Shown here: in pieces, positions 1 to 64,000 of the stretch
Numbering within the stretch: position 1 is the stretch's first letter
How the letters are laid out: each line of letters opens with the position of its first letter
Assembly: GCF_900089495.1 (NCBI RefSeq)
Contig: NZ_LT605203.1
Location: 4,557,944-4,621,943, forward strand
DNA length: 64,000 nucleotides
Direction: 5' to 3'
Source: Thiomonas sp. X19
Lineage (GTDB): Bacteria; Pseudomonadota; Gammaproteobacteria; Burkholderiales; Burkholderiaceae_C
The notes under the pieces: model-generated
The model's database searches: none
What the model was told of the DNA's origin: nothing
The model's input: only the letters and a program-made list of their open reading frames with translations
Program-made: the position numbers and the translations under genes

Positions 1-663
<663 letters not shown>

Positions 664-712
664 GCCCCCCCACGAACGTCCGATTCGATTTGATCCAACT
701 TCAGGAGAGGTC

Positions 713-877
713 GTGAGCAAAGAATCATCGAGCAAGAACAGAATGCCGATTGCCATCTGGGCCCTCGCGGCCGGCGCATTCGGCATCGGGACGACAGAGT
801 TCGTCGTCATGGGGCTCCTCCAAGAGGTCGCGCGAGACTTTGGGATTTCCATCAGCACGGCAGGCTACACGTCGTAG
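713..877 (+). pseudogene. MFS transporter, N-terminal fragment only
   Basis: The GTG at 713 follows an AGGAGAGG-like ribosome site. The frame encodes about 54 residues with the first membrane helix of a DHA1-type major facilitator (AIWALAAGAFGIGTTEFVVM), then ends abruptly in GYTS plus a stop where a full protein would continue for about 350 more residues. No remainder of the gene was recognised in the window. The break at about 870-877 is the probable left junction between host-like DNA and the conjugative element. No att-type repeat could be confirmed because the other junction is not recognised. Confidence 0.75.
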
Positions 878-935
878 ATCAAACCTTGTCCCCTTGAGCT
901 GACGACCATGAGTCCGATGTCCCTCTGCCCCACGC

Positions 936-1208
936 CTACTCCACCTCCTCACCGAGCGCCATCACCGCGCCCAGGTTCGCGACCGCCGAAATGCAGGCAT
1001 CCCGATGCGGCAGATGGCCCCAGCGCAAAGAGACCAGCGCCGCACGGGCTGGGTGCAGCGCGACCGCGCTTTGGCCGTTGTTGCGCATGGCATCCTGCGC
1101 CTTGTCGAGGCAGCGGATCGCCGCCTCGATGTCAGCAGGACTAGGGTGCAGGCCGATGCGCGCGAACGCAATGAGCTGTTGCGGGCATACAAGCCATTCC
1201 TTGAGCAT
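936..1208 (-). CDS. Hypothetical element protein, 90 aa
   Basis: The ATG at 1208 is preceded by a strong AGGAGG ribosome site 8 bases upstream, supporting translation. The product is a small soluble protein with alternating helix-like segments (IEAAIRCLDKAQDAMRNNG) and no domain I recognise. It is the last gene of a minus-strand run beginning with ssb and is only 15 bp from the gene before it, so it is probably co-transcribed. A maintenance or establishment role is a guess from position only. Confidence 0.6.
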   Translation of the reverse strand: MLKEWLVCPQQLIAFARIGLHPSPADIEAAIRCLDKAQDAMRNNGQSAVALHPARAALVSLRWGHLPHRDACISAVANLGAVMALGEEVE

Positions 1209-1223
1209 GGTGTGGCCTCCTGT

Positions 1224-1436
1224 TCAATCTGCGACGCGCTGGTTGCGCGCGGCCCTGCGACGACGCTTGATTTCCCAGGCCAGCCGCTTGTAAACGGCCC
1301 ACAAGAGCTTGGCCGTCGCCCACAGCAGAGGAGACAGAAAAAGCAGCTTGATTCCGAGCGGTGCGCGCATGAACAGGTCCGCGAACCACACGAGGGCCAA
1401 GAAGGCGACGATGAACGTCATGCCGACGTATTGCAT
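1224..1436 (-). CDS. Small membrane protein, 70 aa
   Basis: I chose the ATG at 1436 because AAGGAG stands 7 bases upstream; a longer frame exists but has no support. The product begins MQYVGMTFIVAFLALVWFA, a clear membrane helix, followed by a second hydrophobic stretch (LLFLSPLLWATAKLLWAVY) and a strongly basic tail (KRRRRAARNQR). This suggests a two-helix inner-membrane protein with a cytoplasmic positive tail. No family recognised. It sits between two small hypothetical genes of the same minus-strand run. Confidence 0.6.
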   Translation of the reverse strand: MQYVGMTFIVAFLALVWFADLFMRAPLGIKLLFLSPLLWATAKLLWAVYKRLAWEIKRRRRAARNQRVAD

Positions 1437-1604
1437 GTCGAATACTCCTTCATCAGAAATCGCCCTGGCTGGCCTTGCACCAAGCATTTTCTGCACCGTT
1501 CTGCTTCGGATGGGCAAGCAACCAGGCCTCATCGTGGCTCCTGGCAGCGCTGGGTCCCGCGGCAGTTGAAGGGCCGGTGGATGAGGACACATCGCGGTAG
1601 CGTG

Positions 1605-1808
1605 TCACTGCCGTACCTCCGCGGTCGAACGCCCCGCCACTGGCAACGGCATAGCGCCCTGAGCAATCCGCTCCGCACGAGTGAGCAGGCCCTGCGCGTA
1701 ACCGCGTCGGTAGGCTTCGCGCCGCCAGAGCGCCGGATTCGGGTCGAGCCCGGCGAACCCATCGCGGTCACCGACAAAGGCATCGTTCACGGGGTAGCGT
1801 TTGAACAT
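1605..1808 (-). CDS. Hypothetical protein downstream of ssb
   Basis: The ATG at 1808 overlaps the ssb stop in a TGATG arrangement, which indicates translational coupling and decides the start over a longer in-frame ATG. The 67-residue product (start [18 protein letters not shown]) carries a segment NPALWRREAYRRGYAQGLLT that looks helical and basic. No domain recognised. Tight coupling to ssb suggests a role in DNA handling or early establishment, by inference only. Confidence 0.55.
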   Translation of the reverse strand: MFKRYPVNDAFVGDRDGFAGLDPNPALWRREAYRRGYAQGLLTRAERIAQGAMPLPVAGRSTAEVRQ

Positions 1809-2236
1809 CATGACGCGCGCCCCGACGGATCGTCCAGCACAGGCCATTCCAGCCCGCCTGTCGCAGTCGCAGCAGCAGCGGCTGCTTCGGCAGGCTTGTC
1901 CTTCTCCCGTCGGGTCAGCAACAGCAACTCATCGGCAACGACCTCGGTTGTATGCCGTTCCGTCCCATCTTTGTCGGCCCATTTGCGCGTGCGCAACTGG
2001 CCCTCGACATAAGCCTGTGTGCCTTTGGACAAAAAGTCCGCCGCAATCTCGGCCAGTCGCCCGAATAGCACGACGCGCGACCATTCGGTGTCTTCACGTC
2101 GCTCGCCGCCCTTGTCTTTCCAGGTGCGTGAGGTCGCAAGCGCGAGCGTGGCGACGGCCACGCCGTCTGCGGTATAACGCACCTCGGGGTCGCGGCCGAG
2201 GTGACCGATCAGTTGCACCTTGTTGAGAGAGGCCAT
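1808..2236 (-). CDS. ssb: Single-stranded DNA-binding protein
   Basis: The 142-residue product starts [20 protein letters not shown], the classic OB-fold opening of bacterial SSB, and continues through [20 protein letters not shown] and [12 protein letters not shown]. It would coat single strands during replication and when transferred DNA enters a recipient. Unlike chromosomal SSB, the C-terminus lacks an obvious acidic DDDIPF-type tip and ends [13 protein letters not shown], so recruitment of host repair partners may be weak. It heads a minus-strand operon of small genes and lies 115 bp from the repressor gene. Confidence 0.93.
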
Positions 2237-2350
2237 GCTTCACTCCATCGAGGGGATGGAACGAATAGTACGTAATGCCTAACATCCAGTAAATAGGTAT
2301 TCCCTATTGTTTTACAGATTGAACCAGGGCGCTCACTGGGCCGCCGACGC

Positions 2351-3025
2351 TCAGATTGGCTTGCCGAGCCATGCCCAGATCACGCGGCCGTGAACGTGCA
2401 AGCTGGACGTTTCTTCAGGAGAGATCTCCCAGCCCTTGTAGAGACCATTGTCCGAGTTGACGGACAGGGACTTCGGCATGCGCTGGATGCGTTTGATAAA
2501 GGTTTCGTCGCCGAAGGTGAAGAGGTAGACGCCGTCACGATCGATGGTTTCCACCGATCGATCAATGACGACGATGTCGCCGTCATTGATCGTGGGCTCC
2601 ATCGAGTCGCCTGCGACCGTGACCAGCGCAAGCGAAGCCAGCGCCACGCCTGAGTTGCGCAGGATGCGGGCCACGATGTCTTGACAGACCTGCACAGCGC
2701 CGACGCGCAACTGGGCTTCCAGGTAGCGCCCCGGTCCCGCGGCCGCCTTCAGGTCGTACTGAGGCAGGGTGACCATCCCATCGACGATGCGCAGGGAGGG
2801 GTTGTATCCCCACTCTTCGCGCACCCCCCAGTGTTCCGGCCCGACGACGTCTGAGAAATATTGAAACAGGGCGCCGAGGCGAGACTTGGCCACGCGACCA
2901 TGGTGGATCCAGTCCTGTACAGACGGCGGCTTGATCTCCATGGCGCGCGCCAGGGTGACCTTCGACACGCCCTTTTTCAGTCGCGCCGCCTCAATCGCAG
3001 CACCTAGTTCTTTGCCTGTAAGCAT
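2351..3025 (-). CDS. XRE/S24 repressor (LexA/CI type)
   Basis: The N-terminal 60 residues form a helix-turn-helix (SKVTLARAMEIKPPSVQDWI), and the C-terminal half is a peptidase S24 domain with GDSMEPTINDGD holding the catalytic serine and FIKRIQRM holding the lysine. The family represses lytic or transfer genes and self-cleaves on RecA activation after DNA damage. I favour the ATG at 3025; a TTG at 3043 in frame is possible. The gene is divergent from a YdaS/Cro-like gene, with palindromic sites between and overlapping its own start, so autoregulation of a bistable switch is likely. Confidence 0.9.
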   Translation of the reverse strand: MLTGKELGAAIEAARLKKGVSKVTLARAMEIKPPSVQDWIHHGRVAKSRLGALFQYFSDVVGPEHWGVREEWGYNPSLRIVDGMVTLPQYDLKAAAGPGRYLEAQLRVGAVQVCQDIVARILRNSGVALASLALVTVAGDSMEPTINDGDIVVIDRSVETIDRDGVYLFTFGDETFIKRIQRMPKSLSVNSDNGLYKGWEISPEETSSLHVHGRVIWAWLGKPI

Positions 3026-3091
3026 TGCCTTATTTGAACGCAAAGCGAAAAATAAGGCAATGCACTTTCATAAAATAATGCAATACCTTAT
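3022..3091. promoter_or_regulatory. Operator region between repressor and Cro-like gene
   Basis: GCATTGCCTTATTT at 3022-3035 is repeated as an exact inverse, AAATAAGGCAATGC, at 3050-3063. A third imperfect copy of the half-site, GCAATACCTTAT, follows at 3080-3091. The region is unusually AT-rich for this window. The arrangement of repeated sites between a CI-like and a Cro-like gene matches the lambdoid switch. The first arm overlaps the proposed repressor start codon (3025), so binding there would block repressor synthesis. Confidence 0.75.
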
Positions 3092-3100
3092 ACTGACCTG

Positions 3101-3394
3101 ATGAGAACCAACACCCGCCTGTCCGAAGCGACCTCAGCCCATGGCGGTCTGTCCGCTTGTGCACGCATGATCGGCGTGAGGCCCCCCACCCTGCATCAAT
3201 GGATCAAGGGGCTGCGTCCGGTACCCCCGCGGCGATGCTATGCAATCGAGTCCGCGCTGGCGGTTCGCCGTTGGGATCTCCGACCCAACGACTGGCATCT
3301 GATCTGGCCGGAACTGGTGCGCGCACCGGGTGCGCCGGCCGTGACCGAATCCACGCCCGGCGCCGGGCCACCGCGAGAGGACAGCCGTGAATGA
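3101..3394 (+). CDS. YdaS/Cro-like DNA-binding protein
   Basis: The 97-residue product has a short helix-turn-helix (GGLSACARMIGVRPPTLHQW) and the conserved continuation VPPRRCYAIESAL...RWDLRPNDWHLIWPEL typical of the YdaS_antitoxin/Cro superfamily found opposite S24 repressors in prophages and mobile elements. It is the first gene of a plus-strand run and starts 10 bp after the last operator half-site. It probably antagonises the repressor and opens early transcription. The tail after residue 75 is proline-rich and low in complexity. Confidence 0.75.
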   Translation: MRTNTRLSEATSAHGGLSACARMIGVRPPTLHQWIKGLRPVPPRRCYAIESALAVRRWDLRPNDWHLIWPELVRAPGAPAVTESTPGAGPPREDSRE

Positions 3395-3596
3395 ACCCCT
3401 GAGACTACTCGTGACTGCGGAGGAAGCGGCCCGCATGCTTTCGATGGGCCGATCGACCTTCTGGCGTAACGTCAGCGCAGGGGTCTTGCCGCAGCCCGTG
3501 CGCATCGGCGGCCTCACCCGCTGGCGGGTCGCCGATCTGGTGCAGGTGGTGGATCCGGGGGCACAAACGATGGCGGAGCAGGGGAGGGCGGCATGA
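3387..3596 (+). CDS. AlpA/MerR-like small HTH protein
   Basis: The 69-residue product matches the HTH_17/AlpA pattern: LLVTAEEAARMLSMGRSTFW, then PQPVRIGGLTRWRVADL. Such proteins act as small activators or excisionases (recombination directionality factors) of mobile elements. It overlaps the upstream gene by 8 bp and the downstream replication gene by 4 bp, so it is translationally coupled to both. Whether it is an excisionase cannot be decided because no integrase is visible in the window. Confidence 0.7.
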   Translation: MNEPLRLLVTAEEAARMLSMGRSTFWRNVSAGVLPQPVRIGGLTRWRVADLVQVVDPGAQTMAEQGRAA

Positions 3597-4822
3597 CGCA
3601 GGTCTCTCCCAGCCGTGACATCAGCCCCGCCCCTCTCACCCCACCCACCTGCGACCTGCGCGCCATGCCTCACATGCCGCTGGACGTGACGCGAGTGCTC
3701 AACTCCGACTTCATCGCCCAGACCGACTGCCCCGCCTTCAAGGTCGGCATGACGCTGATGATGACGAGCTGGCAGCAGGTGCCCGCGGCCAGTCTGCCCT
3801 CGGACGACAAATCCTTGGCCTGGCTGGCCCACGTCACCCCGCAGCGCTGGCGCAAGATCAAAGAGCAGGCGCTGCGCGGATGGATGTTGTGCAGCGACGG
3901 CCGTCTGTATCACCCCGTCATCGCCGAGTTCGCACTGGACGCCTTTGACAAAGTGCGAGACCGGCTCGACGACAGCGCCCCAGCCCGGCGCATCAGCAGC
4001 AGCGCCGAGCGCATGCGCCGCCTGCGCGCCCGGCAGAAAGCCGAGCGTGACGCCGACTCAGCAGCGTCACATGTGACGCCCGAAGTGACGCCGCGTGACG
4101 TCACCAGTGACGGAAGTGACGCGTCACCTGTGACGCCCCCTCCCAACACCCCACCCCCTAAAGAAGAAGAGAAAGAGAAAGGGAGTGACGCACGTAACGC
4201 GTCACCTGTGATGCCGACCGTGACGCAGCCAGTGACGCCCATCACCGCGTCACAGCCCCAGCGTCACCTGCCCATCCTTCAATCCATGCCTGCGGCTGCA
4301 GTCGCTGACGCGCCTTCGCCGCCCCCCATCTCTCAGACACAAGACACGACCCCCAACCCGGCGCCGATGGACGGCAAGGCCAAAGGCAAACACCCGCTGC
4401 TCACCCTTGCAGAAAAACACCTCGCCGAGCAACTCTGGCAGCACTACAGCGAGGCCTTCCAGTCCCGCTACGACGCCCCGCCGCTGCGCGACGGAAAGGT
4501 GAACTACCAGCTCGCCAGCCTCACCCGCAGCCTGGGTCAGCAAGCCCCGGCCGTCGCTGCTCACTACCTCCAGAGCAACCACGACTGGTACGTCCGCAAG
4601 GGACACGACCTCGGCACCCTGCTGGCCGACGCCAGCAAGGTGAGAGCCGACTGGATGGCCGCCAGCAAACGCGCCGCCCAGCTCGACGCCGTGCGCGCCC
4701 GCAACCACCAGCCTCCGCAAACCGCCACCCCGCCCAAGGAGTCCCCACCCGCCCCGGAAACCATCCGAGCCCAGCTCGCCGCCCTGCAAGACAAATTCAC
4801 CCGCCGCGCCGCCAGCGCCTGA
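3593..4822 (+). CDS. DUF1376 replication-initiator-like protein
   Basis: Residues 28-105 fit DUF1376 (MPLDVTRVLNSDFIA, LMMTSWQQVPAASLPSDD, RGWMLCSDGRLYHPVIAEFA), a domain common in phage and plasmid replication proteins. A C-terminal block (about 285-365: DGKVNYQLASLTRSLGQQAP, DWYVRKGHDLGTLLADASKV) resembles the DNA-binding or helicase-loading end of such proteins. The linker is low-complexity (VTP repeats, acidic/basic runs) and its DNA carries the iteron cluster described separately. The gene is coupled by ATGA to the AlpA-like gene and followed by parB. Likely role: initiation of autonomous replication of the element. Confidence 0.7.
   Translation: MTQVSPSRDISPAPLTPPTCDLRAMPHMPLDVTRVLNSDFIAQTDCPAFKVGMTLMMTSWQQVPAASLPSDDKSLAWLAHVTPQRWRKIKEQALRGWMLCSDGRLYHPVIAEFALDAFDKVRDRLDDSAPARRISSSAERMRRLRARQKAERDADSAASHVTPEVTPRDVTSDGSDASPVTPPPNTPPPKEEEKEKGSDARNASPVMPTVTQPVTPITASQPQRHLPILQSMPAAAVADAPSPPPISQTQDTTPNPAPMDGKAKGKHPLLTLAEKHLAEQLWQHYSEAFQSRYDAPPLRDGKVNYQLASLTRSLGQQAPAVAAHYLQSNHDWYVRKGHDLGTLLADASKVRADWMAASKRAAQLDAVRARNHQPPQTATPPKESPPAPETIRAQLAALQDKFTRRAASA
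4046..4267. other. Iteron cluster and purine tract: candidate replication origin
   Basis: Within 222 bp there are nine GTGACG sites (4047, 4073, 4085, 4095, 4107, 4116, 4130, 4185, 4220, with a further one at 4232) and five inverse CGTCAC sites (4065, 4122, 4200, 4248, 4262), several joined as palindromes such as GTGACGTCAC at 4095-4104. They occur in more than one reading frame and in both orientations, so protein repeats alone do not explain them. A purine-only stretch of A and G lies at about 4160-4184 among them. Iterons plus an A-rich tract inside a replication gene is the layout of the phage lambda origin. Confidence 0.55.
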
Positions 4823-4840
4823 TCCTCTCAACCCTTCCCC

Positions 4841-5803
4841 ATGATGCAAGCGACCGCCATGACCTCCACCACAGCCCTTCCCCTGGACTTCGGCACCCCC
4901 GGCGCCGACCCGCAGCAACTGCGCGCCGTTCCTCTGGACGCCGTGCAGACCGAGAGCGATTTCCCCGTGCGTCGCCTCGATGCCGACACCCTCGACGATT
5001 TGGCGAAAAGCCTGGAAATCGTCGGCCAGCTTCAACCCATCGGCGTGCGCGCCGCAGGGAAGAACTGGTCGCTGATCTACGGTGAACGACGTGTGCGCGC
5101 CGCCCGCCTGCTGGGCTGGCGCACCCTGCTGGCGCGGGTGTTCTCGCCCATCGGCGCCGCGCCCGTGGTGCTGCGCGCCACCGAGAACATGCACCGGCAG
5201 GAGTTCAGTCTGGAAGATGCCGCCGACACGGTGCTGCGTCTGGTCTCCGCCGGCATGACGCCGCCGAGTATCGCCAAGGCACTCGCCCGGCGCGAGGCCT
5301 GGGTGAGCGGCATGCTGTCCTTCGCCCGCAACCCCCTGGCGCGCGAACTGGCCAGCTTGGGGCGCTTGCAGTCGGTCTCCGCCTGGGAGTCCTTCGCCGC
5401 GCTCGACCCGACCGAGCAGGGCACCGTGCTGGACTCCAGCGACACCATCACCGTGGCCCGCTGCGACGAAGTCCGTCAGGCGTCGCGGCAGAAGGAGGCG
5501 CGCCGACAACGGCAACTGGCGCCCGCCGCATCAGAAGCTTCACCCTCAGCAGCGCACACGGAGTGTGAAGCGGCACAAGCCTGCGCGGCGGCTTCCGCGC
5601 AAGCCTGCGCATCCGCCGAACAGGACATCGATTGGCAAGAAGAAAACCCGCCGTCGGACAATGCCATCACGCTCACCCTGCGGCAGGATCAAAAGCAAGC
5701 CCTGCAGCGCATCATGGCCGACGAGAATCGCGATCTGGACGACATCCTGCAGGAAGCGGTCGATGTCTATCTCACCCATCGGCAGGGAGCAGGCCATGAA
5801 TGA
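4841..5803 (+). CDS. parB: ParB-family partition protein
   Basis: The N-terminal half has the ParB/Spo0J nuclease-like fold (LRAVPLDAVQTESDFPVRRL, WSLIYGERRVRAARLLGW, VLRATENMHRQEFSLEDAA) and a helix-turn-helix (MTPPSIAKALARREAWVSGM). The last 100 residues include an alanine-rich linker and a short C-terminal block (TLRQDQKQALQRIMADENRD) that probably dimerises. It would bind centromere-like sites for segregation. No parA adjoins it; the only ParA-like gene is traL at 25.4 kb. ATGs at 4841, 4844 and 4859 are all possible starts. Confidence 0.9.
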   Translation: MMQATAMTSTTALPLDFGTPGADPQQLRAVPLDAVQTESDFPVRRLDADTLDDLAKSLEIVGQLQPIGVRAAGKNWSLIYGERRVRAARLLGWRTLLARVFSPIGAAPVVLRATENMHRQEFSLEDAADTVLRLVSAGMTPPSIAKALARREAWVSGMLSFARNPLARELASLGRLQSVSAWESFAALDPTEQGTVLDSSDTITVARCDEVRQASRQKEARRQRQLAPAASEASPSAAHTECEAAQACAAASAQACASAEQDIDWQEENPPSDNAITLTLRQDQKQALQRIMADENRDLDDILQEAVDVYLTHRQGAGHE

Positions 5804-6359
5804 ATCGCAGATGACGACAACACAGGCCGCCCAGGCGCTGTTCACGAGCCTGCTCGATGAACAGGTCCATCTGTTTACAGGAGTCAGCACCCTGAGCATG
5901 GACGATGTGCGCCAGAGCCTGTACCTCTTCTGTCTGGAGCACGCCGCAGGCCTGGATGCCTTCAATCCCCTGCTGGGCACCCCCAAGAACTACATCATGG
6001 GCCGCATGTGGGGCTTGGTCGAGCGCTGGCGGCCGATGTCCTCGCTCGATGACATCCTGACCGATGACCACGACCCACCCATCCGCCAGAGGCTGCCCGA
6101 TGCGATGCAGGCACCGGGGGTGGAGACCGCGCTCATCGCCCGCGCGCAGCGCCAGGCCGAAGAGCAGATCCGGGATGACCTCGAACTCGCCAGCCGCAAA
6201 TCCCTGCACGGCCTGCCGACCACAGTCGCGCTGGTCACTCACTGCGACCGACCCCTCAGCGAAGTCGCCCGGCGGTGCGGCAAGAACAGGTGGCGGCTGC
6301 GCAAGGTGGTGCGTCAGAACCGCAGCGGCTTGGAACAAGACTCACGCGCCGCAGGATAA
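5796..6359 (+). CDS. Hypothetical protein with C-terminal HTH-like segment
   Basis: The ATG at 5796 overlaps the parB stop, so the gene is coupled to it. The 187-residue product has a helical N-terminal half (MDDVRQSLYLFCLEHAAGLD, NYIMGRMWGLVERW) and a C-terminal segment, VALVTHCDRPLSEVARRCGK followed by RWRLRKVVRQ, which reads like a sigma-70 region 4 or other helix-turn-helix. It may be a transcription factor of the maintenance block. No family recognised with certainty. Confidence 0.6.
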   Translation: MNESQMTTTQAAQALFTSLLDEQVHLFTGVSTLSMDDVRQSLYLFCLEHAAGLDAFNPLLGTPKNYIMGRMWGLVERWRPMSSLDDILTDDHDPPIRQRLPDAMQAPGVETALIARAQRQAEEQIRDDLELASRKSLHGLPTTVALVTHCDRPLSEVARRCGKNRWRLRKVVRQNRSGLEQDSRAAG

Positions 6360-6383
6360 TGGGGCCGGAGGCATTGCAAGGGT

Positions 6384-6683
6384 ATGGCACAGACTCGACA
6401 GAAACCCACCGAAAGCCCTGCCGCGTTCCGCAGAAAATACCCGGCGCTCGTATGGTCCAACCCGCAGGCGCCGGACGAGGTGTGGATGCGCCAGGTGCTG
6501 ATTCATCCTGGATTCGACCTGTTTTTGGACGCCCTGATCGCGTTCGGACTCGATCCGTTGGAAAGGCAATGGGCCATCCTGCTGGCCGCGCAAGACCCGG
6601 GCGCGCTGCGTGCGCGCAAGATCACTAATGACCTGCTCCAAAATGCCCGAGACGCCCATGCTCACCTCCGCGCTGAGACCTGA
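6384..6683 (+). CDS. Small protein paired with AbiEii-like gene
   Basis: The 99-residue product (MAQTRQKPTESPAAFRRKYP...) overlaps the start of the nucleotidyltransferase gene by 26 bp. A purine-rich GGAGG lies 15 bp upstream and AAGGG close to the ATG. Such small genes ahead of AbiEii/MenA-type nucleotidyltransferases are often their antitoxin or partner, but this is not the classical AbiEi winged-helix antitoxin. The partner role is inferred from overlap only. Confidence 0.55.
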   Translation: MAQTRQKPTESPAAFRRKYPALVWSNPQAPDEVWMRQVLIHPGFDLFLDALIAFGLDPLERQWAILLAAQDPGALRARKITNDLLQNARDAHAHLRAET

Positions 6684-7458
6684 CACGGCAGCGCTTTGGC
6701 AGGCGCTGCAACACCCTGAGGTGGCGCCGTTGCTGCGAGGGTTTGTCTTGGTCGGCGGCTCTGCCCTGACGCTGCGCATCGGCCACAGAGTCAGCGAAGA
6801 CCTTGATCTGGCCTACTCCGAAGGGAAACTTCCGGTGGTGCGCATCCCAAGGCTGATGGATGCACTCGCCCGCCACGGCATCGACTGCGTGCGCCAGCAC
6901 GATCTTGCTGCTGAAGAAGAATTTTTCGAATCCGGCCTTGACCTTGCCGATTACCAGCAGAACTTCGTCGCGCAATGCAGCGTCAAGTTGACATTGGTCA
7001 GTCTGGATCAATCCGCCAGGACGCTGATCGGTGGGGATGCAGCGTCGCCCCTGCGGGTTGCCACCCTCGATGAGATTTTCAAGACCAAAGCGCTGGTCTG
7101 CGCAGATCGATCGAAGACGCGGGACTGGTACGACCTGCACACCCTGATGACCGAGGAAGGCTACACCATCGCCGATCTGCACAACGCCTTTGTCGAGTCT
7201 GGCCAGCCTTCGAAATACGACATCGCAAAATCGCGGATGACATCAGGGCGACCGGAGGCTTCCGATGAAGGCTATTTGCAGCTCGCAGGCCGCAGCAAGC
7301 CCACACTCGATGTCATGCGGGACTATTTCGAGGCAGGTTTTCGGGAGTTCGAGGTCGCAAGCATGTCGGGCGCGCTACGCCTGGAGCGCGAAGCCGATCA
7401 ACGGTGTGTGCCAAAGCCTCGTATCGCATCCAGGCGCAAGCGCGACATCGCACGCTGA
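6658..7458 (+). CDS. AbiEii/AbiGii-type nucleotidyltransferase
   Basis: The motif GFVLVGGSALTLRIGHRVSE followed by DLDLAY is the GS...DxD signature of the AbiEii/AbiGii nucleotidyltransferase toxin family (PF08843), with further family segments LDEIFKTKALVCADRSKTRD and WYDLHTLM. These enzymes add nucleotides to tRNA acceptor stems or other targets and act in type IV toxin-antitoxin or abortive phage defence. I use the ATG at 6658; 6643 is an alternative. A stability or defence role for the element is likely; the target is unknown. Confidence 0.8.
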   Translation: MLTSALRPDTAALWQALQHPEVAPLLRGFVLVGGSALTLRIGHRVSEDLDLAYSEGKLPVVRIPRLMDALARHGIDCVRQHDLAAEEEFFESGLDLADYQQNFVAQCSVKLTLVSLDQSARTLIGGDAASPLRVATLDEIFKTKALVCADRSKTRDWYDLHTLMTEEGYTIADLHNAFVESGQPSKYDIAKSRMTSGRPEASDEGYLQLAGRSKPTLDVMRDYFEAGFREFEVASMSGALRLEREADQRCVPKPRIASRRKRDIAR

Positions 7459-7488
7459 CCGCGCGGGCGGCGCAGGATAATGCGGATC

Positions 7489-7746
7489 ATGAAAACCGTC
7501 GGCCACCGGAACCCCCACCCCATCACCCTGCACGCCAGAGCCGGAGCGCTGGAGGAGTTCGGGCGTTTCAACGACGCCGTTCACAGCCTCGGCCGCACAC
7601 GCATCCTTCTTCCCAAGGGAGTGTTCAGGCTGTCCCATGAGGAAGCCGACAGGCAGAAGACCGAGGGCATCGCCCGCGGCATGGCTTTGTTGGCAGCGGA
7701 TCGCGATCAAGGCGCATCTGGCGCCACCCGACAAGGCCAGAAGTGA
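7489..7746 (+). CDS. Hypothetical protein, 85 aa
   Basis: The product (MKTVGHRNPHPITLHARAGA...) is basic, with a segment RTRILLPKGVFRLSHEEADR, and matches no family I know. A GATAAT hexamer ends 7 bases before this ATG and no ribosome site is visible, so the transcript may be leaderless; an in-frame ATG at 7480 would lie inside that hexamer. The stop overlaps the chorismate mutase start. Similar short proteins occur in element backbones, but the role is unknown. Confidence 0.5.
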   Translation: MKTVGHRNPHPITLHARAGALEEFGRFNDAVHSLGRTRILLPKGVFRLSHEEADRQKTEGIARGMALLAADRDQGASGATRQGQK

Positions 7747-8081
7747 TGCAGAGGATGTTGCAGACCTTGCGCTCAGAGATCGACGCCATCGACGAGCAGC
7801 TCATTGAGTTTCTCGCCAGACGCTTCACGGTCACCCGGCAGGTCGGACAACTCAAGGCGCATCATGCGCTGCCCGCGGTGGACACCGAGCGCGAATCTGC
7901 CCAGCAGTTGCGCTATGAGCAACTCGCGCGGGCAAATGGCCTCGACCCGGCTCTGGTCACGGGTCTGTTTCGTGACATCATCGCAGCAGTGGTGCGTCAG
8001 CACGGTGAAGCCATCACCCCAGAACGCCCCGGATCAAGCCAGCCGCCGCGCGGCCGGAAAGATCACGGCAACGAGCGGTGA
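7746..8081 (+). CDS. AroQ-class chorismate mutase
   Basis: The product has the helical AroQ fold: LRSEIDAIDEQLIEFLARRF, VTRQVGQLKAHH, DTERESAQQ and the C-terminal VVRQHGEA. The arginines, lysine, RE pair and glutamine expected in the chorismate pocket are all present, so it may be active, turning chorismate to prephenate; isochorismate lyases of the PchB type share the fold and are an alternative. The start overlaps the previous stop (TGATG). Its place between an AbiEii-like toxin and the conjugation operons, without other aromatic genes, is odd. Confidence 0.75.
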   Translation: MQRMLQTLRSEIDAIDEQLIEFLARRFTVTRQVGQLKAHHALPAVDTERESAQQLRYEQLARANGLDPALVTGLFRDIIAAVVRQHGEAITPERPGSSQPPRGRKDHGNER

Positions 8082-8082
8082 A

Positions 8083-8649
8083 TCACCACTTCGCGGCCAG
8101 CCCATCACCCTTGGGCGCCAGCGGGCTCGCCTGCGGCGTCCAGGTGACGACAGGCCGCACCGGCGGCAGCGCGGCGCCGACAGTGGCCCATGACGCGATC
8201 TGCCCGCCCGGAATGGCTGGCACGACGACGCCTGCTTTTCCGAAAACCTTTTCCCCATAAGCCATTCCCACTGGGCTGCTGAGCTTGCCGGTGTTGTACG
8301 CCGACAAAGTGGAGCGCAGATCGCCAGAGCGCGACCAACCTTCCAACAGAACCGTCTGCGCAGCGCTCAGATTCATGCAGGGATCGAGAATCTGATCGAC
8401 GCCCAGCCCCAGACTGGGCAGATTCCTGCTGTTGATCTGCGCTAGGCCGATGTCCACCGAGTGCCCCTGGGCGATCAACTCCCTCGCCAGCCGTGCGACC
8501 TCGGCCACTGTTGCCGGCGCATAGCTCTTGCCGCTGGTGTTGTCGTGCAGGGCCAGCGGATTGCCGCCGCTTTCCTGCTGCACGATGGCGGCCAGGGTCA
8601 CCGGCGCGACCTGTGGTGCGCATTGCTCCATCAAGGCGATAGCGCTCAT
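8083..8649 (-). CDS. VirB1-like lytic transglycosylase
   Basis: The frame from ATG 8649 reads MSAIALMEQCAPQVAPVTLA, then IVQQESGGNPLALHDNT with the catalytic glutamate of SLT-fold transglycosylases, and IGLAQINSRNLPSLGL with the conserved GLxQIN motif. VirB1 proteins open peptidoglycan locally for the type IV secretion channel. No signal peptide is obvious at this start. Its ATG overlaps the stop of the upstream lipoprotein gene by 4 bp, so both are one transcription unit read away from topB. Confidence 0.85.
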   Translation of the reverse strand: MSAIALMEQCAPQVAPVTLAAIVQQESGGNPLALHDNTSGKSYAPATVAEVARLARELIAQGHSVDIGLAQINSRNLPSLGLGVDQILDPCMNLSAAQTVLLEGWSRSGDLRSTLSAYNTGKLSSPVGMAYGEKVFGKAGVVVPAIPGGQIASWATVGAALPPVRPVVTWTPQASPLAPKGDGLAAKW

Positions 8650-8822
8650 TGGGTGGAAGGTGAAGAAACGACAGATTGCGGCGCAGGGGTGGTCGCTCGC
8701 TGATCGGGGGCCGAAGGCGAACCCGGCGTGCGAGCTTCCCCGCCGCCGCAGCCGGACAAGGCCACCGCGCAGAGGGCGAGGGTGGCCCAGTATCGGACCG
8801 CGACGGATACCCGCGACTTCAT
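8646..8822 (-). CDS. Small lipoprotein, VirB7-like position
   Basis: The product (MKSRVSVAVRYWATLALCAV...) has a signal peptide with lipobox LSGC, then a short proline/serine-rich tail; total 58 residues. This size and context suit an outer-membrane lipoprotein such as VirB7/TrbH-like or an entry-exclusion lipoprotein. It overlaps the VirB1-like gene by 4 bp. A repeated transfer leader element lies about 130 bp upstream. Confidence 0.65.
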   Translation of the reverse strand: MKSRVSVAVRYWATLALCAVALSGCGGGEARTPGSPSAPDQRATTPAPQSVVSSPSTQ

Positions 8823-8962
8823 GCCAAGCCCCCTGTTTCTGAGCATTCAAAACGCACGACGTGGGAGCCCACGGGCAATAGCCGGTGCTCCACATGTGCG
8901 CGAACCGCATTGCGCAGCGCAATCGCCTCAAACTGTGCACCGTGCTGCTTGAGCGACGCCAG
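8819..8962 (-). CDS. Possible short ORF with non-ATG start
   Basis: Between the leader element and the lipoprotein gene an open frame encodes about 47 residues ending VRAHVEHRLLPVGSHVVRFE plus CSETGGLA, with protein-like composition. Its TGA overlaps the lipoprotein ATG, as in coupled genes. No ATG or GTG stands near the leader; a CTG at 8962, inside the leader hairpin, is the first candidate. Direct evidence of translation is lacking. Confidence 0.3.
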   Translation of the reverse strand: MASLKQHGAQFEAIALRNAVRAHVEHRLLPVGSHVVRFECSETGGLA

Positions 8963-9001
8963 ACGTTGGCGTCTGACCCTGACTCTGCGAGCGTGGGACA
9001 A
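8955..9001 (-). promoter_or_regulatory. Transfer leader element, copy 1 (minus strand)
   Basis: Read on the minus strand, the core at 9001-8974 is a variant of GTCCCCACCCCGCAGAGTCA. It is followed by a hairpin with arms GACGCCA and TGGCGTC around the loop ACGTC (8973-8955). It faces the lipoprotein/VirB1 operon. Arm sequence differs from copies 5, 7 and 9 but pairing is kept. Confidence 0.7.
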
Positions 9002-9010
9002 CTGCCCCAT

Positions 9011-9034
9011 GACCCCACCGCGCAGAGTCCCCAG
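9011..9034 (+). promoter_or_regulatory. Transfer leader element, copy 2, degenerate
   Basis: The core reads GACCCCACCGCGCAGAGTCC and then diverges; no hairpin follows. It stands 28 bp before the topB start and back to back with copy 1, so the two elements serve the divergent operons. It is the weakest of the nine copies. Confidence 0.5.
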
Positions 9035-9061
9035 AGAACCACCCCTTCCTGGAGACACAGC

Positions 9062-11233
9062 ATGCGCCTCATCATTGCCGAAAAACCCTCTGTCGCCCAA
9101 GCCATCGCCAGCGTGCTGGGCGGAGCCAGAAAAGCGGACGGCTACATCGATTGCCCAAGCCTCAAAACTCGCGTGACCTGGTGCTTCGGCCATCTGCTGG
9201 AGCAGGCCAAGCCCGAGGACTATGTGGACGGCGGCAGAGTGACGGCATCCCACCTGCCGGTCATCCCCAGCGCATGGAAGCTCTCACCTCGCGATGGCGG
9301 CGCGGGCAAGCAGATCAAGGTGATTCGGGACTTGCTCAAAGACACGACCGAAGTCGTCAACGCGGGCGACGCCGACCGTGAAGGGCAGTTGCTGGTCGAT
9401 GAAGTCTTGCTGTTCCTCAACTGGAAGGGCAAGACCCTGCGCCTGTGGCTGTCCAGCCTGGATGACGAGAGCGTGCGGCGCGCGCTGGCGACCCTCAAGA
9501 ACAACGACACCTTGCGCCCCCTCTACGAATCCGCTCTGGCCCGCCAGCGTGCCGACTGGCTCATGGGCATGAACGCCTCCATCGCCCTGAGCCGCAATCT
9601 GCAAGCCCGCGGGGTGCAGGGGGCCTGGAGCGTGGGCCGCGTGCAGACCCCCACCCTGGCGCTGCTCGTTGACCGCCAGCGCGAGATCGAGCACTTCAAG
9701 CCGCGCGATCACTACCAGGTGCAGGCAGCCCTTGATGGCGACATCCGCGCCCTCTGGCAGATCCCCGAAGACCTGCAGACCGACGACGGCCTGCTGCTGG
9801 ACAAGTCCGCCGCCGAAGCCTGCGCTAAGACGGTGCAGGGCCAGCGTGCGACCATCGCCGCTTTCACCCGCAAGGCGGGCGAGCGTCAGGCACCGATGCC
9901 CTATGCCCTCAGCACCCTGCAGAAAACCGCCAGCAGCCGACTGGGACTCTCCGCCAAGGACACGCTGGCCGCGGCCCAGGAACTCTACGAAGCCAAGCTC
10001 GCCACCTACCCGCGCTCCGACTGTCCCTGGCTCCCCATCGAAATGCACGCCGCTGCCGCGCAGATCATTCGCGCCCTGGGCGCAGCGGACATCGCGGGCA
10101 TCGACCCTGAACGCCGCCATCCCGCCTGGAATACCGCCAAGGTGGAAGCACATCATGGCATCATTCCTACAGGCCGCAGCCTCGCCGAGGTCTCGGGCCT
10201 GTCCGAGAACGCGAAAAGGGTGTACAGCCTGCTGCGCGAGTCTTACCTGCGCCTGTTCATGCCGCCGGAAACCTTCGAGACCCGCGAAGCCCTGTTCACC
10301 TTTCCCGGTGCAGAGCGCTTCAAGGCCAGCGCCCGCATCGTGCAGGAACCTGGATGGACGCAGCTCGGCCAAGCTGACAACAGCGCGGAAGGCGGCGAGC
10401 ACGAACTGCCCGCCAGGCTGCTCATCCTGACCGAGGGCCAGCAACTGGCCTGCGAGTCCGCGCAAGTGCAGGCCAAGCGCACCAGTCCGCCAAAACCCTA
10501 CACCGACGGCACGCTCATCGCCGCCATGACCGGCGTGCACAAGCTGGTCACCGACCCGAAGCTCAAAGCCCGTCTCAAAGAGACCTCCGGCCTAGGCACG
10601 GAGGCGACGCGCGCGTCGATGATCGAAGTGCTGATCGCCCGCGAATACGCTGAGCGCAAAAAGAAGGAGATTCACCCGACCGACCGCGGCGTGCAGTTGA
10701 TCGACATGCTGCGCAAGGTCGCCCCTGAGCTGGCCGATCCCGGCACGACCGCCCTACAGGAAGATGCCCTGGCAGCAGTGGCCAGCGCCCGGGCGACGTT
10801 CAACGCCTTCATGACGGAACAGATCGACAGCGTGCGCGAGTCTACCCAAAAGCTGCTGGTCGGCCAGCTCGGCGCAGCGCCCGCCATTCTCCACGCCTGC
10901 CCCGCCTGCGGCGGCAGCCGATGCGCCAAACGCACCAGCAAGGCCGCGGCGACCTATCACCGCTGCCTGGATTGCGACGCCGCATTCGGCGACGACGGCG
11001 GCAAACCCGGCAAGCGATTCGAGGACAAGCCGCAGGGCGATGGCGCAGCAAGCAAAGCGCCCGCATCCGGCCCGAAGTGCCCGACCTGCAAGAAGTCCAC
11101 CTTCAGGAATGAAACCAAGACCGGCAAGGCTTACTACCGCTGCGGCGGGTGCAAGGGGGCTTGGTGGCCGGATCGCAAGGATGAAGGCAAGCTTGGGGCG
11201 AAGTGGGAAGACAAGGCGGGAGCCCGAGCGTAA
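9062..11233 (+). CDS. topB: DNA topoisomerase III (TraE/TopB type)
   Basis: The 723-residue product has a Toprim domain (MRLIIAEKPSVAQAIASVLG; acidic DADREG at 103-108), the type IA core with catalytic tyrosine in KLATYPRSD (Tyr about 316), and two C-terminal zinc-ribbon modules (CPACGGSRC...CLDC and CPTCKKSTF...CGGC). RP4 TraE is a homologous enzyme. It decatenates and relaxes DNA by single-strand passage, useful when single-stranded transfer intermediates are processed. GGAG lies 8 bases before the ATG at 9062. A diverged broken second copy of the C-terminal third lies at 18.9 kb. Confidence 0.95.
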   Translation: MRLIIAEKPSVAQAIASVLGGARKADGYIDCPSLKTRVTWCFGHLLEQAKPEDYVDGGRVTASHLPVIPSAWKLSPRDGGAGKQIKVIRDLLKDTTEVVNAGDADREGQLLVDEVLLFLNWKGKTLRLWLSSLDDESVRRALATLKNNDTLRPLYESALARQRADWLMGMNASIALSRNLQARGVQGAWSVGRVQTPTLALLVDRQREIEHFKPRDHYQVQAALDGDIRALWQIPEDLQTDDGLLLDKSAAEACAKTVQGQRATIAAFTRKAGERQAPMPYALSTLQKTASSRLGLSAKDTLAAAQELYEAKLATYPRSDCPWLPIEMHAAAAQIIRALGAADIAGIDPERRHPAWNTAKVEAHHGIIPTGRSLAEVSGLSENAKRVYSLLRESYLRLFMPPETFETREALFTFPGAERFKASARIVQEPGWTQLGQADNSAEGGEHELPARLLILTEGQQLACESAQVQAKRTSPPKPYTDGTLIAAMTGVHKLVTDPKLKARLKETSGLGTEATRASMIEVLIAREYAERKKKEIHPTDRGVQLIDMLRKVAPELADPGTTALQEDALAAVASARATFNAFMTEQIDSVRESTQKLLVGQLGAAPAILHACPACGGSRCAKRTSKAAATYHRCLDCDAAFGDDGGKPGKRFEDKPQGDGAASKAPASGPKCPTCKKSTFRNETKTGKAYYRCGGCKGAWWPDRKDEGKLGAKWEDKAGARA

Positions 11234-11249
11234 AACCTAGAATCGACCT

Positions 11250-12077
11250 ATGTCCCAATCACTAGCCGCGCTGCTAAAGCTCATTGACACCCGCAAGGCG
11301 CTGCTCGACGCCCGTCGCCCGCTGCCGCCAGCAACGCTCGCTAGTCTGCATGACAAACTGGCGCTGGAGTGGACCTACAACTCCAACGCCATCGAGGGGA
11401 ACACCCTGACGCTGCGTGAGACGCAGGTCGTGCTCGAAGGCATTACCGTGGGCGGCAAATCGCTGAGGGAGCACCTCGAAGCGATCAACCATCAGGAAGC
11501 CATCGGGGCGGTGGAATCGCTCATCCAGTCGGGCAAGCAGATGACCGAATGGGACGTGCGCGGCATCCACCAGATCGTACTCAAAGGCATAGCCCCGGAG
11601 TATGCCGGGCGCTACCGCACAGAAAACGTCGCCATCGTAGGGGCGAGTCATACGCCGCCCGCCGCAGTGCAAGTGCCCGAGCGCATGACCGAACTGATGC
11701 GGTGGCTCAACAGCACGCCATCGGGTGGCCTGCATCCCGTGGCACGCGCTGCGGAATTTCATACCCGCTTCGTCGAAATCCACCCGTTCGTTGACGGCAA
11801 TGGCCGCACCGGAAGACTGCTGATGAATGCCGTGCTCATGCAGGATGGGTATCCCCCAGCGGTGATTCGCGCAGAGAACCGGCCCGCCTACTACGACGCG
11901 CTTGATCGCGCCTGCGTGACCAGAGACTATGGCGACATCACGCGCCTAGTGGCTCAAGAGACGATACGTTCCCTAGACAGCTATCTTGAAGTCATTGAAG
12001 GCAGGCAGCCAGGACGAGAACCAGAGCAGACCCAGCGGCGCGTGAAACGACCAGGGCGGACAGGTGTCGAGCGTTAA
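11250..12077 (+). CDS. Fic-domain protein with N-terminal inhibitory motif
   Basis: The Fic motif HPFVDGNGRTGR starts at residue 178, complete for AMP transfer. An N-terminal SNAIEGN (45-51) matches the [S/T]xxxE[G/N] inhibitory helix whose glutamate blocks ATP binding, so this is a self-inhibited class II Fic protein. A C-terminal basic tail follows. Such proteins AMPylate host targets such as gyrase or chaperones. TAGAAT at 11238-11243 ends 6 bases before the ATG and no ribosome site is seen, so the message may be leaderless. A truncated relative follows the second topB copy at 19.46 kb, so topB-fic is a stable pair. Confidence 0.9.
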   Translation: MSQSLAALLKLIDTRKALLDARRPLPPATLASLHDKLALEWTYNSNAIEGNTLTLRETQVVLEGITVGGKSLREHLEAINHQEAIGAVESLIQSGKQMTEWDVRGIHQIVLKGIAPEYAGRYRTENVAIVGASHTPPAAVQVPERMTELMRWLNSTPSGGLHPVARAAEFHTRFVEIHPFVDGNGRTGRLLMNAVLMQDGYPPAVIRAENRPAYYDALDRACVTRDYGDITRLVAQETIRSLDSYLEVIEGRQPGREPEQTQRRVKRPGRTGVER

Positions 12078-12136
12078 CCATCATTCCGGCAGAAATGCCA
12101 TGGGGAAGTGGGAGGAGCGGAAGTAAAATCAACGAC

Positions 12137-12204
12137 ATGAATGAACGTGCCCGCCACCTGGAGGGTGCACGTCAGCACATGGCCGCCAAGGCTGAAAAAC
12201 TTCA
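12137..12204 (+). pseudogene. Start of an element gene cut by cargo 1
   Basis: An ATG at 12137 opens MNERARHLEGARQHMAAKAE plus KLHHW, which looks like a genuine helical protein start. TAAAAT ends 7 bases before the ATG, like the fic promoter. The frame then runs into the antisense of the FAD oxidoreductase gene at about 12200, so the true continuation has been lost. This marks the left edge of the 12.2-18.9 kb insertion. The identity of the original gene is unknown. Confidence 0.4.
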
Positions 12205-13617
12205 TCATTGGAACGTGTCATATCGGTCTGTCACACGCAGGACCTTGCCCGGATTCATGATGTTGCGGGGGTCCAGGGCCTTCTTGATCGCAACCATGGC
12301 GTGCATTGAAGGGCCACGTTCGAGTTCAAGAAAATCGAGCTTTCCGTATCCAATGCCATGCTCCCCCGTGCATGTCCCACCGAGTCTGATGGCGCGCCGC
12401 ATCAAGCGGGCGTTGAGTTCCGCTGCGCGCGTCATTTCATCGGCATCGTCGGGGTTGACAACGATGCACAGGTGGAAATTGCCATCACCAACATGTCCGC
12501 ACATCGGCGCAGTCAACCCCAACTCCAGAACGTCTTGCCGAGCAGCAACTGCGGCATCACCGAGCATGGAGATCGGTACGCACGCATCGGTTGGTATGCC
12601 ATGACATCCTGGACGCAGCGCTAGCGCTGCCCACCACACATCGTGCCGCGCTTGCCAGAGTTGGGAGCGAGCCTCGGGCGTCGTCGCCCAAGCGTAGCCA
12701 GAGCCTCCGTTGTCGCGCGCGATGGCCTCAACCATCTCGACTTGTTCTGCGAGGCTCGCGGGGGAACCTTGAAACTCGAAAAACAACGTTGGCACCTCAG
12801 GCAGATTAAGCTTCGAATAGCGATTGCAGGCTGCAACTTGCAGTTCATCCAGAAATTCGATGCGGCCAATGGGGATACCTGTCTGGATCACCTGGATGAC
12901 TGTGTCGATGGCTGTCTGCAGACTGGGGAAGCCACATCGTGCCGCACTCACGCCTTCTGGCAGTGGATGCAGTCTGAGCGTCAACTCGGTGATGATCCCC
13001 AAAGTCCCTTCAGCACCTGTAAACAGGCGGGTCAAGTCATAGCCTGCTGCAGATTTCCTGGCGCGCCCACCCGTTTCGATAATCTCTCCACTGGACATCA
13101 CGACCTGAAGTGACATCACGTTGTCACGCATCGTGCCATAGCGCACCGCATTCGTTCCTGACGCGCGCGTCGACGCCATGCCGCCAAGAGAGGCATCCGC
13201 GCCCGGATCGATTGGAAAGTGAAGCCCGGTGCCATGCAATTCAGCGTTCAACTGTTTTCGCGTCACTCCGGCCTGTACTCGGCAATCGAAGTCTGCGGTG
13301 TTGACTTCGAGGATGGCATTCATCTGCGACAGATCAATGCATATGCCGCCTGAGATCGCCCCGATTCCTCCCTCACAGGATGTTCCCGTACCGAATGGAA
13401 TGACAGGAACTGAAGATGCGTGGCAGATATCGACAACTGCTGCGACATCCTGCGTGGACTTCGCAAAGACGACGGCATCAGGTGGGCATGTCGGATGAAA
13501 GGAGACATCTTTTCCGTGCTGATCGCGAATGGTTTGACCCAGTGCACATCGCTCACCGAATAATTCCCTCAGTTGAGTGATGATCTGCGCCTTCTCGCTT
13601 TTCGCCACGGCAGTCAT
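12205..13617 (-). CDS. FAD-linked D-2-hydroxyacid dehydrogenase (GlcD/D-LDH family)
   Basis: The 470-residue product has an FAD_binding_4 domain (VPVIPFGTGTSCEGGIGAIS, PIDPGADASLGGMASTRASG, RARKSAAGYDLTRLFTGAEG) and the FAD-oxidase C domain ending with GGTCTGEHGIGYGKLDFLEL and DPRNIMNPGKV. Such enzymes oxidise D-lactate, glycolate or similar 2-hydroxyacids, passing electrons to quinone or cytochrome. It is the last gene of a minus-strand set, 100 bp after the MFS exporter. Substrate unknown. Confidence 0.88.
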   Translation of the reverse strand: MTAVAKSEKAQIITQLRELFGERCALGQTIRDQHGKDVSFHPTCPPDAVVFAKSTQDVAAVVDICHASSVPVIPFGTGTSCEGGIGAISGGICIDLSQMNAILEVNTADFDCRVQAGVTRKQLNAELHGTGLHFPIDPGADASLGGMASTRASGTNAVRYGTMRDNVMSLQVVMSSGEIIETGGRARKSAAGYDLTRLFTGAEGTLGIITELTLRLHPLPEGVSAARCGFPSLQTAIDTVIQVIQTGIPIGRIEFLDELQVAACNRYSKLNLPEVPTLFFEFQGSPASLAEQVEMVEAIARDNGGSGYAWATTPEARSQLWQARHDVWWAALALRPGCHGIPTDACVPISMLGDAAVAARQDVLELGLTAPMCGHVGDGNFHLCIVVNPDDADEMTRAAELNARLMRRAIRLGGTCTGEHGIGYGKLDFLELERGPSMHAMVAIKKALDPRNIMNPGKVLRVTDRYDTFQ

Positions 13618-13718
13618 TTGACGTCCCCCTGGGGTTGGTTAATCAAGCACATTGTGGACCGGTCCATTCGTCACATTTCAGGCGCAGATCCTGGGTATTG
13701 AATTTCTTGAAGCACACA

Positions 13719-15107
13719 TCAGCGCAGCGTCCAGGCCGCGATGAGGGCCCCGGCCAGCAAAGCCAGCGCCGCCCCTAGCAGCGCCGCACCTGTGCCCGCC
13801 ATGCCTCCCGCGTGCAGATGCAGGAAACCGCCAAGCAAGGCGATGCCCAGCGCGCCCGCCGCTTGCCGTGCGGTGTTGTTCACCGCCGAGGCCATGCCGG
13901 CGCGTTCGTGCGGCACGGCGCCGATGGCGGCATGCACCACGGCCGGCATGGCCGGCACCAGGCCCAGCCCGGCCAGCAGCAGCCAGGGCGCCATCGCAAG
14001 AAATGGGGTCTGCGCCTCAACACGCACCAAGCCGAGATAGGCGACCCCCATCAGCGCCAACCCGGCGACAGATGTCCAGCGCGCGCCGAACCGCCCCACC
14101 AGCCGCCCGCCGAACGACACCAGCACCACGAAGGGCAGAAACATCACGCTCAGCCGCACCCCGGCCTGCGCCGCCGACAAGCCTTGCACGTGCTGGAAGA
14201 ACAAACTCATGGCGAACAGCATGCCCATGACGCCGAAGTTCATCAAGCCCGCCGCCACATTGGCGCCGGTAAACGCAGGAAGGCGGAAGAAGGTCAGCGG
14301 AATCAGCGGCTGAATCACGCGGCCCTCCCACCAGACAAAGAGCCCGCCGCCCAACACGGTGACGCCGCCAGCCAGCAGGATGGGCGGTGCGGCCCAGCCC
14401 AGCGCATGGCCTTCGATCAGGGCGAACAGCAAGGCGGCCAAGCTCACCGTGGCCAGCACCTGCCCGACCGCGTCCAGCTTCCGCTGAGTGTCCCCGTGAG
14501 ATTCGCGCACGGAGCGGGCGGTCAGCAGCAAAGCCACCAGCCCGACCGGCAGATTGATCCAGAAGATCGCCCGCCAGCCCAGCGCATCGACCAGCACCCC
14601 GCCCAAGGTCGGCCCGGCCACCAGCGCCACTCCTGAAATACCCGCCCACAGGCCGATGGCCCGCGCCCGCAGGCGCGCATCGACGAAGGCCTGTCGCAGT
14701 ATGGCCAGGGAGTTGGGCAACAAAGCCGCGGCGCCCACGCCCTGCACCACGCGCGCCGCGTTCAGCCAGGCCAGAGAGGGAGACAAGGCGCACAGCAGCG
14801 AAGCCAGCACGAAGACCACCAGGCCGAGGGTGTAGACGCGCTTGCGGCCGTACAGGTCGGCCAGTTCGCCCGCGCCCAGCATCAGGCTGCTGAAGCTCAG
14901 CGCGTAGGCGTCGCTCACCCATTGCAGGCCGGACAGCGTGGTGTGCAGTTCGCGATGAATCTGCGGCAGCGCGACGTTGACCACGGTGATGTCGAGTTGC
15001 ACCATGGACAGGCCGAGAGAAACGGCGAGCAGCAGACCGAGCGGAGACGGAACTGCACCGCCCGTGATTTGCGTTGAAGTCTCTGCAAGAGGTTCTGGTG
15101 GTGACAT
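13719..15107 (-). CDS. DHA2-type MFS exporter, 14 helices
   Basis: Motifs of the EmrB/QacA drug:H+ antiporter group are present: MVQLDITVVNVALPQIHREL in helix 1, ELADLYGRKRVY (motif A) and GISGVALVAGPTLGGVLVDA (motif C, antiporter). About 14 hydrophobic segments over 462 residues. It probably exports a small organic compound. It starts 9 bp after the methyltransferase stop, so both are co-transcribed, suggesting that the methylated compound or its precursor is the substrate. Confidence 0.88.
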   Translation of the reverse strand: MSPPEPLAETSTQITGGAVPSPLGLLLAVSLGLSMVQLDITVVNVALPQIHRELHTTLSGLQWVSDAYALSFSSLMLGAGELADLYGRKRVYTLGLVVFVLASLLCALSPSLAWLNAARVVQGVGAAALLPNSLAILRQAFVDARLRARAIGLWAGISGVALVAGPTLGGVLVDALGWRAIFWINLPVGLVALLLTARSVRESHGDTQRKLDAVGQVLATVSLAALLFALIEGHALGWAAPPILLAGGVTVLGGGLFVWWEGRVIQPLIPLTFFRLPAFTGANVAAGLMNFGVMGMLFAMSLFFQHVQGLSAAQAGVRLSVMFLPFVVLVSFGGRLVGRFGARWTSVAGLALMGVAYLGLVRVEAQTPFLAMAPWLLLAGLGLVPAMPAVVHAAIGAVPHERAGMASAVNNTARQAAGALGIALLGGFLHLHAGGMAGTGAALLGAALALLAGALIAAWTLR

Positions 15108-15116
15108 ACGGGTCAG

Positions 15117-15899
15117 TCAATGCGTCGCCGCACGCTGCGCAACCAAGGTGGTCATCGGCCAAAGCAAGGTGCAACTACCGCCCCCATCTTGCACTGTCAG
15201 GAAGTCCTGAACTCCCTCAAGACAATCCTCGTCCGAATACTCCGGCTTGGCAGAAAACAGCAGACGTAAAAACTTGCCCAGATGCTGAGAATCGGCAAAT
15301 CGCCATCGCGCGGTGTTGTCGTAGAACGCGGGGCAGCTCCAGCCCGTCAAACCACAAATTGTGGTGGCGAAATCTTGGGACAAAAATGACACCTCATGGC
15401 CGGTCACGCAGGAGCGAGCGATGAAGCTATCGAAATAGCGCGCCAATGTCGTGCCCGCAAAGATGTCGGTGATCACCAACCGACCGCCAAGTTTGGTGTG
15501 CGCGGCGAATCGCTCAAACGCCCGCATTTTGTCGCGGACATGATGGATGGCGCCGCGGCTCCAGACCGCGTCGAAACCCTTGAACGCCAGTTCCATATCC
15601 TCTGCTGCCTGGTGGTGGATACGGATATTGCGCGGCAGAATTTCGGCAAGCCCTTGCGTTTGCTCTGACGCGGGATCGACGATGTCCAGGCGGCCGTTCG
15701 CACCAAGCGTTCTGGCAATTTCGCGGCTGAAGTACCCTGTTCCGGCACCAACCTCCACAATGGATTCCCCTGGTCTTGGTTGAAGCAAGTCGTGCATTAA
15801 TTTCAAATCGTGTAGCCACGCGTCGGGATACAGACGCAGGGCATCCTGATAGTTGGTCGAGCGCTCACCACTGAATTCGGCATCGGTGTCGGCATACAT
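15117..15899 (-). CDS. Class I SAM-dependent methyltransferase
   Basis: Motif I IVEVGAGTGYFSREIA and the later SRGAIHHVRDKMRAFERFA and GGRLVITDIFAGT identify a UbiE/COQ5-like methyltransferase. I start at ATG 15899 because GGAG lies 8 bases upstream; a longer frame would add a hydrophobic leader without support. The C-terminal third (YDNTARWRFADSQHLGKFLR...) is specific and may bind the substrate. It sits between an orphan periplasmic binding protein and an exporter. Substrate unknown. Confidence 0.82.
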   Translation of the reverse strand: MYADTDAEFSGERSTNYQDALRLYPDAWLHDLKLMHDLLQPRPGESIVEVGAGTGYFSREIARTLGANGRLDIVDPASEQTQGLAEILPRNIRIHHQAAEDMELAFKGFDAVWSRGAIHHVRDKMRAFERFAAHTKLGGRLVITDIFAGTTLARYFDSFIARSCVTGHEVSFLSQDFATTICGLTGWSCPAFYDNTARWRFADSQHLGKFLRLLFSAKPEYSDEDCLEGVQDFLTVQDGGGSCTLLWPMTTLVAQRAATH

Positions 15900-15974
15900 G
15901 GCAATGATCTCCAAAATTGACAAAAGGCTGAAAACCGCGATCAACAACCGCATCCCATTGCGGCCGTGCCCGTT

Positions 15975-17120
15975 TCATTGCACGCTCTCCACCGCCAGCG
16001 GAGTTTTCTTTCCCTCTTTGAACTGCGACAGGGTGATGACCGGATGCACCAATTCGCCGGTGGAGGTGAAGCGAATGTCTTTCTTGGTCACGCCCTCGTA
16101 GTCGACGTGGCGGATGAAGGGCAGGTAGACCTTGGGATCGACCGACTTGGCTTTCATCATTGCGTGGGCCAGCACCATCGTGGCGTCATAGGCATAAGAC
16201 GAAAACGGCTGCAGGGCGGAGGCGCCGAATGCCTTCACGTAGCGGGCCTTCCATGTGGGCCCACCGGGCATGTCCTGCAGCGGCGTGCCGCCTTCGGCGC
16301 AAATCGTGCCGTTTACCGCAGGGCCGGCCAGTGTCGCTAGTTCGCTGGTGCAGATGCCGTCGCCGCCCATGAACTGCGCCTTGACGCCAAGCTGCGCCAT
16401 CTGGCGCAGCATCGGCCCGGCCTGGGCATAGGCCCCGCCGTAGAAAATCACCGCCGGATGCGCCGCCTTGATCTGGGTGAGGATGGCGGTGAAATCGGTC
16501 GCGTGGTCATTGGTGTATTGGTGATCGACGATGCGCATGCCGTCCTTCTTCGCGTCGGCAATGAACACGGAAGCGATGCCCTGGCCATAGGCGGTGCCGT
16601 CGTCCACCACCGCGGCGGTCTTGTCGTGCAGGTGGTGTGCCGCGTATTGCGCCAGGCCGGCGCCGATGGCGTCGTCGTTCGCCAGCATGCGGAAGAACGT
16701 CTTGAAGCCCTGCTGGGCAATTTTGGGATCTGTGGAAGCCGGGGTGATTTCAGGAATGCCCGCGCGGTCATAGATGCGCGAGGCTGGGTAGGTGCAGCCA
16801 GATTCGAGGTGGCCGACGACGCCGTTCACTTTTTCATCGGCGAACTTTTGCGCCACGACCGTGGCCTGCTTGGGGTCGCCCTGGTCGTCCTCCACATCCA
16901 CCTTCCAGGTCACCGGCTTGCCGTCGATGCTGGCGTGCTCGGCGTTCAGGTGCTGAATCGCCATCGAGACACCGTTGGCCGCATCCTTGCCGTAGGCAGA
17001 GGCCGGGCCGGTCATCGGCCCGGCATAGCCGAGGGTGACCACGCTGGGTGCCGCAAGGACGGGTGCTGCGGAACAGGCCGCGAGCATGGCGGCTATCGCA
17101 CAACGTTGCAAGGTCAACAT
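15975..17120 (-). CDS. Periplasmic branched-chain-amino-acid-type binding protein (orphan)
   Basis: A signal peptide (MLTLQRCAIAAMLAACSAAP, cleavage near VLAAPS) is followed by a type I periplasmic fold of the LivJ/K family: TLGYAGPMTGPASAYGKDAA, VVGHLESGCTYPASRIYDRA, DDGTAYGQGIASVF. It would capture an amino acid or amide in the periplasm. No ABC permease or ATPase gene adjoins it, so it either uses a distant transporter or acts as a sensor part. An Lrp/AsnC regulator is divergent 213 bp away. Confidence 0.88.
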   Translation of the reverse strand: MLTLQRCAIAAMLAACSAAPVLAAPSVVTLGYAGPMTGPASAYGKDAANGVSMAIQHLNAEHASIDGKPVTWKVDVEDDQGDPKQATVVAQKFADEKVNGVVGHLESGCTYPASRIYDRAGIPEITPASTDPKIAQQGFKTFFRMLANDDAIGAGLAQYAAHHLHDKTAAVVDDGTAYGQGIASVFIADAKKDGMRIVDHQYTNDHATDFTAILTQIKAAHPAVIFYGGAYAQAGPMLRQMAQLGVKAQFMGGDGICTSELATLAGPAVNGTICAEGGTPLQDMPGGPTWKARYVKAFGASALQPFSSYAYDATMVLAHAMMKAKSVDPKVYLPFIRHVDYEGVTKKDIRFTSTGELVHPVITLSQFKEGKKTPLAVESVQ

Positions 17121-17333
17121 GGTGAGACTCCTTCTCGGGAAATGCAGGCAAGGTGCGACTGACTCGGTTCTGGCTCAACTGGTACGACGAGTCAATGTCG
17201 CGCGTTGTCGCTACTGCGGTCAGGCGTAGCTGCCATCTGACGAATCGATACTATTACCAGTATGCGCTAAGATTAAAATCAAATGGTTGCAACTATGGGG
17301 TTATGCAGCAAGTATTTTTCCAATAGTGCCGTC

Positions 17334-17822
17334 ATGTCGAAAGAAACATCCGATCTCCTGCAGGATTCCTACGTACGCCGCATGATCGACATCGTGCAGA
17401 GCGACGGGCGCATCACGGTGCAGGCGCTCGCCGACTCGATCGGACTGTCGGCGCCCCCGTGCTGGCGGAGGTTGCGGGATATGGAGGAAAGCGGCCTGAT
17501 CGTCCGTTATGCCGCACTCCTTGACCGCACGAAGTTGGGCCTGGACTCGTGCATGTTTACGCAGGTGAGTCTGGAGAAGCACTCTGAGGCTGTCGTCGCC
17601 GATTTCGAGCGGGCCGTGCGCGCAGCACCGGAAATCCAGGAGTGCTGGGTCATCACCGGCGACGCGGACTACCTGTTAAAGATCTACGTGCCAGATGCGC
17701 AGGCATTCGATCGTTTCGTCTCGCGCTTCATGCTCAAGATCAAGGGCGTGCGCCAGTTGAAGACAGCGGTGGCGTTGCGCGAAGTCAAGCTGGAAACCCG
17801 GCTCCAATTGCCGAGTGGATGA
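17334..17822 (+). CDS. Lrp/AsnC-family transcriptional regulator
   Basis: An N-terminal helix-turn-helix (RITVQALADSIGLSAPPCWR) and a C-terminal RAM/AsnC ligand domain (VQECWVITGDADYLLKIYV-type segment, IQECWVITGDADYLLKIYV here) identify the family, which senses amino acids. The start at 17334 gives 162 residues, the usual size; a longer frame from 17283 is unsupported. It is divergent from the binding-protein operon and probably controls it in response to an amino acid or derivative. Confidence 0.9.
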   Translation: MSKETSDLLQDSYVRRMIDIVQSDGRITVQALADSIGLSAPPCWRRLRDMEESGLIVRYAALLDRTKLGLDSCMFTQVSLEKHSEAVVADFERAVRAAPEIQECWVITGDADYLLKIYVPDAQAFDRFVSRFMLKIKGVRQLKTAVALREVKLETRLQLPSG

Positions 17823-17848
17823 ATGGGACGAGGTGTGGCACTGCAGCC

Positions 17849-18034
17849 TCATCTGTCGATGTAGGGCGAAGGACGTGCATGGAAAGTTCTCGTTCTTCCG
17901 AAGCTCAGGGCCGCAATCTTCGTCTGCTGGAACTTCAAATCCGCCTGCATGCGGGCAATGACCGTACGCGCGTACTGCGCCGCCGGATCGTCGCCCAGGG
18001 CTTGGAGTCGGTCGGTATCCAGAGCGTCAAGCAT
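17849..18034 (-). pseudogene. IS66 transposase TnpC, N-terminal fragment
   Basis: From ATG 18034 the frame reads MLDALDTDRLQALGDDPAAQ and then QADLKFQQTKIAALSF, typical of the coiled N-terminus of IS66 TnpC, in the correct order after tnpB. Similarity fades near 17900, after which the frame continues only about 15 unrelated residues. Almost all of the about 500-residue transposase is missing, so the element cannot move by itself. Confidence 0.65.
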
Positions 18035-18105
18035 GGGCAGATTCTCTCGCGTGCGCGCGCGAGAAGGGGGAATTGCCCGGATCGACAAACGCTTGGGCTT
18101 GGGGG

Positions 18106-18447
18106 TTACACCACGGCAATGGCGCTGGCGGTGGCGTGCGCGCTCATGCGCTGCCACGGCAGCCCGGCCACCAACCAGCGCCATTGCTGCTCGCTCAGGT
18201 GCAGCGCCTCACGGTCGTCCTGCGGCCAGACAAACCGGCCTTCTTGCAATCGGCGCGTGCACAGCCAGAGTCCCGCTCCATCAAACACGAGCACTTTCAG
18301 CCGGGTGGCGCGGCGGTTGGCAAACACATAGGCATGGTCGCGTTGCGCTGAGCCAAACCGGGCCACAACCTGCCCCAGCAGGCTATCCATCCCGCCGCGC
18401 AGATCACTGGCGCCCACGGCCAGCCAGATGGCCTCAATGCGCAGCAT
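18106..18447 (-). CDS. tnpB: IS66 accessory protein TnpB
   Basis: The 113-residue product begins MLRIEAIWLAVGASDLRGGM and continues HAYVFANRRATRLKVLVFDG, GLWLCTRRLQEGRFVWP: the standard IS66 Orf2 (TnpB, PF05717) signature. It is needed with TnpA and TnpC for transposition; its biochemical role is not settled. The full length appears intact although the transposase downstream is truncated. Confidence 0.92.
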   Translation of the reverse strand: MLRIEAIWLAVGASDLRGGMDSLLGQVVARFGSAQRDHAYVFANRRATRLKVLVFDGAGLWLCTRRLQEGRFVWPQDDREALHLSEQQWRWLVAGLPWQRMSAHATASAIAVV

Positions 18448-18450
18448 GGC

Positions 18451-18819
18451 TTATCCCAGCCAGGCCTGCAGCCACTGCGCGCACTCGGCTGCGTGGGCCA
18501 CGGGCCAGTCGATCTGGGCGCGGCGCTGGGCCACCTCGCAGGTGATGCGGGCGTGTCCGGGATGGGGGCTTCCATCCGCAGCCGCAGCGGGGGACGGGTT
18601 GCAGTGGGCGCGCACGAAGGCGCTGCGCCGTGGCGGCAGGGCCAGCCCCGCGCGTTGCGCGCGCCAACGCGGTGCGCTCGACAGCCAGCCGCGCAGTTGC
18701 CCGTAGCCCAGCCCCTTGCTCTGCGCAAACGCTTCAGCCTTCATCCCGCTGGCTTTGAGTTCATCAAGAATCGCCAGAATCTCATCAATCCGCTCTTCAC
18801 TGAGTTTGTCTGATCGCAT
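18451..18819 (-). CDS. tnpA: IS66 accessory protein TnpA
   Basis: The frame from ATG 18819 (GGAGG lies just upstream) reads MRSDKLSEERIDEILAILDE, then LKASGMKAEAFAQSKGLGYG and QLRGWLSSAPRW, a helix-turn-helix of the IS66 Orf1 type. It ends 3 bp before tnpB. The middle is proline/alanine-rich. Confidence 0.85.
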   Translation of the reverse strand: MRSDKLSEERIDEILAILDELKASGMKAEAFAQSKGLGYGQLRGWLSSAPRWRAQRAGLALPPRRSAFVRAHCNPSPAAAADGSPHPGHARITCEVAQRRAQIDWPVAHAAECAQWLQAWLG

Positions 18820-18888
18820 GGAGCCTCCGAAAAAACTCAAGCTTCACTTAGCACAGACTCATTGAAAAGATGGGTTCGGCGGACGCAT

Positions 18889-19446
18889 ACCGTGCAGCTG
18901 ATCGACATGCTGCGCAAGGTGGCGCCTGATCTGGCCGATCCAGGAACCACCGCATTGCAGGAGGATGCATTGGCGGACATCGCGGCAGGGCGTGCCGCGC
19001 TGGCCGCGTTCATGCAGGTCCAGGTGGATGCAACGCGGGAGTTTTCGCGGACGCTGCTGGAGGGTAAGCTGACGGAAGCGGAGCTGGTCCTGCATGCCTG
19101 CCCGGCCTGTGGCGGCGCACGCTGCGTGCAGCGCACCAGCAAAGCTGGGAGTATGTACCACCGTTGCCTGGACTGCGAGGCGGCATTCGGGGATGATGGT
19201 GGCAAGCCGGGGAAACGGTTCGAGGACAGGCCGGCGGGCGACGGCGGGCAGAAGATATCGAGCGCTGGCGCTGCCGGCCCGAAATGCCCGAGCTGCAAGA
19301 AGCCCACGTTCAAGAACGAAACCAAGACCGGCAAGGCGTACTACCGGTGCGGCGCGTGCAAAGGCGCCTGGTGGCCGGACCGCAAGGATGAAGGCAAGCT
19401 TGGGGGGAAGTGGGAGGGCAGGCTTGAGCTTGGTCGTAGAACCTAG
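18889..19446 (+). pseudogene. Second topB copy, C-terminal third only
   Basis: The frame encodes the same C-terminal end as the intact topB (VQLIDMLRKVAPDLADPGTT; both zinc-ribbon modules with all cysteines; CKGAWWPDRKDEGKLG), but with many substitutions, so it is not a recent duplication. The rest of the gene is missing upstream, where the IS66 remnant begins. It comes from a related element that once occupied this spot. Confidence 0.85.
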
Positions 19447-19455
19447 AATCGACCC

Positions 19456-19618
19456 ATGTCCCAATCCTTTGTCGATCTGCTAAAACTTATCGACACGCGC
19501 AAGGCGCAGCTCGACGCCCTGCGCCCGCTACCGCCCGCAACGGTCGCCAGTCTGCATGACAAACAAGCGCTGGAGTGGACGTACAACTCCAACGCCATTG
19601 AGGGCAACACCCTCAGTG
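19456..19618 (+). pseudogene. Second fic copy, N-terminal fragment
   Basis: The first 53 or so codons match the intact Fic protein (MSQSFVDLLKLIDTRKAQLD, SNAIEGNTL), and the upstream CCTAGAATCGACC is also shared with copy 1. The frame is cut at about 19615, where the convergent LysR gene of cargo 2 ends. The Fic catalytic motif is lost. Confidence 0.85.
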
Positions 19619-20569
19619 TCACAATGTTGCTCCGACGTGAACGGAGGTCGGCTCTTTGTCCGGGCGCAGAGCGGCCACGAGATAGTCGATGAGCACGCGA
19701 GTTTTCGGCGCGGTATATCGCGACTTGGTAAACAAGAGGTAAGCCATACCCTGGTAGTTGGTATCAAAGGACCAATCCGGCAACAAGCGGACGACCCTTC
19801 CTGCTGCCAAGGCCGCGTGTGCGACGAAATCGGGCACGCAGCCAATTCCGAGTCCGGCCTCAACTGCTGCGAGACGCATTTCGCTGTGATTCAACGTGTA
19901 CCGCCCAGCGACGACGACTTCTACGCTGTCCTCGGCACGCACAAAACGCCACCGACTGTCTCGTTCTTGCTCCCCAATTGCCAGGCAGCTGTGACCCATG
20001 AGGTCTTCAGGCGTTCGCACTGGCGAATGGGCAGAGATGTAGGCAGGGCTAGCCAGCAACAATTGCTTCACTGGCATCAATGCGCGCGCGATCATGCCCT
20101 GCGGAGGGTCGTCCGTCAGTCGGAGCACTAGGTCCATCCCCTCGCGCAAAGGATCGACCACGCGGTCGACTACCAACAAATGCACGTCTACAGCCGGGTG
20201 CTTCGTGAGGAAGTCCAGCAGCAACGGCTGCAGCACGTGGCGTGAGAATGCCTTGGGCGCACTGATGCGAACCAGCCCCTTTGGCGCCCCGATATGACCC
20301 TCGGCGACCTGAAGTGTTGCCTGAGCCGCAGCAACCATGGCACGGCCGTGTTCCAGAACGGCGAGCCCGGCGTCGGTCAGACGTAGCTGGCGTGTTGTCC
20401 TCTGCAAGAGGGCCACGCCCATGGCCTTCTCGAGACGTGCAACTTGTCGGCTTACAGCAGAAGGCGTCACTCCGAGCAGCCTTGCAGCGGCCGAGAAGCT
20501 GCCTGCTTCCGCGACGCGGACGAAAGCGACCATCTCCTGCATCACCTCCAAGAAATTATCTGTTCTCAC
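19619..20569 (-). CDS. LysR-family regulator of cargo 2
   Basis: An N-terminal winged helix (FVRVAEAGSFSAAARLLGVT, PSAVSRQVARLEKAMGVALL) and a substrate-binding domain are complete. I choose GTG 20569, with AAGGAG 9 bases upstream, giving the common LysR start before FLEVMQEMVAFVRV. It is divergent from the three-gene operon at 20661-23553, with 91 bp between, and most likely regulates it in response to a pathway metabolite. It resembles the CrgA/DmlR-type subgroup. Confidence 0.9.
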   Translation of the reverse strand: MRTDNFLEVMQEMVAFVRVAEAGSFSAAARLLGVTPSAVSRQVARLEKAMGVALLQRTTRQLRLTDAGLAVLEHGRAMVAAAQATLQVAEGHIGAPKGLVRISAPKAFSRHVLQPLLLDFLTKHPAVDVHLLVVDRVVDPLREGMDLVLRLTDDPPQGMIARALMPVKQLLLASPAYISAHSPVRTPEDLMGHSCLAIGEQERDSRWRFVRAEDSVEVVVAGRYTLNHSEMRLAAVEAGLGIGCVPDFVAHAALAAGRVVRLLPDWSFDTNYQGMAYLLFTKSRYTAPKTRVLIDYLVAALRPDKEPTSVHVGATL

Positions 20570-20660
20570 CAGGCACAACTCCTTTTCTGCGATCCAGTCT
20601 AGTCAATGGAGAGCCCTCGACGAACAATCCTTCTTGCCAACAAAACGACGGAGGGATGGC

Positions 20661-21872
20661 ATGCCGACGCGCATTATTCGAAGCTTTGCAGACCTTGATG
20701 CGATGCAAGGTCGGGTCGGCCACGTGCTCACCCTTTTTAGCGGGGGACTGGATAGCAGCTACGTCCTGAAAGAGCTGGTGCAGCGCAAACTGCGTGTCAC
20801 GGCCCTGTCGGTGGACGTGGGTGAAGGTTGCCAGCTGCAGGATCTCCAAGAGATCACCGCGTTTTTTGGCGTCGATCTGAAGGTGGTTGACGCCAAGGAA
20901 GAATTTGCCGCCGAGGCGGTGGCGCCGGCCATCTGCGCCCAGGCACGGTACCTTGGAACCTACCCGGTCAGCTCTTCGCTGTCTCGACCGATTCTGGCCA
21001 AGATTGCGGTCAATGTGGCACGAGAATTGGGTTGTGACGCAATCATTCATGCGGCCAATCAGTCTCAGAACAGCCTACGCAGACTGAACGGTGCCATCGA
21101 GCAGCTGGATTTCGACGGATGCTATGGGACGCCTTACGAGCGTTCTGTTCTGACTCGCGATGAAAAGATCGAGGCGCTGCGGGTACTGGGCCTGACGCGC
21201 TTTCAGGCGCGTGGCATCAGCGGCGATGCAAACCTTTGGTGCCGAGAATTCGAATCTGGATCACTCGACAACCCTGAAGGATTCTGGGCCCCGCCATCCT
21301 TGTTTGAATGGACCCGTCGCAGGGAAGGCGATGTTCCCAGTTGCGAACTGCAAATCGAGTTTCGCAAGGGGCGCCCGTCGGCGGTGAACGGCAGGCAGAT
21401 GGAACTCGTCCCCCTGATTGCACACCTCAACGACGCTGTGGGCGCCTTCCAGATCGGTCGCTACAGCGGACTCGAGCACTTAGCCGGTGGCGAGAAGGTG
21501 CTGGAGATTCGAGAGGCGCCAGCGGCAACCGTGTTGATGGATGCCTACCGGCAACTGGAGACAGCTGTCCTGGACGCCGAGCTACTTCGAGAGAAGGTCT
21601 CTTTGGAGATGTTGTGGACGCGGGAAGCAGTCGAGGGACGCTGGTTCGGACCATTGCGCTTGTGCGTCGACGCGTTCATCCGACACGCGTCGGAAAAGGT
21701 CACTGGAACCGTCACGTATCAGCTCCGCCAAGGTGCGATGGACATCTGCGCCATCAAGGCACCGCATCCGCTCTATCTGACCGACCGAGACGGTTGGGAA
21801 AAGTCGTTGGTCGATGATGTGTTTCAGCCACCGAACCCGACCAACCGTCGGCACGAGGAGGCGCTGGCATGA
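20661..21872 (+). CDS. Argininosuccinate-synthase-like ligase
   Basis: The 403-residue protein has the ATP-pyrophosphatase loop TLFSGGLDSSYVLKEL (residues about 24-39), GTYPVSSSLSRPILAKIAVN, and ISGDANLWCREFESGSLDNP, matching ArgG-family order and length. ArgG adenylates the ureido group of citrulline and joins it to aspartate. The aspartate-side residues seem kept (AANQSQNSLRRLN), but the usual KSRGxYE segment near the citrulline site is replaced by GGEKVLEIREAPAAT, so the acceptor probably differs. GGAGGG precedes the ATG. First gene of a coupled operon with a dioxygenase and an exporter; a biosynthetic rather than arginine role is inferred. Confidence 0.8.
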   Translation: MPTRIIRSFADLDAMQGRVGHVLTLFSGGLDSSYVLKELVQRKLRVTALSVDVGEGCQLQDLQEITAFFGVDLKVVDAKEEFAAEAVAPAICAQARYLGTYPVSSSLSRPILAKIAVNVARELGCDAIIHAANQSQNSLRRLNGAIEQLDFDGCYGTPYERSVLTRDEKIEALRVLGLTRFQARGISGDANLWCREFESGSLDNPEGFWAPPSLFEWTRRREGDVPSCELQIEFRKGRPSAVNGRQMELVPLIAHLNDAVGAFQIGRYSGLEHLAGGEKVLEIREAPAATVLMDAYRQLETAVLDAELLREKVSLEMLWTREAVEGRWFGPLRLCVDAFIRHASEKVTGTVTYQLRQGAMDICAIKAPHPLYLTDRDGWEKSLVDDVFQPPNPTNRRHEEALA

Positions 21873-22621
21873 ACATGGCGGCATTGACGAACCGCCCGCT
21901 GGAGTCTGTCCTTGTCGAGGGCCTTGGTCGTCATCTCCACGAGCAGCATTTCCTGTTCCTTGGTGGTGATGCTCTAAGCGGCATCCTCGCGGTCACGCCT
22001 GATGACATTGCGGCCTTTTCCAAGCACTGGTCGAGTCTCACGCTGGATCGACACATGGGGGATGGTGGCACGTATCGATACCGTCGCTACGGCGCGTTCG
22101 ACTCGCCGCAGGGGATTCGCCGTCGCCGGTTGCCTCACGGTCCCTACGAACAACCGAAGTACGTCAACGGCCTCAATGGGGGTGTCGCTCGGCTGTTCGA
22201 TCCGCTGGAGAGCAGCTTCGTCTCCGACCCGCTCCTCAATCGTTTGCTGGACTGGTTGACGTTCCTCTACGACCAATGTGAGGGGGTGCCCCGGCACTGG
22301 AATATCCGACTGCACCCCTACCGAATCGTTGCGAACTCAGCGCAGGCGGGAAATCCCACGCCGGAAGGGTTGCACCGTGACGGTGTGGACTACATCGTCA
22401 GCATGCTGGTGCAGCGCAACAACGTCAAGGGCGGGGAGACCACCGTCACCGACAACCAGGGACAGGTGTTGTGGCAGCGCACGCTGCAACGGCCGCTTGA
22501 CATCATGATCGGCCAGGATGCGCAAACCAAGCATTCGGTTACGCCGGTGTTACCGGCTGAGACGGGCGTCGAGGCATGGCGGGACGTGCTGGTGGTCGCC
22601 TTTTCAAAGGTTGCACCATGA
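21869..22621 (+). CDS. 2OG-Fe(II) dioxygenase, free amino-acid hydroxylase type
   Basis: The 250-residue protein fits the 2OG-Fe_Oxy_2 family (PF10014), which includes isoleucine dioxygenase IDO: GTYRYRRYGAF, then EGLHRDGVDYIVSMLVQRNN, VKGGETTV. Iron ligands are visible as His169, Asp171 and His222 (TKHSVTPV). These enzymes hydroxylate free amino acids using 2-oxoglutarate and O2. The ATG overlaps the ligase stop by 4 bp and has AGGAGG upstream; the stop overlaps the exporter start. Likely substrate: an aliphatic or ureido amino acid used or made by the ligase; unproven. Confidence 0.85.
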   Translation: MNMAALTNRPLESVLVEGLGRHLHEQHFLFLGGDALSGILAVTPDDIAAFSKHWSSLTLDRHMGDGGTYRYRRYGAFDSPQGIRRRRLPHGPYEQPKYVNGLNGGVARLFDPLESSFVSDPLLNRLLDWLTFLYDQCEGVPRHWNIRLHPYRIVANSAQAGNPTPEGLHRDGVDYIVSMLVQRNNVKGGETTVTDNQGQVLWQRTLQRPLDIMIGQDAQTKHSVTPVLPAETGVEAWRDVLVVAFSKVAP

Positions 22622-23553
22622 CAGCGTCAACACCCAATGCCAGTGCGAAGGCGGTCGGCACACGCTTCGGCTCTCGCTCGCCTTTCGGAACGATCGAGTT
22701 GCTCTTGCTCCTGGTCGCGATCGTGTGGGGGGGCAGCTACAGCGCGACCAAGGTCGCGACCGAGCAAGTGCCGGTGCTGCAATTCCTCGTGTTGCGGTTT
22801 GGTCTCACGTTCTTGTTGCTCTTGCCGGCTCTGCGCGGGCTTGCCGTCGCGTCATGGCCAGGAGCACTTGCGGGGGCCTCGCTGCTTGGCGCCAACCTCC
22901 TGGCCGTGTTCGTTTGTGAAACCTTCGGGGTGTCACTCACAACGGCTTCCAACGCCGCGTTCCTCATCAGCTTGTGCGTCGTGTTTACGCCGCTGTGCGA
23001 ATGGTGGCTGCTGGGCGACCGGCCGGACGGATCTGTCTTCGCCGCTTCAGGGGTCTCACTGTTGGGCGCGGTCTTGCTTGCTTACCAGCAGCACGGCGGA
23101 CACGTTTCACCGCTTGCCATTGGCGACGCGCTGATGGTGGCAGCTGCCTTTCTGCGCGGGGTCATGGTGACTCTGACCCGCCGCCATGGTCGGCGCTACC
23201 GCCTCCCGGCGCTGACCATGACTGCAATACAGATGGGCGTGATGACCCTTGGGTCGGCACTCCTGATGCTCTTGGTACCCGGTCCCGACTGGGCTCCATT
23301 TCCTTCTAGTGGATCATTTTGGGGTGCGACGGCGTTTTTGGTGATCGCGTGCACCCTTCTGGCGTTCTTTGTCCAGAACTACGCGGCCTCGCGCACTAGT
23401 CCATCTCGAGTGGCGTTGCTCATGGGGAGTGAGCCCCTTTGGGGAGCTTTGATTGCCGTGATCTGGTTGGGTGAGCGCTTAACGCTAATCGGCTGGGCGG
23501 GCGGATTGCTCATCGTGGTTTCCGCTTGGTGGGTGACGCGGCCGAAGGGTTGA
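22618..23553 (+). CDS. EamA/RhtA-type exporter
   Basis: Ten hydrophobic helices in two EamA repeats over 311 residues (IELLLLLVAIVWGGSYSATK; LMGSEPLWGALIAVIWLGER is the typical EamA end motif). Members such as RhtA export amino acids and analogues. The start overlaps the dioxygenase stop (ATGA), so product export is likely the third step of the pathway. Pairing of a PF10014 hydroxylase with a DMT exporter is known from the isoleucine dioxygenase operon type. Confidence 0.88.
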   Translation: MTASTPNASAKAVGTRFGSRSPFGTIELLLLLVAIVWGGSYSATKVATEQVPVLQFLVLRFGLTFLLLLPALRGLAVASWPGALAGASLLGANLLAVFVCETFGVSLTTASNAAFLISLCVVFTPLCEWWLLGDRPDGSVFAASGVSLLGAVLLAYQQHGGHVSPLAIGDALMVAAAFLRGVMVTLTRRHGRRYRLPALTMTAIQMGVMTLGSALLMLLVPGPDWAPFPSSGSFWGATAFLVIACTLLAFFVQNYAASRTSPSRVALLMGSEPLWGALIAVIWLGERLTLIGWAGGLLIVVSAWWVTRPKG

Positions 23554-23701
23554 AACCAAACGGTTTGTAGCTTGAGGTCCAGTTCAAGTTTGAGCCCCAC
23601 AATTGGACGTAGTTCAGGATGCTCATTTATGCAGAGTGGTAGCGCTCGCCTGGCGCTGAGCGAGTATGGGGGCGGCGCGGCATCGAACGCCATCGCTATT
23701 A

Positions 23702-24862
23702 TCAATTCACGGCCCTCACCACACTTACCCCCATCAACCGCGCCCAAGCCCGCGTGCTCGCGTCCTGAATCCCCGGCGCTGCGCTCCCAGGTGCAGCCCA
23801 CCACGCATTGGACTGCGCCAGAATCACCGTTGGCCGCTGCCACAGCGCCTCAAGCCACGTCCACGGCTGTACTTGCTCCACGCAAATCGCGGTCCACACA
23901 CGCTCTCCGTCAAGATCGAACACCCGCTGCCACCAGGCCGGGCGCAAGGTGCGCGGATTCCACGGCTGCCAGTCGCCGCCCAGCAGCAGGCCTGCAGCCT
24001 GTGCGATGGGAACCGGATCAGCGTATCCATGTTCGACCCGCACCAGGGCATCGCGCGCACCCATCTGCGCCCCGAGCAGCCAGATTTGCCCCGGCGGCAC
24101 CGCCGCAGCGAACTGCGCCTTGGTGCCGTCGTACCAGTTCGGCAGGATGGCTTCAGGAAACACCAGCACGCGCGCACCAGCGCCCTGATCGAGCCCGGAG
24201 GCGATCACGGCTTGATTGTTGGCAATGTCGGCGAAGACATTGCCGTTGTCCGGCCTGATCTGCGTTTGTATGCCGACCCAGCCTTTTGGCGAAGCCGGAG
24301 TGAGCCCCACCCCAAGCCTGACTGCTGCGGCGGCATTCGCCAAGACCGCGCACACCAGCAGCGGAACGAGAACCCGGCGTGAACCATCCCAGTCGCGCAA
24401 AGCCAGCGGAAGGATGACCGCGAGAGCCAGCAGACATAGCACGCCGATCCATCCCATCCCCGGGAACAGCACGCCCGCTGCATTCATCGGCGAGAGCCAG
24501 CCGATCACGCCCAACGGGGGCAGGGCGGTCAGCAACAGCGCGGCCAACAAACCGCCGCGCCGAGGCGGCAGAGCCCACGGCAAAGACAACGCCACGGCCG
24601 CCCCTGCCCACGCAGCCCAGGCCATCAAGGCGTGATGTTCCCCCCAATAGCCCAACACCGCCGAAACGATAGGCCAGCAGCCCACCGCGTAATAGGCCAG
24701 CGCCACCCCGAACCGCCGCCGCACCGTGCCGCTTCCCGCCACCAGCAAGGGAAGACACAGCGACGCCAGCGGCCCAAGGAGGCCGGAACCACCCCACAGC
24801 CAGGCGCTGCCGGCAACCGCCGCGACGGGGATCGGCCATTCACTTGCCAGCACGCGGCGCAT
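23702..24862 (-). CDS. traB: TraB-like conjugation protein (apolipoprotein acyltransferase-like)
   Basis: The N-terminal 170 residues hold about six membrane helices, and the C-terminal half is a nitrilase-like domain with VLVFPEAILPNWYDG (glutamate) and WTAICVEQVQPWTWLE (cysteine), as in Lnt and RP4 TraB. The lysine of the triad is not obvious. TraB is needed for IncP pilus formation. It overlaps the TraM-like gene by 23 bp and ends a minus-strand tra operon (traK-L-M-B). Confidence 0.85.
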   Translation of the reverse strand: MRRVLASEWPIPVAAVAGSAWLWGGSGLLGPLASLCLPLLVAGSGTVRRRFGVALAYYAVGCWPIVSAVLGYWGEHHALMAWAAWAGAAVALSLPWALPPRRGGLLAALLLTALPPLGVIGWLSPMNAAGVLFPGMGWIGVLCLLALAVILPLALRDWDGSRRVLVPLLVCAVLANAAAAVRLGVGLTPASPKGWVGIQTQIRPDNGNVFADIANNQAVIASGLDQGAGARVLVFPEAILPNWYDGTKAQFAAAVPPGQIWLLGAQMGARDALVRVEHGYADPVPIAQAAGLLLGGDWQPWNPRTLRPAWWQRVFDLDGERVWTAICVEQVQPWTWLEALWQRPTVILAQSNAWWAAPGSAAPGIQDASTRAWARLMGVSVVRAVN

Positions 24863-25385
24863 GGTCAGGGGCCGTCAGCTTCTGAATCATCTGCTGCTGC
24901 ATCTGCACCGTCGGCTCCAACTGGCGCTTACCCCACCACGAACCGACAAACAGCGCGACGGCGATGACCACGCCCAGGAGCGCCATCGAGGCCAGAGAAA
25001 TCGGCTCCCGCAAGGCGCTGGTCACCGCCTCTCTCACCGCCGTCCTGACCACCCCCTCATCCACCTTCGCGCTCACCGGCCGCGCCGCCACCTCCTGCAA
25101 GCCGCGCAAGCCGGCGATCACCGGCGTCAAATCCACAGGCGATGCCTCCGCCTTGCCCGACTCCAGTACCGCCGCCTTCACTGCAGCCAGCACATCCGCC
25201 CTCGGCGTACTGCGCGCCCAGCCCCAAGCAAACAGGGTGACGTGCGGTGCGTTGCTCGGGTCGTCCACCTCGAAGCCGGTGCGCTGCAGGATGCCCAGCA
25301 GCGAACGGACATCCTTCCACTCGTCCTCGGTCGGCAGCCGCCCGAGCACATCCATGAACACCTGTTCCGAATTGCTGTAGGCCAT
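24840..25385 (-). CDS. traM: TraM-like conjugation protein
   Basis: The product has a soluble N-terminal part (FMDVLGRLPTEDEWKDVRSL) and one membrane helix near residues 134-150 (LASMALLGVVIAVALFVGSW), with a short polar tail. Position directly after the ParA-like traL, in the order traK-traL-traM, corresponds to the RP4 leader-region genes beside oriT. The ATG at 25385 overlaps the traL stop. Function in RP4 is in transfer efficiency; sequence similarity alone would not prove the name. Confidence 0.6.
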   Translation of the reverse strand: MAYSNSEQVFMDVLGRLPTEDEWKDVRSLLGILQRTGFEVDDPSNAPHVTLFAWGWARSTPRADVLAAVKAAVLESGKAEASPVDLTPVIAGLRGLQEVAARPVSAKVDEGVVRTAVREAVTSALREPISLASMALLGVVIAVALFVGSWWGKRQLEPTVQMQQQMIQKLTAPDHAPRAGK

Positions 25386-26143
25386 CACACCCCCTCCACA
25401 TCGACGGACTCGATCGGCTCCAGCGCCGCCCCGGCCCGCTTGAGCCAGGACTGCAGGGCCAGCCGGTAGCCATACGGCAGCGGCCGACCGTCGATGCCCG
25501 ACGCCAGCACCTCATGGAACGGACGCCGCCCGATCATCACCGCGAGCTGATCGTTCATCTCCGGCAATTGGGTCTCGGCCCAGGCGCCTTCCTCCACCAG
25601 GCGCTGCCGCAGCGGGTCGATCTGCCAGAGCACGAACTTGTCCGCCGAACCGAAGAACATGTTCTTCACCACGATGCCCGCCTCATAGCGCGCGGGCATA
25701 GTGCGCAGGCGGTAATCCAGCGCCCGGATGCTCTCCTGAGTGCGGCTGAGCAGCCACACCGGCACCGCATTGGCCTCGCGCAGCACCTCGCTCACGATGT
25801 GGATCGACCCGTCGAATGCACGGGTGCCGATCTGCGCCGGCATATTGATGATGATGCGGTACTCCGCCGTCTGGGCGGCAGCGCCGAGCATGGCCAGCTT
25901 CGTGCCCAGATCGATCCACCCGCTCTCTGTGGAAAGATCGAGCAGCGCCGTGCTGGCGATGCCGCCGCCAGGCCGCAGCCCGCCTTCGCCGCACACGTCC
26001 GGGTTGGAGAGATCGGCGTCATAGACCACCAGCCGGGGGCGCCGCTCCTCCTCTTGGGACAAGAAATGATGAACCAGCGCACGGGCGGCCAGGCTCTTGC
26101 CGACGCCGCCTTTGTCGCCATCGATGATGAACGTCTTGAGCAT
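25385..26143 (-). CDS. traL: ParA/MinD-like ATPase, TraL type
   Basis: From ATG 26143 the protein reads MLKTFIIDGDKGGVGKSLAA, a deviant Walker A of the ParA/MinD group, followed by VVYDADLSNPDVCGEGG and IIINMPAQIGTRA. RP4 TraL is such an ATPase beside oriT. It could position the transfer apparatus or the element. It is also the only ParA-like gene available to work with the ParB at 4.8 kb, 20 kb away. It overlaps traM by 1 bp and follows traK by 74 bp. Confidence 0.85.
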   Translation of the reverse strand: MLKTFIIDGDKGGVGKSLAARALVHHFLSQEEERRPRLVVYDADLSNPDVCGEGGLRPGGGIASTALLDLSTESGWIDLGTKLAMLGAAAQTAEYRIIINMPAQIGTRAFDGSIHIVSEVLREANAVPVWLLSRTQESIRALDYRLRTMPARYEAGIVVKNMFFGSADKFVLWQIDPLRQRLVEEGAWAETQLPEMNDQLAVMIGRRPFHEVLASGIDGRPLPYGYRLALQSWLKRAGAALEPIESVDVEGV

Positions 26144-26217
26144 GATGGAAAACCTTTCAGTAAGGATCAAAAAAAGACCGGGCAGCGCCCCGGTGGCGCC
26201 CGACGGCAGTCGGGGAA

Positions 26218-26832
26218 TCAGGCGTTGTGCTCGCCGATGAACTTGCGCCGCGCCTCGGGCGGCCCCTCCAGGTTCTTGCGCAGGATGTAGTCCGCCGCGG
26301 ATTCCTCCGGCAGGCGGTCAGAGCCGTCCGCCCAATCCGGCAACTCCAGACCTTCCAGTCCGTGGGCAGCCGGCGGAGCGGTTGCGGCGGCTGGCGTGGC
26401 GACTGCTGCCTTGTGCGCTTGGACGGCCTTCTCACGGCCGATTTGTGCGTTGCCTGTGTCGCCCGGAGTTGACGCTGGCGTGTTGGTGCCGGAGCGCACC
26501 CGGCGTTGTCGTATCGTCTTCAAAGCCCGTCGCAGGTCCGCCAAAGGCACGCCAGGCATGTTCTCTTTCAGATACGCCAGCATCTCGGCAAGTGTCTCGC
26601 CACTGTCGAACAAGGTGAACAGCTCATCCTCGATCGCCAGCAGGCTGTTGAGCGCGAATTCGCGCGGATCGATGGACCGCTCGGCGCGTGCTCGCGCCTG
26701 TGCAGCCTGACGCTTGCGCCGCACGACCTCGCGCAATGCTGTTTCGGTCTGAAGCAGCTGCGAACGCGCCGCATCACGGTCGAATGCACCCGCGTCGTCT
26801 GGCGTGTCCGGTTTGTCCTCATCTTGCGTCAT
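26218..26832 (-). CDS. traK: TraK-like oriT-region protein
   Basis: The 204-residue product is highly charged, with a helical centre (LREVVRRKRQAAQARARAER) and LAEMLAYLKENMPGVPLADL, RALKTIRQRRVRSG, which resemble the DNA-binding region of TraK-like proteins next to IncP oriT. The C-terminal half is a low-complexity linker followed by SAADYILRKNLEGPPEARRK. It is divergent from traJ/traI across the oriT candidate. A leader element copy precedes it; GAGGA precedes the ATG. Confidence 0.6.
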   Translation of the reverse strand: MTQDEDKPDTPDDAGAFDRDAARSQLLQTETALREVVRRKRQAAQARARAERSIDPREFALNSLLAIEDELFTLFDSGETLAEMLAYLKENMPGVPLADLRRALKTIRQRRVRSGTNTPASTPGDTGNAQIGREKAVQAHKAAVATPAAATAPPAAHGLEGLELPDWADGSDRLPEESAADYILRKNLEGPPEARRKFIGEHNA

Positions 26833-26847
26833 CGTGATTCCTCATGT

Positions 26848-26892
26848 GCGCGCCTTTCACAGCGCCCTGCCCTGACTCTGCAGGGTGGGGAC
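26848..26892 (-). promoter_or_regulatory. Transfer leader element, copy 3 (minus strand)
   Basis: Read on the minus strand the core at 26892-26868 is GTCCCCACCCTGCAGAGTCA plus GGGCA, nearly identical to the other copies. The following GGGCGC...GGCGCGC segment pairs only weakly (4 bp GCGC arms). It stands 16 bp before the traK start codon. Confidence 0.65.
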
Positions 26893-27062
26893 AGTAGGTG
26901 TGCGCCCTGAAGTCAGATTGAATCCGCCCGCGTCGGCTGTGATGCCGCCGACATCCAAGCCGATCAACGTGTGCGACAAGGGAACCGCGGAGAACCGACG
27001 CCGGCGTCCGCACTGCGGCGGATCGTGTCCAGAGGGTGTCGGGGCGCAGCCCTGACCAAGCG

Positions 27063-27129
27063 TTTCGTGTGACATGGCGCCGCCAGGCGTGACACGCCGC
27101 GCACGCGGTGTGTCAAATGTCCCACGAAA
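27063..27129. other. Nested inverted repeats: candidate oriT
   Basis: The 434-bp gap between divergent traK and traJ holds two nested dyads. The outer arms are TTTCGTGTGACAT (27063-27075) and ATGTCCCACGAAA (27117-27129), one mismatch. The inner arms are TGACACGCCGC (27090-27100) and GCGGTGTGTCA (27105-27115), one mismatch. The place between traK and traJ/traI is where oriT lies in RP4-like systems. I could not identify the nick site itself, since the sequence is not close to the RP4 nic region. The rest of the gap shows no gene. Confidence 0.5.
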
Positions 27130-27242
27130 CATTACCTTGTACGGTTTTTACGCATCGAAGGTTTGGACAACTCCGGCACACGCCCGGCTCAAACCGCCTC
27201 ACGACTGACCAGAGACGCGACACGCCTCGGACAGACCGTGCC

Positions 27243-27266
27243 GTCCCCACCGCGCAGAGTCACGGC
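27243..27266 (+). promoter_or_regulatory. Transfer leader element, copy 4
   Basis: The core GTCCCCACCGCGCAGAGTCA continues as CGGC and runs directly into the traJ start codon, with no hairpin. The same core-to-ATG fusion is seen in copy 6. This suggests that the core acts close to the initiation region. Confidence 0.65.
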
Positions 27267-27578
27267 ATGGACTCTCAAGATCGCAAGCCGCACACCGTCC
27301 GTGTGCGCCTCACCGCCGCCCAACTCGCCGACCTGCGCTACCAGGCACAGGCCGCCCACAAAAGCGTGTCGGAACTCATCCGGCTGCGCGCCACCCTTCA
27401 ACCCGTGATCAGCCGCGCCGACGACACCGCCGCGCAGCGCATCGACCAACTCGGACGCCTGCTCAAACACCTCTACCCCAAAGACAAAGGCTGGGCCACG
27501 GGAGACGACCGCCGCCGCTGGTGGCAACTGGTCGAAGAACTTCAGCACACCGCCGCCATTCTGAGAAGGACACCCTGA
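27267..27578 (+). CDS. traJ: Relaxosome accessory protein, MobC/TraJ type
   Basis: The 103-residue product begins MDSQDRKPHTVRVRLTAAQL and has the ribbon-helix-helix pattern of MobC/TraJ proteins (RVRLTAAQLADLRYQAQAAH, KSVSELIRLRATL). It would bind oriT and help the relaxase load. It overlaps the relaxase start by 1 bp (TGATG). The start at 27267 is set by the leader element ending at the ATG. Confidence 0.75.
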   Translation: MDSQDRKPHTVRVRLTAAQLADLRYQAQAAHKSVSELIRLRATLQPVISRADDTAAQRIDQLGRLLKHLYPKDKGWATGDDRRRWWQLVEELQHTAAILRRTP

Positions 27579-29707
27579 TGCTTGCCAAAGTCATCACACT
27601 CAAACCGGGCGCGCCCAGTAAGGGATTCGCTCACGTCATGCGCTATGTCATGCGCGGCAATGAAGAACTGCCGCCCGGACAGACCCTGGACGGCGGCCAC
27701 TTCAACATCGACGACGACCAGCTCTACTGGACGCTCGACGAACACCGTCTGGCTTACGCCGAAGACCTTGCCGGCGTCTGCGACGGCACCGCCCGGGACT
27801 GCGAACGCAAGGGCCGGTTCAAAGGCAACCCCGTCTACCACGTCGCTATCACCTGGCAGGAGGGCGAACATCCCACAGCGCAGCAGGCCGAGCACGCCTG
27901 CAAGCACGTCATGGATGCGCTGGGATTTGGTGAGCATCAGGCCGCCTGGGCCACCCACCGCGACACCGACAACGATCATGTGCACCTGGTCATCAACCGC
28001 GTGCACCCGGAAAAACTCATCGCTGTGCAGCCGCCGTTCAAGAAAGACTATTTCATTCTCGACCGCTGCATGCGCGAACTCGAACTCGAATTCGGCTATG
28101 CCCGCGCCAATGGCCCCTACATCACCCTGGACACCGACCAGGGGCCGACCATCGTGCGCATGAGCCGGGCGGAACGTCGGGAACGAGGGCTGCTGAAAGA
28201 GGAGGGGGCGAGGCCAACCGACCGTGCACGCCGCGCCGAGATCAATATGGGCGCCGACTCCTTCCAGTCCTGGGTCGCCGGCCAACCCGCCCAAGACCTG
28301 CGCTCCGCCGTGCAGACCCCTGGCGCCACCTGGGCCGATGCCCATCAAGCCCTGGCGCAGCACGGCGTCACCCTTCAAGCCAAGGGCTCCGGGCTGGTCG
28401 TCACCACCCAGCTTGACGACGGCCGCATCCTCGCCGCCAAAGCCTCCCAACTGGGTCGCTGGGCGAGCAAGGCCGAACTGGAAAAGCGCCTCGGCCCCTT
28501 CGTCGTCGCCCCGCCATCTGAAGCCGCCCAATCACTCGCTTACGCGGAGTACGTCAAGACCAGCCGCCGCCAAAGCGACAAACCGGAACGTGCGCCCCAA
28601 AACGTTTTGGCCCGCGACCCCGACCTCCGCGCCCTGCGCAGGCAAGCCCGCGCCGACGCCCGTGCGGCCCTTGCCGCCCGCTTCGAAGCCGAACAGGCTG
28701 CTGGGCGTGCGCAGCGGCCCCAACAGCGCGCCGACCTGCGCGGCCAACACCAGCGCGAACGGCAGGAACTGGCCGTGCAAACCCGCCAGGAGCGCAAGAC
28801 CCTGACCGCCCAAGCCCGGCAACAGGGCCAGCCGCTGGCCGTGGTGCAATCCTTGTGGGCGCTCAAGGCAGCGCAATCGCGCGAAGCCCTGCAAAAGCGC
28901 CAGGCGGCAGAACGCAAGGCGCTCTCAGCCAAGCAGCCCAAGGCCGAAGTCTGGCGCAAATGGCTGGAGCGTGAAGCGGAGCAAGGCGACGAGGCGGCGC
29001 AGGCCGCGCTGCGCGGTATCCGCTACCGCGAGCAGCGCAACAAGAGCAAGCAGGTGGACGGCATCGAGGGTGAAGAACTCGACCCGCTGCGCAAGCTCAC
29101 CCTGGCCGGACTGGATGCGCAGATTGACCGCAGGCGCCAACTCGTGCTGTACCGTGATGCACAGGGGCGGGACAAGTTCACCGACACCGGCCCGCGCATC
29201 GTGATGCACGACAAGAGCGATGACAGTCTGGAAGCGGCCCTGCGCATGGCGGCGCAGAAGTACGGCGGCAAGGTGGACATCACCGGCAGCAGTGAGTTCA
29301 GGGAACGGGCTGTGCGGCAGGCGGTGCGGCTGGGCATCGAGGTCATGGACGCCGACTTGCAGGCCGTGGTGCAGGATGAGCAACAGCGCAGGCAGCGCGC
29401 GCCCCAGTTGTCCCCAACGGCTGTGGAGAAGTCGGCTCCCGATGCGGCCAAGTCCTTGAAACCGCAGGACGCCACTGCGTTGCCCGAAATGCGGGCAGTC
29501 GATGCGGCGCTGACGGCATGGCAACAGGCCCAGACCGACGCAGCGCGCACCCGCGCTGTGCAGGACTGGATGCACAGCATGGAACGCATCGGGCACTCGG
29601 GTGGGGACGTGGCCGCGGCAAACGCGCACAGCCGCAAGGCGCTGGGCGGGCTCTACGCCGGGTTCATGCGGGTGGTTGAAGGACTGGTGAAGGAACGGCT
29701 GCGCTGA
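27578..29707 (+). CDS. traI: MOBP-type relaxase with C-terminal LPD7 domain
   Basis: The N-terminal 250 residues form a relaxase: GFAHVMRYVMRGNEELPPG with candidate nicking tyrosine about residue 23, and HRDTDNDHVHLVINRVHP (about 127-144) holding the metal-binding histidines. A long alanine/glutamine/arginine-rich helical middle follows, then an LPD7-like domain near 505-605 (KFTDTGPRIVMHDKSDDSLE, AALRMAAQKYGGKVDITGS) also found in the Toprim protein at 44.4 kb. It nicks oriT and leads the strand into the recipient. Coupled to traJ. Confidence 0.92.
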   Translation: MLAKVITLKPGAPSKGFAHVMRYVMRGNEELPPGQTLDGGHFNIDDDQLYWTLDEHRLAYAEDLAGVCDGTARDCERKGRFKGNPVYHVAITWQEGEHPTAQQAEHACKHVMDALGFGEHQAAWATHRDTDNDHVHLVINRVHPEKLIAVQPPFKKDYFILDRCMRELELEFGYARANGPYITLDTDQGPTIVRMSRAERRERGLLKEEGARPTDRARRAEINMGADSFQSWVAGQPAQDLRSAVQTPGATWADAHQALAQHGVTLQAKGSGLVVTTQLDDGRILAAKASQLGRWASKAELEKRLGPFVVAPPSEAAQSLAYAEYVKTSRRQSDKPERAPQNVLARDPDLRALRRQARADARAALAARFEAEQAAGRAQRPQQRADLRGQHQRERQELAVQTRQERKTLTAQARQQGQPLAVVQSLWALKAAQSREALQKRQAAERKALSAKQPKAEVWRKWLEREAEQGDEAAQAALRGIRYREQRNKSKQVDGIEGEELDPLRKLTLAGLDAQIDRRRQLVLYRDAQGRDKFTDTGPRIVMHDKSDDSLEAALRMAAQKYGGKVDITGSSEFRERAVRQAVRLGIEVMDADLQAVVQDEQQRRQRAPQLSPTAVEKSAPDAAKSLKPQDATALPEMRAVDAALTAWQQAQTDAARTRAVQDWMHSMERIGHSGGDVAAANAHSRKALGGLYAGFMRVVEGLVKERLR

Positions 29708-29771
29708 GCGTGTCAACCCAGCCGCGATCCTCGTCAATAGCATGAAATCCAGATGGGCAGCGATTCCAAAG

Positions 29772-30650
29772 CTAACCCAGTAACGTTGAGCATTCCGTCT
29801 GGAGCCACTTAGTCAGTTCCATCTCTGCGTCAAAAAGCTCAGCTTTATCGCTCGATATGAGTCCATAGTGGCTGCCATCAGCATCGAAGCCTAGGGGGGC
29901 GGCCAAGCGCTTTCTGTCTAGATCGTCAGTGGCGAGAACCAGCGGGCTCATTGCAACGCCGAGTCCGGCGGAAGCTGCTTCGACAATCAAGAAATGGTGA
30001 TCGTAGTAACGAATCTCTAACGGGCGCGGGGCTTGTGGATGGGTTTTTAACCACTGAGACCATGCTGCTGGACGTGTCTTAGAGCCTAGCGCGACGAAGT
30101 TGCCATGGCTAAACGCCGAGACCAATTGTGGCCTCATGACCGGACCGACTTTCTCGGGGAAAAGGGGCTGGACATGCCACGAACTGGGGAGGGCAAAGTC
30201 AAGTCGGCGTATAGCCAGATTGATGCGGTCTCGATCAAACTCGACAGTTCCGCCACCTACGGACAGATGAAGGGCAATGTTGGGATGGGCGCTCTGAAAC
30301 CCTGCCAATCTTGGGATCAACCAGCGCATTGCAACTGAAGGTTCGCACGAGAGAACCAAAGTGCTCTGTCGTGAATTTGCATTGCGCAGGCTTGACACTG
30401 TAGTTTCTAACTCGCCGAAGAATCTGCCAAGCGTTAGGTTGAGAGTCTGACCGGCTGCGGTCAGGCGTATGCCACGACCGCTCTTCTCAAACAGTCTGAA
30501 TCCCAAGTCATCTGACAGTTTGTTGATGCGACGGCTTACCGCTCCATGGGTCAGAGCCAGGCTGTCAGCCGCCATGCGGACCGAGCCCAAGCGCGCCGCC
30601 GCTTCGAAAGCCCGCAAGTCATCCAAGGAGGGAATGTCGTTGCGATTCAT
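29772..30650 (-). CDS. LysR-family regulator of the tetronate genes
   Basis: ATG 30650 gives MNRNDIPSLDDLRAFEAAAR and a standard GcvA-like HTH (GSVRMAADSLALTHGAVSRR, INKLSDDLGFRLFEK), with the effector domain following; 292 residues. A longer frame upstream would read through the divergent promoter and is rejected. It is divergent from the kinase gene with a 75-bp AT-rich gap, so it probably senses the four-carbon acid or a derivative and controls 30726-33843. Confidence 0.88.
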   Translation of the reverse strand: MNRNDIPSLDDLRAFEAAARLGSVRMAADSLALTHGAVSRRINKLSDDLGFRLFEKSGRGIRLTAAGQTLNLTLGRFFGELETTVSSLRNANSRQSTLVLSCEPSVAMRWLIPRLAGFQSAHPNIALHLSVGGGTVEFDRDRINLAIRRLDFALPSSWHVQPLFPEKVGPVMRPQLVSAFSHGNFVALGSKTRPAAWSQWLKTHPQAPRPLEIRYYDHHFLIVEAASAGLGVAMSPLVLATDDLDRKRLAAPLGFDADGSHYGLISSDKAELFDAEMELTKWLQTECSTLLG

Positions 30651-30725
30651 TGGTGATATTTTCTCACTTATTTTGTGCAAAAACAATCGCTTTTCATTTT
30701 GGTGCCTCCTCTGGACAATTGATGC

Positions 30726-31805
30726 ATGCACACAGATTCCAGCCACCGTGTGGCCATCCTTGCAGACGACCTCACCAGTGCGGCAGACGCAGCAGCCCCC
30801 TTCGTCGCGAGGGGACGAACAGCCATCGTCGGCAGAGGCCGGCCACCGCACCAGACGGGCGCCGTCGTCGCCGTTGATTGCGCCTCCCGATCGACCACAG
30901 CAAGGGAGGCCGCCGCTCGTGTGGCCGACCTAACCACCCAGCTGGCCGACCGCGATGTGATCTGCAAGACGGTGGACTCCACCTTGCGCGGGCACGTCAT
31001 GGCCGAACTGGAGGCGTGCTTCAAAGCCAGTGGGCGCCAGACGCTCGTGTTCGCGCCCGCCTTTCCCGCAGCCGGACGCACGACCATCGGAGGCACCCAG
31101 CTCGTGGGCGGCGTCCCGGTCGCCGAGAGCGAGTATGGCCTGGACCCTGTCCACCCTGCCCGCCACTCGGCCCTCGCCGATCTCGTCCCGGCCTGCGTCA
31201 AAAACGCCGTCCTGCTTGACGCTGCGTCGCAGGAGGAACTGGACTCGCAGATCGCCGCGTTGCCCGATCCGGCGTCGATCCTGTGGGCGGGTTCGCCGGG
31301 GATGGCGTCGGCATTGGCCCGCCGTTTGGTACCCGCGGCAACGCCGGTTGCATCGCCCCCCACCATGGACGGCGACATTCTCGTTGTGGTCGGCAGTGCC
31401 AACCCGCGCAGCCTCCGGCAGGCCGAGCGCATCGCTCAGATAGGTGGCGAAATGCGTGGTCTCACACTGCTGCGTGGCCCGAGTGAGCGCGAGGACCACC
31501 CGGCCGCGGTGTTGCGCCGCATCGCCACCGAGGCGGTGCAGATGCTCCACCGGGGAAGCTTCGACGTTCTGCTCGCCAGCGGCGGCGACACGATGGAGGC
31601 CATCCTTGATCGACTGGATGTTCGAGAGTTCGAGGTCTTGCAGGAATTGGAACCGGGCTTTCCGCTCGGGCGAGCGACATGGGACAACGGTCGCGCACTC
31701 CTGCTCGCCATGAAGGCCGGCGGCTTCGGCGACGACGATGCCTTGCGTCGCGCCGTCGCGAAGTTGCGTCGATCCACCAAACCACTAGAAAAGGCTTCTG
31801 TATGA
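30726..31805 (+). CDS. Four-carbon acid sugar kinase (DUF1537, DtnK/YgbK type)
   Basis: The 359-residue product has RVAILADDLTSAADAAAPFV, CKTVDSTLRGHVMAELEACF and FAPAFPAAGRTTIGG in the N-terminal DUF1537 domain, and LLASGGDTMEAILDRLDV, PLGRATWDNGRALLLAMKAG in the C-terminal nucleotide-binding domain. The family phosphorylates D-threonate or D-erythronate at O4. Coupled by ATGA to pdxA2, the standard next step. The substrate stereochemistry is not decided by sequence alone. Confidence 0.9.
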   Translation: MHTDSSHRVAILADDLTSAADAAAPFVARGRTAIVGRGRPPHQTGAVVAVDCASRSTTAREAAARVADLTTQLADRDVICKTVDSTLRGHVMAELEACFKASGRQTLVFAPAFPAAGRTTIGGTQLVGGVPVAESEYGLDPVHPARHSALADLVPACVKNAVLLDAASQEELDSQIAALPDPASILWAGSPGMASALARRLVPAATPVASPPTMDGDILVVVGSANPRSLRQAERIAQIGGEMRGLTLLRGPSEREDHPAAVLRRIATEAVQMLHRGSFDVLLASGGDTMEAILDRLDVREFEVLQELEPGFPLGRATWDNGRALLLAMKAGGFGDDDALRRAVAKLRRSTKPLEKASV

Positions 31806-32809
31806 CTGCAACCCTTCCAATGGCCATCACGATGGGCGACGCCTCGGGCATCGGACCGGAGATCGTGGCCAAGGCCTTGACCAGTGGCAATGAAACGGGG
31901 ATCGTGTTCGGTAGCCACCTGGTGATGGCAGACATCGTGAGCCGGTTGGGACTCGGTGTCGACGTCCGGCGCATTGCGGGCCCCGAAGAGGCTCGGCACC
32001 GACCGGGCGTGATCGAAGTCGTCGAGGTCACACGGATCGTCGAGTTGCCGCCACTCGGTCGAATCAGTGCCGTTTCCGGTCAGGCGTCGTTCGACGCCGT
32101 CGTGGCGGCGATTGACGCGGCCCGGTCCGGCAAGGTTGCCGGGATCGTGACCGCGCCCATCAACAAGGAAGCCATGGCCAGTGCCGGGATACGCTATCCC
32201 GGCCACACCGAGATCCTGGCCGACCACGGGGGTGCCGTGCGCGTGGCGATGATGCTCGCCAACGACGACATCCGAACCGTGCTCGTCACCATCCACACCT
32301 CGCTGCGCAAGGCCATCGAACAGGCGGACTTCGAGGCCCAGATGAGTGCCATCCGCCTCGCGCATCAGGGCGGCAAGGCCTTGGGTTTCGCGGCACCGCG
32401 GGTGGCGGTGGCCGGGCTCAATCCGCATGCGGGCGAAGGCGGGCTCTTCGGCGACGAAGAGATCCGGATCATCGCGCCCGCCATCGAAGCCGCTCGCGCC
32501 GAGGGCATCGCCGCGAGCGGCCCTTACCCGGGCGACACGGTCTTCATGCAGGCCCGCCAGGGACGCTTCGATGTCGTCGTGGCCCAGTACCACGATCAGG
32601 GCCTGATCCCAGTGAAGTATCTCGGCCTGGAAAAGGGCGTGAACATCACGCTCGGACTTCCGTTCGTGAGAACCAGCCCGGATCACGGCACGGCGTTCGA
32701 CATCGCTGGTCAGGGCATTGCCGACCCTGCCAGCCTGCAAACGGCACTCGCGTATGCGCGGCGGCTGGTGGCGACCCTAGAGGCAAACGCCATTGAAAGG
32801 ACACTGTGA
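31802..32809 (+). CDS. pdxA2: 4-phospho-threonate/erythronate dehydrogenase
   Basis: PdxA-family signatures: LPMAITMGDASGIGPEIVAK, TAPINKEAMASAGIRYPGHT, VAVAGLNPHAGEGGLFGDEE, VAQYHDQGLIPVKYLG, FVRTSPDHGTAFDIAGQGIA. The PdxA2 group oxidises and decarboxylates 4-phospho-D-threonate or erythronate to dihydroxyacetone phosphate with NAD. It lies directly after the kinase (4-bp overlap) and before the barrel-cupin fusion (overlap TGATG), so the three form one operon. Confidence 0.93.
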   Translation: MTATLPMAITMGDASGIGPEIVAKALTSGNETGIVFGSHLVMADIVSRLGLGVDVRRIAGPEEARHRPGVIEVVEVTRIVELPPLGRISAVSGQASFDAVVAAIDAARSGKVAGIVTAPINKEAMASAGIRYPGHTEILADHGGAVRVAMMLANDDIRTVLVTIHTSLRKAIEQADFEAQMSAIRLAHQGGKALGFAAPRVAVAGLNPHAGEGGLFGDEEIRIIAPAIEAARAEGIAASGPYPGDTVFMQARQGRFDVVVAQYHDQGLIPVKYLGLEKGVNITLGLPFVRTSPDHGTAFDIAGQGIADPASLQTALAYARRLVATLEANAIERTL

Positions 32810-33843
32810 TGGGACTTCGCTTCATCTTTATGCTCACGCGCAACGACCGAACCGTCACCGATGCCGCACAGCATCTGCAGACCGCCCTCAGCCTGGGCGT
32901 TCGCCACATCGGGTTCAAGGACATCGGGCTGCCGATCGACCAGTTGAAGGCCCTGAACAAGGCCATCCAGGCCCACGGCGTCATGTCGTACCTCGAAGTG
33001 GTGTCGCTCGACCATGACAGTGAGATTGTCTCGGCCAGGGCGGCGGTCAACATCGGCGTCGACGTTCTTCTCGGTGGCACGCGCGTCGACGATGTGTTGC
33101 CCATCCTCCAAGGTTCGGGCATTCAATACTTCCCCTTCCCGGGGCAGATTTCCGGTCACCCCAGCGTTCTGGAGGGCTCGATTGAGGAGATCGTTCAGAG
33201 TGCGAAGGTCATCACCGCACGCGAGGGCGTTCATGGCCTGGACCTGCTGGCCTACCGGTCGAAGGAAGACGTTCCCGCATTGATGAAGGCCGTCTGCGCG
33301 GCCGTGTCCAAGCCGGTTCTAGTGGCCGGTTCCATCGACGCGCCAGAGCGCATCAATGTGGTGAAAGATGCCGGCGCAGTCGGCTTCACGATCGGGACCG
33401 CCGCACTGGACGGCAGGTACCCAGCTAAGGCCCATGACCTACCCAGTCAGCTCGCGGCCATCATCCGCGACGTGGCGGTGCTTAACAAGCACCTATCGCC
33501 CATCCACAAGGAAAACCTCACTAGGGCATTCAGCGGACTATCCGAGCCGGGAGAGCTAAAAATCGCGCGGAAGACAAATAACATGCAGATCAAGCTGGTA
33601 CGTTTGAAAGGCGAGTCGGCTTGGTCATTCCGCCAGCACGAGGACGAACTATTCTTCGTGCACAAGGGGTGCCTTCTCATGAAGCTCCGTGACCGTGATG
33701 AGGTCGTAGAGGAGGGCGAGTTCATCGTTGTGCCGCGTGGTGTTGAGTGTTTTCCAATAGCGCTAGGGGGTGCTTGCGAGGTACTTCTCATCGATTCGCC
33801 AGCACTGAGGCGCGTTCCCAGCAATCAATCTTGGACTGCCTGA
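32809..33843 (+). CDS. TIM-barrel protein fused to a C-terminal cupin
   Basis: Residues 1-225 look like a phosphate-binding TIM barrel: GLRFIFMLTRNDRTVTDAAQ, LGVRHIGFKDIGLPIDQLK, KPVLVAGSIDAPERINVVKD, AGAVGFTIGTAAL, similar in style to HisA/NanE-type barrels. Residues about 235-344 are a cupin (NMQIKLVRLKGESAWSFRQH, EDELFFVHKGCLLMKL, EGEFIVVPRGVECFPIAL) that is normally a separate small protein. Reading frame and RBS-free coupling to pdxA2 are intact, so this is a real in-frame fusion. Base composition drops near the cupin part. Role in the tetronate pathway is unknown; an epimerase or aldolase step is conceivable. Confidence 0.75.
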   Translation: MGLRFIFMLTRNDRTVTDAAQHLQTALSLGVRHIGFKDIGLPIDQLKALNKAIQAHGVMSYLEVVSLDHDSEIVSARAAVNIGVDVLLGGTRVDDVLPILQGSGIQYFPFPGQISGHPSVLEGSIEEIVQSAKVITAREGVHGLDLLAYRSKEDVPALMKAVCAAVSKPVLVAGSIDAPERINVVKDAGAVGFTIGTAALDGRYPAKAHDLPSQLAAIIRDVAVLNKHLSPIHKENLTRAFSGLSEPGELKIARKTNNMQIKLVRLKGESAWSFRQHEDELFFVHKGCLLMKLRDRDEVVEEGEFIVVPRGVECFPIALGGACEVLLIDSPALRRVPSNQSWTA

Positions 33844-33891
33844 AACATCACCCCGTGCAGGACTGGATGCAGCGTCCATGTTGCATTTCCT

Positions 33892-34779
33892 TCAACGACT
33901 GGGCTGACCAGTCGCTTGAACAACATTCAGAAAAGCGCTGACGGCATGCGACGCTTTTCCGACATCGGAACAAACCAAACCGAAGTGACGATAAATCGGT
34001 GACTGCAATGAAAGCACGCGCAATCCCTTTTGGTTCTCAGGCAGGGTCAGACTCGGCACGAGCGTGACGCCGACCCCTTCACGGACCAAGGCAAACGCAC
34101 TCGCCCAATCCTGAACCGTGACGCGCTGGTCGGCCAGCGACAGGCCTGCGGACTCCGCCAAGCTTTTCCCATGAATCACGCATCCTCCCGTCGCAAGCAC
34201 AAAAGGTTCTTCAACGAGCTCGCCGAGATTCACAGTGCTATCAGGACTACGCAAAGCCAGAGGATGCCGCACAGGGACAACCGCCACCCATTCATCATGC
34301 CCCAGCGGCACGGCGTTGCGCTCGGGTAAGGGGTTCATGACGACACCCAGGTCGATTGTGTTGTTGGTGAGCCAGGCTTCGACCTCGTCGTCGCTGGCTT
34401 CCAAGGCAACCACCTTGATGCCTGGGTGCAGTCGGCGGAAAGTCCGCAGCAACGGCGGCAGCAGGGCGACAAACACGGACGGGAAACTCGCCAGCGTGAT
34501 TCGCCCCCGCTGCAAGCCCTTCGCTTCGTCGGCCAGGGCCTGGATCGCATCGAGCTCGGCCAGCATCTTGCGTGCCCGCGCGATGACCTGCTCGCCTACG
34601 GCTGTCGGCACCGTGTGCCTGCGATCTCGAACCAGCAGCGAAACCCCGAGCAGCTCTTCCAGCCGCGCAATCGCCTGGCTCGCTCCCGATTGGGTCACAC
34701 CGAAATTCGCCGCCGCCTTGGAAATGCCGCCCGACTCGGCGATCGCGATGAGCAGTCGCCAGTGCATGAGGTTCATCAT
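33892..34779 (-). CDS. LysR-family regulator
   Basis: A LysR helix-turn-helix (MHWRLLIAIAESGGISKAAA, NFGVTQSGASQAIARLEELL) and full effector domain over 295 residues. ATGs at 34779 and 34776 are both possible. It is convergent with the tetronate operon and divergent from the MFS gene at 34.85 kb, which it probably controls; the gap contains an AT-rich promoter region. Confidence 0.88.
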   Translation of the reverse strand: MMNLMHWRLLIAIAESGGISKAAANFGVTQSGASQAIARLEELLGVSLLVRDRRHTVPTAVGEQVIARARKMLAELDAIQALADEAKGLQRGRITLASFPSVFVALLPPLLRTFRRLHPGIKVVALEASDDEVEAWLTNNTIDLGVVMNPLPERNAVPLGHDEWVAVVPVRHPLALRSPDSTVNLGELVEEPFVLATGGCVIHGKSLAESAGLSLADQRVTVQDWASAFALVREGVGVTLVPSLTLPENQKGLRVLSLQSPIYRHFGLVCSDVGKASHAVSAFLNVVQATGQPSR

Positions 34780-34847
34780 ATTCAGTAGCTCAACTGATGC
34801 AATGGATCTACAAGTTTAATTTTACTTCTGCTAAATCGCTGAGCAAA

Positions 34848-36260
34848 ATGGACTCATCGCCCCCCCACTTGGTGCTGGTCATGTCCATCGAAGTCAAATC
34901 CACCCTCGCTGCACCGAAGCGCATCGGTGGGATGCAGTCGCCAGCATTCGTTCTTACTGCCGTCGGCATCAGTTCGTTCATGGTGACGCTGGATGTGACG
35001 GCGGTCAACGTGGCTTTGCCGAGCATCGGGGACATGTTTGGCCTTCCCCTATCCGCGCTGCAGTGGGTTGCCAGTGCCTACACGCTGGTCTTCGCCAGCC
35101 TGCTCCTCAGTGCCGGCGCTTCCAGCGACCGGTGGGGCGCGCGCCCGGTGTTCCTGGGCGCCCTGACGTTCTTCACCCTGGCGTCGGCAGCCTGCGGCCT
35201 GGCCCATAGCGTGACCGAGCTGATCGCGGCCCGAGCCGTGCAAGGCCTTGGCGCAGCGGCGATCCTGCCCAGCTCCATGGCTCTATTGACCAACGCCTTT
35301 CCGCAGGCCAGTCAGCGGGCGCGGGCGGTGGCCGTCTGGAGCGGGATCTCGGCGACCGCGTTGGTGGCGGGGCCACTGATCGGCGGGTTGCTGGTCCAGA
35401 CCCTCGGCTGGCGGTCCATCTTCTTCGTGAACGTTCCGGTCTGCCTGGTGGTCCTCTCCATCGCCGCCATCTCCGCCGGTCAGCCAGCGACCCATCGGCG
35501 CGCCTTCGACCCTGTTGGTCAGGTCCTTGCGGTCATGGCTCTGTTCACCATCACCTTCTCGGCCATCGAGGTCCGTCAATACGGCTGGACGTCGCCCGCC
35601 ATCGTCGGTGCGCTGGCCATCGGTGTGGCCGCAAGCTTGCTGTTTCTTGCGGTCGAACATCGTCGGCGGGAGCCGATGCTGCCACTCAGCCTGTTCCGGT
35701 CGGGCACCTTTTCCGCGTCGGTAGGCGCGGCGTTTCTCTACAACCTCTCGTATTACGGCGCGCTGTTCGTCCTGCCCGTGGCGCTGCAGGCGCAGGGCTA
35801 CTCGCCGCTATCGGTGGGCGTCCTGCTGATCCCGATGACTCTATCCACCGCCGTGTTCGCCACGGCTTCGGGCTGGATCGTCAACGCCATCGGTGCTCGC
35901 TCGCTGGCGGCGTTAGGGATGCTGGCCGGCGTGCTCGGCGCGGCGATTTTGGCAGTCTTCGGCTTTACGTTCTCGAGCATGAGCGTCGGTGGATTGCTCA
36001 TCGGCATGGGCGGCGGCACGCTACCCCTGATCGTCGCGGCGGCCCTCTCGAGCCTGCCTCCCGAGCGAGTCGGCGTGGGCTCCGGAGTATTGAACGCCGC
36101 ACGTCAGAGCGGGGGCGCCATGGGCATCGCCGTCCTCGGAGCATTGCTGCAGGGTGCCACCCTGAAAGCCGGTCTGGCGTTGACGATGATCGCCGCCGTC
36201 TTTCTGGCTGGCGCCGTCCTCACCTTTTTCTTCATGCGAGAGGAGCCCCGCCCAAAGTGA
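34848..36260 (+). CDS. DHA2-type MFS exporter
   Basis: The EmrB/QacA group pattern is clear: SFMVTLDVTAVNVALPSIGD, ASSDRWGARPVFLGALTFF (motif A), GISATALVAGPLIGGLLVQT (motif C), 14 predicted helices. ATGs at 34848 and 34881 are both possible starts; no strong ribosome site decides. Divergent LysR gene next door. It exports an unknown small molecule; it is unlikely to be the tetronate importer. Confidence 0.88.
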   Translation: MDSSPPHLVLVMSIEVKSTLAAPKRIGGMQSPAFVLTAVGISSFMVTLDVTAVNVALPSIGDMFGLPLSALQWVASAYTLVFASLLLSAGASSDRWGARPVFLGALTFFTLASAACGLAHSVTELIAARAVQGLGAAAILPSSMALLTNAFPQASQRARAVAVWSGISATALVAGPLIGGLLVQTLGWRSIFFVNVPVCLVVLSIAAISAGQPATHRRAFDPVGQVLAVMALFTITFSAIEVRQYGWTSPAIVGALAIGVAASLLFLAVEHRRREPMLPLSLFRSGTFSASVGAAFLYNLSYYGALFVLPVALQAQGYSPLSVGVLLIPMTLSTAVFATASGWIVNAIGARSLAALGMLAGVLGAAILAVFGFTFSSMSVGGLLIGMGGGTLPLIVAAALSSLPPERVGVGSGVLNAARQSGGAMGIAVLGALLQGATLKAGLALTMIAAVFLAGAVLTFFFMREEPRPK

Positions 36261-36401
36261 ACCGCTGACTGCCTTGCCGCTTCCGCAAGCCAAGCTCATG
36301 ACGCGCAAAGGCACCATCTGTTGTGATTGGTACCGTTCTACAGCGATGGTCGCAGATTGCGGCGCAACCGTCAGTCCGCAGTTACCAAATGACGGCTATC
36401 C

Positions 36402-37958
36402 CTACAACCCGGCACTCTCGCCACGGAGTTCACTGAGTTCGACATATGTGGGTTTGGAGTGGCTCAGGAATCCGAAGACCATCGCAGCAGAAAGCAAGCT
36501 GATGGCGGCCAGCACGTAGAGCAGGAGATGAAATGCGTCTGCGTAACTGTGCATGAGCCCGATATGCGTCGCGTTTGGCAGCAACTGCAGCGCGCGGGAC
36601 ATGTCGCCCATAGCTAGGCGATTGGCCGCGGCGCTCAATGTGGCACTGCTCACGCTGGCAGGTTCGCTGCTTGCCAAGCTCGCTTGGACCATCCCGCCGA
36701 GCAGCGCCGTCACGATGGCGAGCGCAATGCCCTCTCCGGCAACGCGCGTTGTGTTGAAGATGCCGGTCGCCATGCCCGCCCGCTCCTTGGGAACGACGCT
36801 GACTGCAAGACCATCCATCAAGCCCCACGGCAGGCTCACGCCGGTGCCAATGAGGATCATGGCCAAGATGGTCTGATCCGGCAGTTGCCCAGGAGGACAC
36901 TGGGCCAGCCACACATTGCCGCAGGCGCACAGCAGAAGCCCGACGCCGGAGATGAGACCAGGCGAAAGCCACCGAGTCAGCATCCCGGCAACGAAGGGAA
37001 TGACAAGCATCGGTGCCGACAGCGCGAACATTATTTGCCCCGCTGTCATCGCGTCCAGCCCCTCAATCCCGATAAAGCGCTGAGGCAGAAGCACCAGCAG
37101 GACGACGTAGGCATACGCAGGCGCTGCCGCCAGGAACTGGACGCCGATGAAACGCGGGTAGCGAAACAGGGACAAGTCGAGCATCGGCCGTTTGGATCGC
37201 CGCTCGACAATCACGAAGGTGGCCATGATCAGACTGGATGTTGCGAGCAGGGCCAGCACGGGTGCGCTCAACCATCCGTTTTCCGGCACGAGGAGGACCG
37301 CAACGGTGAAAAACGTCAAAGCACCGGTGAATGTTGCCGCGCCCAGCCAATCGAATCCTGTCGCACCTGGGTCGCGCGTTTCGCGGATGCACCATCCACC
37401 TAACGCGAAGGCGAGCAGCGTGATCGCCGTCACACTCAGGAAGACAGAACGCCAGCCGAAATGCTCAATCAAAAATCCGGCGACGACCGGGCCGCAGGCC
37501 AGGCCGACGCCAAACGTGGTCCCCAGCAGACTGAACGCACGGGTGCGCGCGTTGCCTTCGAACTCCTGGGCCAATGCCGCGGCGCCCGACGACAGCGCCG
37601 CGGCGCTGGCGACTCCTTGCAGCGCCCGTAAAGTATCCAGCCAGAGCATGCTAGTGGCGTGCATCGCGATCAGTGACAAGATTGCGAATCCCATCGTTCC
37701 GAGCATGAACAGCCGCTTGCGTCCATAGCGATCGGCGAGAGAGCCGCCAATCATGAGACTGCTACCGAACGCTAGCATGAACGCGTTCGTCACCCAGCTA
37801 AGTTCGATGGGGGTTCCGCCCAAACCTTGCGCGATAGCAGGCAATGCAACTGCCGGGCCAGTGAAGCTGACGGGCATCGAGAGTCCGGAAAGGCAAATGG
37901 CACCCAGGACCAACAGCTTCTGCGTTCCGTTGTAAGTTCCACATTCGTCCATGCTCAT
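36402..37958 (-). CDS. DHA2-type MFS exporter, second in cargo 3
   Basis: 518 residues with MPVSFTGPAVALPAIAQGLG, LADRYGRKRLFMLGTMGFA (motif A) and GTTFGVGLACGPVVAGFLIE (motif C); 14 helices. GAGGA lies 7 bases before ATG 37958. It is divergent from the LysR gene at 38133 (175 bp apart), a typical regulator-exporter pair. Sequence differs clearly from the exporter at 34.8 kb, so the two are not recent duplicates. Confidence 0.88.
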   Translation of the reverse strand: MSMDECGTYNGTQKLLVLGAICLSGLSMPVSFTGPAVALPAIAQGLGGTPIELSWVTNAFMLAFGSSLMIGGSLADRYGRKRLFMLGTMGFAILSLIAMHATSMLWLDTLRALQGVASAAALSSGAAALAQEFEGNARTRAFSLLGTTFGVGLACGPVVAGFLIEHFGWRSVFLSVTAITLLAFALGGWCIRETRDPGATGFDWLGAATFTGALTFFTVAVLLVPENGWLSAPVLALLATSSLIMATFVIVERRSKRPMLDLSLFRYPRFIGVQFLAAAPAYAYVVLLVLLPQRFIGIEGLDAMTAGQIMFALSAPMLVIPFVAGMLTRWLSPGLISGVGLLLCACGNVWLAQCPPGQLPDQTILAMILIGTGVSLPWGLMDGLAVSVVPKERAGMATGIFNTTRVAGEGIALAIVTALLGGMVQASLASSEPASVSSATLSAAANRLAMGDMSRALQLLPNATHIGLMHSYADAFHLLLYVLAAISLLSAAMVFGFLSHSKPTYVELSELRGESAGL

Positions 37959-38132
37959 ACAGAAATCCTCTAGTCAAATGCTGGTGAAGGGCATGGTCCC
38001 GAATAGGCGTACCACACTTCGCATTGAGGGTGATGCTAGGCAGAGGGCGTCTTGAGATAAATGGCTTTGCTATCCGAACAATGTGGATGAAAATTCCGCA
38101 ATGCCGGTAAGACGCGTTACGCGATTTGCACT

Positions 38133-39032
38133 ATGGACAATTTGAGTGGGCTGGCCGCTTTCGTGCGGGCTGCCGAAACGCTGAGCTTCGTTGCCGCAGG
38201 CCGCGATCTCGGGCTTTCCGCTTCAGCTGTCGGCAAGAGCATCGCCCGCCTCGAAAAGCATTTGGGTGTCAGGCTTTTCCATCGCACCACACGTCAGATC
38301 AGCCTGACCGACGAGGGCATGACGTTTTTCGTGCGTTGCCGCAGTGCACTGCAAGAGATCGAGGACGCCGAGGCAGAGCTTTCGAAGGCAAATGGGACAC
38401 CGCGCGGCAGGCTGAAGATCAGTTTGCCCACCATTGGTTACCGCCTTCTCTTACCCGTCATCCCACAATTTCGCCATGCATACCCCGAAATTGACCTGGA
38501 ATTCGATTTCAGCGACCGCTTGGTCGATGTGATCAACGAGGGCTTCGACGCTGTGATCCGCAGTGGCCCTTTGTCCGACTCCACCCTTACGGCGAAACCT
38601 CTCTGCCCCTATCGGTTCATCGTGTGCGCATCGCCCGCCTACTTTGTTCAATATGGGGCGCTTGGCGATGCCCGTGACCTAGCGAATCACGTGTGTTTGC
38701 GATTCAAGTATCCGTCGAGCGGCAAGCTCCAGGAGTGGCTACTCAATGGCGTGTCGGTATTGCAAGGCCGGAGCGCCTCTGTTCGATCGCAGCAGCTCGT
38801 CTTTAACAATACTGAAGCCGTGCTGTCGGCCGCGCTGCAAGGACTTGGTATTGCCTACGTTCCAGACTTCGTCGCGCGTGAACCGCTGGCCGAGGGGAAG
38901 TTGCTCCCTGTGCTCGAGAGTGCGAGCACCCGTCAAGGCATGTTTCAGATTCTCTGGGCGACGAATCGGCACATGGTTCCGAGGCTGCGCGTATTCATAG
39001 ACTTTCTGGGGCAGCATCTACACCGCGAGTGA
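38133..39032 (+). CDS. LysR-family regulator
   Basis: The product begins MDNLSGLAAFVRAAETLSFV and has the HTH RDLGLSASAVGKSIARLEKH, LGVRLFHRTTRQISLTDEG of the CrgA/PtxR-like group; 299 residues, complete. It is divergent from the MFS exporter gene at 37958 and probably its regulator. It is the last gene of cargo 3; the element backbone resumes with a leader copy at 39159. Confidence 0.9.
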   Translation: MDNLSGLAAFVRAAETLSFVAAGRDLGLSASAVGKSIARLEKHLGVRLFHRTTRQISLTDEGMTFFVRCRSALQEIEDAEAELSKANGTPRGRLKISLPTIGYRLLLPVIPQFRHAYPEIDLEFDFSDRLVDVINEGFDAVIRSGPLSDSTLTAKPLCPYRFIVCASPAYFVQYGALGDARDLANHVCLRFKYPSSGKLQEWLLNGVSVLQGRSASVRSQQLVFNNTEAVLSAALQGLGIAYVPDFVAREPLAEGKLLPVLESASTRQGMFQILWATNRHMVPRLRVFIDFLGQHLHRE

Positions 39033-39158
39033 ACAGTCGCCGGGTTTGATGGAGGTCCCACTGGCGTGCCTGCGGGAAAAGTCTTCCTGAGCTGCTCCAC
39101 CCTGGCTGGGAGGCGACCTTGCAGGGACTCGCAACACGCGCGCTGGTTCACCCCTTCC

Positions 39159-39203
39159 GTCCCCACCCCGCAGAGTCAGGGCAGGGCGCCAACGTTTGGC
39201 GCC
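39159..39203 (+). promoter_or_regulatory. Transfer leader element, copy 5
   Basis: The core GTCCCCACCCCGCAGAGTCA plus GGGCA (39159-39183) is followed by a perfect 8-bp hairpin GGCGCCAA/TTGGCGCC with loop CGT (39185-39203). The start codon of the trbB operon follows 17 bp later. This is the most complete copy. Confidence 0.75.
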
Positions 39204-39220
39204 GCAACCCTGGAGCAGTC

Positions 39221-39460
39221 ATGGCAATCCCCGGAAAACTCTACGTCGTCGGCTTTGGCGGAAAGGACTATCTCGTGCGCGCATTCACCCAGCGCGGCGC
39301 GGCCAAAGGTCTGATCCGATCCCTCACCGACTCCGCCCTTGAACACACTCGCCCGGCCAGCCAGGACGACATCCTGGAACTGGCCGGCAACGGCGTGCGC
39401 CCCATCGACGTGACGGCTGCTGAGCCCGAAGATCAGCCCGGTGCCGAGGAGCAGGAGTGA
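39221..39460 (+). CDS. Hypothetical protein ahead of trbB
   Basis: The 79-residue product (MAIPGKLYVVGFGGKDYLVR...) has a beta-rich N-terminal half (RAFTQRGAAKGLIRSL) and an acidic tail. It overlaps trbB by 4 bp, so it is coupled. Similar short genes ahead of trbB are common in elements of this type, but I know no function for it. Confidence 0.6.
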   Translation: MAIPGKLYVVGFGGKDYLVRAFTQRGAAKGLIRSLTDSALEHTRPASQDDILELAGNGVRPIDVTAAEPEDQPGAEEQE

Positions 39461-40407
39461 GCGCGCAGCAGCTCACCCACGCCCGCCAGTCCGAAGCCCT
39501 GCGCCGGGCCATGGGCGCGGAAATCCTCACCCCGCTCGAAGACCCCCAGGTCGTCGAAATCATGCTCAACCCCGACGGCACACTCTGGGTGGATCGACTG
39601 GGCGAGGGCATGCACCAGACCGGCCACATCGACGCCGTGCGGGCGCTGACCATCGTCAACACCGTGGCGGCCATGCTCGATACCGTGGTGACGCCGCAGC
39701 AGCCCATCCTCGAATGCGAACTGCCGCTGGACGGCAGCCGCTTCGAAGCGCTCATCCCGCCGCTGGTCGAACGTGCCAGCTTCGCCCTGCGCAAGAAGGC
39801 GACCCTGGTCTTCACCCTGGATGACTATGTAGAAAAAGGCATCATGACCCCGGCGCAGAAGCAGGCCGTCGAACAGGCGGTGGCGAACCGACACAATGTG
39901 CTGGTGTGCGGCGGCACCGGCACGGGCAAGACGACGCTAGCCAACGCCATCCTCGACGCCGTGGCCCGGCTCGATGGCGAACACCGCATCGTGGTGATCG
40001 AAGACACCCGCGAACTGCAGGTCAATGCCGAAAACGTCGTCTTCCTGCGCACCAGCGACAACACCGACATGACGCGGTTGCTGCGCGCCACCATGCGCCT
40101 GCGGCCAGACAGGATCGTCGTCGGCGAAGTGCGCGACGGCAGCGCCCTGGCCTTGCTCAAAGCCTGGAACACCGGTCACCCTGGCGGCGTCGGCACGGTG
40201 CATGCGAATGACGCCAGCGCCGCGCTGATCCGCATCGGGCAGCTCATCCAGGAGGCAGGCGTCCCACCCAACCCCGAACTCATCGCCGAAGCGGTGAATG
40301 TGGTCGTGTCCATCAAGCGCACCGCCGACGGACGCCGCGTCGAAGAGGTTGTGGCGGTGCGCGGCTGGTCGGACATCGGCGGGTTCCGCGTCGAGCGCGC
40401 AGCGTGA
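39457..40407 (+). CDS. trbB: TrbB, VirB11-like transfer ATPase
   Basis: The 316-residue product shows Walker A GGTGTGKTT (about 151-159), the Asp/His boxes VIEDTRELQVNAENVVFLRT and TGHPGGVGTVHAND, and RPDRIVVGEVRDGSALALLK, typical of TrbB/VirB11 hexameric ATPases that power pilus assembly and substrate transfer at the inner membrane. GTG start at 39457, coupled to the preceding gene. In RP4 and Ti elements trbC follows; here trbC is 14 kb away. Confidence 0.95.
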   Translation: MSAQQLTHARQSEALRRAMGAEILTPLEDPQVVEIMLNPDGTLWVDRLGEGMHQTGHIDAVRALTIVNTVAAMLDTVVTPQQPILECELPLDGSRFEALIPPLVERASFALRKKATLVFTLDDYVEKGIMTPAQKQAVEQAVANRHNVLVCGGTGTGKTTLANAILDAVARLDGEHRIVVIEDTRELQVNAENVVFLRTSDNTDMTRLLRATMRLRPDRIVVGEVRDGSALALLKAWNTGHPGGVGTVHANDASAALIRIGQLIQEAGVPPNPELIAEAVNVVVSIKRTADGRRVEEVVAVRGWSDIGGFRVERAA

Positions 40408-40980
40408 TGCCGGCGTATTCCAGTACAAACCCACCAGTCGTTTTGATCCAAAGCCGCCACTGGCACAACGTGTCGGCAGCCCTATGCAAAACTCACCTGG
40501 ATGTGACACGCAGCGGCCGGTACTCGGCCAAAGCGGGCACCGGGCGGTGCCTGTGGATGCGACGGCAACGGTGTGGTCAGCGGTCGCCGGGAGCATCGGA
40601 CTCGTGACCTCCCGCCTTCGGCACCATCGAACCTGCGCCTTCGACGGGGTGCAGACTTTCGACCTCAGCCTCCGAACCGATCACACCAAACACAGGCATT
40701 CTGGTTCACAATCTAGGCATCGATCGACACGGCACCTTCAATCTGAAAGCGATGGTGCGGGTACGGGTTGCGCCCCCACTTACTCTTGATGCCGGGGTTT
40801 ATGGCGTGACAAAAAGTGCCACCGGGTTTCCTGGTTTTTTATCTTTGCATGCAGACGAGGGACAAGCTGGCAAACCTATGATGCACTTGCGGTTTCTGAA
40901 GACTCGCGTGGCAAGAATATTCCGAGCCGTCCAGATTATCCGGCATGATCTGCGAGAAAAATTACGTTAAACTAATTCTT
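40408..40980. other. 573-bp gap after trbB, no supported gene
   Basis: Short open frames occur (up to about 160 codons) but none has convincing composition, start signal or similarity. The composition changes from GC-rich to AT-rich after about 40800, marking the passage from element backbone to the cassette-like genes. GTTAAAC at 40966-40972, an integron-type core site, closes the gap. Confidence 0.5.
40966..40972 (+). other. Integron-type core site GTTAAAC
   Basis: GTTAAAC fits the GTTRRRY recombination core. The next ATG follows 8 bases later, as usual for the first gene of an inserted cassette. No attI or integrase gene was seen upstream. Confidence 0.4.
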
Positions 40981-41733
40981 ATGAAACGCCACTTCTGGAA
41001 ATCCTCGCTCAGTGATAAATCATGCCCCGCATGGAATTGCATTGCTTGCGCCCCTGGAATCCTTAGGCTTCAATCAGACCTTTTCAAGTACGAAGAGACA
41101 CGTGAATCTAAGCAATCTCGCGGGGATGAAGCATTCGACGCAAGCTGGATTGAGTACTCTTTTACAGCTTGGGCGAAATGCGACAACGAGAAATGTGGTC
41201 AGCAATATGCTATTTCAGGCAGTGGTGGCGTGGAGCCACGGTACACAGCAGAGGATGACTGGGACTACTTCGATTGCTTTGAACCAACATCTATTCATCC
41301 AACTCTGCCAATCATCAATGTACCAAAAAAGTCACCCACCGATGTGAAAGACGCACTAAGCGAAGCATTTAAGCTTTATTGGGCAAGTACAGAGGCATGC
41401 GCAGGACGAATAAGGGTGGCGGTTGAGCACCTACTTACGCACGTGGGGGTGCCGCGGGAAAAAACTGATGAATCTGGCAAGCAAATCAAATATAACCTTC
41501 ACACCCGGATAGAATCATACGCAAAGACAGAGCCAAAGTTGGGCGCGCAGCTAATGGCCATAAAGTGGATTGGTAATACCGCCAGCCACCGGGGAGGAAT
41601 TTCAAAGACCGATCTACTTGACACATTCGAGGTGCTCGAGTACGTTCTTTCAGAAATTATTATGGGAAACTCAAAGCGCATCGAAGAACTGGCGAGGAAG
41701 CTGGCTGAAAAACACAGTCAACAAGGAAGTTAA
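40981..41733 (+). CDS. DUF4145-like protein, cassette gene
   Basis: The 250-residue product has a N-terminal half with CxxC pairs (CPAWNCIACAPG; CDNEKCGQ) suggesting a zinc site and a C-terminal helical block like DUF4145 (SEAFKLYWASTEACAGRIRV, AVEHLLTHVG, AIKWIGNTASHRGGISKTDL). DUF4145 is related to HEPN domains and is common in restriction and defence loci. The gene is AT-richer than the backbone. Start set by ATG 40981 just after a GTTRRRY site. Confidence 0.7.
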   Translation: MKRHFWKSSLSDKSCPAWNCIACAPGILRLQSDLFKYEETRESKQSRGDEAFDASWIEYSFTAWAKCDNEKCGQQYAISGSGGVEPRYTAEDDWDYFDCFEPTSIHPTLPIINVPKKSPTDVKDALSEAFKLYWASTEACAGRIRVAVEHLLTHVGVPREKTDESGKQIKYNLHTRIESYAKTEPKLGAQLMAIKWIGNTASHRGGISKTDLLDTFEVLEYVLSEIIMGNSKRIEELARKLAEKHSQQGS

Positions 41734-41792
41734 TCATGTGGCCACCAGTGCCTAACTGGGCGCTCGAGGGGAAGCCCTTGTAGTACCTGCTA

Positions 41793-41999
41793 ATGACAAA
41801 TGCGCAGCGCAACTCGGCCCGCGTTCCCATGTACTTTGTATTCGGCGCGAAAGATGAAATCTCAGATGTTACAGCCTTCAACGATCTGCTCAGAAATGGT
41901 TCCGCTATCCATGAGGCAGCTCATAAGCAAGCGCTAATCTATTTAAATCGTCTTAGTGATCCAGAATCTGCGGAGTTTCATCACCCACCATGGCTATAG
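41793..41999 (+). CDS. Small hypothetical ORF in the cassette region
   Basis: 68 codons (MTNAQRNSARVPMYFVFGAK...) with plausible composition, but no ribosome site and no family. It lies between GCCTAAC at about 41750 and GTTAGGC at 42069, so it may only be part of a long recombination-site region. Weakly supported. Confidence 0.3.
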   Translation: MTNAQRNSARVPMYFVFGAKDEISDVTAFNDLLRNGSAIHEAAHKQALIYLNRLSDPESAEFHHPPWL

Positions 42000-42075
42000 C
42001 CGCGAGATATAAGCCTGCGACCCACAGGGCCTGCGCGACAAGGCCGCGCAGCGCAGGTGACCTTGAATGTTAGGC
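42000..42075 (+). other. attC-like segment ending in GTTAGGC
   Basis: TTGAATGTTAGGC at 42063-42075 is the classic right end of an integron attC site, preceded by a GC-rich imperfect hairpin (CCTGCGCG...CGCGCAG). The next gene starts 9 bases after the core. A complete left end was not found within the normal 60-140 bp; GCCTAAC occurs only at about 41750. Confidence 0.4.
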
Positions 42076-42083
42076 ATCAATAT

Positions 42084-42644
42084 ATGGACATACTGACATT
42101 CGTCGCGAAGTTGATCGAGTTCACGGCGTGGCCAATTGCGACTGTTGCATTAGTGGCGATGCTGCGCTCCGAAATAAGGTCGTTGCTGCCACACGTCAAG
42201 AAGCTGAAAGCTGGACCATTAGAGGCCGAGTTCGAGCGGGAGGTCAAAGAACTGGAAGCCATGGCAAAGGCGCAACCACAACTGATCCCGTCACCAGAGG
42301 GGCTCACACCTGAACGGCATATGTTGCTGCAGTTGGTGGAAGTTAATCCGCGTTCTGCCGTCCTTGAAGCGTGGCGGGGCATCGAAGAGTCAGCTATTAG
42401 AGTTGTACGGAACAAAGCGCTCTACGTTCCGGAGCGCGAAGCACATTCTCCTTTTGCCGTTATTCGTGCACTAAACAAGGAAAACATCCTCTCTGCCGAA
42501 GAGGTGTCGCTCTATCACGATCTCCGGACGCTCAGAAATCAGGCTGCTCACGTAGAAGACTTTTCGCCAACCGCAGATGCTGCGCTCAGTTATATCGAGC
42601 TGGCGAGCGGTTTGCGGCGCGCACTGGAGGCAGCGGCCGAGTGA
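42084..42644 (+). CDS. Membrane-anchored HEPN-like protein
   Basis: One N-terminal membrane helix (FTAWPIATVALVAMLRSEIR) is followed by a coiled segment and a helical domain with TLRNQAAHVEDFSPTADAAL; RNQAAH (about 151-156) fits the RxxxxH catalytic motif of HEPN ribonucleases. 186 residues. Such proteins act in defence or toxin systems. It starts 9 bases after a GTTRRRY core, as in integron cassettes. Activity is inference. Confidence 0.6.
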   Translation: MDILTFVAKLIEFTAWPIATVALVAMLRSEIRSLLPHVKKLKAGPLEAEFEREVKELEAMAKAQPQLIPSPEGLTPERHMLLQLVEVNPRSAVLEAWRGIEESAIRVVRNKALYVPEREAHSPFAVIRALNKENILSAEEVSLYHDLRTLRNQAAHVEDFSPTADAALSYIELASGLRRALEAAAE

Positions 42645-42710
42645 CGGCTGACCCACCATTTGAGCCGACCGCCGCAAGCGTCGCCGGCTCAATTTCACAG
42701 TAGAGTGCAC

Positions 42711-43271
42711 ATGCCAGCGAATCCTTACGCCCGCGATCTCCGAAAGGTCTCCGATCCGCTCAAGGACGAGACGCGAAAGGTACGCAAGACGCTGCTCGTT
42801 TGGTGTCTCGCCGCAGCAGCTATCACCCTTGGCCACCTGTTTCCTTCCGAGATCGCAGCCCTAGGAATGAAGGTTACGCCAGCAAATCACGCTGCGCTTT
42901 TGCTGTTGATGGCCGCGATCATCACCTACCATCTGCTCGCCTTTCTTGTTTACGCGTCCGCTGACTTTGCGTATTGGTATGTCAACCATAGAAGCACGGA
43001 GTGGGAAGACGACTCGGCTAACTATGAGGTCTATAAGGCTGAGCTTCTCTCCAAAGCAAAGCTATCTGAAGAAGACCGACAGTTCATGGAAGAGCATGAA
43101 CGCAGGCTCGGTTCTCAATGGCGTGGCGAACCGGTCCGCATCTACATGCGAGTTCAAACCGCCATCCCGTATCTCTCGGTCGCACGTGCGCTCGTAGACT
43201 TTCTTCTTCCAGTCTTGGCCGGCGGCGCTGCCCTGTATCTACTTGTGGTGGCGGCTCGAGGTGCGCTCTAG
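42711..43271 (+). CDS. Three-helix membrane protein, cassette gene
   Basis: The 186-residue product has hydrophobic stretches LLVWCLAAAAITLGHLF, HAALLLLMAAIITYHLLAFL and a C-terminal FLLPVLAGGAALYLLVVAAR, with a charged middle (KAELLSKAKLSEEDRQFMEE). No family recognised. The upstream gap holds GAGCCGACCGCCGC and an inverse-like GTCGCCGGCTC, resembling the centre of an attC site with decayed ends. It may act with the HEPN-like gene before it. Confidence 0.6.
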   Translation: MPANPYARDLRKVSDPLKDETRKVRKTLLVWCLAAAAITLGHLFPSEIAALGMKVTPANHAALLLLMAAIITYHLLAFLVYASADFAYWYVNHRSTEWEDDSANYEVYKAELLSKAKLSEEDRQFMEEHERRLGSQWRGEPVRIYMRVQTAIPYLSVARALVDFLLPVLAGGAALYLLVVAARGAL

Positions 43272-43625
43272 CCCTTCCGGAAGCAACAGCGCACGTTCGG
43301 GGTGCGCACAACGCAAAAGTCCGCTATCAAGCCCTGAGCAGGCGTATCCGCGCAATGGTCTGATCGACCGCTCAGGCCGACCTCCGGTCACCCGTCCAAC
43401 GTCGGCACCTCGGCCATGACCTAAGCAGCCTTCGCGGCAAGCGCTCCGGGGAGGGCTGCGCGGCTTCGGAAGAATGGCAATCACTATGTTGGTGACCGAG
43501 GCATTCGGCTCCGATCATCGAAAGGAGGAGCACCATGAACTCAAGCGGTCCTGTGCTCCACGCGACCTTTGTCCCTCGGCCATCGAGCCCTAGGTAATGC
43601 ACAGTCGGCGAAGGTAGCGACGGCC
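43272..43625. other. 354-bp gap, no supported gene
   Basis: A strong AAGGAGGAG site followed by an ATG at 43535 opens a frame of only 20 codons, so it is probably a truncated gene start or chance. Nothing else is convincing. The region separates the cassette-like genes from gtrA on the other strand. Confidence 0.4.
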
Positions 43626-44057
43626 TCAGTCGATTATTTCCGCAGCGGGATTTGCCACCTCCCGGAACGCCCAAAAGTGACTGCCAAGAAAATTCCAGAT
43701 TAATCCGAAGCTTGTTACGAAAATCTGAGCGATCCAATAATTTACATGGACTGCGTTGACTAAAATCGCCATTGATCCCGTATTTATTAACCAACCGATT
43801 CCCAAGACCATGAAGTAACGCGGTGCTGCGGAGCTATGACGTCTCGCACTTCGAAATGTGAATGCATGGTTCAGTCCATAGTTTGAAATTGAACCCAGGA
43901 TATATCCTGCAGCAGAGGCATCGACTGGAGACCAATGCACCCACTCAACACCCAAGCCCAGGACAATGTATTGGATCGCTGTGCCAGACGCTCCGACAAC
44001 CGCGAAGCGAACGAAACGGCCACCAACGGCGAGCAGTGACACAGTCGAAATCTTCAT
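43626..44057 (-). CDS. GtrA-family membrane protein
   Basis: Four membrane helices in 143 residues with the family pattern RFAVVGASGTAIQYIVLGLG, AAGYILGSISNYGLNHAFTF, FVTSFGLIWNFLGSHFWAFR. GtrA proteins flip or accompany lipid-linked sugars in glycosylation. No glycosyltransferase gene adjoins it here, so it may be an isolated remnant of a glycosylation locus. Confidence 0.85.
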   Translation of the reverse strand: MKISTVSLLAVGGRFVRFAVVGASGTAIQYIVLGLGVEWVHWSPVDASAAGYILGSISNYGLNHAFTFRSARRHSSAAPRYFMVLGIGWLINTGSMAILVNAVHVNYWIAQIFVTSFGLIWNFLGSHFWAFREVANPAAEIID

Positions 44058-44404
44058 GCGGATAGCTTACACCGCACGGTCCGATGCGCTCGGCCGCTCA
44101 TATCCGCGGCGCCCCGCTTGTCTCGGTTTGAACCGCCCCGGGTTCAGCGGAAGCCGGTTGGGTTGACAGGCCAGGATGGCAGCCGCACAGGCCAGGGGGC
44201 CGTTGATCGCGGCGACCGCTGCCTGGCGCATTGCTGCTGTCGGCGCGGGTTGCAGCCAGTGCCCGCTTCGGCCGAGGAGCTGTCTCCCAAGGACGAGGCT
44301 CGACCCCTAACGCCAGTACGGCGCGTCGTCCGATCGACGCGCCGCCGCCGGTGATGGCTTTCGATTGGAATCGATGGCGGGTTTGATCAGACTATGCACC
44401 ACCT
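44058..44404. other. 347-bp gap with an IS3-like end
   Basis: No gene is supported. TGAACCGCCCCGGGTTCAGC at about 44128-44147 resembles the terminal inverted repeat of some IS3-family elements; no transposase or partner repeat is present, so it would be a solo end left by a deletion. The element backbone resumes with a leader copy at 44405. Confidence 0.35.
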
Positions 44405-44428
44405 GTCCCCACCCTGCAGAGTCAGGGC
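44405..44428 (+). promoter_or_regulatory. Transfer leader element, copy 6
   Basis: The core GTCCCCACCCTGCAGAGTCA continues as GGGC and then the ATG of the Toprim gene, with no hairpin between. Same layout as copy 4 before traJ. Confidence 0.7.
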
Positions 44429-46957
44429 ATGGACACGACGCAGCTCACCCCTTTTCTCGATTTCGCCCGTCTGCACGATGTGCACATCGACCCGCAGCGT
44501 CTGCAGGTCGATGGCCGCATCCACCGCGCCGATGTCGGTGACTGCCCCAATGGCAGGAACGATGCCGCCTACCTGCTGCGGGAGGACGGCACCGGCTGGG
44601 TGACCAACTTCAAGGCCGAGGGCAAACCCATCGCCTTTCGCCCGGAACTGGCGCGCGAACACACGCCTGAAGAACAACAAAAGGCCGAAGCAGATCGCGC
44701 TGCCTGGCTGCAGCAACGGGCCGAGCGCCAAAAGGCCGCCATCACCGACAGTCTGGCGCGCTGGGAAGCCGGCCATCCGCCGACCCACTTTCCCTACCTC
44801 CAAAACCCCGCACTGCCCACAGCCGGGCTGCGGCAGCACAGCGCGCAGTTGCTCGTGCCCATGCTCAAGCTTAGCGACGGCGAGCCCGAGTGGGTTGGCA
44901 TGCAGCGTATCGCCTGGGCGGCGCCGGGCCAGTCTGCCGACAAGCGCTTCGTCGTTGGCACGCCGACACAGGGCGCTTTTGCCGTCATCCCCATCGAGGG
45001 CCAGGACGCCGAAGCGCCGCTGCGCGCCTTCGAGACCGCCAAAACCGCCCCCCATGTCGTGATGTGCGAGGGCATCGGCACCGCGCTGGCCATTCATCAA
45101 GCCACGGGTCTGCCCGTCATCGCCGCGCTCTCGGCGCAGAACCTGACCGAAGTGGCTAGAGCCTTGCACGATCAGGTGCAAGGCTGCGTGACCCTCTATG
45201 CCGACAACGACGGCGAACGGGCTGCGCACAAAGGGCAGATCAACGCCCTCAAAGCCGCCCGCATCCTCGGCGGCGCACGCACCGCCATCGCCCTACCCGC
45301 CAAACAGAACGGCGTCACGCCCCCCGGCTACGACGCCCGCGACCAACTCCGCGTAAGCGGGTCGGACGCGATCCGCAACACCCTGGATCGTGCCGTCCCG
45401 CCGTGGATTTTCCAGCGCAGCCATCCCGGCCTTGCGCTGCCCACCGGGCAAAGGCGCCGACCCTTGTCCCCCACTTCCCACCTCAAGCAGGAGAAACCGA
45501 TGGAACCACAAGCTGATACCGAACCGAAGCCGCACATCCCCTCCGATGAACCCGTCCGCGTCCAGCAAGCTGAGAGCCTGCAGCGAGCGGAGTTCGCCGA
45601 CCTCAACGCCGCCCTGGAGCAAGTCGAGTCCGAACAGGAGTCGAAGCCACAACCAGAGCAACAGGAGACGGAGGTCAGCGAAGCACAAAAAGTAGAAGCC
45701 GCCTTGCTGAATGCCTGGCGCGAATCCGCCCAGCCCGCCCGCGAACAGCGCGCCAAGGACTGGCAGGACTTGAACGCCCAGCAGCAAGCCGCGCGGGAGT
45801 CTCTGTTCTCCATCCTCGCCCAGCAGCGCGCCGAAACCCTCAAGAGCGGCGGCGACCTCGATGTGCATGCGTTTGAAGCCGCCAAGCAGATCGAGCATCT
45901 GCAAAAAACCCAGGCCGCGGAACGCAAAACCTTGACCAGCAGTCTGCCGCTGCCGCCGACCCTGCGCGAGTTTCTGGAACCACGCGCCGAGCACGACCCC
46001 ATCGCCTCCCGCCTGCTCGAACAAGAAAAAGCCCGCGACCCCGCGCAGGAAAGCATCCGCGGCCGCCGCATCGCCGCCGTCGAGCCCGAAGTGCTCGACG
46101 GTCTGACTCACGACATCGAGGACGGCCCACCCAAAGCTGTGCACTACGCCCGCGACGGTGAGAAGGTCATGACCGACCGCGGCGAGCGCGTCGATCTCTA
46201 CCACGTCGATGACCGCGAAATCGAGGCGGCGCTACGCCTGGCCGAGCAGAAGTACGACATGGACAAAGGCCTGCAGCTCACTGGCAGCCGCGAATTCCAA
46301 GAGCGCGCCGCCGAAATCGCCGGGCGCATGGGCCTCAAAGTGCAGAACCCGGAACTGCAGCAGACCTGGCAGCTTGGCCGCCTGCAAACCCTGCAGAGCG
46401 AAGAACTGGGCGCCGACACCCGGCTCACCGCCCCGGCGCGTGGGCAGGGCGCCATCGAGTCCGCCCGCCCCGATCGGATCGGCGATGGCCGAACCTACCC
46501 CGTGGACGCACAAGCCCTGCAGGCCGAGGCCCTGCTCGCCAAGCTCGACACCCAAGGCTTCGACGCCCTCGACCGCGCTTCGCGCTACCAGCCCCTGACG
46601 CCGGATCAACGCATCCAGTTGCAGGGTCACGATGAACAGACCCGCCTGATCGACGACAAGGATCGCCTCACCCCGCTGGGCCAGCAGGTGACCGAGCGCA
46701 TGTGGGCCAAGATCGAAACCGAGCGCGAACAACTCCAACAGCAACTGCGCACCCGCAACATTGACGAGGAGCTGAAAAAACGCGAAGCGCAGGAACAAAA
46801 GCAGGAGCGCACCGAAGATAAGGCTCAAGAAAAGATCGTCGAACGCGAGATCGCCGCCCACGAGCGCGCCGAAGAACGCGAGGTCGAAGCGCCGCAGCGC
46901 CCACCCGTCAGACCACGCCCCCGGCAACCCAGTCGCGACATGGGCCTAGGCGGCTGA
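44429..46957 (+). CDS. Toprim/LPD7 primase-like conjugation protein
   Basis: The 842-residue protein has an N-terminal primase-type region (DVGDCPNGRNDAAYLLREDG), a Toprim domain near 205-300 (VVMCEGIGTALAIHQATGLP with the acidic residue; GCVTLYADNDGERAAHKG with DxD), a charged coiled middle, an LPD7-like domain near 565-645 (HYARDGEKVMTDRGERVDLY, AALRLAEQKYDMDKGLQLTG) and a very charged helical tail. Such TraC-like proteins prime the complementary strand and travel with the DNA. It shares the LPD7 module with the relaxase. Confidence 0.82.
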   Translation: MDTTQLTPFLDFARLHDVHIDPQRLQVDGRIHRADVGDCPNGRNDAAYLLREDGTGWVTNFKAEGKPIAFRPELAREHTPEEQQKAEADRAAWLQQRAERQKAAITDSLARWEAGHPPTHFPYLQNPALPTAGLRQHSAQLLVPMLKLSDGEPEWVGMQRIAWAAPGQSADKRFVVGTPTQGAFAVIPIEGQDAEAPLRAFETAKTAPHVVMCEGIGTALAIHQATGLPVIAALSAQNLTEVARALHDQVQGCVTLYADNDGERAAHKGQINALKAARILGGARTAIALPAKQNGVTPPGYDARDQLRVSGSDAIRNTLDRAVPPWIFQRSHPGLALPTGQRRRPLSPTSHLKQEKPMEPQADTEPKPHIPSDEPVRVQQAESLQRAEFADLNAALEQVESEQESKPQPEQQETEVSEAQKVEAALLNAWRESAQPAREQRAKDWQDLNAQQQAARESLFSILAQQRAETLKSGGDLDVHAFEAAKQIEHLQKTQAAERKTLTSSLPLPPTLREFLEPRAEHDPIASRLLEQEKARDPAQESIRGRRIAAVEPEVLDGLTHDIEDGPPKAVHYARDGEKVMTDRGERVDLYHVDDREIEAALRLAEQKYDMDKGLQLTGSREFQERAAEIAGRMGLKVQNPELQQTWQLGRLQTLQSEELGADTRLTAPARGQGAIESARPDRIGDGRTYPVDAQALQAEALLAKLDTQGFDALDRASRYQPLTPDQRIQLQGHDEQTRLIDDKDRLTPLGQQVTERMWAKIETEREQLQQQLRTRNIDEELKKREAQEQKQERTEDKAQEKIVEREIAAHERAEEREVEAPQRPPVRPRPRQPSRDMGLGG

Positions 46958-46964
46958 GCCTCCT

Positions 46965-47015
46965 GTCCCCACGCCGCAGAGTCAGGACAGGGCGTCTCGC
47001 TTCGACGCCCTGTCC
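46965..47015 (+). promoter_or_regulatory. Transfer leader element, copy 7, long hairpin
   Basis: The core GTCCCCACGCCGCAGAGTCA (46965-46984) runs into a perfect 12-bp stem GGACAGGGCGTC/GACGCCCTGTCC with loop TCGCTTC (46985-47015). No T-tract follows, so it is not a classical terminator. The RBS and ATG of the next gene begin after the stem. Confidence 0.75.
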
Positions 47016-47036
47016 GATCCATCACAGGAGTCCGTC

Positions 47037-47189
47037 ATGCAAACCCCGCAAACCCCCGAAACCCCAGCAGTCGCCCCTGAAGGCGACACGGCTGAATTCG
47101 AGTCCCTCTCCGTCCCCGATCGAGCCACCGCCGAAGCGCTCGGCGCCGACATCGAAGACGACACGGACTTGGAGGCCGATCATGGCTGA
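47037..47189 (+). CDS. Acidic microprotein, 50 aa
   Basis: ATG 47037 has AGGAG 8 bases upstream. The product, starting MQTPQTPETPAVAPEGDTAE, is strongly acidic and ends DIEDDTDLEADHG. The stop overlaps the ArdC-like gene by 8 bp. An acidic small protein next to an antirestriction-like gene might be a DNA mimic or a regulator, but this is speculation. Confidence 0.55.
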   Translation: MQTPQTPETPAVAPEGDTAEFESLSVPDRATAEALGADIEDDTDLEADHG

Positions 47190-49851
47190 GACCAAACCCG
47201 ACCAAGCCAAACCGCCGCGCGACCTGCGCCAGGAACTCACCGACAAACTCGTCCAGACGCTGGAGCAGGGCCAGATTCCTTGGAACAAGCCCTGGGCCGC
47301 GCTTCGAAGCGGCTTGCCGCGCAATATGGAAACCGGCAGGGAGTACCGCGGCGGCAACCGCCTCATGCTGATGCTGGAGCAGGCCGACCGCGGCTACACC
47401 GATCCGCGCTACGGCACCGTCAAGCAGGTCAACGCCCTGGGCGGACGCGTCAAGAAGGGCGAACACGGCCTACCCGTAGAACTGTGGAAAGAGCAGCCCT
47501 TCTATCAGCGCAAGGACATCAGCGTGACGCTCAACGGCATGCGTGTGAAGGTGTTCGGCGAAAAGAATGGCAGTGCGGAGGTCGGCATGCCGACCGACAA
47601 GGACGCCACCCTGCGCGTCAAGACCACCGATCTGCGCGTGCAGCGCCACACCGAACAAGGCCCCCAACATCTGAGCTGGGACAAGGCGCGCGAGCTCGAC
47701 ACCTGGACTTCTCGCGTCCACACCGTGTTCAACGTCGCGCAATGCGAGGGGCTGAAGATCGAGCCTCTGGCCCCTGCGCCGAACTTCGATCCGGTGGCGC
47801 GGGGCGAATCTCTCAAGGCCGCCATGGCGCGCGATGGACTCAGCTACGGCGAGCATCCCGAACACGCCTTCTATTCGCCCAAGCGCGACCAGGTGGTACT
47901 CCCCCCGCGTGGCGCCTTCAATTCCGAGCTGGGCAACGAGGAGGGCGCAGCGCGCTACTACGGCACCTTGCTGCATGAGATCGGCCATGCCACCGGCGCA
48001 GCACACCGTCTGAACCGCGAAGGCATCACCGGCGGTCATCGCTTCGGCTCGGAGGGCTATGCCAAAGAGGAACTGCGCGCCGAGATGTTCAGCCTATTCG
48101 CCGCCGCCCAGACCGGCATTCCGCATGACGCCGAACGCCACGCCGCCTACGTCCAAGATTGGGCCAAGGTGCTCAAGAACGACAAGAACGAAATCTTCCG
48201 GGCTGCCGCGGAAGCGGGCAAGGCGGTGGACTACGTGCTCGCCAAAGAGCAGTCCCTGCAGGTCACGCAGGAACGCCAGGCCTCAGTCGAGGTGGCGGCG
48301 CGGGCGGCTGACTCTGCACCACTGCCCGAGGCAATTCCTCGCGATGCGCGGTCGGTGTTCTGGCGCAAGGTCGAGAATGTCGAGCACATTTGCGAGGAGG
48401 GCGGTGACCGCGACGCAAACAAAATCCGCGTGACCGACGCGCAGAATCTGTCGGTCGCCGAATATGACCAGTTCACGCGCAATTTTTTCGAGCCGCAACC
48501 GTGGCTTGCGGGCAAGGGTGGCGTGGAGAACGGCGACACGCGCCTGGTCGTCGAGGTGACGGCAAAGGACCGCCAGACCCTGCATATCGATCCGCAAGGG
48601 TATGACTACGCCCGGTATGTCGGCATCCCGGAAGCGGCTGTGGGCCGCGTGCTCGGCGCCCGGTCGTTTGTCACGGCAGAACGCGCGCCGGAGCAAGACA
48701 ATCTCAAAGCTGTCGAGATTGACGCGCCCGCGCATTGGGGCAGCGCCCTGGTCAACCGCGACGAAAGCGGGCTGGGCGAGAGCGAAGCCGCCTGCGCCAA
48801 GGATTGGGTCGAAAAACAGGGCGTCGGTTATCCGGTGTCCATGTCCGATCCCTTCATGGGCCGGCATGAAGGCTTGCTCACCGAGATGGCAACCTATTCT
48901 TTCCTGGTGCCGCAAAAAGACATCGGCCCGAGCGTGGACGGCGGGCTGAATCCAGAGGCAGGCAAACCCACTGGAAAACCGCCGACCCTGCATGACGCCT
49001 TGGAAGCCAACGGCTGGAAATCCACCCCTCATGGGTCTTATGAAAAGACCTTCCTGCTGGACAAGGACAGGAACAAGGGCGGCGAGTTCACGCGCGGCCA
49101 GGGAACTGTCGAGAAAATCATGACCGCCAAAAGATGGGCCGCCGGGTTTGTCATCCAGCATGGATGGGATGACATCCCCGTTCCCGTGAAGGCCGGTCTC
49201 TCACCAACGCAGGCTGTTGCGGAACTCGATCAAGCGGCAAAACAGCGACTGCGATCAGAGCATGCCGATCTGGGCATCACCGCCATTCGTGGCAAGGGTG
49301 AGCCAGACCCGGCAGCAGAGCTGAAGGCGACTTGGACTGAGAAGGGCGTCTCCGCTGAACGCCAGGCCGAGATGCTTGCGCAGATCGAGGTGAAAGCGCA
49401 ACCCGGCGCGCGGGTTGGCCCGTTCATCGTCGGCGGGCATGCTGAGCAGCCCAGCGCCTACGAAAAGGCCGTCCAGACCTTCGTGAGCGGCGGCGGCAAT
49501 GAGAAGGATGCCCGCCGCATCCTGGACGATGTGTTGCTGAGCGATTTCAGCGACAAAAACCTGCCCAAGGCGCTTGAATTCCACGGCTTCGCCAAGCCGC
49601 ACGAGGCCGACAAGCTCGCCACGGCCATCATCACCGAAGAAAACCGCAAGGTTCTCGCCAAGGAAGACCGCAAGGCCTCTGAGTACCAGGCGATGACGCA
49701 GGCTGAGCAGGGGACAGGCAAGGACAAGTCCGGAGCGTCTGATCGATCCGCCGAGAAACTGGCCGAACCGCCCGAGGCTGACAAACCTGAACGCCCGGCT
49801 CGCCCTCGTCTGCGCCAGACCCACCGCAAGGCCGCGGCGATGGAACGCTGA
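47182..49851 (+). CDS. ArdC-like antirestriction protein with zincin domain
   Basis: Residues about 10-130 match the ArdC N-terminal ssDNA-binding domain (LVQTLEQGQIPWNKPWAALR, REYRGGNRLMLMLEQADRGY, VKQVNALGGRVKKGEHGLPV), followed by a metallopeptidase-like zincin region with LLHEIGHATGAAHRLNRE and AKEELRAEMFSLF. The long C-terminal part (to 889) has polyvalent-protein modules. ArdC proteins protect incoming single-stranded DNA from restriction. The gene follows the acidic microprotein and precedes traG by 141 bp. Confidence 0.82.
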   Translation: MAETKPDQAKPPRDLRQELTDKLVQTLEQGQIPWNKPWAALRSGLPRNMETGREYRGGNRLMLMLEQADRGYTDPRYGTVKQVNALGGRVKKGEHGLPVELWKEQPFYQRKDISVTLNGMRVKVFGEKNGSAEVGMPTDKDATLRVKTTDLRVQRHTEQGPQHLSWDKARELDTWTSRVHTVFNVAQCEGLKIEPLAPAPNFDPVARGESLKAAMARDGLSYGEHPEHAFYSPKRDQVVLPPRGAFNSELGNEEGAARYYGTLLHEIGHATGAAHRLNREGITGGHRFGSEGYAKEELRAEMFSLFAAAQTGIPHDAERHAAYVQDWAKVLKNDKNEIFRAAAEAGKAVDYVLAKEQSLQVTQERQASVEVAARAADSAPLPEAIPRDARSVFWRKVENVEHICEEGGDRDANKIRVTDAQNLSVAEYDQFTRNFFEPQPWLAGKGGVENGDTRLVVEVTAKDRQTLHIDPQGYDYARYVGIPEAAVGRVLGARSFVTAERAPEQDNLKAVEIDAPAHWGSALVNRDESGLGESEAACAKDWVEKQGVGYPVSMSDPFMGRHEGLLTEMATYSFLVPQKDIGPSVDGGLNPEAGKPTGKPPTLHDALEANGWKSTPHGSYEKTFLLDKDRNKGGEFTRGQGTVEKIMTAKRWAAGFVIQHGWDDIPVPVKAGLSPTQAVAELDQAAKQRLRSEHADLGITAIRGKGEPDPAAELKATWTEKGVSAERQAEMLAQIEVKAQPGARVGPFIVGGHAEQPSAYEKAVQTFVSGGGNEKDARRILDDVLLSDFSDKNLPKALEFHGFAKPHEADKLATAIITEENRKVLAKEDRKASEYQAMTQAEQGTGKDKSGASDRSAEKLAEPPEADKPERPARPRLRQTHRKAAAMER

Positions 49852-49992
49852 ACCCAGCAGCCCAGCGGCAGGTGGCGCAAAACAGCCGCAGCGCGCGACC
49901 GGATTCCTTCCCCCTGTTGGCGATCCTTGCCGGGGCGCGCGCCGCCTGGCCCACGTCACGGGCCGCCCCCAACTTTTCGAGGCAGCACGACC

Positions 49993-51924
49993 ATGAGCAA
50001 CGCATCCGAAGCCATCTACCACATCCCCAAGGCGCAGAAAGACATCACCCGCTTCGTCTGGACGGGTCTGGGCCTGTTCATCATCATCGTGCTGCTGTCC
50101 ACCTGGGCCGCCACCGAATACGCCGCCTGGGGTTTCGGTTTCACCCCGGCGCTGGGCGCGCCCATGATCCCGCCGTGGCTCTACGCCCCCTATGACATCC
50201 TGATCTGGACCTTCAAATACAACCGCATCGAATACGGCCAGTCCGTGCTAGACATCCTGGAACGCGCCCACCTCATCATGGGCGTCGGCGGTTTCCTCTC
50301 CCTGGTGCTGCCCGTGGGCATCGCCTACCGACGTTCGCGCAAAGCTGACGCCGAACGCAATGACCTGCATGGCTCGGCCCACTGGGCCGCCGCCCCGGAA
50401 GTCGCCGCCGCCGGCATCCTGCCCGACGACAAGAACAAGGGCGGGGTGCTGTTTGGCGCCTGGACCGACGGCCAGCAGGTGCGCTACCTGCGGCACAAAG
50501 GGCCGGAACACATGATGGTGTTCGCGCCCACCCGCTCCGGCAAGGGCGTGGGCATCGTCATCCCCACCTTGCTGAACTGGGATCAGTCCGTCCTGGTACA
50601 TGACATCAAGGGCGAGAACTGGGCACTGACCAGCGGCTTTCGCGAGAAGGTGCTGGGCCATCGCGCCATCAAGTTCGACCCGACATCCCCCGATTCCGCC
50701 CGCTTCAACCCCTTGCAGGAAATCCGCATGGACGGCAATCTGGTCAAGGACGTGCAGAACATCGCCACCATGATCGTCGATCCCGACGGCAAGGGCCTGA
50801 ACGACCACTGGGCCAAGACCGGCTTCGATCTCATGACCGGGGTGGTGCTGTTCGTCCTGCTCTATTGGGACGGCAAAGGCCCGGACGCCCGCTTGCGCTG
50901 CCTGCACACCGTGCAGGCCATCCTCTCTGACGGCGGCCCGATCCGCGAGATCGCCAAAGAAGCAGCCGAGCGCAACCAGGCCGAAGACGCTGAGCCGATG
51001 GAAGGCTCGCAGGCCGTGATGACCTATATCCGCGATGTCGCCCTGGAAAAAGGCGCGCAGAGCGCCGACACGCACGCCCGCACCGGCTGGGCCGCCGTGG
51101 CGCAGGCCAGCCAGTCCTTTCTGAACAAGGCGCCGAACGAAGCCTCGGGCGTGCTGTCCACCGCGCTGTCCTTTCTCTCGCTCTACCGCGATCCCATCGT
51201 CGCCGACAACACCCGCGTCTCCGACTTCACCCTGGAAAGCATCATGGGCGGCGCCGACGTGGACGGCAAGCCCGAAACCAGGAAGACGGCGCTGTATCTT
51301 GTGGTGCCCCCCAGCGACAAGGACCGCCTCAAGCCCCTGCTGCGTCTGGTCATCAATCAGGTGGTGCGGCGGCTGACCGAAGGCATGGACTTCGACGTCG
51401 GCGGGGCGAGCAAGAGCCGCTACCCGCACAAACTCCTGCTGCTGCTCGACGAATTCCCCAGCCTGGGCAAACTCGACATCTTCCAGGAGGCGCTGGCCTT
51501 CATCGCGGGCTACGGCCTCAAGGCGCTGCTCATCGTGCAGGACTTGAGCCAGCTCTTTGCCGCCTACGGCAAGGATGAGTCCATCATCAGCAACTGCCAC
51601 ATCCGCGTGGCCTACGCCCCGAACAAGATCGAGACGGCCGAGCTGCTCTCCAAGATGGCCGGTCAGGCTACTGTCAGTCACACCCAGCGGCAATACAGCG
51701 GCAACCGGCTGGCCGTGGTGCTGCAGAACGTCAACACCAACGAGCAGATCGTGCAGCGCCCGCTGCTCACCCCCGACGAGTGCATGCGCCTGCCGCCCGA
51801 CGATGAACTGGTCTTCGTCGCAGGGCATGCCCCCGTCTACTGCCAGAAGATCAAGTATTACCAGGACGCGGCGCTGGCTGAGCGCATCAAGCTCGGGGCA
51901 GCGGCGAGCACGGGCAGGCAATGA
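49993..51924 (+). CDS. traG: TraG/VirD4 coupling protein
   Basis: Two N-terminal membrane segments (VWTGLGLFIIIVLLSTWAAT; LIMGVGGFLSLVLPVGIAYR) precede the TraG ATPase with FAPTRSGKGVGIVIPTLLNW (Walker A, about 177-196) and LLLLLDEFPSLGKLDIFQEA (Walker B, about 480). It connects the relaxosome with the type IV secretion channel and pumps DNA. 643 residues, normal for TraG. ATG 49993 chosen because the longer frame starts inside a non-coding spacer. Confidence 0.95.
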   Translation: MSNASEAIYHIPKAQKDITRFVWTGLGLFIIIVLLSTWAATEYAAWGFGFTPALGAPMIPPWLYAPYDILIWTFKYNRIEYGQSVLDILERAHLIMGVGGFLSLVLPVGIAYRRSRKADAERNDLHGSAHWAAAPEVAAAGILPDDKNKGGVLFGAWTDGQQVRYLRHKGPEHMMVFAPTRSGKGVGIVIPTLLNWDQSVLVHDIKGENWALTSGFREKVLGHRAIKFDPTSPDSARFNPLQEIRMDGNLVKDVQNIATMIVDPDGKGLNDHWAKTGFDLMTGVVLFVLLYWDGKGPDARLRCLHTVQAILSDGGPIREIAKEAAERNQAEDAEPMEGSQAVMTYIRDVALEKGAQSADTHARTGWAAVAQASQSFLNKAPNEASGVLSTALSFLSLYRDPIVADNTRVSDFTLESIMGGADVDGKPETRKTALYLVVPPSDKDRLKPLLRLVINQVVRRLTEGMDFDVGGASKSRYPHKLLLLLDEFPSLGKLDIFQEALAFIAGYGLKALLIVQDLSQLFAAYGKDESIISNCHIRVAYAPNKIETAELLSKMAGQATVSHTQRQYSGNRLAVVLQNVNTNEQIVQRPLLTPDECMRLPPDDELVFVAGHAPVYCQKIKYYQDAALAERIKLGAAASTGRQ

Positions 51925-51926
51925 AA

Positions 51927-51942
51927 GTCCAATAAAATGGAC
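51927..51942. promoter_or_regulatory. Palindrome before hipB, probable operator
   Basis: GTCCA (51927-51931) and TGGAC (51938-51942) form an inverted repeat around ATAAAA in an AT-rich stretch 23 bp before hipB, inside an otherwise GC-rich region. HipB-type proteins repress their own operon from such sites. Confidence 0.5.
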
Positions 51943-51964
51943 AAAATAAAAGAAATACAGCATC

Positions 51965-52261
51965 ATGTCCAAGATGAAGGACATCAAAGACCCTATGCTT
52001 CCTGCGCTCAACGCCCAGGAGCTTGGGCACGCCCTGCGCGCAGAGCGCAAGGCGCGCGGCCTGAGCCAGGCGGCGCTTGCGCAAACCATCGGCAGAAAGC
52101 GCCAGACCATCGTCGCCCTGGAGGCTGGGCGCAACGTCAGCCTCTATACGCTGTTCGCCGCGCTGGCCGCCCTGGGCAAGGGGTTGCTGATCCAGGATGC
52201 CCGGCTCGACCCGGCTCGGCTGCAGGAGCTGTTCCCCGATGATGAAGATCAAGGAACTTGA
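51965..52261 (+). CDS. hipB: HipB-like XRE antitoxin
   Basis: The 98-residue protein has an XRE helix-turn-helix (LGHALRAERKARGLSQAALA, QTIGRKRQTIVALEAGRNVS, LYTLFAALAALG). It overlaps hipA by 23 bp. It would repress the operon and hold HipA inactive. Confidence 0.85.
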   Translation: MSKMKDIKDPMLPALNAQELGHALRAERKARGLSQAALAQTIGRKRQTIVALEAGRNVSLYTLFAALAALGKGLLIQDARLDPARLQELFPDDEDQGT

Positions 52262-53597
52262 AGTCTCCACCCCACAGGGGATGGCGGGGCCACTGCGCCG
52301 CGAGTCGCAGTACGTCTTCAACTACGGCCGCGGCGTTGACCCCTCCTGCGAGATTTCTCTGACCATGCCGCTGCGTGCGCAGAGCTATGCCGGGAACGTG
52401 TTGCCGCCCATTTTCACGATGAACCGGCCCGAGGGCTGGCTGGCGCAGGAACTCGTGCGCCGCATGGCCAGGCTCGGCCCGATGGACGACATGCGCTTGC
52501 TGGCCATCACCGGTGAGCACCAGATCGGCAGGCTGAATTTCAAAGAGCCCGGACAGACTGATATCAGGCGCCAGGCCCGGATCGGGCTGCGCGAGATTCT
52601 GTCCGCCGGATCGTCCGCCGAGGTCTTCGCCTTTCTGGTCGATCAATACATCGATTCAGGGATTTCCGGTGTCCAGCCCAAGATCATGGCCCCCGATGCC
52701 GACAGGCTGCCGCCCCCGGCCGACCGGACGACCGCCAGCGTGGCCGATCTGATCGTCAAGTCAGGCGGCGCGCAATATCCCGATCTGGCCGTCAATGAAT
52801 TTCTCTGCATGAGCGCCGCGCGTCATGCCGGGCTGCAAACGCCCGAATTCTGGTTGTCCAATGATCGCCAGCTCTTTGTCATGAAGCGCTTTGACATCAC
52901 ACCAGAGGGCAGCCGACTGGGTTTTGAGGACATGGCCGTGCTCATGGGCAAGCCAGCCGACCCCTATGGCCGCTATAAGTATGAGGGCAGCTACGAGAAC
53001 ATCGCCCGCGCGCTGCATCTGTATTGCGGCGCCGAGACGCCCCAGTCCCTGGGCCGACTGTTCGCGAGCTTGGCCCTGTCCATGATGGTGCGCAACGGCG
53101 ATGCGCACCTCAAGAACTTCGGCGTGCTGTACGACCATCCGCACGCCATGCAGCCGCCCCGGCTTGCGCCCGTCTACGACGTGGTGACGACCACGGCCTA
53201 CAGCTATGCCGACACCCGCACTGGAAGAGAACTGACCGACCGCACCCTGGCGCTCAAACTCGCAGGGTCGAAGTCCTACCCCTCCCGCGAGGAACTGATG
53301 GACTTCGGGCGGGTGATCTGCAACGTCAATCGCCCTGGTGAAGTCATCGAACGCATCGCCGAAGGCATGACGCGGGCGCTTCAAGAGCACGGCGAGCTGC
53401 TGTCCAGCCCCATGCGGGACCTCATTCACCGGGAGTGGGATGCCGGAAGAGTGGGCTACGCGCCCATCGTGTCCAGGACGGCGCAGTCCCTCTCTCCAAT
53501 CGAGAGAGCAAGCCCAGACGCCCCCGCCGATGACAGTGGTACGAAGGCGCAACCCGCCCACCGCCGAAGGAGCACGCGCCGCGACCTGAACCGCTGA
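52239..53597 (+). CDS. hipA: HipA-like serine/threonine kinase toxin
   Basis: Landmarks of HipA: ISGVQPKIM (P-loop/autophosphorylation region), LAVNEFLCMSAARHAGLQTP, FVMKRFDI, and the catalytic MVRNGDAHLKNFGVLYDHP (Asp about 287) followed by PVYDVVTT. HipA kinases phosphorylate aminoacyl-tRNA synthetases and stop growth. The C-terminal 40 residues are a basic unrelated tail. It sits between traG and traF, so loss of the transfer region would be punished: addiction of the transfer block is likely. Confidence 0.88.
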   Translation: MMKIKELEVSTPQGMAGPLRRESQYVFNYGRGVDPSCEISLTMPLRAQSYAGNVLPPIFTMNRPEGWLAQELVRRMARLGPMDDMRLLAITGEHQIGRLNFKEPGQTDIRRQARIGLREILSAGSSAEVFAFLVDQYIDSGISGVQPKIMAPDADRLPPPADRTTASVADLIVKSGGAQYPDLAVNEFLCMSAARHAGLQTPEFWLSNDRQLFVMKRFDITPEGSRLGFEDMAVLMGKPADPYGRYKYEGSYENIARALHLYCGAETPQSLGRLFASLALSMMVRNGDAHLKNFGVLYDHPHAMQPPRLAPVYDVVTTTAYSYADTRTGRELTDRTLALKLAGSKSYPSREELMDFGRVICNVNRPGEVIERIAEGMTRALQEHGELLSSPMRDLIHREWDAGRVGYAPIVSRTAQSLSPIERASPDAPADDSGTKAQPAHRRRSTRRDLNR

Positions 53598-53604
53598 GCT
53601 TCCC

Positions 53605-53651
53605 GGCCCCACCCCGCAGAGTCAGGGCAATCACCGCGCACCTCCGCGCGG
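53605..53651 (+). promoter_or_regulatory. Transfer leader element, copy 8
   Basis: The core GGCCCCACCCCGCAGAGTCA plus GGGCA is followed by a 6-bp hairpin CCGCGC/GCGCGG (53634-53639 and 53646-53651). The arms differ from all other copies but still pair. The traF start follows 12 bp later with GGAG between. Confidence 0.7.
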
Positions 53652-53663
53652 CAGGAGCCCTGA

Positions 53664-54245
53664 ATGAGCATCCCCTACGCCATCGAACAAGCGCTCGCCC
53701 TTCAGCGGAAGCCGCGCTGGAATCGCCTGCTCATTCCCATCGCGGCGCTGGCCGCGACCGCCCTGGCCATCAACGTCCTGTGGTGGTGCGGCTGGCGGGT
53801 CAACTGGACGGAAAGCGAGCCGCTCGGCCTATACCGCCTGCTGCCCGTCACTGCAGATTCCCGCATCATCCGGAGCGAACGCGCCGAGTTCTGCCCGCCG
53901 CCAACCATCACGCCGCAGGCTTTCCCCTTCTACATGAAAGGCGACTGTCCAGGCGGCGGCATGCCGATGTTCAAACAGATTGTCGGTCTGCCCGGCGACC
54001 GCATCACCGTCACCCCGCAAGCCGTGACCGTCAACGGCAAGGCGCTTGCCCACAGCGGCCAGCTTCCCGGCTCCCCGAGTTTTCCACGGGTCCATCTCCC
54101 GTACCAGCACGGCACATTCACCCTAGGCCCCGATCAGTTCTGGGTGTATGGCAGCGGCGCGCGCCCCGCGCTGGCCGCCCAGAGCTTCGACAGCCGCTAC
54201 TGGGGGCCGATCACCCGAAATGACATTCGCCGCATCACCCGCTGA
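53664..54245 (+). CDS. traF: TraF, S26-type conjugation peptidase
   Basis: One membrane helix (IPIAALAATALAINVLWWCG) precedes a signal-peptidase-like fold with TESEPLGLYRLLP (catalytic serine region) and KQIVGLPGDRITVTPQAVTV (lysine region), ending with PDQFWVYGSGARP. TraF cyclises or trims pilin TrbC in IncP elements. 193 residues, normal. A leader element stands before it and another after it. Confidence 0.92.
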   Translation: MSIPYAIEQALALQRKPRWNRLLIPIAALAATALAINVLWWCGWRVNWTESEPLGLYRLLPVTADSRIIRSERAEFCPPPTITPQAFPFYMKGDCPGGGMPMFKQIVGLPGDRITVTPQAVTVNGKALAHSGQLPGSPSFPRVHLPYQHGTFTLGPDQFWVYGSGARPALAAQSFDSRYWGPITRNDIRRITR

Positions 54246-54252
54246 TGCAGTT

Positions 54253-54297
54253 GTCCCCGCCCCGCAGAGTCAGGGCAGGGCGCCAACGTCTGGCGCC
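54253..54297 (+). promoter_or_regulatory. Transfer leader element, copy 9
   Basis: The core GTCCCCGCCCCGCAGAGTCA plus GGGCA (54253-54277) and a 7-bp hairpin GGCGCCA/TGGCGCC with loop ACGTC (54279-54297). It lies only 8 bp after the traF stop and precedes trbC, so it also divides the traF and trb transcripts. Confidence 0.75.
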
Positions 54298-54323
54298 CCC
54301 TTCCCAACCTGAAAGGTCTCCTC

Positions 54324-54677
54324 ATGAAACGTCTCAAACTGCTTTCCATCCATCACCGCCTGCGCGCCGCCGTCGTGCGCCGCCTGGTTCTGGCCTCCGC
54401 CGTATTCGCCGCCACCATGGCCGACGCTTTCGCCACCGGCGCCGGCGGCCTGCCGTGGGACAGTGCGGTCAGTACCCTGCAGAACGACCTGACCGGCCCG
54501 GTGGCCACGGCCATCAGCGTCATCGCCTTTCTGGCTGCGGGCGCCGCCCTGGTGTTCGGCGAAGAACTCGGCGGCATCGCCAAGAAAGCGCTGTATGTGG
54601 TGCTCGGCGTGGCGTTCATCGTTCTGGGCAACAAATTCCTCCAGGTGCTCGGACTGACCGGCGCCCTGGTGTTCTGA
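54324..54677 (+). CDS. trbC: TrbC pilin precursor
   Basis: A long signal-like N-terminus (MKRLKLLSIHHRLRAAVVRR, then VLASAVFAATMADAFATG) is followed by two hydrophobic helices (VATAISVIAFLAAGAALVFG; ALYVVLGVAFIVLGNKFLQV), the TrbC/VirB2 layout. The mature part would be cyclised and polymerised into the pilus by TraF. First gene of the trbCDEJL run. Confidence 0.9.
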   Translation: MKRLKLLSIHHRLRAAVVRRLVLASAVFAATMADAFATGAGGLPWDSAVSTLQNDLTGPVATAISVIAFLAAGAALVFGEELGGIAKKALYVVLGVAFIVLGNKFLQVLGLTGALVF

Positions 54678-54679
54678 AC

Positions 54680-54874
54680 ATGATGCATCCCGCCCTCTCA
54701 CAGGCCGGGCAAGGCGGGGAGGCGACTCCCCGCCCCGCGCTGCCCGAAGTCCTGATCGCCGTCGTGCAGGCCCTGGTCGAGCAGGGCTGGGAGCTGCCGC
54801 AGATTGTGGCGGCGCTGCGCCATACGGCCGACCTCACCGAATTCACTGACCGCGTGACCGGAGTTCCGCAATGA
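54680..54874 (+). CDS. Small protein between trbC and trbD
   Basis: The 64-residue product (MMHPALSQAGQGGEATPRPA...) contains a helical stretch LIAVVQALVEQGWELPQIVA. It starts 2 bp after trbC and overlaps trbD by 4 bp, so it is part of the operon. Similar genes are found at this place in some Tn4371-like elements, but no function is known to me. Confidence 0.6.
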   Translation: MMHPALSQAGQGGEATPRPALPEVLIAVVQALVEQGWELPQIVAALRHTADLTEFTDRVTGVPQ

Positions 54875-55170
54875 ACGACACCAAAACCCCGATCCATGAT
54901 TCGCTCAACCGGCCCATCCTGATGATGGGCGGCGAACGCCAACTGGTGCTGCTGCTCGCCATCGTGGCCGGCATTTTCATCTTCTCGCTGGCCAAGCTCT
55001 GGGCCGCCGTCATCGGCGTCACGCTGTGGATGGTCGGCCAATGGGCGCTGTCCCGTGCCGCAGCCTACGACCCCATCCTGTCAAAAACCGGCGGCAGGCT
55101 GCTGAAGTACCGCCGCCACTACCCCGCGCAGGCCAGCCCCTTCGCCAAGGATCGGGAGGTGCGGTCATGA
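54871..55170 (+). CDS. trbD: TrbD, VirB3-like channel protein
   Basis: 99 residues with IHDSLNRPILMMGGERQLVL and two adjacent membrane helices (LLLAIVAGIFIFSLAKLWAA; VIGVTLWMVGQWALSRAA), then a basic tail (KYRRHYPAQASPF). This is the VirB3/TrbD pattern; the protein anchors TrbE at the inner membrane. Overlap with trbE is 4 bp. Confidence 0.9.
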   Translation: MNDTKTPIHDSLNRPILMMGGERQLVLLLAIVAGIFIFSLAKLWAAVIGVTLWMVGQWALSRAAAYDPILSKTGGRLLKYRRHYPAQASPFAKDREVRS

Positions 55171-57617
55171 TGGCGCTCAAGGAGTTCCGCTCGGCCGCCT
55201 ACGGCCTGCCCGACCTGCTGCCCTGGGCGGCGCTGGTGGACAACGGCATCGTGCTGACCAAGAGCGGTGGCCTGATGGCGGCCTGGGAATATCACGGCCC
55301 CGATCTGGACTCTTCCACACAGGAAGAACTCGGCGCCATGTCCGCCCGGGTCAACGCGGCCCTGAGACTGGGGGACGGCTGGGTGCTGCATTGCGACGCC
55401 GTGCGCGCGCCCGCGCCGGGCTACGCCCCGCCCGGCGCATTCCCCGACCGCACCACCCGGCTGATCGACGACGCCCGCCGCAACAGCCACGAGCACAGCT
55501 TCGTGGGCTACCGCAGTCGCTTCATCCTCACCGTCACCTGGTTCCCCATGCCCGATGCCGCGAGCAAAACGGCCGATCTGTTCGTCGAGGGCCGGGTCAA
55601 GGCCACGGCCCACCGCAATCTGGAGCGCTTCAAGGAACAAATCCGGGAGATGGAATCCCGCCTCTCCACCCTGCTGACCATCCACCGTCTCAAAGACCGC
55701 ATCGACCTGCGTACCGGCGCCATCGACAGCCCCCTTCTCGCGCACCTGGAACAGTGCGTCAGCCTGTTGCCGGATCATCGCCCCTTCCGTATGGCACAAG
55801 TGCCCATGTATCTGGACGCCGTGCTCGGCCAGCACGACTTCACCACCGGCTTCATCCCCCGCATCGGCCGCCGCAGCATGTCCTGCATCGCCCTGACCGG
55901 CCTGCCGCCGGAGAGCTTCCCCGGAATCCTGGACATGCTCTCAAGGCTGCCCGTGTCCTACCGCTGGAGCAGCCGCTTCATCTACCTCGATCCGGGGCAG
56001 GCCGAGAAGACGCTGAACAAATACCGCAGCAAGTGGGCGCAAAAGCGCAAGAGCATGATGAACCTGCTGCGCGAGAACGCCGGCGGCCAGGCTACTCACA
56101 TCAACGCCGACGCGGACCGTATGGCGAACGACGCCGTGCAGGCGCTGGCCGAGGCCTCCAGCGGCATGGTGCTGTTCGGCTACTACGCCAGCGTCCTGCT
56201 GCTCTCGCACGAAGACCCGGAAATCCTGGACGAATCCACCCGGGAGATGGTCAAGCTCATCGAGAACCGCGGCTTCGGCGCCCGTGTGGAGGACGTGAAC
56301 GCGGTCGAGGCCTATCTCGGCACGCTGCCCGGCAACACCGCCGCCAATGTGCGTCGCCCCATCCTCCATACGCTCAACCTGGCCCACCTGCTGCCGCTGA
56401 CCGCCGTCTGGGCCGGGCCAGAGCACAACCCCTGCCCGTTCTACCCGCCGAACAGCCCGCCGCTGCTGCAGGCCAAGACCGACGGCGGCACGCCCTTCAC
56501 CCTCAGCCTGCACGCGGGCGATCTGGGTCACACCGCCATCCTCGGCCCGACCGGCGCCGGGAAGAGCACGCTGCTCGCTCTCGTGGCGGCGCAGCAGTTC
56601 CGTTATCCCGGTGCGCAGGTCTTCGCCTTCGACAAGGGCTATTCCATGCTGCCGCTGTGCTGGGCGGCAGGCGGCGAGCACTACGACATCGCGGGCGAGC
56701 AGGGCGACCTGGCGTTCTGCCCCCTTGGCCGGGTGGATGAACCGAACGAGCGCGTGTGGGCCGCCGAATGGCTGGAACAACTCTGCGAGCTGCAGGGCGT
56801 CAAGATGCTGCCTCACCACCGCCAGGAGCTGTTCCGCGCGATCACCCAGCTCGGCGCTTCAACCGACCGCATGGCGCAGCGCACCCTGACCAACTTTCTG
56901 GTACTGCTGCAGGATCAGAGCCTGCGTGAAGCCCTGCAGGCCTACACCCTGCGCGGCATGGCCGGCCACCTGCTCGATGCCGAAACCGACAGCCTGGGGC
57001 AGGATGTGTTTCAGGTCTTCGAGATGGAGCATCTGATGAACAAGGGCGACAAGCTCGTGCTGCCGGTGCTGACCTATCTGTTCCACCGCATCGAGCAGCG
57101 CTTCAAAGGCCAGCCCACGCTGCTGATCCTTGATGAAGCCTGGATCATGCTCAGCCATCCCGCCTTCAAGGCCAAGATCCGGGAATGGCTCAAAGTCTTG
57201 CGCAAGGCCAACACGGCAGTCGTGTTCGCCACCCAGTCGCTGACCGACCTGACGCGCTCGGGCATTGCCGACGTGATCTTCGAGTCCTGCCCGACCAAGA
57301 TCTTTCTGCCCAACCCCGAGGCCGAGACCGAGAACATCAAACCGCTGTATGAGGCCGTCGGTCTCAACGCCCGGCAAATCCAGATTCTGGCCTTTGCCAC
57401 CCCGAAGCGCCAGTACTACGTCATGCACCCGGACGGGCGCCGCCTGTTCGACCTCGGCCTGACCGGCCCCGAACTGGCCTTCGTCGGGGCCAGCGGCAAA
57501 ACCGACATCGCGCGCATCCGTGAACTGCGCGACACCCTTGGCAATGCGTGGCCCGCCCAGTGGTTGCGCGAACGCGGCCAGTCAGAGGCCGCACAACTTT
57601 GGGAGTCTTACACATGA
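55167..57617 (+). CDS. trbE: TrbE, VirB4-like ATPase
   Basis: 816 residues with Walker A LGPTGAGKSTLLALVAAQ (about 460-477), Walker B TLLILDEAWIMLSHPAFK (about 650-667) and FATQSLTDLTRSG, typical of TrbE/VirB4 ATPases that assemble the pilus and extract pilin. Start at ATG 55167, overlapping trbD. The stop overlaps the Q/N-rich gene that replaces the direct link to trbJ. Confidence 0.95.
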   Translation: MMALKEFRSAAYGLPDLLPWAALVDNGIVLTKSGGLMAAWEYHGPDLDSSTQEELGAMSARVNAALRLGDGWVLHCDAVRAPAPGYAPPGAFPDRTTRLIDDARRNSHEHSFVGYRSRFILTVTWFPMPDAASKTADLFVEGRVKATAHRNLERFKEQIREMESRLSTLLTIHRLKDRIDLRTGAIDSPLLAHLEQCVSLLPDHRPFRMAQVPMYLDAVLGQHDFTTGFIPRIGRRSMSCIALTGLPPESFPGILDMLSRLPVSYRWSSRFIYLDPGQAEKTLNKYRSKWAQKRKSMMNLLRENAGGQATHINADADRMANDAVQALAEASSGMVLFGYYASVLLLSHEDPEILDESTREMVKLIENRGFGARVEDVNAVEAYLGTLPGNTAANVRRPILHTLNLAHLLPLTAVWAGPEHNPCPFYPPNSPPLLQAKTDGGTPFTLSLHAGDLGHTAILGPTGAGKSTLLALVAAQQFRYPGAQVFAFDKGYSMLPLCWAAGGEHYDIAGEQGDLAFCPLGRVDEPNERVWAAEWLEQLCELQGVKMLPHHRQELFRAITQLGASTDRMAQRTLTNFLVLLQDQSLREALQAYTLRGMAGHLLDAETDSLGQDVFQVFEMEHLMNKGDKLVLPVLTYLFHRIEQRFKGQPTLLILDEAWIMLSHPAFKAKIREWLKVLRKANTAVVFATQSLTDLTRSGIADVIFESCPTKIFLPNPEAETENIKPLYEAVGLNARQIQILAFATPKRQYYVMHPDGRRLFDLGLTGPELAFVGASGKTDIARIRELRDTLGNAWPAQWLRERGQSEAAQLWESYT

Positions 57618-58999
57618 ACAAGCGCTTGTATCCCGTCCTCGCCGCCGCCCTGGCGGCTTCGCCATTGCTGGCGTCTGCGCAGACCTATCCGGCGCCTGCG
57701 CCGACCCCCGATCCGACAGCGCAGCAGAGCCTGAGCGCGTCCGCGAACCAGAACTCGACCAGCGCCTACAACGGCGGCATGTCCTACTACAACCAACAGG
57801 CGTACCAGGCTGCGGCCAACACCGCGCAGGACATCTCAAGTCAGGATGCGTCCAATGCGGGGAGCGGATACGACGGCATCGGCTACAGCGACGCCTGGCA
57901 GCAGGCCGCCGACCAGGCGCAGTCGGTCGCGACCGGCAACCAGACCCAGGCGGACGCCCAGATTCCGGTGCAGCAGCAAAGCGCCACGTCGCAAGGCGCG
58001 TCGTACAACGCCGAAGTCTCCGCAGCGCCTGCCGTTGCGCAGTCCAACAGCGACGCTGCGCAGTCGGCAGCATCGTCCGGCGCTGCGCAGTCCACCACCA
58101 GCATCGCGCAGAGCACCGGAGTTCCGCAGGGCCAGCCCACGGTGACGAACCACACCGGCGAATACCTGATCGCCGGGGCCGCGACGCAGGCGGCGATGAA
58201 CGGACTCTCCGTCACCGGCTTCACCGCGAACAAGACGGCTTACCAGGACGCGCAGAATGCCGCGTCCTGCGGCAATCCCTGGTGCGCTGCGGGCTGGATG
58301 GCGGCCAATGCCGTCGAACAGAACATCGCCAACGGCGCCTATGCCGCGAACGTCGCCGCCGCACCGGTGCTGGGCACGGCGCTGAATGTCGCCGCCGCTG
58401 CCTCCGCGCTGAACAGCGCCAAGGGCACGCTACAACAGATTCAGTCCATGACCGGCGTGACGCAGGGCCAGACCGCAGGATCGACGAACACCCAGCAGGC
58501 GCTTGCGCAGACCACGACGCAGACCGGCGTGCAACAAGGGCAGTCCGCAACTGCGGTCAGTGCGGACACGTCCTACACCAGCGCGGCAGACGCCCAGCAG
58601 AACGCCTTGGGCGCAGCGGCCCAGCAGAACCAGAACGCCGCCGTCACCGCGGCGCAGGCCGGGTTGGCCGGACTGAGCGCAGAGTATTCGCGCAACGCCG
58701 CCAACCAGATCGCCAGCTACGACAACGCCCAGGCGCAGTCCACAGGCGATCCCACCTGGACGCAGGCTGCGGGTATCGCGCAAAACGAGGTGGACCAGCA
58801 GCAAGGCATTTATGACTACCAGCAGAACATCCAGAACCAGGCGATTGCCACCGGGAACACGACTGCGGCACAAGAGAACGCCCTGTCGCCCAGCATCGGC
58901 GGCACGCTCAACACCGCTGCGCAGAACGCCGCAGCGAATCAGTCCAGCACCACATTGCAGAACATCGGCGCGCAAACCGGCGTGCCGCAAGGCCAGTAA
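57614..58999 (+). CDS. Secreted Q/N/A/S-rich repeat protein in the trb operon
   Basis: The 461-residue product has a signal peptide (MNKRLYPVLAAALAASPLLA, cleavage near SAQ), then a low-complexity body rich in Ala, Gln, Asn, Ser and Thr. Four copies of a [ST]GV[PTQ]QGQ motif appear (two in the middle, one near 305, one at the C-terminus) and one cysteine pair CGNPWC. ATGA overlap with trbE and 24 bp to trbJ place it firmly in the operon. I know no family for it; a pilus-associated, surface or exclusion protein is possible. Confidence 0.8.
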   Translation: MNKRLYPVLAAALAASPLLASAQTYPAPAPTPDPTAQQSLSASANQNSTSAYNGGMSYYNQQAYQAAANTAQDISSQDASNAGSGYDGIGYSDAWQQAADQAQSVATGNQTQADAQIPVQQQSATSQGASYNAEVSAAPAVAQSNSDAAQSAASSGAAQSTTSIAQSTGVPQGQPTVTNHTGEYLIAGAATQAAMNGLSVTGFTANKTAYQDAQNAASCGNPWCAAGWMAANAVEQNIANGAYAANVAAAPVLGTALNVAAAASALNSAKGTLQQIQSMTGVTQGQTAGSTNTQQALAQTTTQTGVQQGQSATAVSADTSYTSAADAQQNALGAAAQQNQNAAVTAAQAGLAGLSAEYSRNAANQIASYDNAQAQSTGDPTWTQAAGIAQNEVDQQQGIYDYQQNIQNQAIATGNTTAAQENALSPSIGGTLNTAAQNAAANQSSTTLQNIGAQTGVPQGQ

Positions 59000-59023
59000 C
59001 CCTCACCTCGCAGGAGAACCCTC

Positions 59024-59722
59024 ATGAACCTGAAAAAGTCCACCCTCGCCCTCGCCGCGATCGCCGCCCTCGCCAGCACGCCCGCCCATGCGACCGGCAT
59101 GATTGCTGGTGCGACCTTCCCTGAACAGATCGTGCAGGAACTGACCCTGGTCGAGCAGTACGCCACGCAGGCGCAGCAGCTACAAGCGCAGTTCCAGCAG
59201 GTCTACAACCAGGCCGTGAACATGCAGAACATCCCGGCGCAGCTCTGGCCAAACATCAGTGGCCAGTTGCAGAATCTGGTCAACCTGGTCGGCAATGCCA
59301 AAGGCTTGTCGTATGCCGCGGCGAACACCGTATCGGCGGTGCAAACCCAATTCGGCCAACCCAGTGCAGTGCTGAGCAACTACAACGCCAGCCTGCAGAC
59401 ATGGACGGGAAACCTGGACAGCCAGATTGCCGATGTGCTCAAGCAATATGGCCTGAATGCATCGAACTTCCAGACCACGCAATCGGCGCTCGCCAGCATC
59501 CAGGCCCAGAGCCAGTCGGCAGGCGGCCGCAAAGCCGTCATGCAGGCTGGCAATCAGATTTCGGCGTTGATGGTCAACCAGATGCAAGGCTTGCAATCCG
59601 ACATTCAGGCCGGCAACCAGGCCATGCTGAACTACATGGCGATGCAGGCGCATACGCAGGTGAACCAGTCCAACAGCGTGACGCCCATCCTGACCGCCCC
59701 CACCGGGCCCGGTGCATTCTGA
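59024..59722 (+). CDS. trbJ: TrbJ, VirB5-like pilus protein
   Basis: Signal peptide (LALAAIAALASTPAHATG) then a helical protein: PEQIVQELTLVEQYATQAQQ, LQAQFQQVYNQAVNMQNIPA, SDIQAGNQAMLNYMAMQAHT. TrbJ/VirB5 is a minor pilus or tip component and affects mating-pair contact. 232 residues. AGGAG precedes the ATG. No trbK-like entry-exclusion lipoprotein follows. Confidence 0.9.
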   Translation: MNLKKSTLALAAIAALASTPAHATGMIAGATFPEQIVQELTLVEQYATQAQQLQAQFQQVYNQAVNMQNIPAQLWPNISGQLQNLVNLVGNAKGLSYAAANTVSAVQTQFGQPSAVLSNYNASLQTWTGNLDSQIADVLKQYGLNASNFQTTQSALASIQAQSQSAGGRKAVMQAGNQISALMVNQMQGLQSDIQAGNQAMLNYMAMQAHTQVNQSNSVTPILTAPTGPGAF

Positions 59723-59729
59723 AGGAACA

Positions 59730-61367
59730 ATGATGCGAACCGTCACCGCAGCAGCGTCACGCCGTGCCTTCCCAACCCGCGTGCAATGGGCCGCCACCGG
59801 GCTGATACTCCTGCTTGTGGTGGCGGCCACCGCCCACGCCGCCCCGGCGCCCACCCCGACGGGTGGCCCAGGGGGGCAGGGCTACCTCGACACCATCAGC
59901 TCGCAGTTTCAAGCCGCGACCACCGGCTGGATGACCACCGCACAGGGCTATGCCTTCAAGATTTTTACGGCGCTGGCCGCCATGGATCTGTCCTGGTGGG
60001 GCATCAAGCAGGTACTCAAGAAGAACGATCTGGCCGATTTCATCGCCGGGGCCACCCTGAAAATTGCCTCCATCGCCTTTTTCTACACCATCGTCAAGTA
60101 CGCGCCGACATGGATGCCGCTCATCACATCGAGCTTCATGGACATGGGACAGGCCATCGGCGGTTCGAGCGCCGCAACAGCATCGCCGTCCGGTGTGATG
60201 TCGATGGCCTTCTCCGTGGTGCATCAGCTCTACGAGGTCTACGACAAGGCGCCGGGCGGTTTGTTGAACATCGGCACCAACCTGTTCCTGGCCATCATCA
60301 TCGCCATCACCTCGCTGCTGGCCCTGATCGGCTTTGGCCTGGTCGCCCTGCAGCTATTGATGACGCTGATCGAGACCTATCTGGTCGGCGGCGCCGGCCT
60401 GGTGATGCTGGGCTTCACGGGCTCCAGCCTGACCAGCAGCTTCGGCGAGAAATACATCGGCTATCTGGTCAGCGTGGGCATCAAGCTGCTGATGATCTAC
60501 GCCATCATCGGCCTCGGGCAGAACCTCATCAACAGCGAACTCGCCTACATCGCGCAATACACCGGAGGAAAGTCGCTGCCGCCCACCGATCTGCTGACGG
60601 TCGGCGTCAGCATGCTGATCTACGGGGTCATCGGCATGCAGGCGCCGGGCCTGGCGGGCAGCCTGATGAACGGGTCTCCGAATATGTCCCTGGGCAACGT
60701 CGCGGGCGGCGCTGCGGCGATCGCTGGCGGCATCGCCGCAGCGGGCGTGGCAGGGGCCGCAGGTTACGCCAGCGCCGCCAAAGGTCTCGACAGAATGGCA
60801 GGCCTGGTCGGGGCTGGGGCGGGTGGCGGCTCAGGCGCGGGCGGCGCGATTGCCGGCGCAGAAAAACTCGCCGCCCTCGGCCAGGCCACTGGCGCAGCGG
60901 GCAAACCCGCAGGCGACATGATGGGTTCCATCGGCGGCGGCGGGAAAGGGGGCGGTGCTTCCGCGCCCGCACCGTCCTCCGGCACACCTGCTGGATCGCT
61001 GGGCGGCGCGGGCAGCACGGGGGCCAATACCGCCCGCATGGGCCAAGCGGCTCAAGCGATGATGGAGGGCAAGGGGATCAGCGGCCCGTCGAGCACACCT
61101 CTGCGTCCCGCCGCGCCGTCCGCACCGCCGCAACCCTCGCCCGCACCGAGCGCACCGCCGAAAGGCCCCGTCGATGCACTGGGCGCACCCTCCGGCGAGA
61201 GTGGGTCTGCCGATCTGAGCAAGGCGGCGAGCAGCTCGGATCGAGAGCCGTTCGATGTGCTGAAAGACAACCTCGGCAAGCTGGCTGGCACCAAAGATGA
61301 CATCGCCCGCCACGAGGGCGGTGGTGGCAGCGGCATCCAGATCCGCCTCGGCCACGTGGAGCACTGA
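59730..61367 (+). CDS. trbL: TrbL, VirB6-like channel protein
   Basis: A signal-like N-terminus and about six membrane helices (ALAAMDLSWWGIKQVLKKND; LFLAIIIAITSLLALIGFGL; YIGYLVSVGIKLLMIYAIIG) are followed from about residue 330 by a long Gly/Ala/Pro/Ser-rich cytoplasmic or periplasmic tail. This is TrbL/VirB6, the inner-membrane channel. ATGs at 59730 and 59733; AAGGA lies just upstream. Confidence 0.9.
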   Translation: MMRTVTAAASRRAFPTRVQWAATGLILLLVVAATAHAAPAPTPTGGPGGQGYLDTISSQFQAATTGWMTTAQGYAFKIFTALAAMDLSWWGIKQVLKKNDLADFIAGATLKIASIAFFYTIVKYAPTWMPLITSSFMDMGQAIGGSSAATASPSGVMSMAFSVVHQLYEVYDKAPGGLLNIGTNLFLAIIIAITSLLALIGFGLVALQLLMTLIETYLVGGAGLVMLGFTGSSLTSSFGEKYIGYLVSVGIKLLMIYAIIGLGQNLINSELAYIAQYTGGKSLPPTDLLTVGVSMLIYGVIGMQAPGLAGSLMNGSPNMSLGNVAGGAAAIAGGIAAAGVAGAAGYASAAKGLDRMAGLVGAGAGGGSGAGGAIAGAEKLAALGQATGAAGKPAGDMMGSIGGGGKGGGASAPAPSSGTPAGSLGGAGSTGANTARMGQAAQAMMEGKGISGPSSTPLRPAAPSAPPQPSPAPSAPPKGPVDALGAPSGESGSADLSKAASSSDREPFDVLKDNLGKLAGTKDDIARHEGGGGSGIQIRLGHVEH

Positions 61368-61368
61368 C

Positions 61369-61611
61369 ATGGCCGACGACAAGCACCGCCTGCGCAGGCA
61401 GGTGTCCGATGAAATCGGTGCAGTTCTGTCCCGAGCGATTCAACGCGACCGCAGAAGCCTGGTGATCCTGCTGCTGCAGATCGTCAATGCCGTCTGGTTT
61501 GCCGTGCTGTGGGAACACGACTTCAAGCCGCCCGCAGCAACCGTCATTTGGTCGGTTTTCTTTGCCGCCTCGATGGCCGTGTCGATCGCGATCGAGAAAC
61601 ACCGGCCATAA
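61369..61611 (+). CDS. Small two-helix membrane protein after trbL
   Basis: The 80-residue product (MADDKHRLRRQVSDEIGAVL...) has hydrophobic segments LVILLLQIVNAVWFAVLW and VIWSVFFAASMAVSIAIE. It begins 1 bp after trbL. In related elements trbF, trbG and trbI would come next, but the backbone ends here. Function unknown. Confidence 0.6.
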   Translation: MADDKHRLRRQVSDEIGAVLSRAIQRDRRSLVILLLQIVNAVWFAVLWEHDFKPPAATVIWSVFFAASMAVSIAIEKHRP

Positions 61612-61758
61612 CGCGCGCCCATGGCGCGTGGTTGAGCAGGGCGCTCGCCGCGCCAATGGGTTGCGTTGGTGCAAAACACGGACGCGGGTTTCCCCTTCGG
61701 GGTCGCAATCAACAAGATGGGTAACCCGATCCTCGCGTCGCTTCGTGTGGTTGTATGA

Positions 61759-62655
61759 CTACGCTGACAGGCAGGCCGTATCCAGCAGAATACCGTGCTT
61801 GACAAAGAAGTCGGCGGTGCGTTTGAACCAGAGTTGGTGAAACGCCCGCCGTGAGGGATCGTTGCGCAGTCGATTGCGCAGTGCAGCGGCATTCTGCATC
61901 CCGGACAGCGCGATCACTTGGGCATCTGCATACACTCGTGGGTTGTACATCTGCCCGATGAAGTAGACGAACGTCTTCTCGATCGCCTTGCGCACACGAT
62001 CGACGGTTGCCTGCGAGGCATCCTGTTCAAGCACCTGTGCATAGAGCCGCTGCACGATCTCGCGCCCGAACGAGATGTGCCTTGACTCGTCCAGGTGATG
62101 CTGGTGATTGATTTCGCGCACAATGGCGGGCACATTCGGGCTCTTGCTAACTTTGTAGTTGTAGAAATCGACATATTCCTCAAAGATCAGCGTGCTTGCG
62201 AACAATAAGAGGTCTCGCTCAACCAGGTTCGCTGCAGATCCAGTCGGCAGTGCGGCGGCAGGGTAGATCTTGCCGACATAGTCCAGGCAGAACTTCGCGA
62301 AGAACCACATGTGCCCGTTCTCTTCGGCAACGAAGACATGCAGGTATTCCGAGATGTCCCGATAGCGCGGCTCGTAGAACGCCATCATCAGAAAGGCCAG
62401 TGCGCCCTTGATGCCATGGACGTTGAGACTGAAAAAGTTGATGCACTCCCAGTGGCTCAGCGAGATCAGCGCTGATTCGCCGAGCGCCTCATGGATCTGT
62501 GTGCCGAACGTGGTCAGCAGGTCCTCGTCGCACCAGGGACGGTCGTGCTCAATCTCGCTCGGCCAGACGAAGCGCGTGAACACGTCGTACTGGTTGCGCC
62601 GTGAGAGTTGCAGCAAGCGCTCAAGCAGCTTCTGCTCGGCCACGGGCCCGGTCAT
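61759..62655 (-). CDS. AurF-like diiron N-oxygenase
   Basis: The 298-residue protein has the diiron pattern of the AurF family (PF11583): SHWECINFFSLN, HVFVAEENGHMWFFAKF, FEEYVDFYNYKVSK, INHQHHLDESRHISFGREIV, giving the E, ExxH, E, H, ExxH ligands. AurF-type enzymes oxidise aryl or alkyl amines to hydroxylamine, nitroso or nitro products. Its start overlaps the stop of the carrier-protein ligase gene by 4 bp, so both act in one pathway. Confidence 0.82.
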   Translation of the reverse strand: MTGPVAEQKLLERLLQLSRRNQYDVFTRFVWPSEIEHDRPWCDEDLLTTFGTQIHEALGESALISLSHWECINFFSLNVHGIKGALAFLMMAFYEPRYRDISEYLHVFVAEENGHMWFFAKFCLDYVGKIYPAAALPTGSAANLVERDLLLFASTLIFEEYVDFYNYKVSKSPNVPAIVREINHQHHLDESRHISFGREIVQRLYAQVLEQDASQATVDRVRKAIEKTFVYFIGQMYNPRVYADAQVIALSGMQNAAALRNRLRNDPSRRAFHQLWFKRTADFFVKHGILLDTACLSA

Positions 62656-63512
62656 GACCGAAGCTCCTGCGCTTTTGAGATCGACTCAGGTGTCACCGGG
62701 TCGAATGACGATGGCGGGTCGGACCGCAGGAGATCGTTGAGCCGCCTGCGGACATCCTCGGCGTTGTCATACCGGTCGCGTAGCATCGAGATCCAACGCT
62801 CCAGCCCGAAAGCCACGCAACTCGTGTGGATCGGCTCCGCGGCGATAGAGATCCCGAACCTGCGGCCGAAGTAGTTGCGGTGGTGGTTCAGCGAAGCGAC
62901 GGCGTGCCCGTCGAACACGACCTCCTGTTTGGTTGGCAGCACCTTGGACATTGTCGCGACCGAGCTCGACGTGTCAAAGAACGGATCTGATGCCGTCTCG
63001 TAGGCGAACTCGAGTTCCAGCGCGCGCATTACCTGGTCGATGACCGCGCGTCCACGGTCCACATGCTGCTTCGCATCCGCCGCAGTTCCCAGGCAGACGA
63101 ACTCCTTCATAGTGAAGTTGTAGCCGCGGTAGCGGTCGAGCGGCTTGTCCTCGTGTCTAAAGCACCTGGCGATGCAGCCCACCACCTGCGGTGCGGTAAG
63201 GCTCTGCCCCTTGCGCTCCAGATAGACCTTGTAGCAGGTCGCTGGCAGCAGTGCCATGCTGGTACGCGACGGCCCATAGCGCACGTCGACGCGCCGATCG
63301 CCCGCGGCGAAAGCCGGCAGATGCTCCACGTCCAGCGCACACAGCAGACAGGTGAGATGCGGAAAGTTGCGCGCATAGCCAAGCGCATCGAACTCCTCGA
63401 CACTCAGCAGGCTGTCGTACTCGACGAAGTTCTCGGGTGGCAGGCAGAACAGGTGATCAAGTGCTGCCTCGAGATCTCTGCGGACAAGATACCAGTTTGC
63501 GGTTGTCTTCAT
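62652..63512 (-). CDS. Class II aaRS-like amino acid:carrier protein ligase
   Basis: 286 residues with a class II synthetase core but no tRNA-binding arm: RCFRHEDKPLDRYRGYNFTM (motif 2), KQEVVFDG, NHHRNYFGRRFGI and HTSCVAFGLERWISML (motif 3), plus cysteines (ATCYKVYLE, HTSC) and Glu in MKEFV that could bind zinc as in the atypical SerRS. Bacterial homologues load glycine or alanine onto carrier proteins rather than tRNA. No carrier-protein gene is visible in the window; it may lie just beyond 64000. Confidence 0.8.
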   Translation of the reverse strand: MKTTANWYLVRRDLEAALDHLFCLPPENFVEYDSLLSVEEFDALGYARNFPHLTCLLCALDVEHLPAFAAGDRRVDVRYGPSRTSMALLPATCYKVYLERKGQSLTAPQVVGCIARCFRHEDKPLDRYRGYNFTMKEFVCLGTAADAKQHVDRGRAVIDQVMRALELEFAYETASDPFFDTSSSVATMSKVLPTKQEVVFDGHAVASLNHHRNYFGRRFGISIAAEPIHTSCVAFGLERWISMLRDRYDNAEDVRRRLNDLLRSDPPSSFDPVTPESISKAQELRS

Positions 63513-63558
63513 GGATGAAACGCTCCTTCTGTTCGCCGAGCAGCCCGCCGGACTGCCC

Positions 63559-64000
63559 TCAGTCGATGACCGCCATCACCAGCCAGCTACGCGCCACGCC
63601 GGGCACCTCGCGCGGTTGGGTTTCGTAGGGCCAGCGCCGACCGCCGGTATCCGCGGTGCCCGGCTCGCGCAGATCGAGCACCGACCATCCCTGTTGCTTC
63701 AACCATGCCTCCGGCGCATCGGTGCCGAAGCGCCAGCCGACACCGTCCTTGCGAAGTGCGGCGAGGAAAATCTGGCTGAAGGGACTGTTCAGCAGGCTCC
63801 TGCTCGCCATGTCGACGACGAGACGACTCCCCATCGCGCTCATCGCACGACAGGTGGAAAGAACTTCGCCTGCCTGCTCGTCCGTCAGAAAGAACAGGAG
63901 CCCCTCCGCCAGCCACAGTGCAGGCTTTGACGGATCGAACCCGGCACCGATCAGCGGACCGCGCCAATCTCTGGCCAAGTCCGCGGCGACGTTGAGGCGC
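63559..64000 (-). CDS. SAM-dependent methyltransferase, LCM/TIGR00027 type, 5' end outside window
   Basis: The visible C-terminal 147 residues read NVAADLARDWRGPLIGAGFD, PSKPALWLAEGLLFFLTDEQ and SAMGSRLVVDM, typical of the leucine-carboxyl-methyltransferase-like family of secondary metabolism. The frame is open to the window end, so the start is missing. It ends 46 bp before the carrier-protein ligase gene on the same strand and is probably first in the operon. Likely methylates an oxygen of the pathway product. Confidence 0.75.
   Translation of the reverse strand, partial: RLNVAADLARDWRGPLIGAGFDPSKPALWLAEGLLFFLTDEQAGEVLSTCRAMSAMGSRLVVDMASRSLLNSPFSQIFLAALRKDGVGWRFGTDAPEAWLKQQGWSVLDLREPGTADTGGRRWPYETQPREVPGVARSWLVMAVID

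Follow-up and report, generated by a model that had tools for sequence, protein, structure and literature searches.

A directional 24-nucleotide box precedes the transfer operons of a Thiomonas mobile element and may act as their promoter or operator signal

RESULTS

Copies of the box in the transfer region

The window, that is, the whole 64,000-nt stretch of Thiomonas sp. X19 DNA analyzed here, contains nine copies of a 24-nt box, each directed into a transfer gene or operon. Positions in the box are counted from a putative transcription start (+1) at the nucleotide that follows it. On the minus strand, copies precede virB1 (8976..8999; putative +1 at 8975) and the traK operon (26869..26892; 26868). 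Those on the plus strand lie upstream of topB (9011..9034; 9035), traJ-traI (27243..27266; 27267), orf79-trbB (39159..39182; 39183), in which a 79-aa open reading frame (orf79) comes before trbB, the primase gene (44405..44428; 44429), ardC-traG (46965..46988; 46989), traF (53605..53628; 53629), and the trbC operon (54253..54276; 54277). For traJ and the primase gene, an ATG sits on the putative +1. The ATGs of topB and ardC are found at 9062 and 47037, respectively. Two candidate regulators are encoded on the plus strand: a small HTH_17 protein (3387..3596), a candidate DNA-binding factor with a homologue in G616 and the HSP1 MAG and none found in the sister element described below, and a ParB-family protein (4841..5803), which has a homologue in all three.

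The nine cores reported in the initial annotation were all recovered at their positions in the window. One copy has no mismatch to the core, six have a single mismatch, and three and four mismatches occur in the copies at 9011 (plus) and 8980 (minus), respectively; the next-best matches in the window have six. With up to three mismatches, 8 matches were observed, compared to 0.02 expected from shuffled sequences. A pattern scan of the 4.67-Mb genome allowing up to two mismatches returned nine matches, eight of them inside the window, and missed the virB1 copy, which is the weakest and is separated from the homologous virB1 start by 326 nt. The reversed pattern gave no match in the same scan. 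A tenth copy was located at C3:4627108, 5 kb past the window, upstream of trbF. A core model run over this genome yielded 10 matches, exactly the ten known copies, including that of virB1. Every core copy found in the genome lies inside this mobile element and is directed into a transfer gene, and the earlier claim that one motif precedes many transfer operons and no cargo gene held when tested. When a loose version of the core pattern was run against viral contigs, 80 stretches matched.

Anatomy of the box and its putative start point

The window element and seven related elements provided a comparison set of 57 copies, from which column conservation was computed over 31 gene-by-lineage representatives. 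The 24-nt box is unstructured and contains a near-invariant CAGAGT at -12..-7, with column counts of C31, A27, G31, A31, G31, and T29. Conservation falls to 0.36 to 0.80 bits at -6..-1, and none of the positions upstream of -24 exceeds 0.48 bits. A mostly pyrimidine-A step is seen at -1/+1. C or T occupies -1 in 28 of the 31 representatives, and +1 (1.61 bits) is A in 26 and a purine in 29, with A forced in the 8 representatives that have an ATG at +1. When copies with this ATG are set aside, all members have A at +1 in 13 of 18 gene-by-group sets and a purine there in 16, and all have a pyrimidine at -1 in 13. Exceptions at -1 are topB, G616 trbC, and some ardC and traK copies. The G616 trbB copy has C at +1, and in the alignment read by eye a second possible stem extends into -6..-1.

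Two types of putative 5' end follow the box. Either an ATG coincides with +1, or a hairpin usually spans about +3..+21, with a ribosome site after it. The former is found in 15 of 57 copies, namely, those of traJ, the primase gene, and virB1 in three lineages. The virB1 gene exhibits both types, with a hairpin leader in lineages W, D, and M (weak in the last) and an ATG at +1, at the same offset, in B, Z, and G. This fixed distance from the core to the pyrimidine-A step, the ATG, or the hairpin start points to a putative transcription start just 3' of the core. A start in that position was named in the initial annotation as grounds for rejecting the leader element. The divergent virB1 and topB boxes are 11 nt apart, so that separate upstream promoters would have to be placed in the leader or coding region of the other gene. 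The GAG inside the core could act as a weak Shine-Dalgarno sequence for the ATG copies.

The downstream hairpin

Within the window, hairpins follow the boxes of virB1 (GACGCC/GGCGTC, 8955..8973, minus strand; an alternative stem in the same stretch scores higher), traK (GCGCT/GGCGC, 26850..26865, minus strand), orf79-trbB (GGCGCCAA/TTGGCGCC, 39185..39203, plus strand), ardC (12 bp, 46985..47015, plus strand, with its arm starting at -4), traF (CCGCGC/GCGCGG, 53634..53651, plus strand), and trbC (GGGCGCCA/TGGCGCCC, 54278..54298, plus strand). The initial annotation was thus right that hairpins follow the cores, although the number is six of nine rather than five, owing to the traK hairpin. The tenth copy (trbF) has one as well, and topB lacks it both in the window and in three of its four copies overall.

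A significant stem was detected in the 26 nt after the core in 27 of 37 distinct copies without an ATG at +1 and in none of the 13 distinct stretches (+1..+26) with it. Relative to the putative +1, the outer 5' nucleotide of the hairpin falls at +1..+6 in 31 of 38 distinct hairpin copies. Six of the 38 have a best stem that begins before +1, at -2 or -4. The window's perfect 12-bp ardC hairpin is one of these, and those of virB1 W and trbC B are alternative folds. In a dinucleotide-shuffle folding test, z was below -1.5 in just 15 of 42 non-ATG copies.

It had also been claimed that the arms differ in sequence and that pairing is kept. Compensatory change is indeed present, but it is modest. 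Of 34 distinct hairpins, 16 were picked for one register and aligned for a covariation test. Both-sides changes occurred in 2 of 6 stem pairs, a result reached by 8 of 500 shuffles, and G-U was seen at two stem pairs. Paired cells amounted to 94.8% in register, compared to 32 to 60% when the arms were slid. The number of pair types was not unusual (116 of 500 shuffles reached the same), and the covariation score of the +2 slid control exceeded the in-register score. Clearer than the compensatory changes is the comparison of orthologous genes, whose hairpins are unrelated in sequence and yet sit equally far from the box. The hairpin is part of the RNA, and the core is a linear motif. The hairpin resembles the 5'-terminal stabilizing stem-loops of ompA and papA (studies listed among the references of PMC3997798): it is placed a few nucleotides from the putative 5' end, and its sequence is free.

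The proposal of a structured RNA was not borne out for the core itself. A significant hairpin is present in only 1 of its 45 distinct stretches, no conserved stem contains or closes the core in this set, and an Rfam covariance-model search of the window returned no match at an E value of 1 or less. A core-closing stem (TGCCGT/ACGGCA at traJ and CTGTCC/GGGCAG elsewhere) was rejected, as its register shifts between copies and it is missing in topB, several ardC, and several G616 copies in alignments read by eye. RNAalifold on the mixed alignment gave a 4-pair stem only, and is less informative than the per-copy stem and covariation tests.

Promoter and operator classes

Sigma-70-like promoters were not enriched upstream of the boxes (mean z of 0.19, standard error of 0.16, n = 37). 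CAGAGT agrees with the sigma-70 -10 element (TAnAAT/TATAAT, -12..-7) only at A2, A4, and T6, making it a poor -10 compared to the TAnAAT of Burkholderia cenocepacia (PMC4603805, excerpt). No strong conservation of a -35 hexamer was seen at -36..-30 (maximum of 0.35 bits), and anchored scores were weak. Sigma-54 promoters (TGGCACG-N4-TTGCW, -26..-11) were rejected, with 111 weak matches in the window, compared to a shuffle mean of 140, and none at a box. The same applies to the IncP-1 KorB operator, whose consensus we take to be TTTAGCSGCTAAA: with up to three mismatches, 6 matches were found in the window, compared to 4.6 expected, none of them at a box. A quasi-palindromic operator centered on TGCA was likewise discarded, its symmetry being lost across copies. 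Among 31 proteins of the element scanned with Pfam or NCBIfam, none was recognizable as a sigma factor or activator.

Related elements, the sister element, and an island

Orthologous copies precede the same genes in eight elements, which, together with the restriction of the box to one element in the genome of the window, strongly supports the earlier proposal of one transfer regulon. One further copy, which adds to this support, lies on a mobilizable island without mating genes, where an exact consensus box precedes the relaxase operon. Thiomonas delicata DSM 16361 carries an element closely related to that of the window. In the window's genome, six transfer operons of a sister element are preceded by a diverged box of comparable layout. 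Its -12..-7 hexamer is NNNATT in all six, its traJ ATG is one base further downstream than in the window-type box, and one of five copies tested has a significant stem.

DISCUSSION

We favor the explanation, at a probability of about 0.6, that the box is a DNA promoter/operator signal of one transfer regulon, giving leaderless or hairpin-capped transcripts and served by a putative element-encoded reader. The box would cover about -24 to -1, and transcripts would start at the A right after it. A putative element-encoded factor would recognize the box and switch the tra and trb operons jointly; since no core was found elsewhere in this genome, this reader is probably element specific. The transcripts of traJ, the primase gene, and some virB1 genes would be leaderless and open with the AUG codon. 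In most other operons, a hairpin of variable sequence at about +3..+21 would close the 5' end, followed by the ribosome site, and probably stabilizes the message.

In an alternative along the lines of the initial annotation, the box would be an RNA leader, in which the transcribed core is bound single-stranded by an element protein and a hairpin follows, acting by antitermination or translation. The boxA-boxB (NUT) antitermination sites consist of a linear conserved core and then a variable hairpin, an outline which the box shares. The pairing constraint on the hairpin, G-U pairs included, and the stems that begin upstream of +1 are consistent with such a leader, and so are the ardC, traF, and trbC copies: located within gene series, they start 8 nt past the last base of the upstream stop codon and may, thus, be transcribed from upstream. 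We nevertheless regard an RNA leader as rather unlikely. The required upstream promoter signal is not enriched, the gap between the virB1 and topB boxes is too short to house separate promoters, and the core is unfolded. A translational operator would have to work with the ribosome site directly adjacent in some copies (0 nt) and tens of nucleotides away in others, and no role is apparent at the RNA level for the pyrimidine-A step or the constant ATG offset. Unlike at boxA-boxB, a start codon can directly follow the box, and none of the 31 element proteins scanned was identified as N-like or NusG-like.

Quite improbable, in our estimate, is a KorA-like operator that serves a repressor only and overlies ordinary weak promoters, its conservation being due to the repressor and not to polymerase. 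The KorA operator of RK2 does overlap the -10 of regulated promoters (PMC11790492, excerpt), the element encodes S24/CI-like, HTH_17, and ParB-family proteins, and the core is a loose quasi-palindrome (the arms of the traK copy are 76% complementary). Arguing against this, alignments read by eye show a motif that is directional in every copy and a symmetry that is not kept between copies, and the -10 and -35 hexamers of a repressed sigma-70 promoter are not conserved. Cleavage by an endonuclease after the core would be expected to yield the same leaderless and hairpin-capped 5' ends, and the cut sites of E. coli MazF can lie at AUG start codons or directly before them (PMC3997798, excerpt). 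Such processing is highly improbable, as it needs a linear site of about 18 nt, compared to three to seven bases for MazF homologues in the same excerpt, no such nuclease was seen, and the terminal pyrimidine-purine fits initiation better.

A more far-reaching version of the promoter/operator explanation is speculative, and we consider it doubtful. The box would represent a dedicated promoter class, read via a contiguous -24..-7 site by an element-encoded sigma-like or polymerase-remodeling factor of an undescribed kind, and one genome would host at least two diverged specificities. Leaderless or hairpin-capped transfer mRNAs would be set directly by this promoter class, which relaxase-only islands would have taken up to ride with the conjugative element.

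Among known systems, the SetCD/AcaCD regulons of SXT/R391 elements and IncA/C plasmids are similar in several respects (PMC4542580, excerpt): one element-specific motif precedes many transfer operons, the -10 is poor and no -35 is conserved, the operons are parted by cargo, and islands respond to the same activator. Their motif overlaps the -35 region (PMC4542580, excerpt), whereas the box covers -24..-1. No SetCD/FlhCD relative was found among the 31 element proteins scanned with Pfam or NCBIfam. The box differs from the sites of the KorA/KorB/TrbA system of IncP-1 plasmids in that it is directional rather than palindromic, and the KorB consensus assumed above occurs at no copy. Shared with that system are P-type tra/trb genes, a ParB-family protein, and a site at the promoters of several operons, the KorA site lying over the -10 (PMC11790492, excerpt). 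The putative transcripts with an ATG at +1 resemble leaderless bacterial mRNAs in having a start signal, in place of a Shine-Dalgarno sequence, directly upstream of the ATG. In B. cenocepacia, which belongs to the same order, 72 genes have a start exactly at the start codon, and the promoter signal replaces the Shine-Dalgarno sequence; these leaderless genes carry a TA-rich promoter motif (PMC4603805, excerpt), whereas the box genes do not.

The sister box suggests separate control channels for elements that share a genome, and the island copy points to the use of one such channel by relaxase-only passengers. As a sequence rule, the box predicts transcription starts, leaderless genes, and transfer-regulon members for conjugative elements of a group on whose promoters our literature search found no work. 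It also offers a bait with which the putative regulator could be recovered by DNA pull-down.

Plasmid matches to the primase, TraI, and the protein encoded at 25385-26170 were all below 60% identity, and orf79 and traK had no plasmid match. The trbB DNA matched 1073 records, with 64 to 66% among the matches listed. One Comamonas plasmid matched the trbC region of the sister element.

Distribution of the box

The 24-nt box that precedes the transfer genes is genuine: it is a regulon signal specific to the element, and its anatomy is unusual and very regular. All nine cores reported by the initial annotation were present where it had placed them. At three mismatches or fewer, the core gave 8 matches, against 0.02 expected by chance. 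Genome-wide, the pattern at two mismatches or fewer occurred 9 times, with 8 occurrences in the window and 1 outside, 5 kb past its end and before trbF; the reversed pattern, scanned genome-wide as a control, gave 0 matches. The core model returned 10 matches in the same genome, namely, the pattern copies and virB1, and no others. The copies belong to a chromosomal P-type conjugative element encoding virB1, topB, traK with its operon, a NikA-like traJ, the MobP relaxase traI, trbB, a Toprim/LPD7 primase, ArdC, traG, the signal peptidase traF, trbC, and more trb genes.

Cargo genes lie between the transfer modules, encoding AurF-like oxygenase (61759-62655, minus strand), HipA-type (52197-53597, plus strand), and AbiEii-type (6610-7458, plus strand) proteins; none of the three is preceded by a box. 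The virB1 box is the most degenerate copy. Here, 326 nt separate the putative +1 from the virB1 start downstream (8649-8975), compared with only about 35 to 43 nt in the relatives from Thiomonas delicata and the HSP1 MAG, and an insertion appears to separate the two.

The exact 20-nt core pattern was found in 11 stretches of the genome_contigs collection (6 from Thiomonas and 5 from MAGs). Among 399 genomes of the order, a sequence-only model matched 4, including the genome of the window; among 399 of the family, a second version matched 9, a figure that includes the window's genome and three single matches. Fetched loci yielded eight elements, in each of which boxes precede the same genes: the window (W), T. 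delicata (D; same genus, with a close relative of the window element), MAG HSP1.bin20 (M), G244 (X), G402 (Y), T. bhubaneswarensis (B), G049 (Z), and G616 (G; another family of the same order). Two core variants exist, near GTCCCCACCCCGCAGAGT and GGGCCCACCNCGCAGAGT. In G244 (L173, 10690-10780), the traK leader is broken by a sequence that recurs elsewhere in that genome as repeated 3-mismatch matches and is probably an insertion-sequence end.

Anatomy of the box and the downstream hairpin

With the A following the box numbered +1, column conservation was computed from 31 gene-by-lineage representatives. It was strongest in CAGAGT (-12 to -7), joined upstream by a second block of G at -24, CCCAC at -21 to -17, and G at -13. 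Conservation was lower from -6 to -1 (0.36 to 0.80 bits), and no column upstream of -24 exceeded 0.48 bits. Position -1 was a pyrimidine in 28 of 31 representatives and +1 an A in 26 of 31 (1.61 bits), although 8 of the 31 have ATG there, which forces the A. After exclusion of ATG copies, +1 was uniformly A in 13 and uniformly purine in 16 of 18 gene-by-group sets, and -1 was uniformly pyrimidine in 13 of 18. ATG stands exactly at +1 in 15 of 57 copies: traJ and the primase gene in six elements each and virB1 in three.

Between +1 and +40, these 15 copies had less structure than their dinucleotide shuffles did (mean z, +1.1; none below -1.5), and the other 42 had more (mean z, -1.3; 15 below -1.5). 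A perfect-stem test against mononucleotide shuffles, covering +1 to +26, detected a significant hairpin in 27 of 37 distinct non-ATG copies and in 0 of 13 distinct ATG copies; control stretches gave 6/47 and 6/51 upstream and 1/34 and 0/37 downstream. Of 38 distinct hairpin copies, 31 have the outer 5' nucleotide of the stem at +1 to +6; in six others it lies at -2 or -4, and in the last at +16. Three topB copies have no hairpin, and the stem before virB1 of M is reduced to 4 bp.

Signs of covariation in these hairpins were modest. When 16 hairpins were placed in one register, 94.8% of cells were paired, against 32 to 60% for slid controls, and both-side changes occurred at 2 of 6 pairs, with G-U at two pairs. 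However, the number of pair types was reached by 116 of 500 shuffles, and a +2 slide outscored the true register on covariation (0.185 versus 0.165). Replacement of whole arms at a kept distance is a stronger sign than these counts: ardC carries GGCGTC/GACGCC in W, whereas the arms are CCGTGGCGCG/TGCGCCACGG in the three elements M, X, and Y and GGAGCCGGA/TCCGGCTCC in element G, with the distance nearly unchanged.

The box as a putative start signal

We favor the reading that the box is a start signal, with a probability of about 0.6 and with a putative +1 placed by sequence geometry. It is suggested by the ATG of three unrelated genes at an identical offset from the box, and by virB1, which switches between a hairpin leader (W and D; weak in M) and an ATG at +1 (B, Z, and G) without a change of offset. 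The purine at +1, mostly A, is likewise kept while the adjacent six bases vary. The divergent virB1 and topB boxes are only 11 nt apart, so that separate promoters would not fit between them. The 95-nt stretches upstream of 37 representatives showed no enrichment of sigma-70-like promoters (mean z, 0.19; standard error of the mean, 0.16); one representative had a z above 2. At ardC, traF, and trbC, the box begins exactly 8 nt past the final base of the preceding stop codon, which places this TGA at -34 to -32; this weak TGA is the sole hint of a -35 element.

Several features fit a start signal poorly. CAGAGT is a weak -10; the -10 consensus in Burkholderia cenocepacia is TAnAAT (PMC4603805). 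In the window, the 12-bp hairpin of ardC begins at -4, upstream of +1, and the pyrimidine at -1 is absent from topB, G616 trbC, and some copies of ardC and traK. The box also contains GAG, which might act as a poor Shine-Dalgarno sequence. Given these misfits, our preference for a start signal is no firmer than stated above, and we retain an unlikely alternative, in which the box would be part of a leader RNA. The proposal that the core itself is a structured RNA was not supported, as a significant hairpin was found in 1 of 45 core stretches by the perfect-stem test.

As a start signal, the box would act much as promoter sites do in the SetCD/AcaCD and KorA systems, a likeness that does not imply membership in either. 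Candidate regulators are an S24/CI-like (LexA/CI-like) protein (2351-3043, minus strand), an HTH_17 protein (3387-3596), and a ParB-family protein (4841-5803). The S24 protein, possibly an SOS-sensitive switch by analogy with SXT, had no match in G616; the ParB-family protein was the only one of the three with a match in the sister element as well as in G616 and the HSP1 MAG.

Possible island copy and sister element

An exact-pattern match in T. bhubaneswarensis contig C10, with a 99.9% identical copy on a MAG contig, places a consensus box (L176, 9760-9783, minus strand) before a traK-nikA-relaxase operon. Over 48 residues at its C terminus, the first gene product shares 77% identity with TraK; genes for a NikA-like protein and for a relaxase 57% identical to TraI follow; a DUF3987 protein and tRNA-Pro are nearby. 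When 23 window-element proteins were compared with 80 kb of sequence at this locus, matches were limited to traK, traI, and the LPD7 portion of the primase; trb, traG, traF, and ardC queries gave no match. Both a mobilizable island and a decayed element fit. The former would parallel the islands described as responding to SetCD/AcaCD (PMC4542580). LuxR/LuxI-type genes lie further along this locus.

Five traF homologues occur elsewhere in the window's genome, and no window-type box was found by model R2 in 240 kb around them. One belongs to a sister conjugative element (C3, 1.92 to 1.99 Mb) whose own, diverged version of the box precedes six transfer operons, seen first before primase, trbC, and trbF and then before traK, traJ, and trbB. 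This box reads GTTTCCT-N8-ATTNAGG (ATTTCCC in the primase copy; one base longer in the traJ copy) and, by eye, has about half of its positions in common with the window type when aligned from -24. A matrix built from the same six sites that it scores gave 25.6 to 29.0 for them and 13.6 for the next site. In the five sites other than traJ, the position 24 nt past the first G is always a purine, and A in four; in traJ, an ATG directly follows the box, one base further downstream than in the window type. Stems of 5 to 8 bp start at +3 or +4 in traK, trbB, and trbF, and those of primase and trbC are imperfect; one of five copies passed the shuffle test. The four other traF homologues (C3:4318770, 2698603, 2302348, and 3319466) probably mark further conjugative elements.
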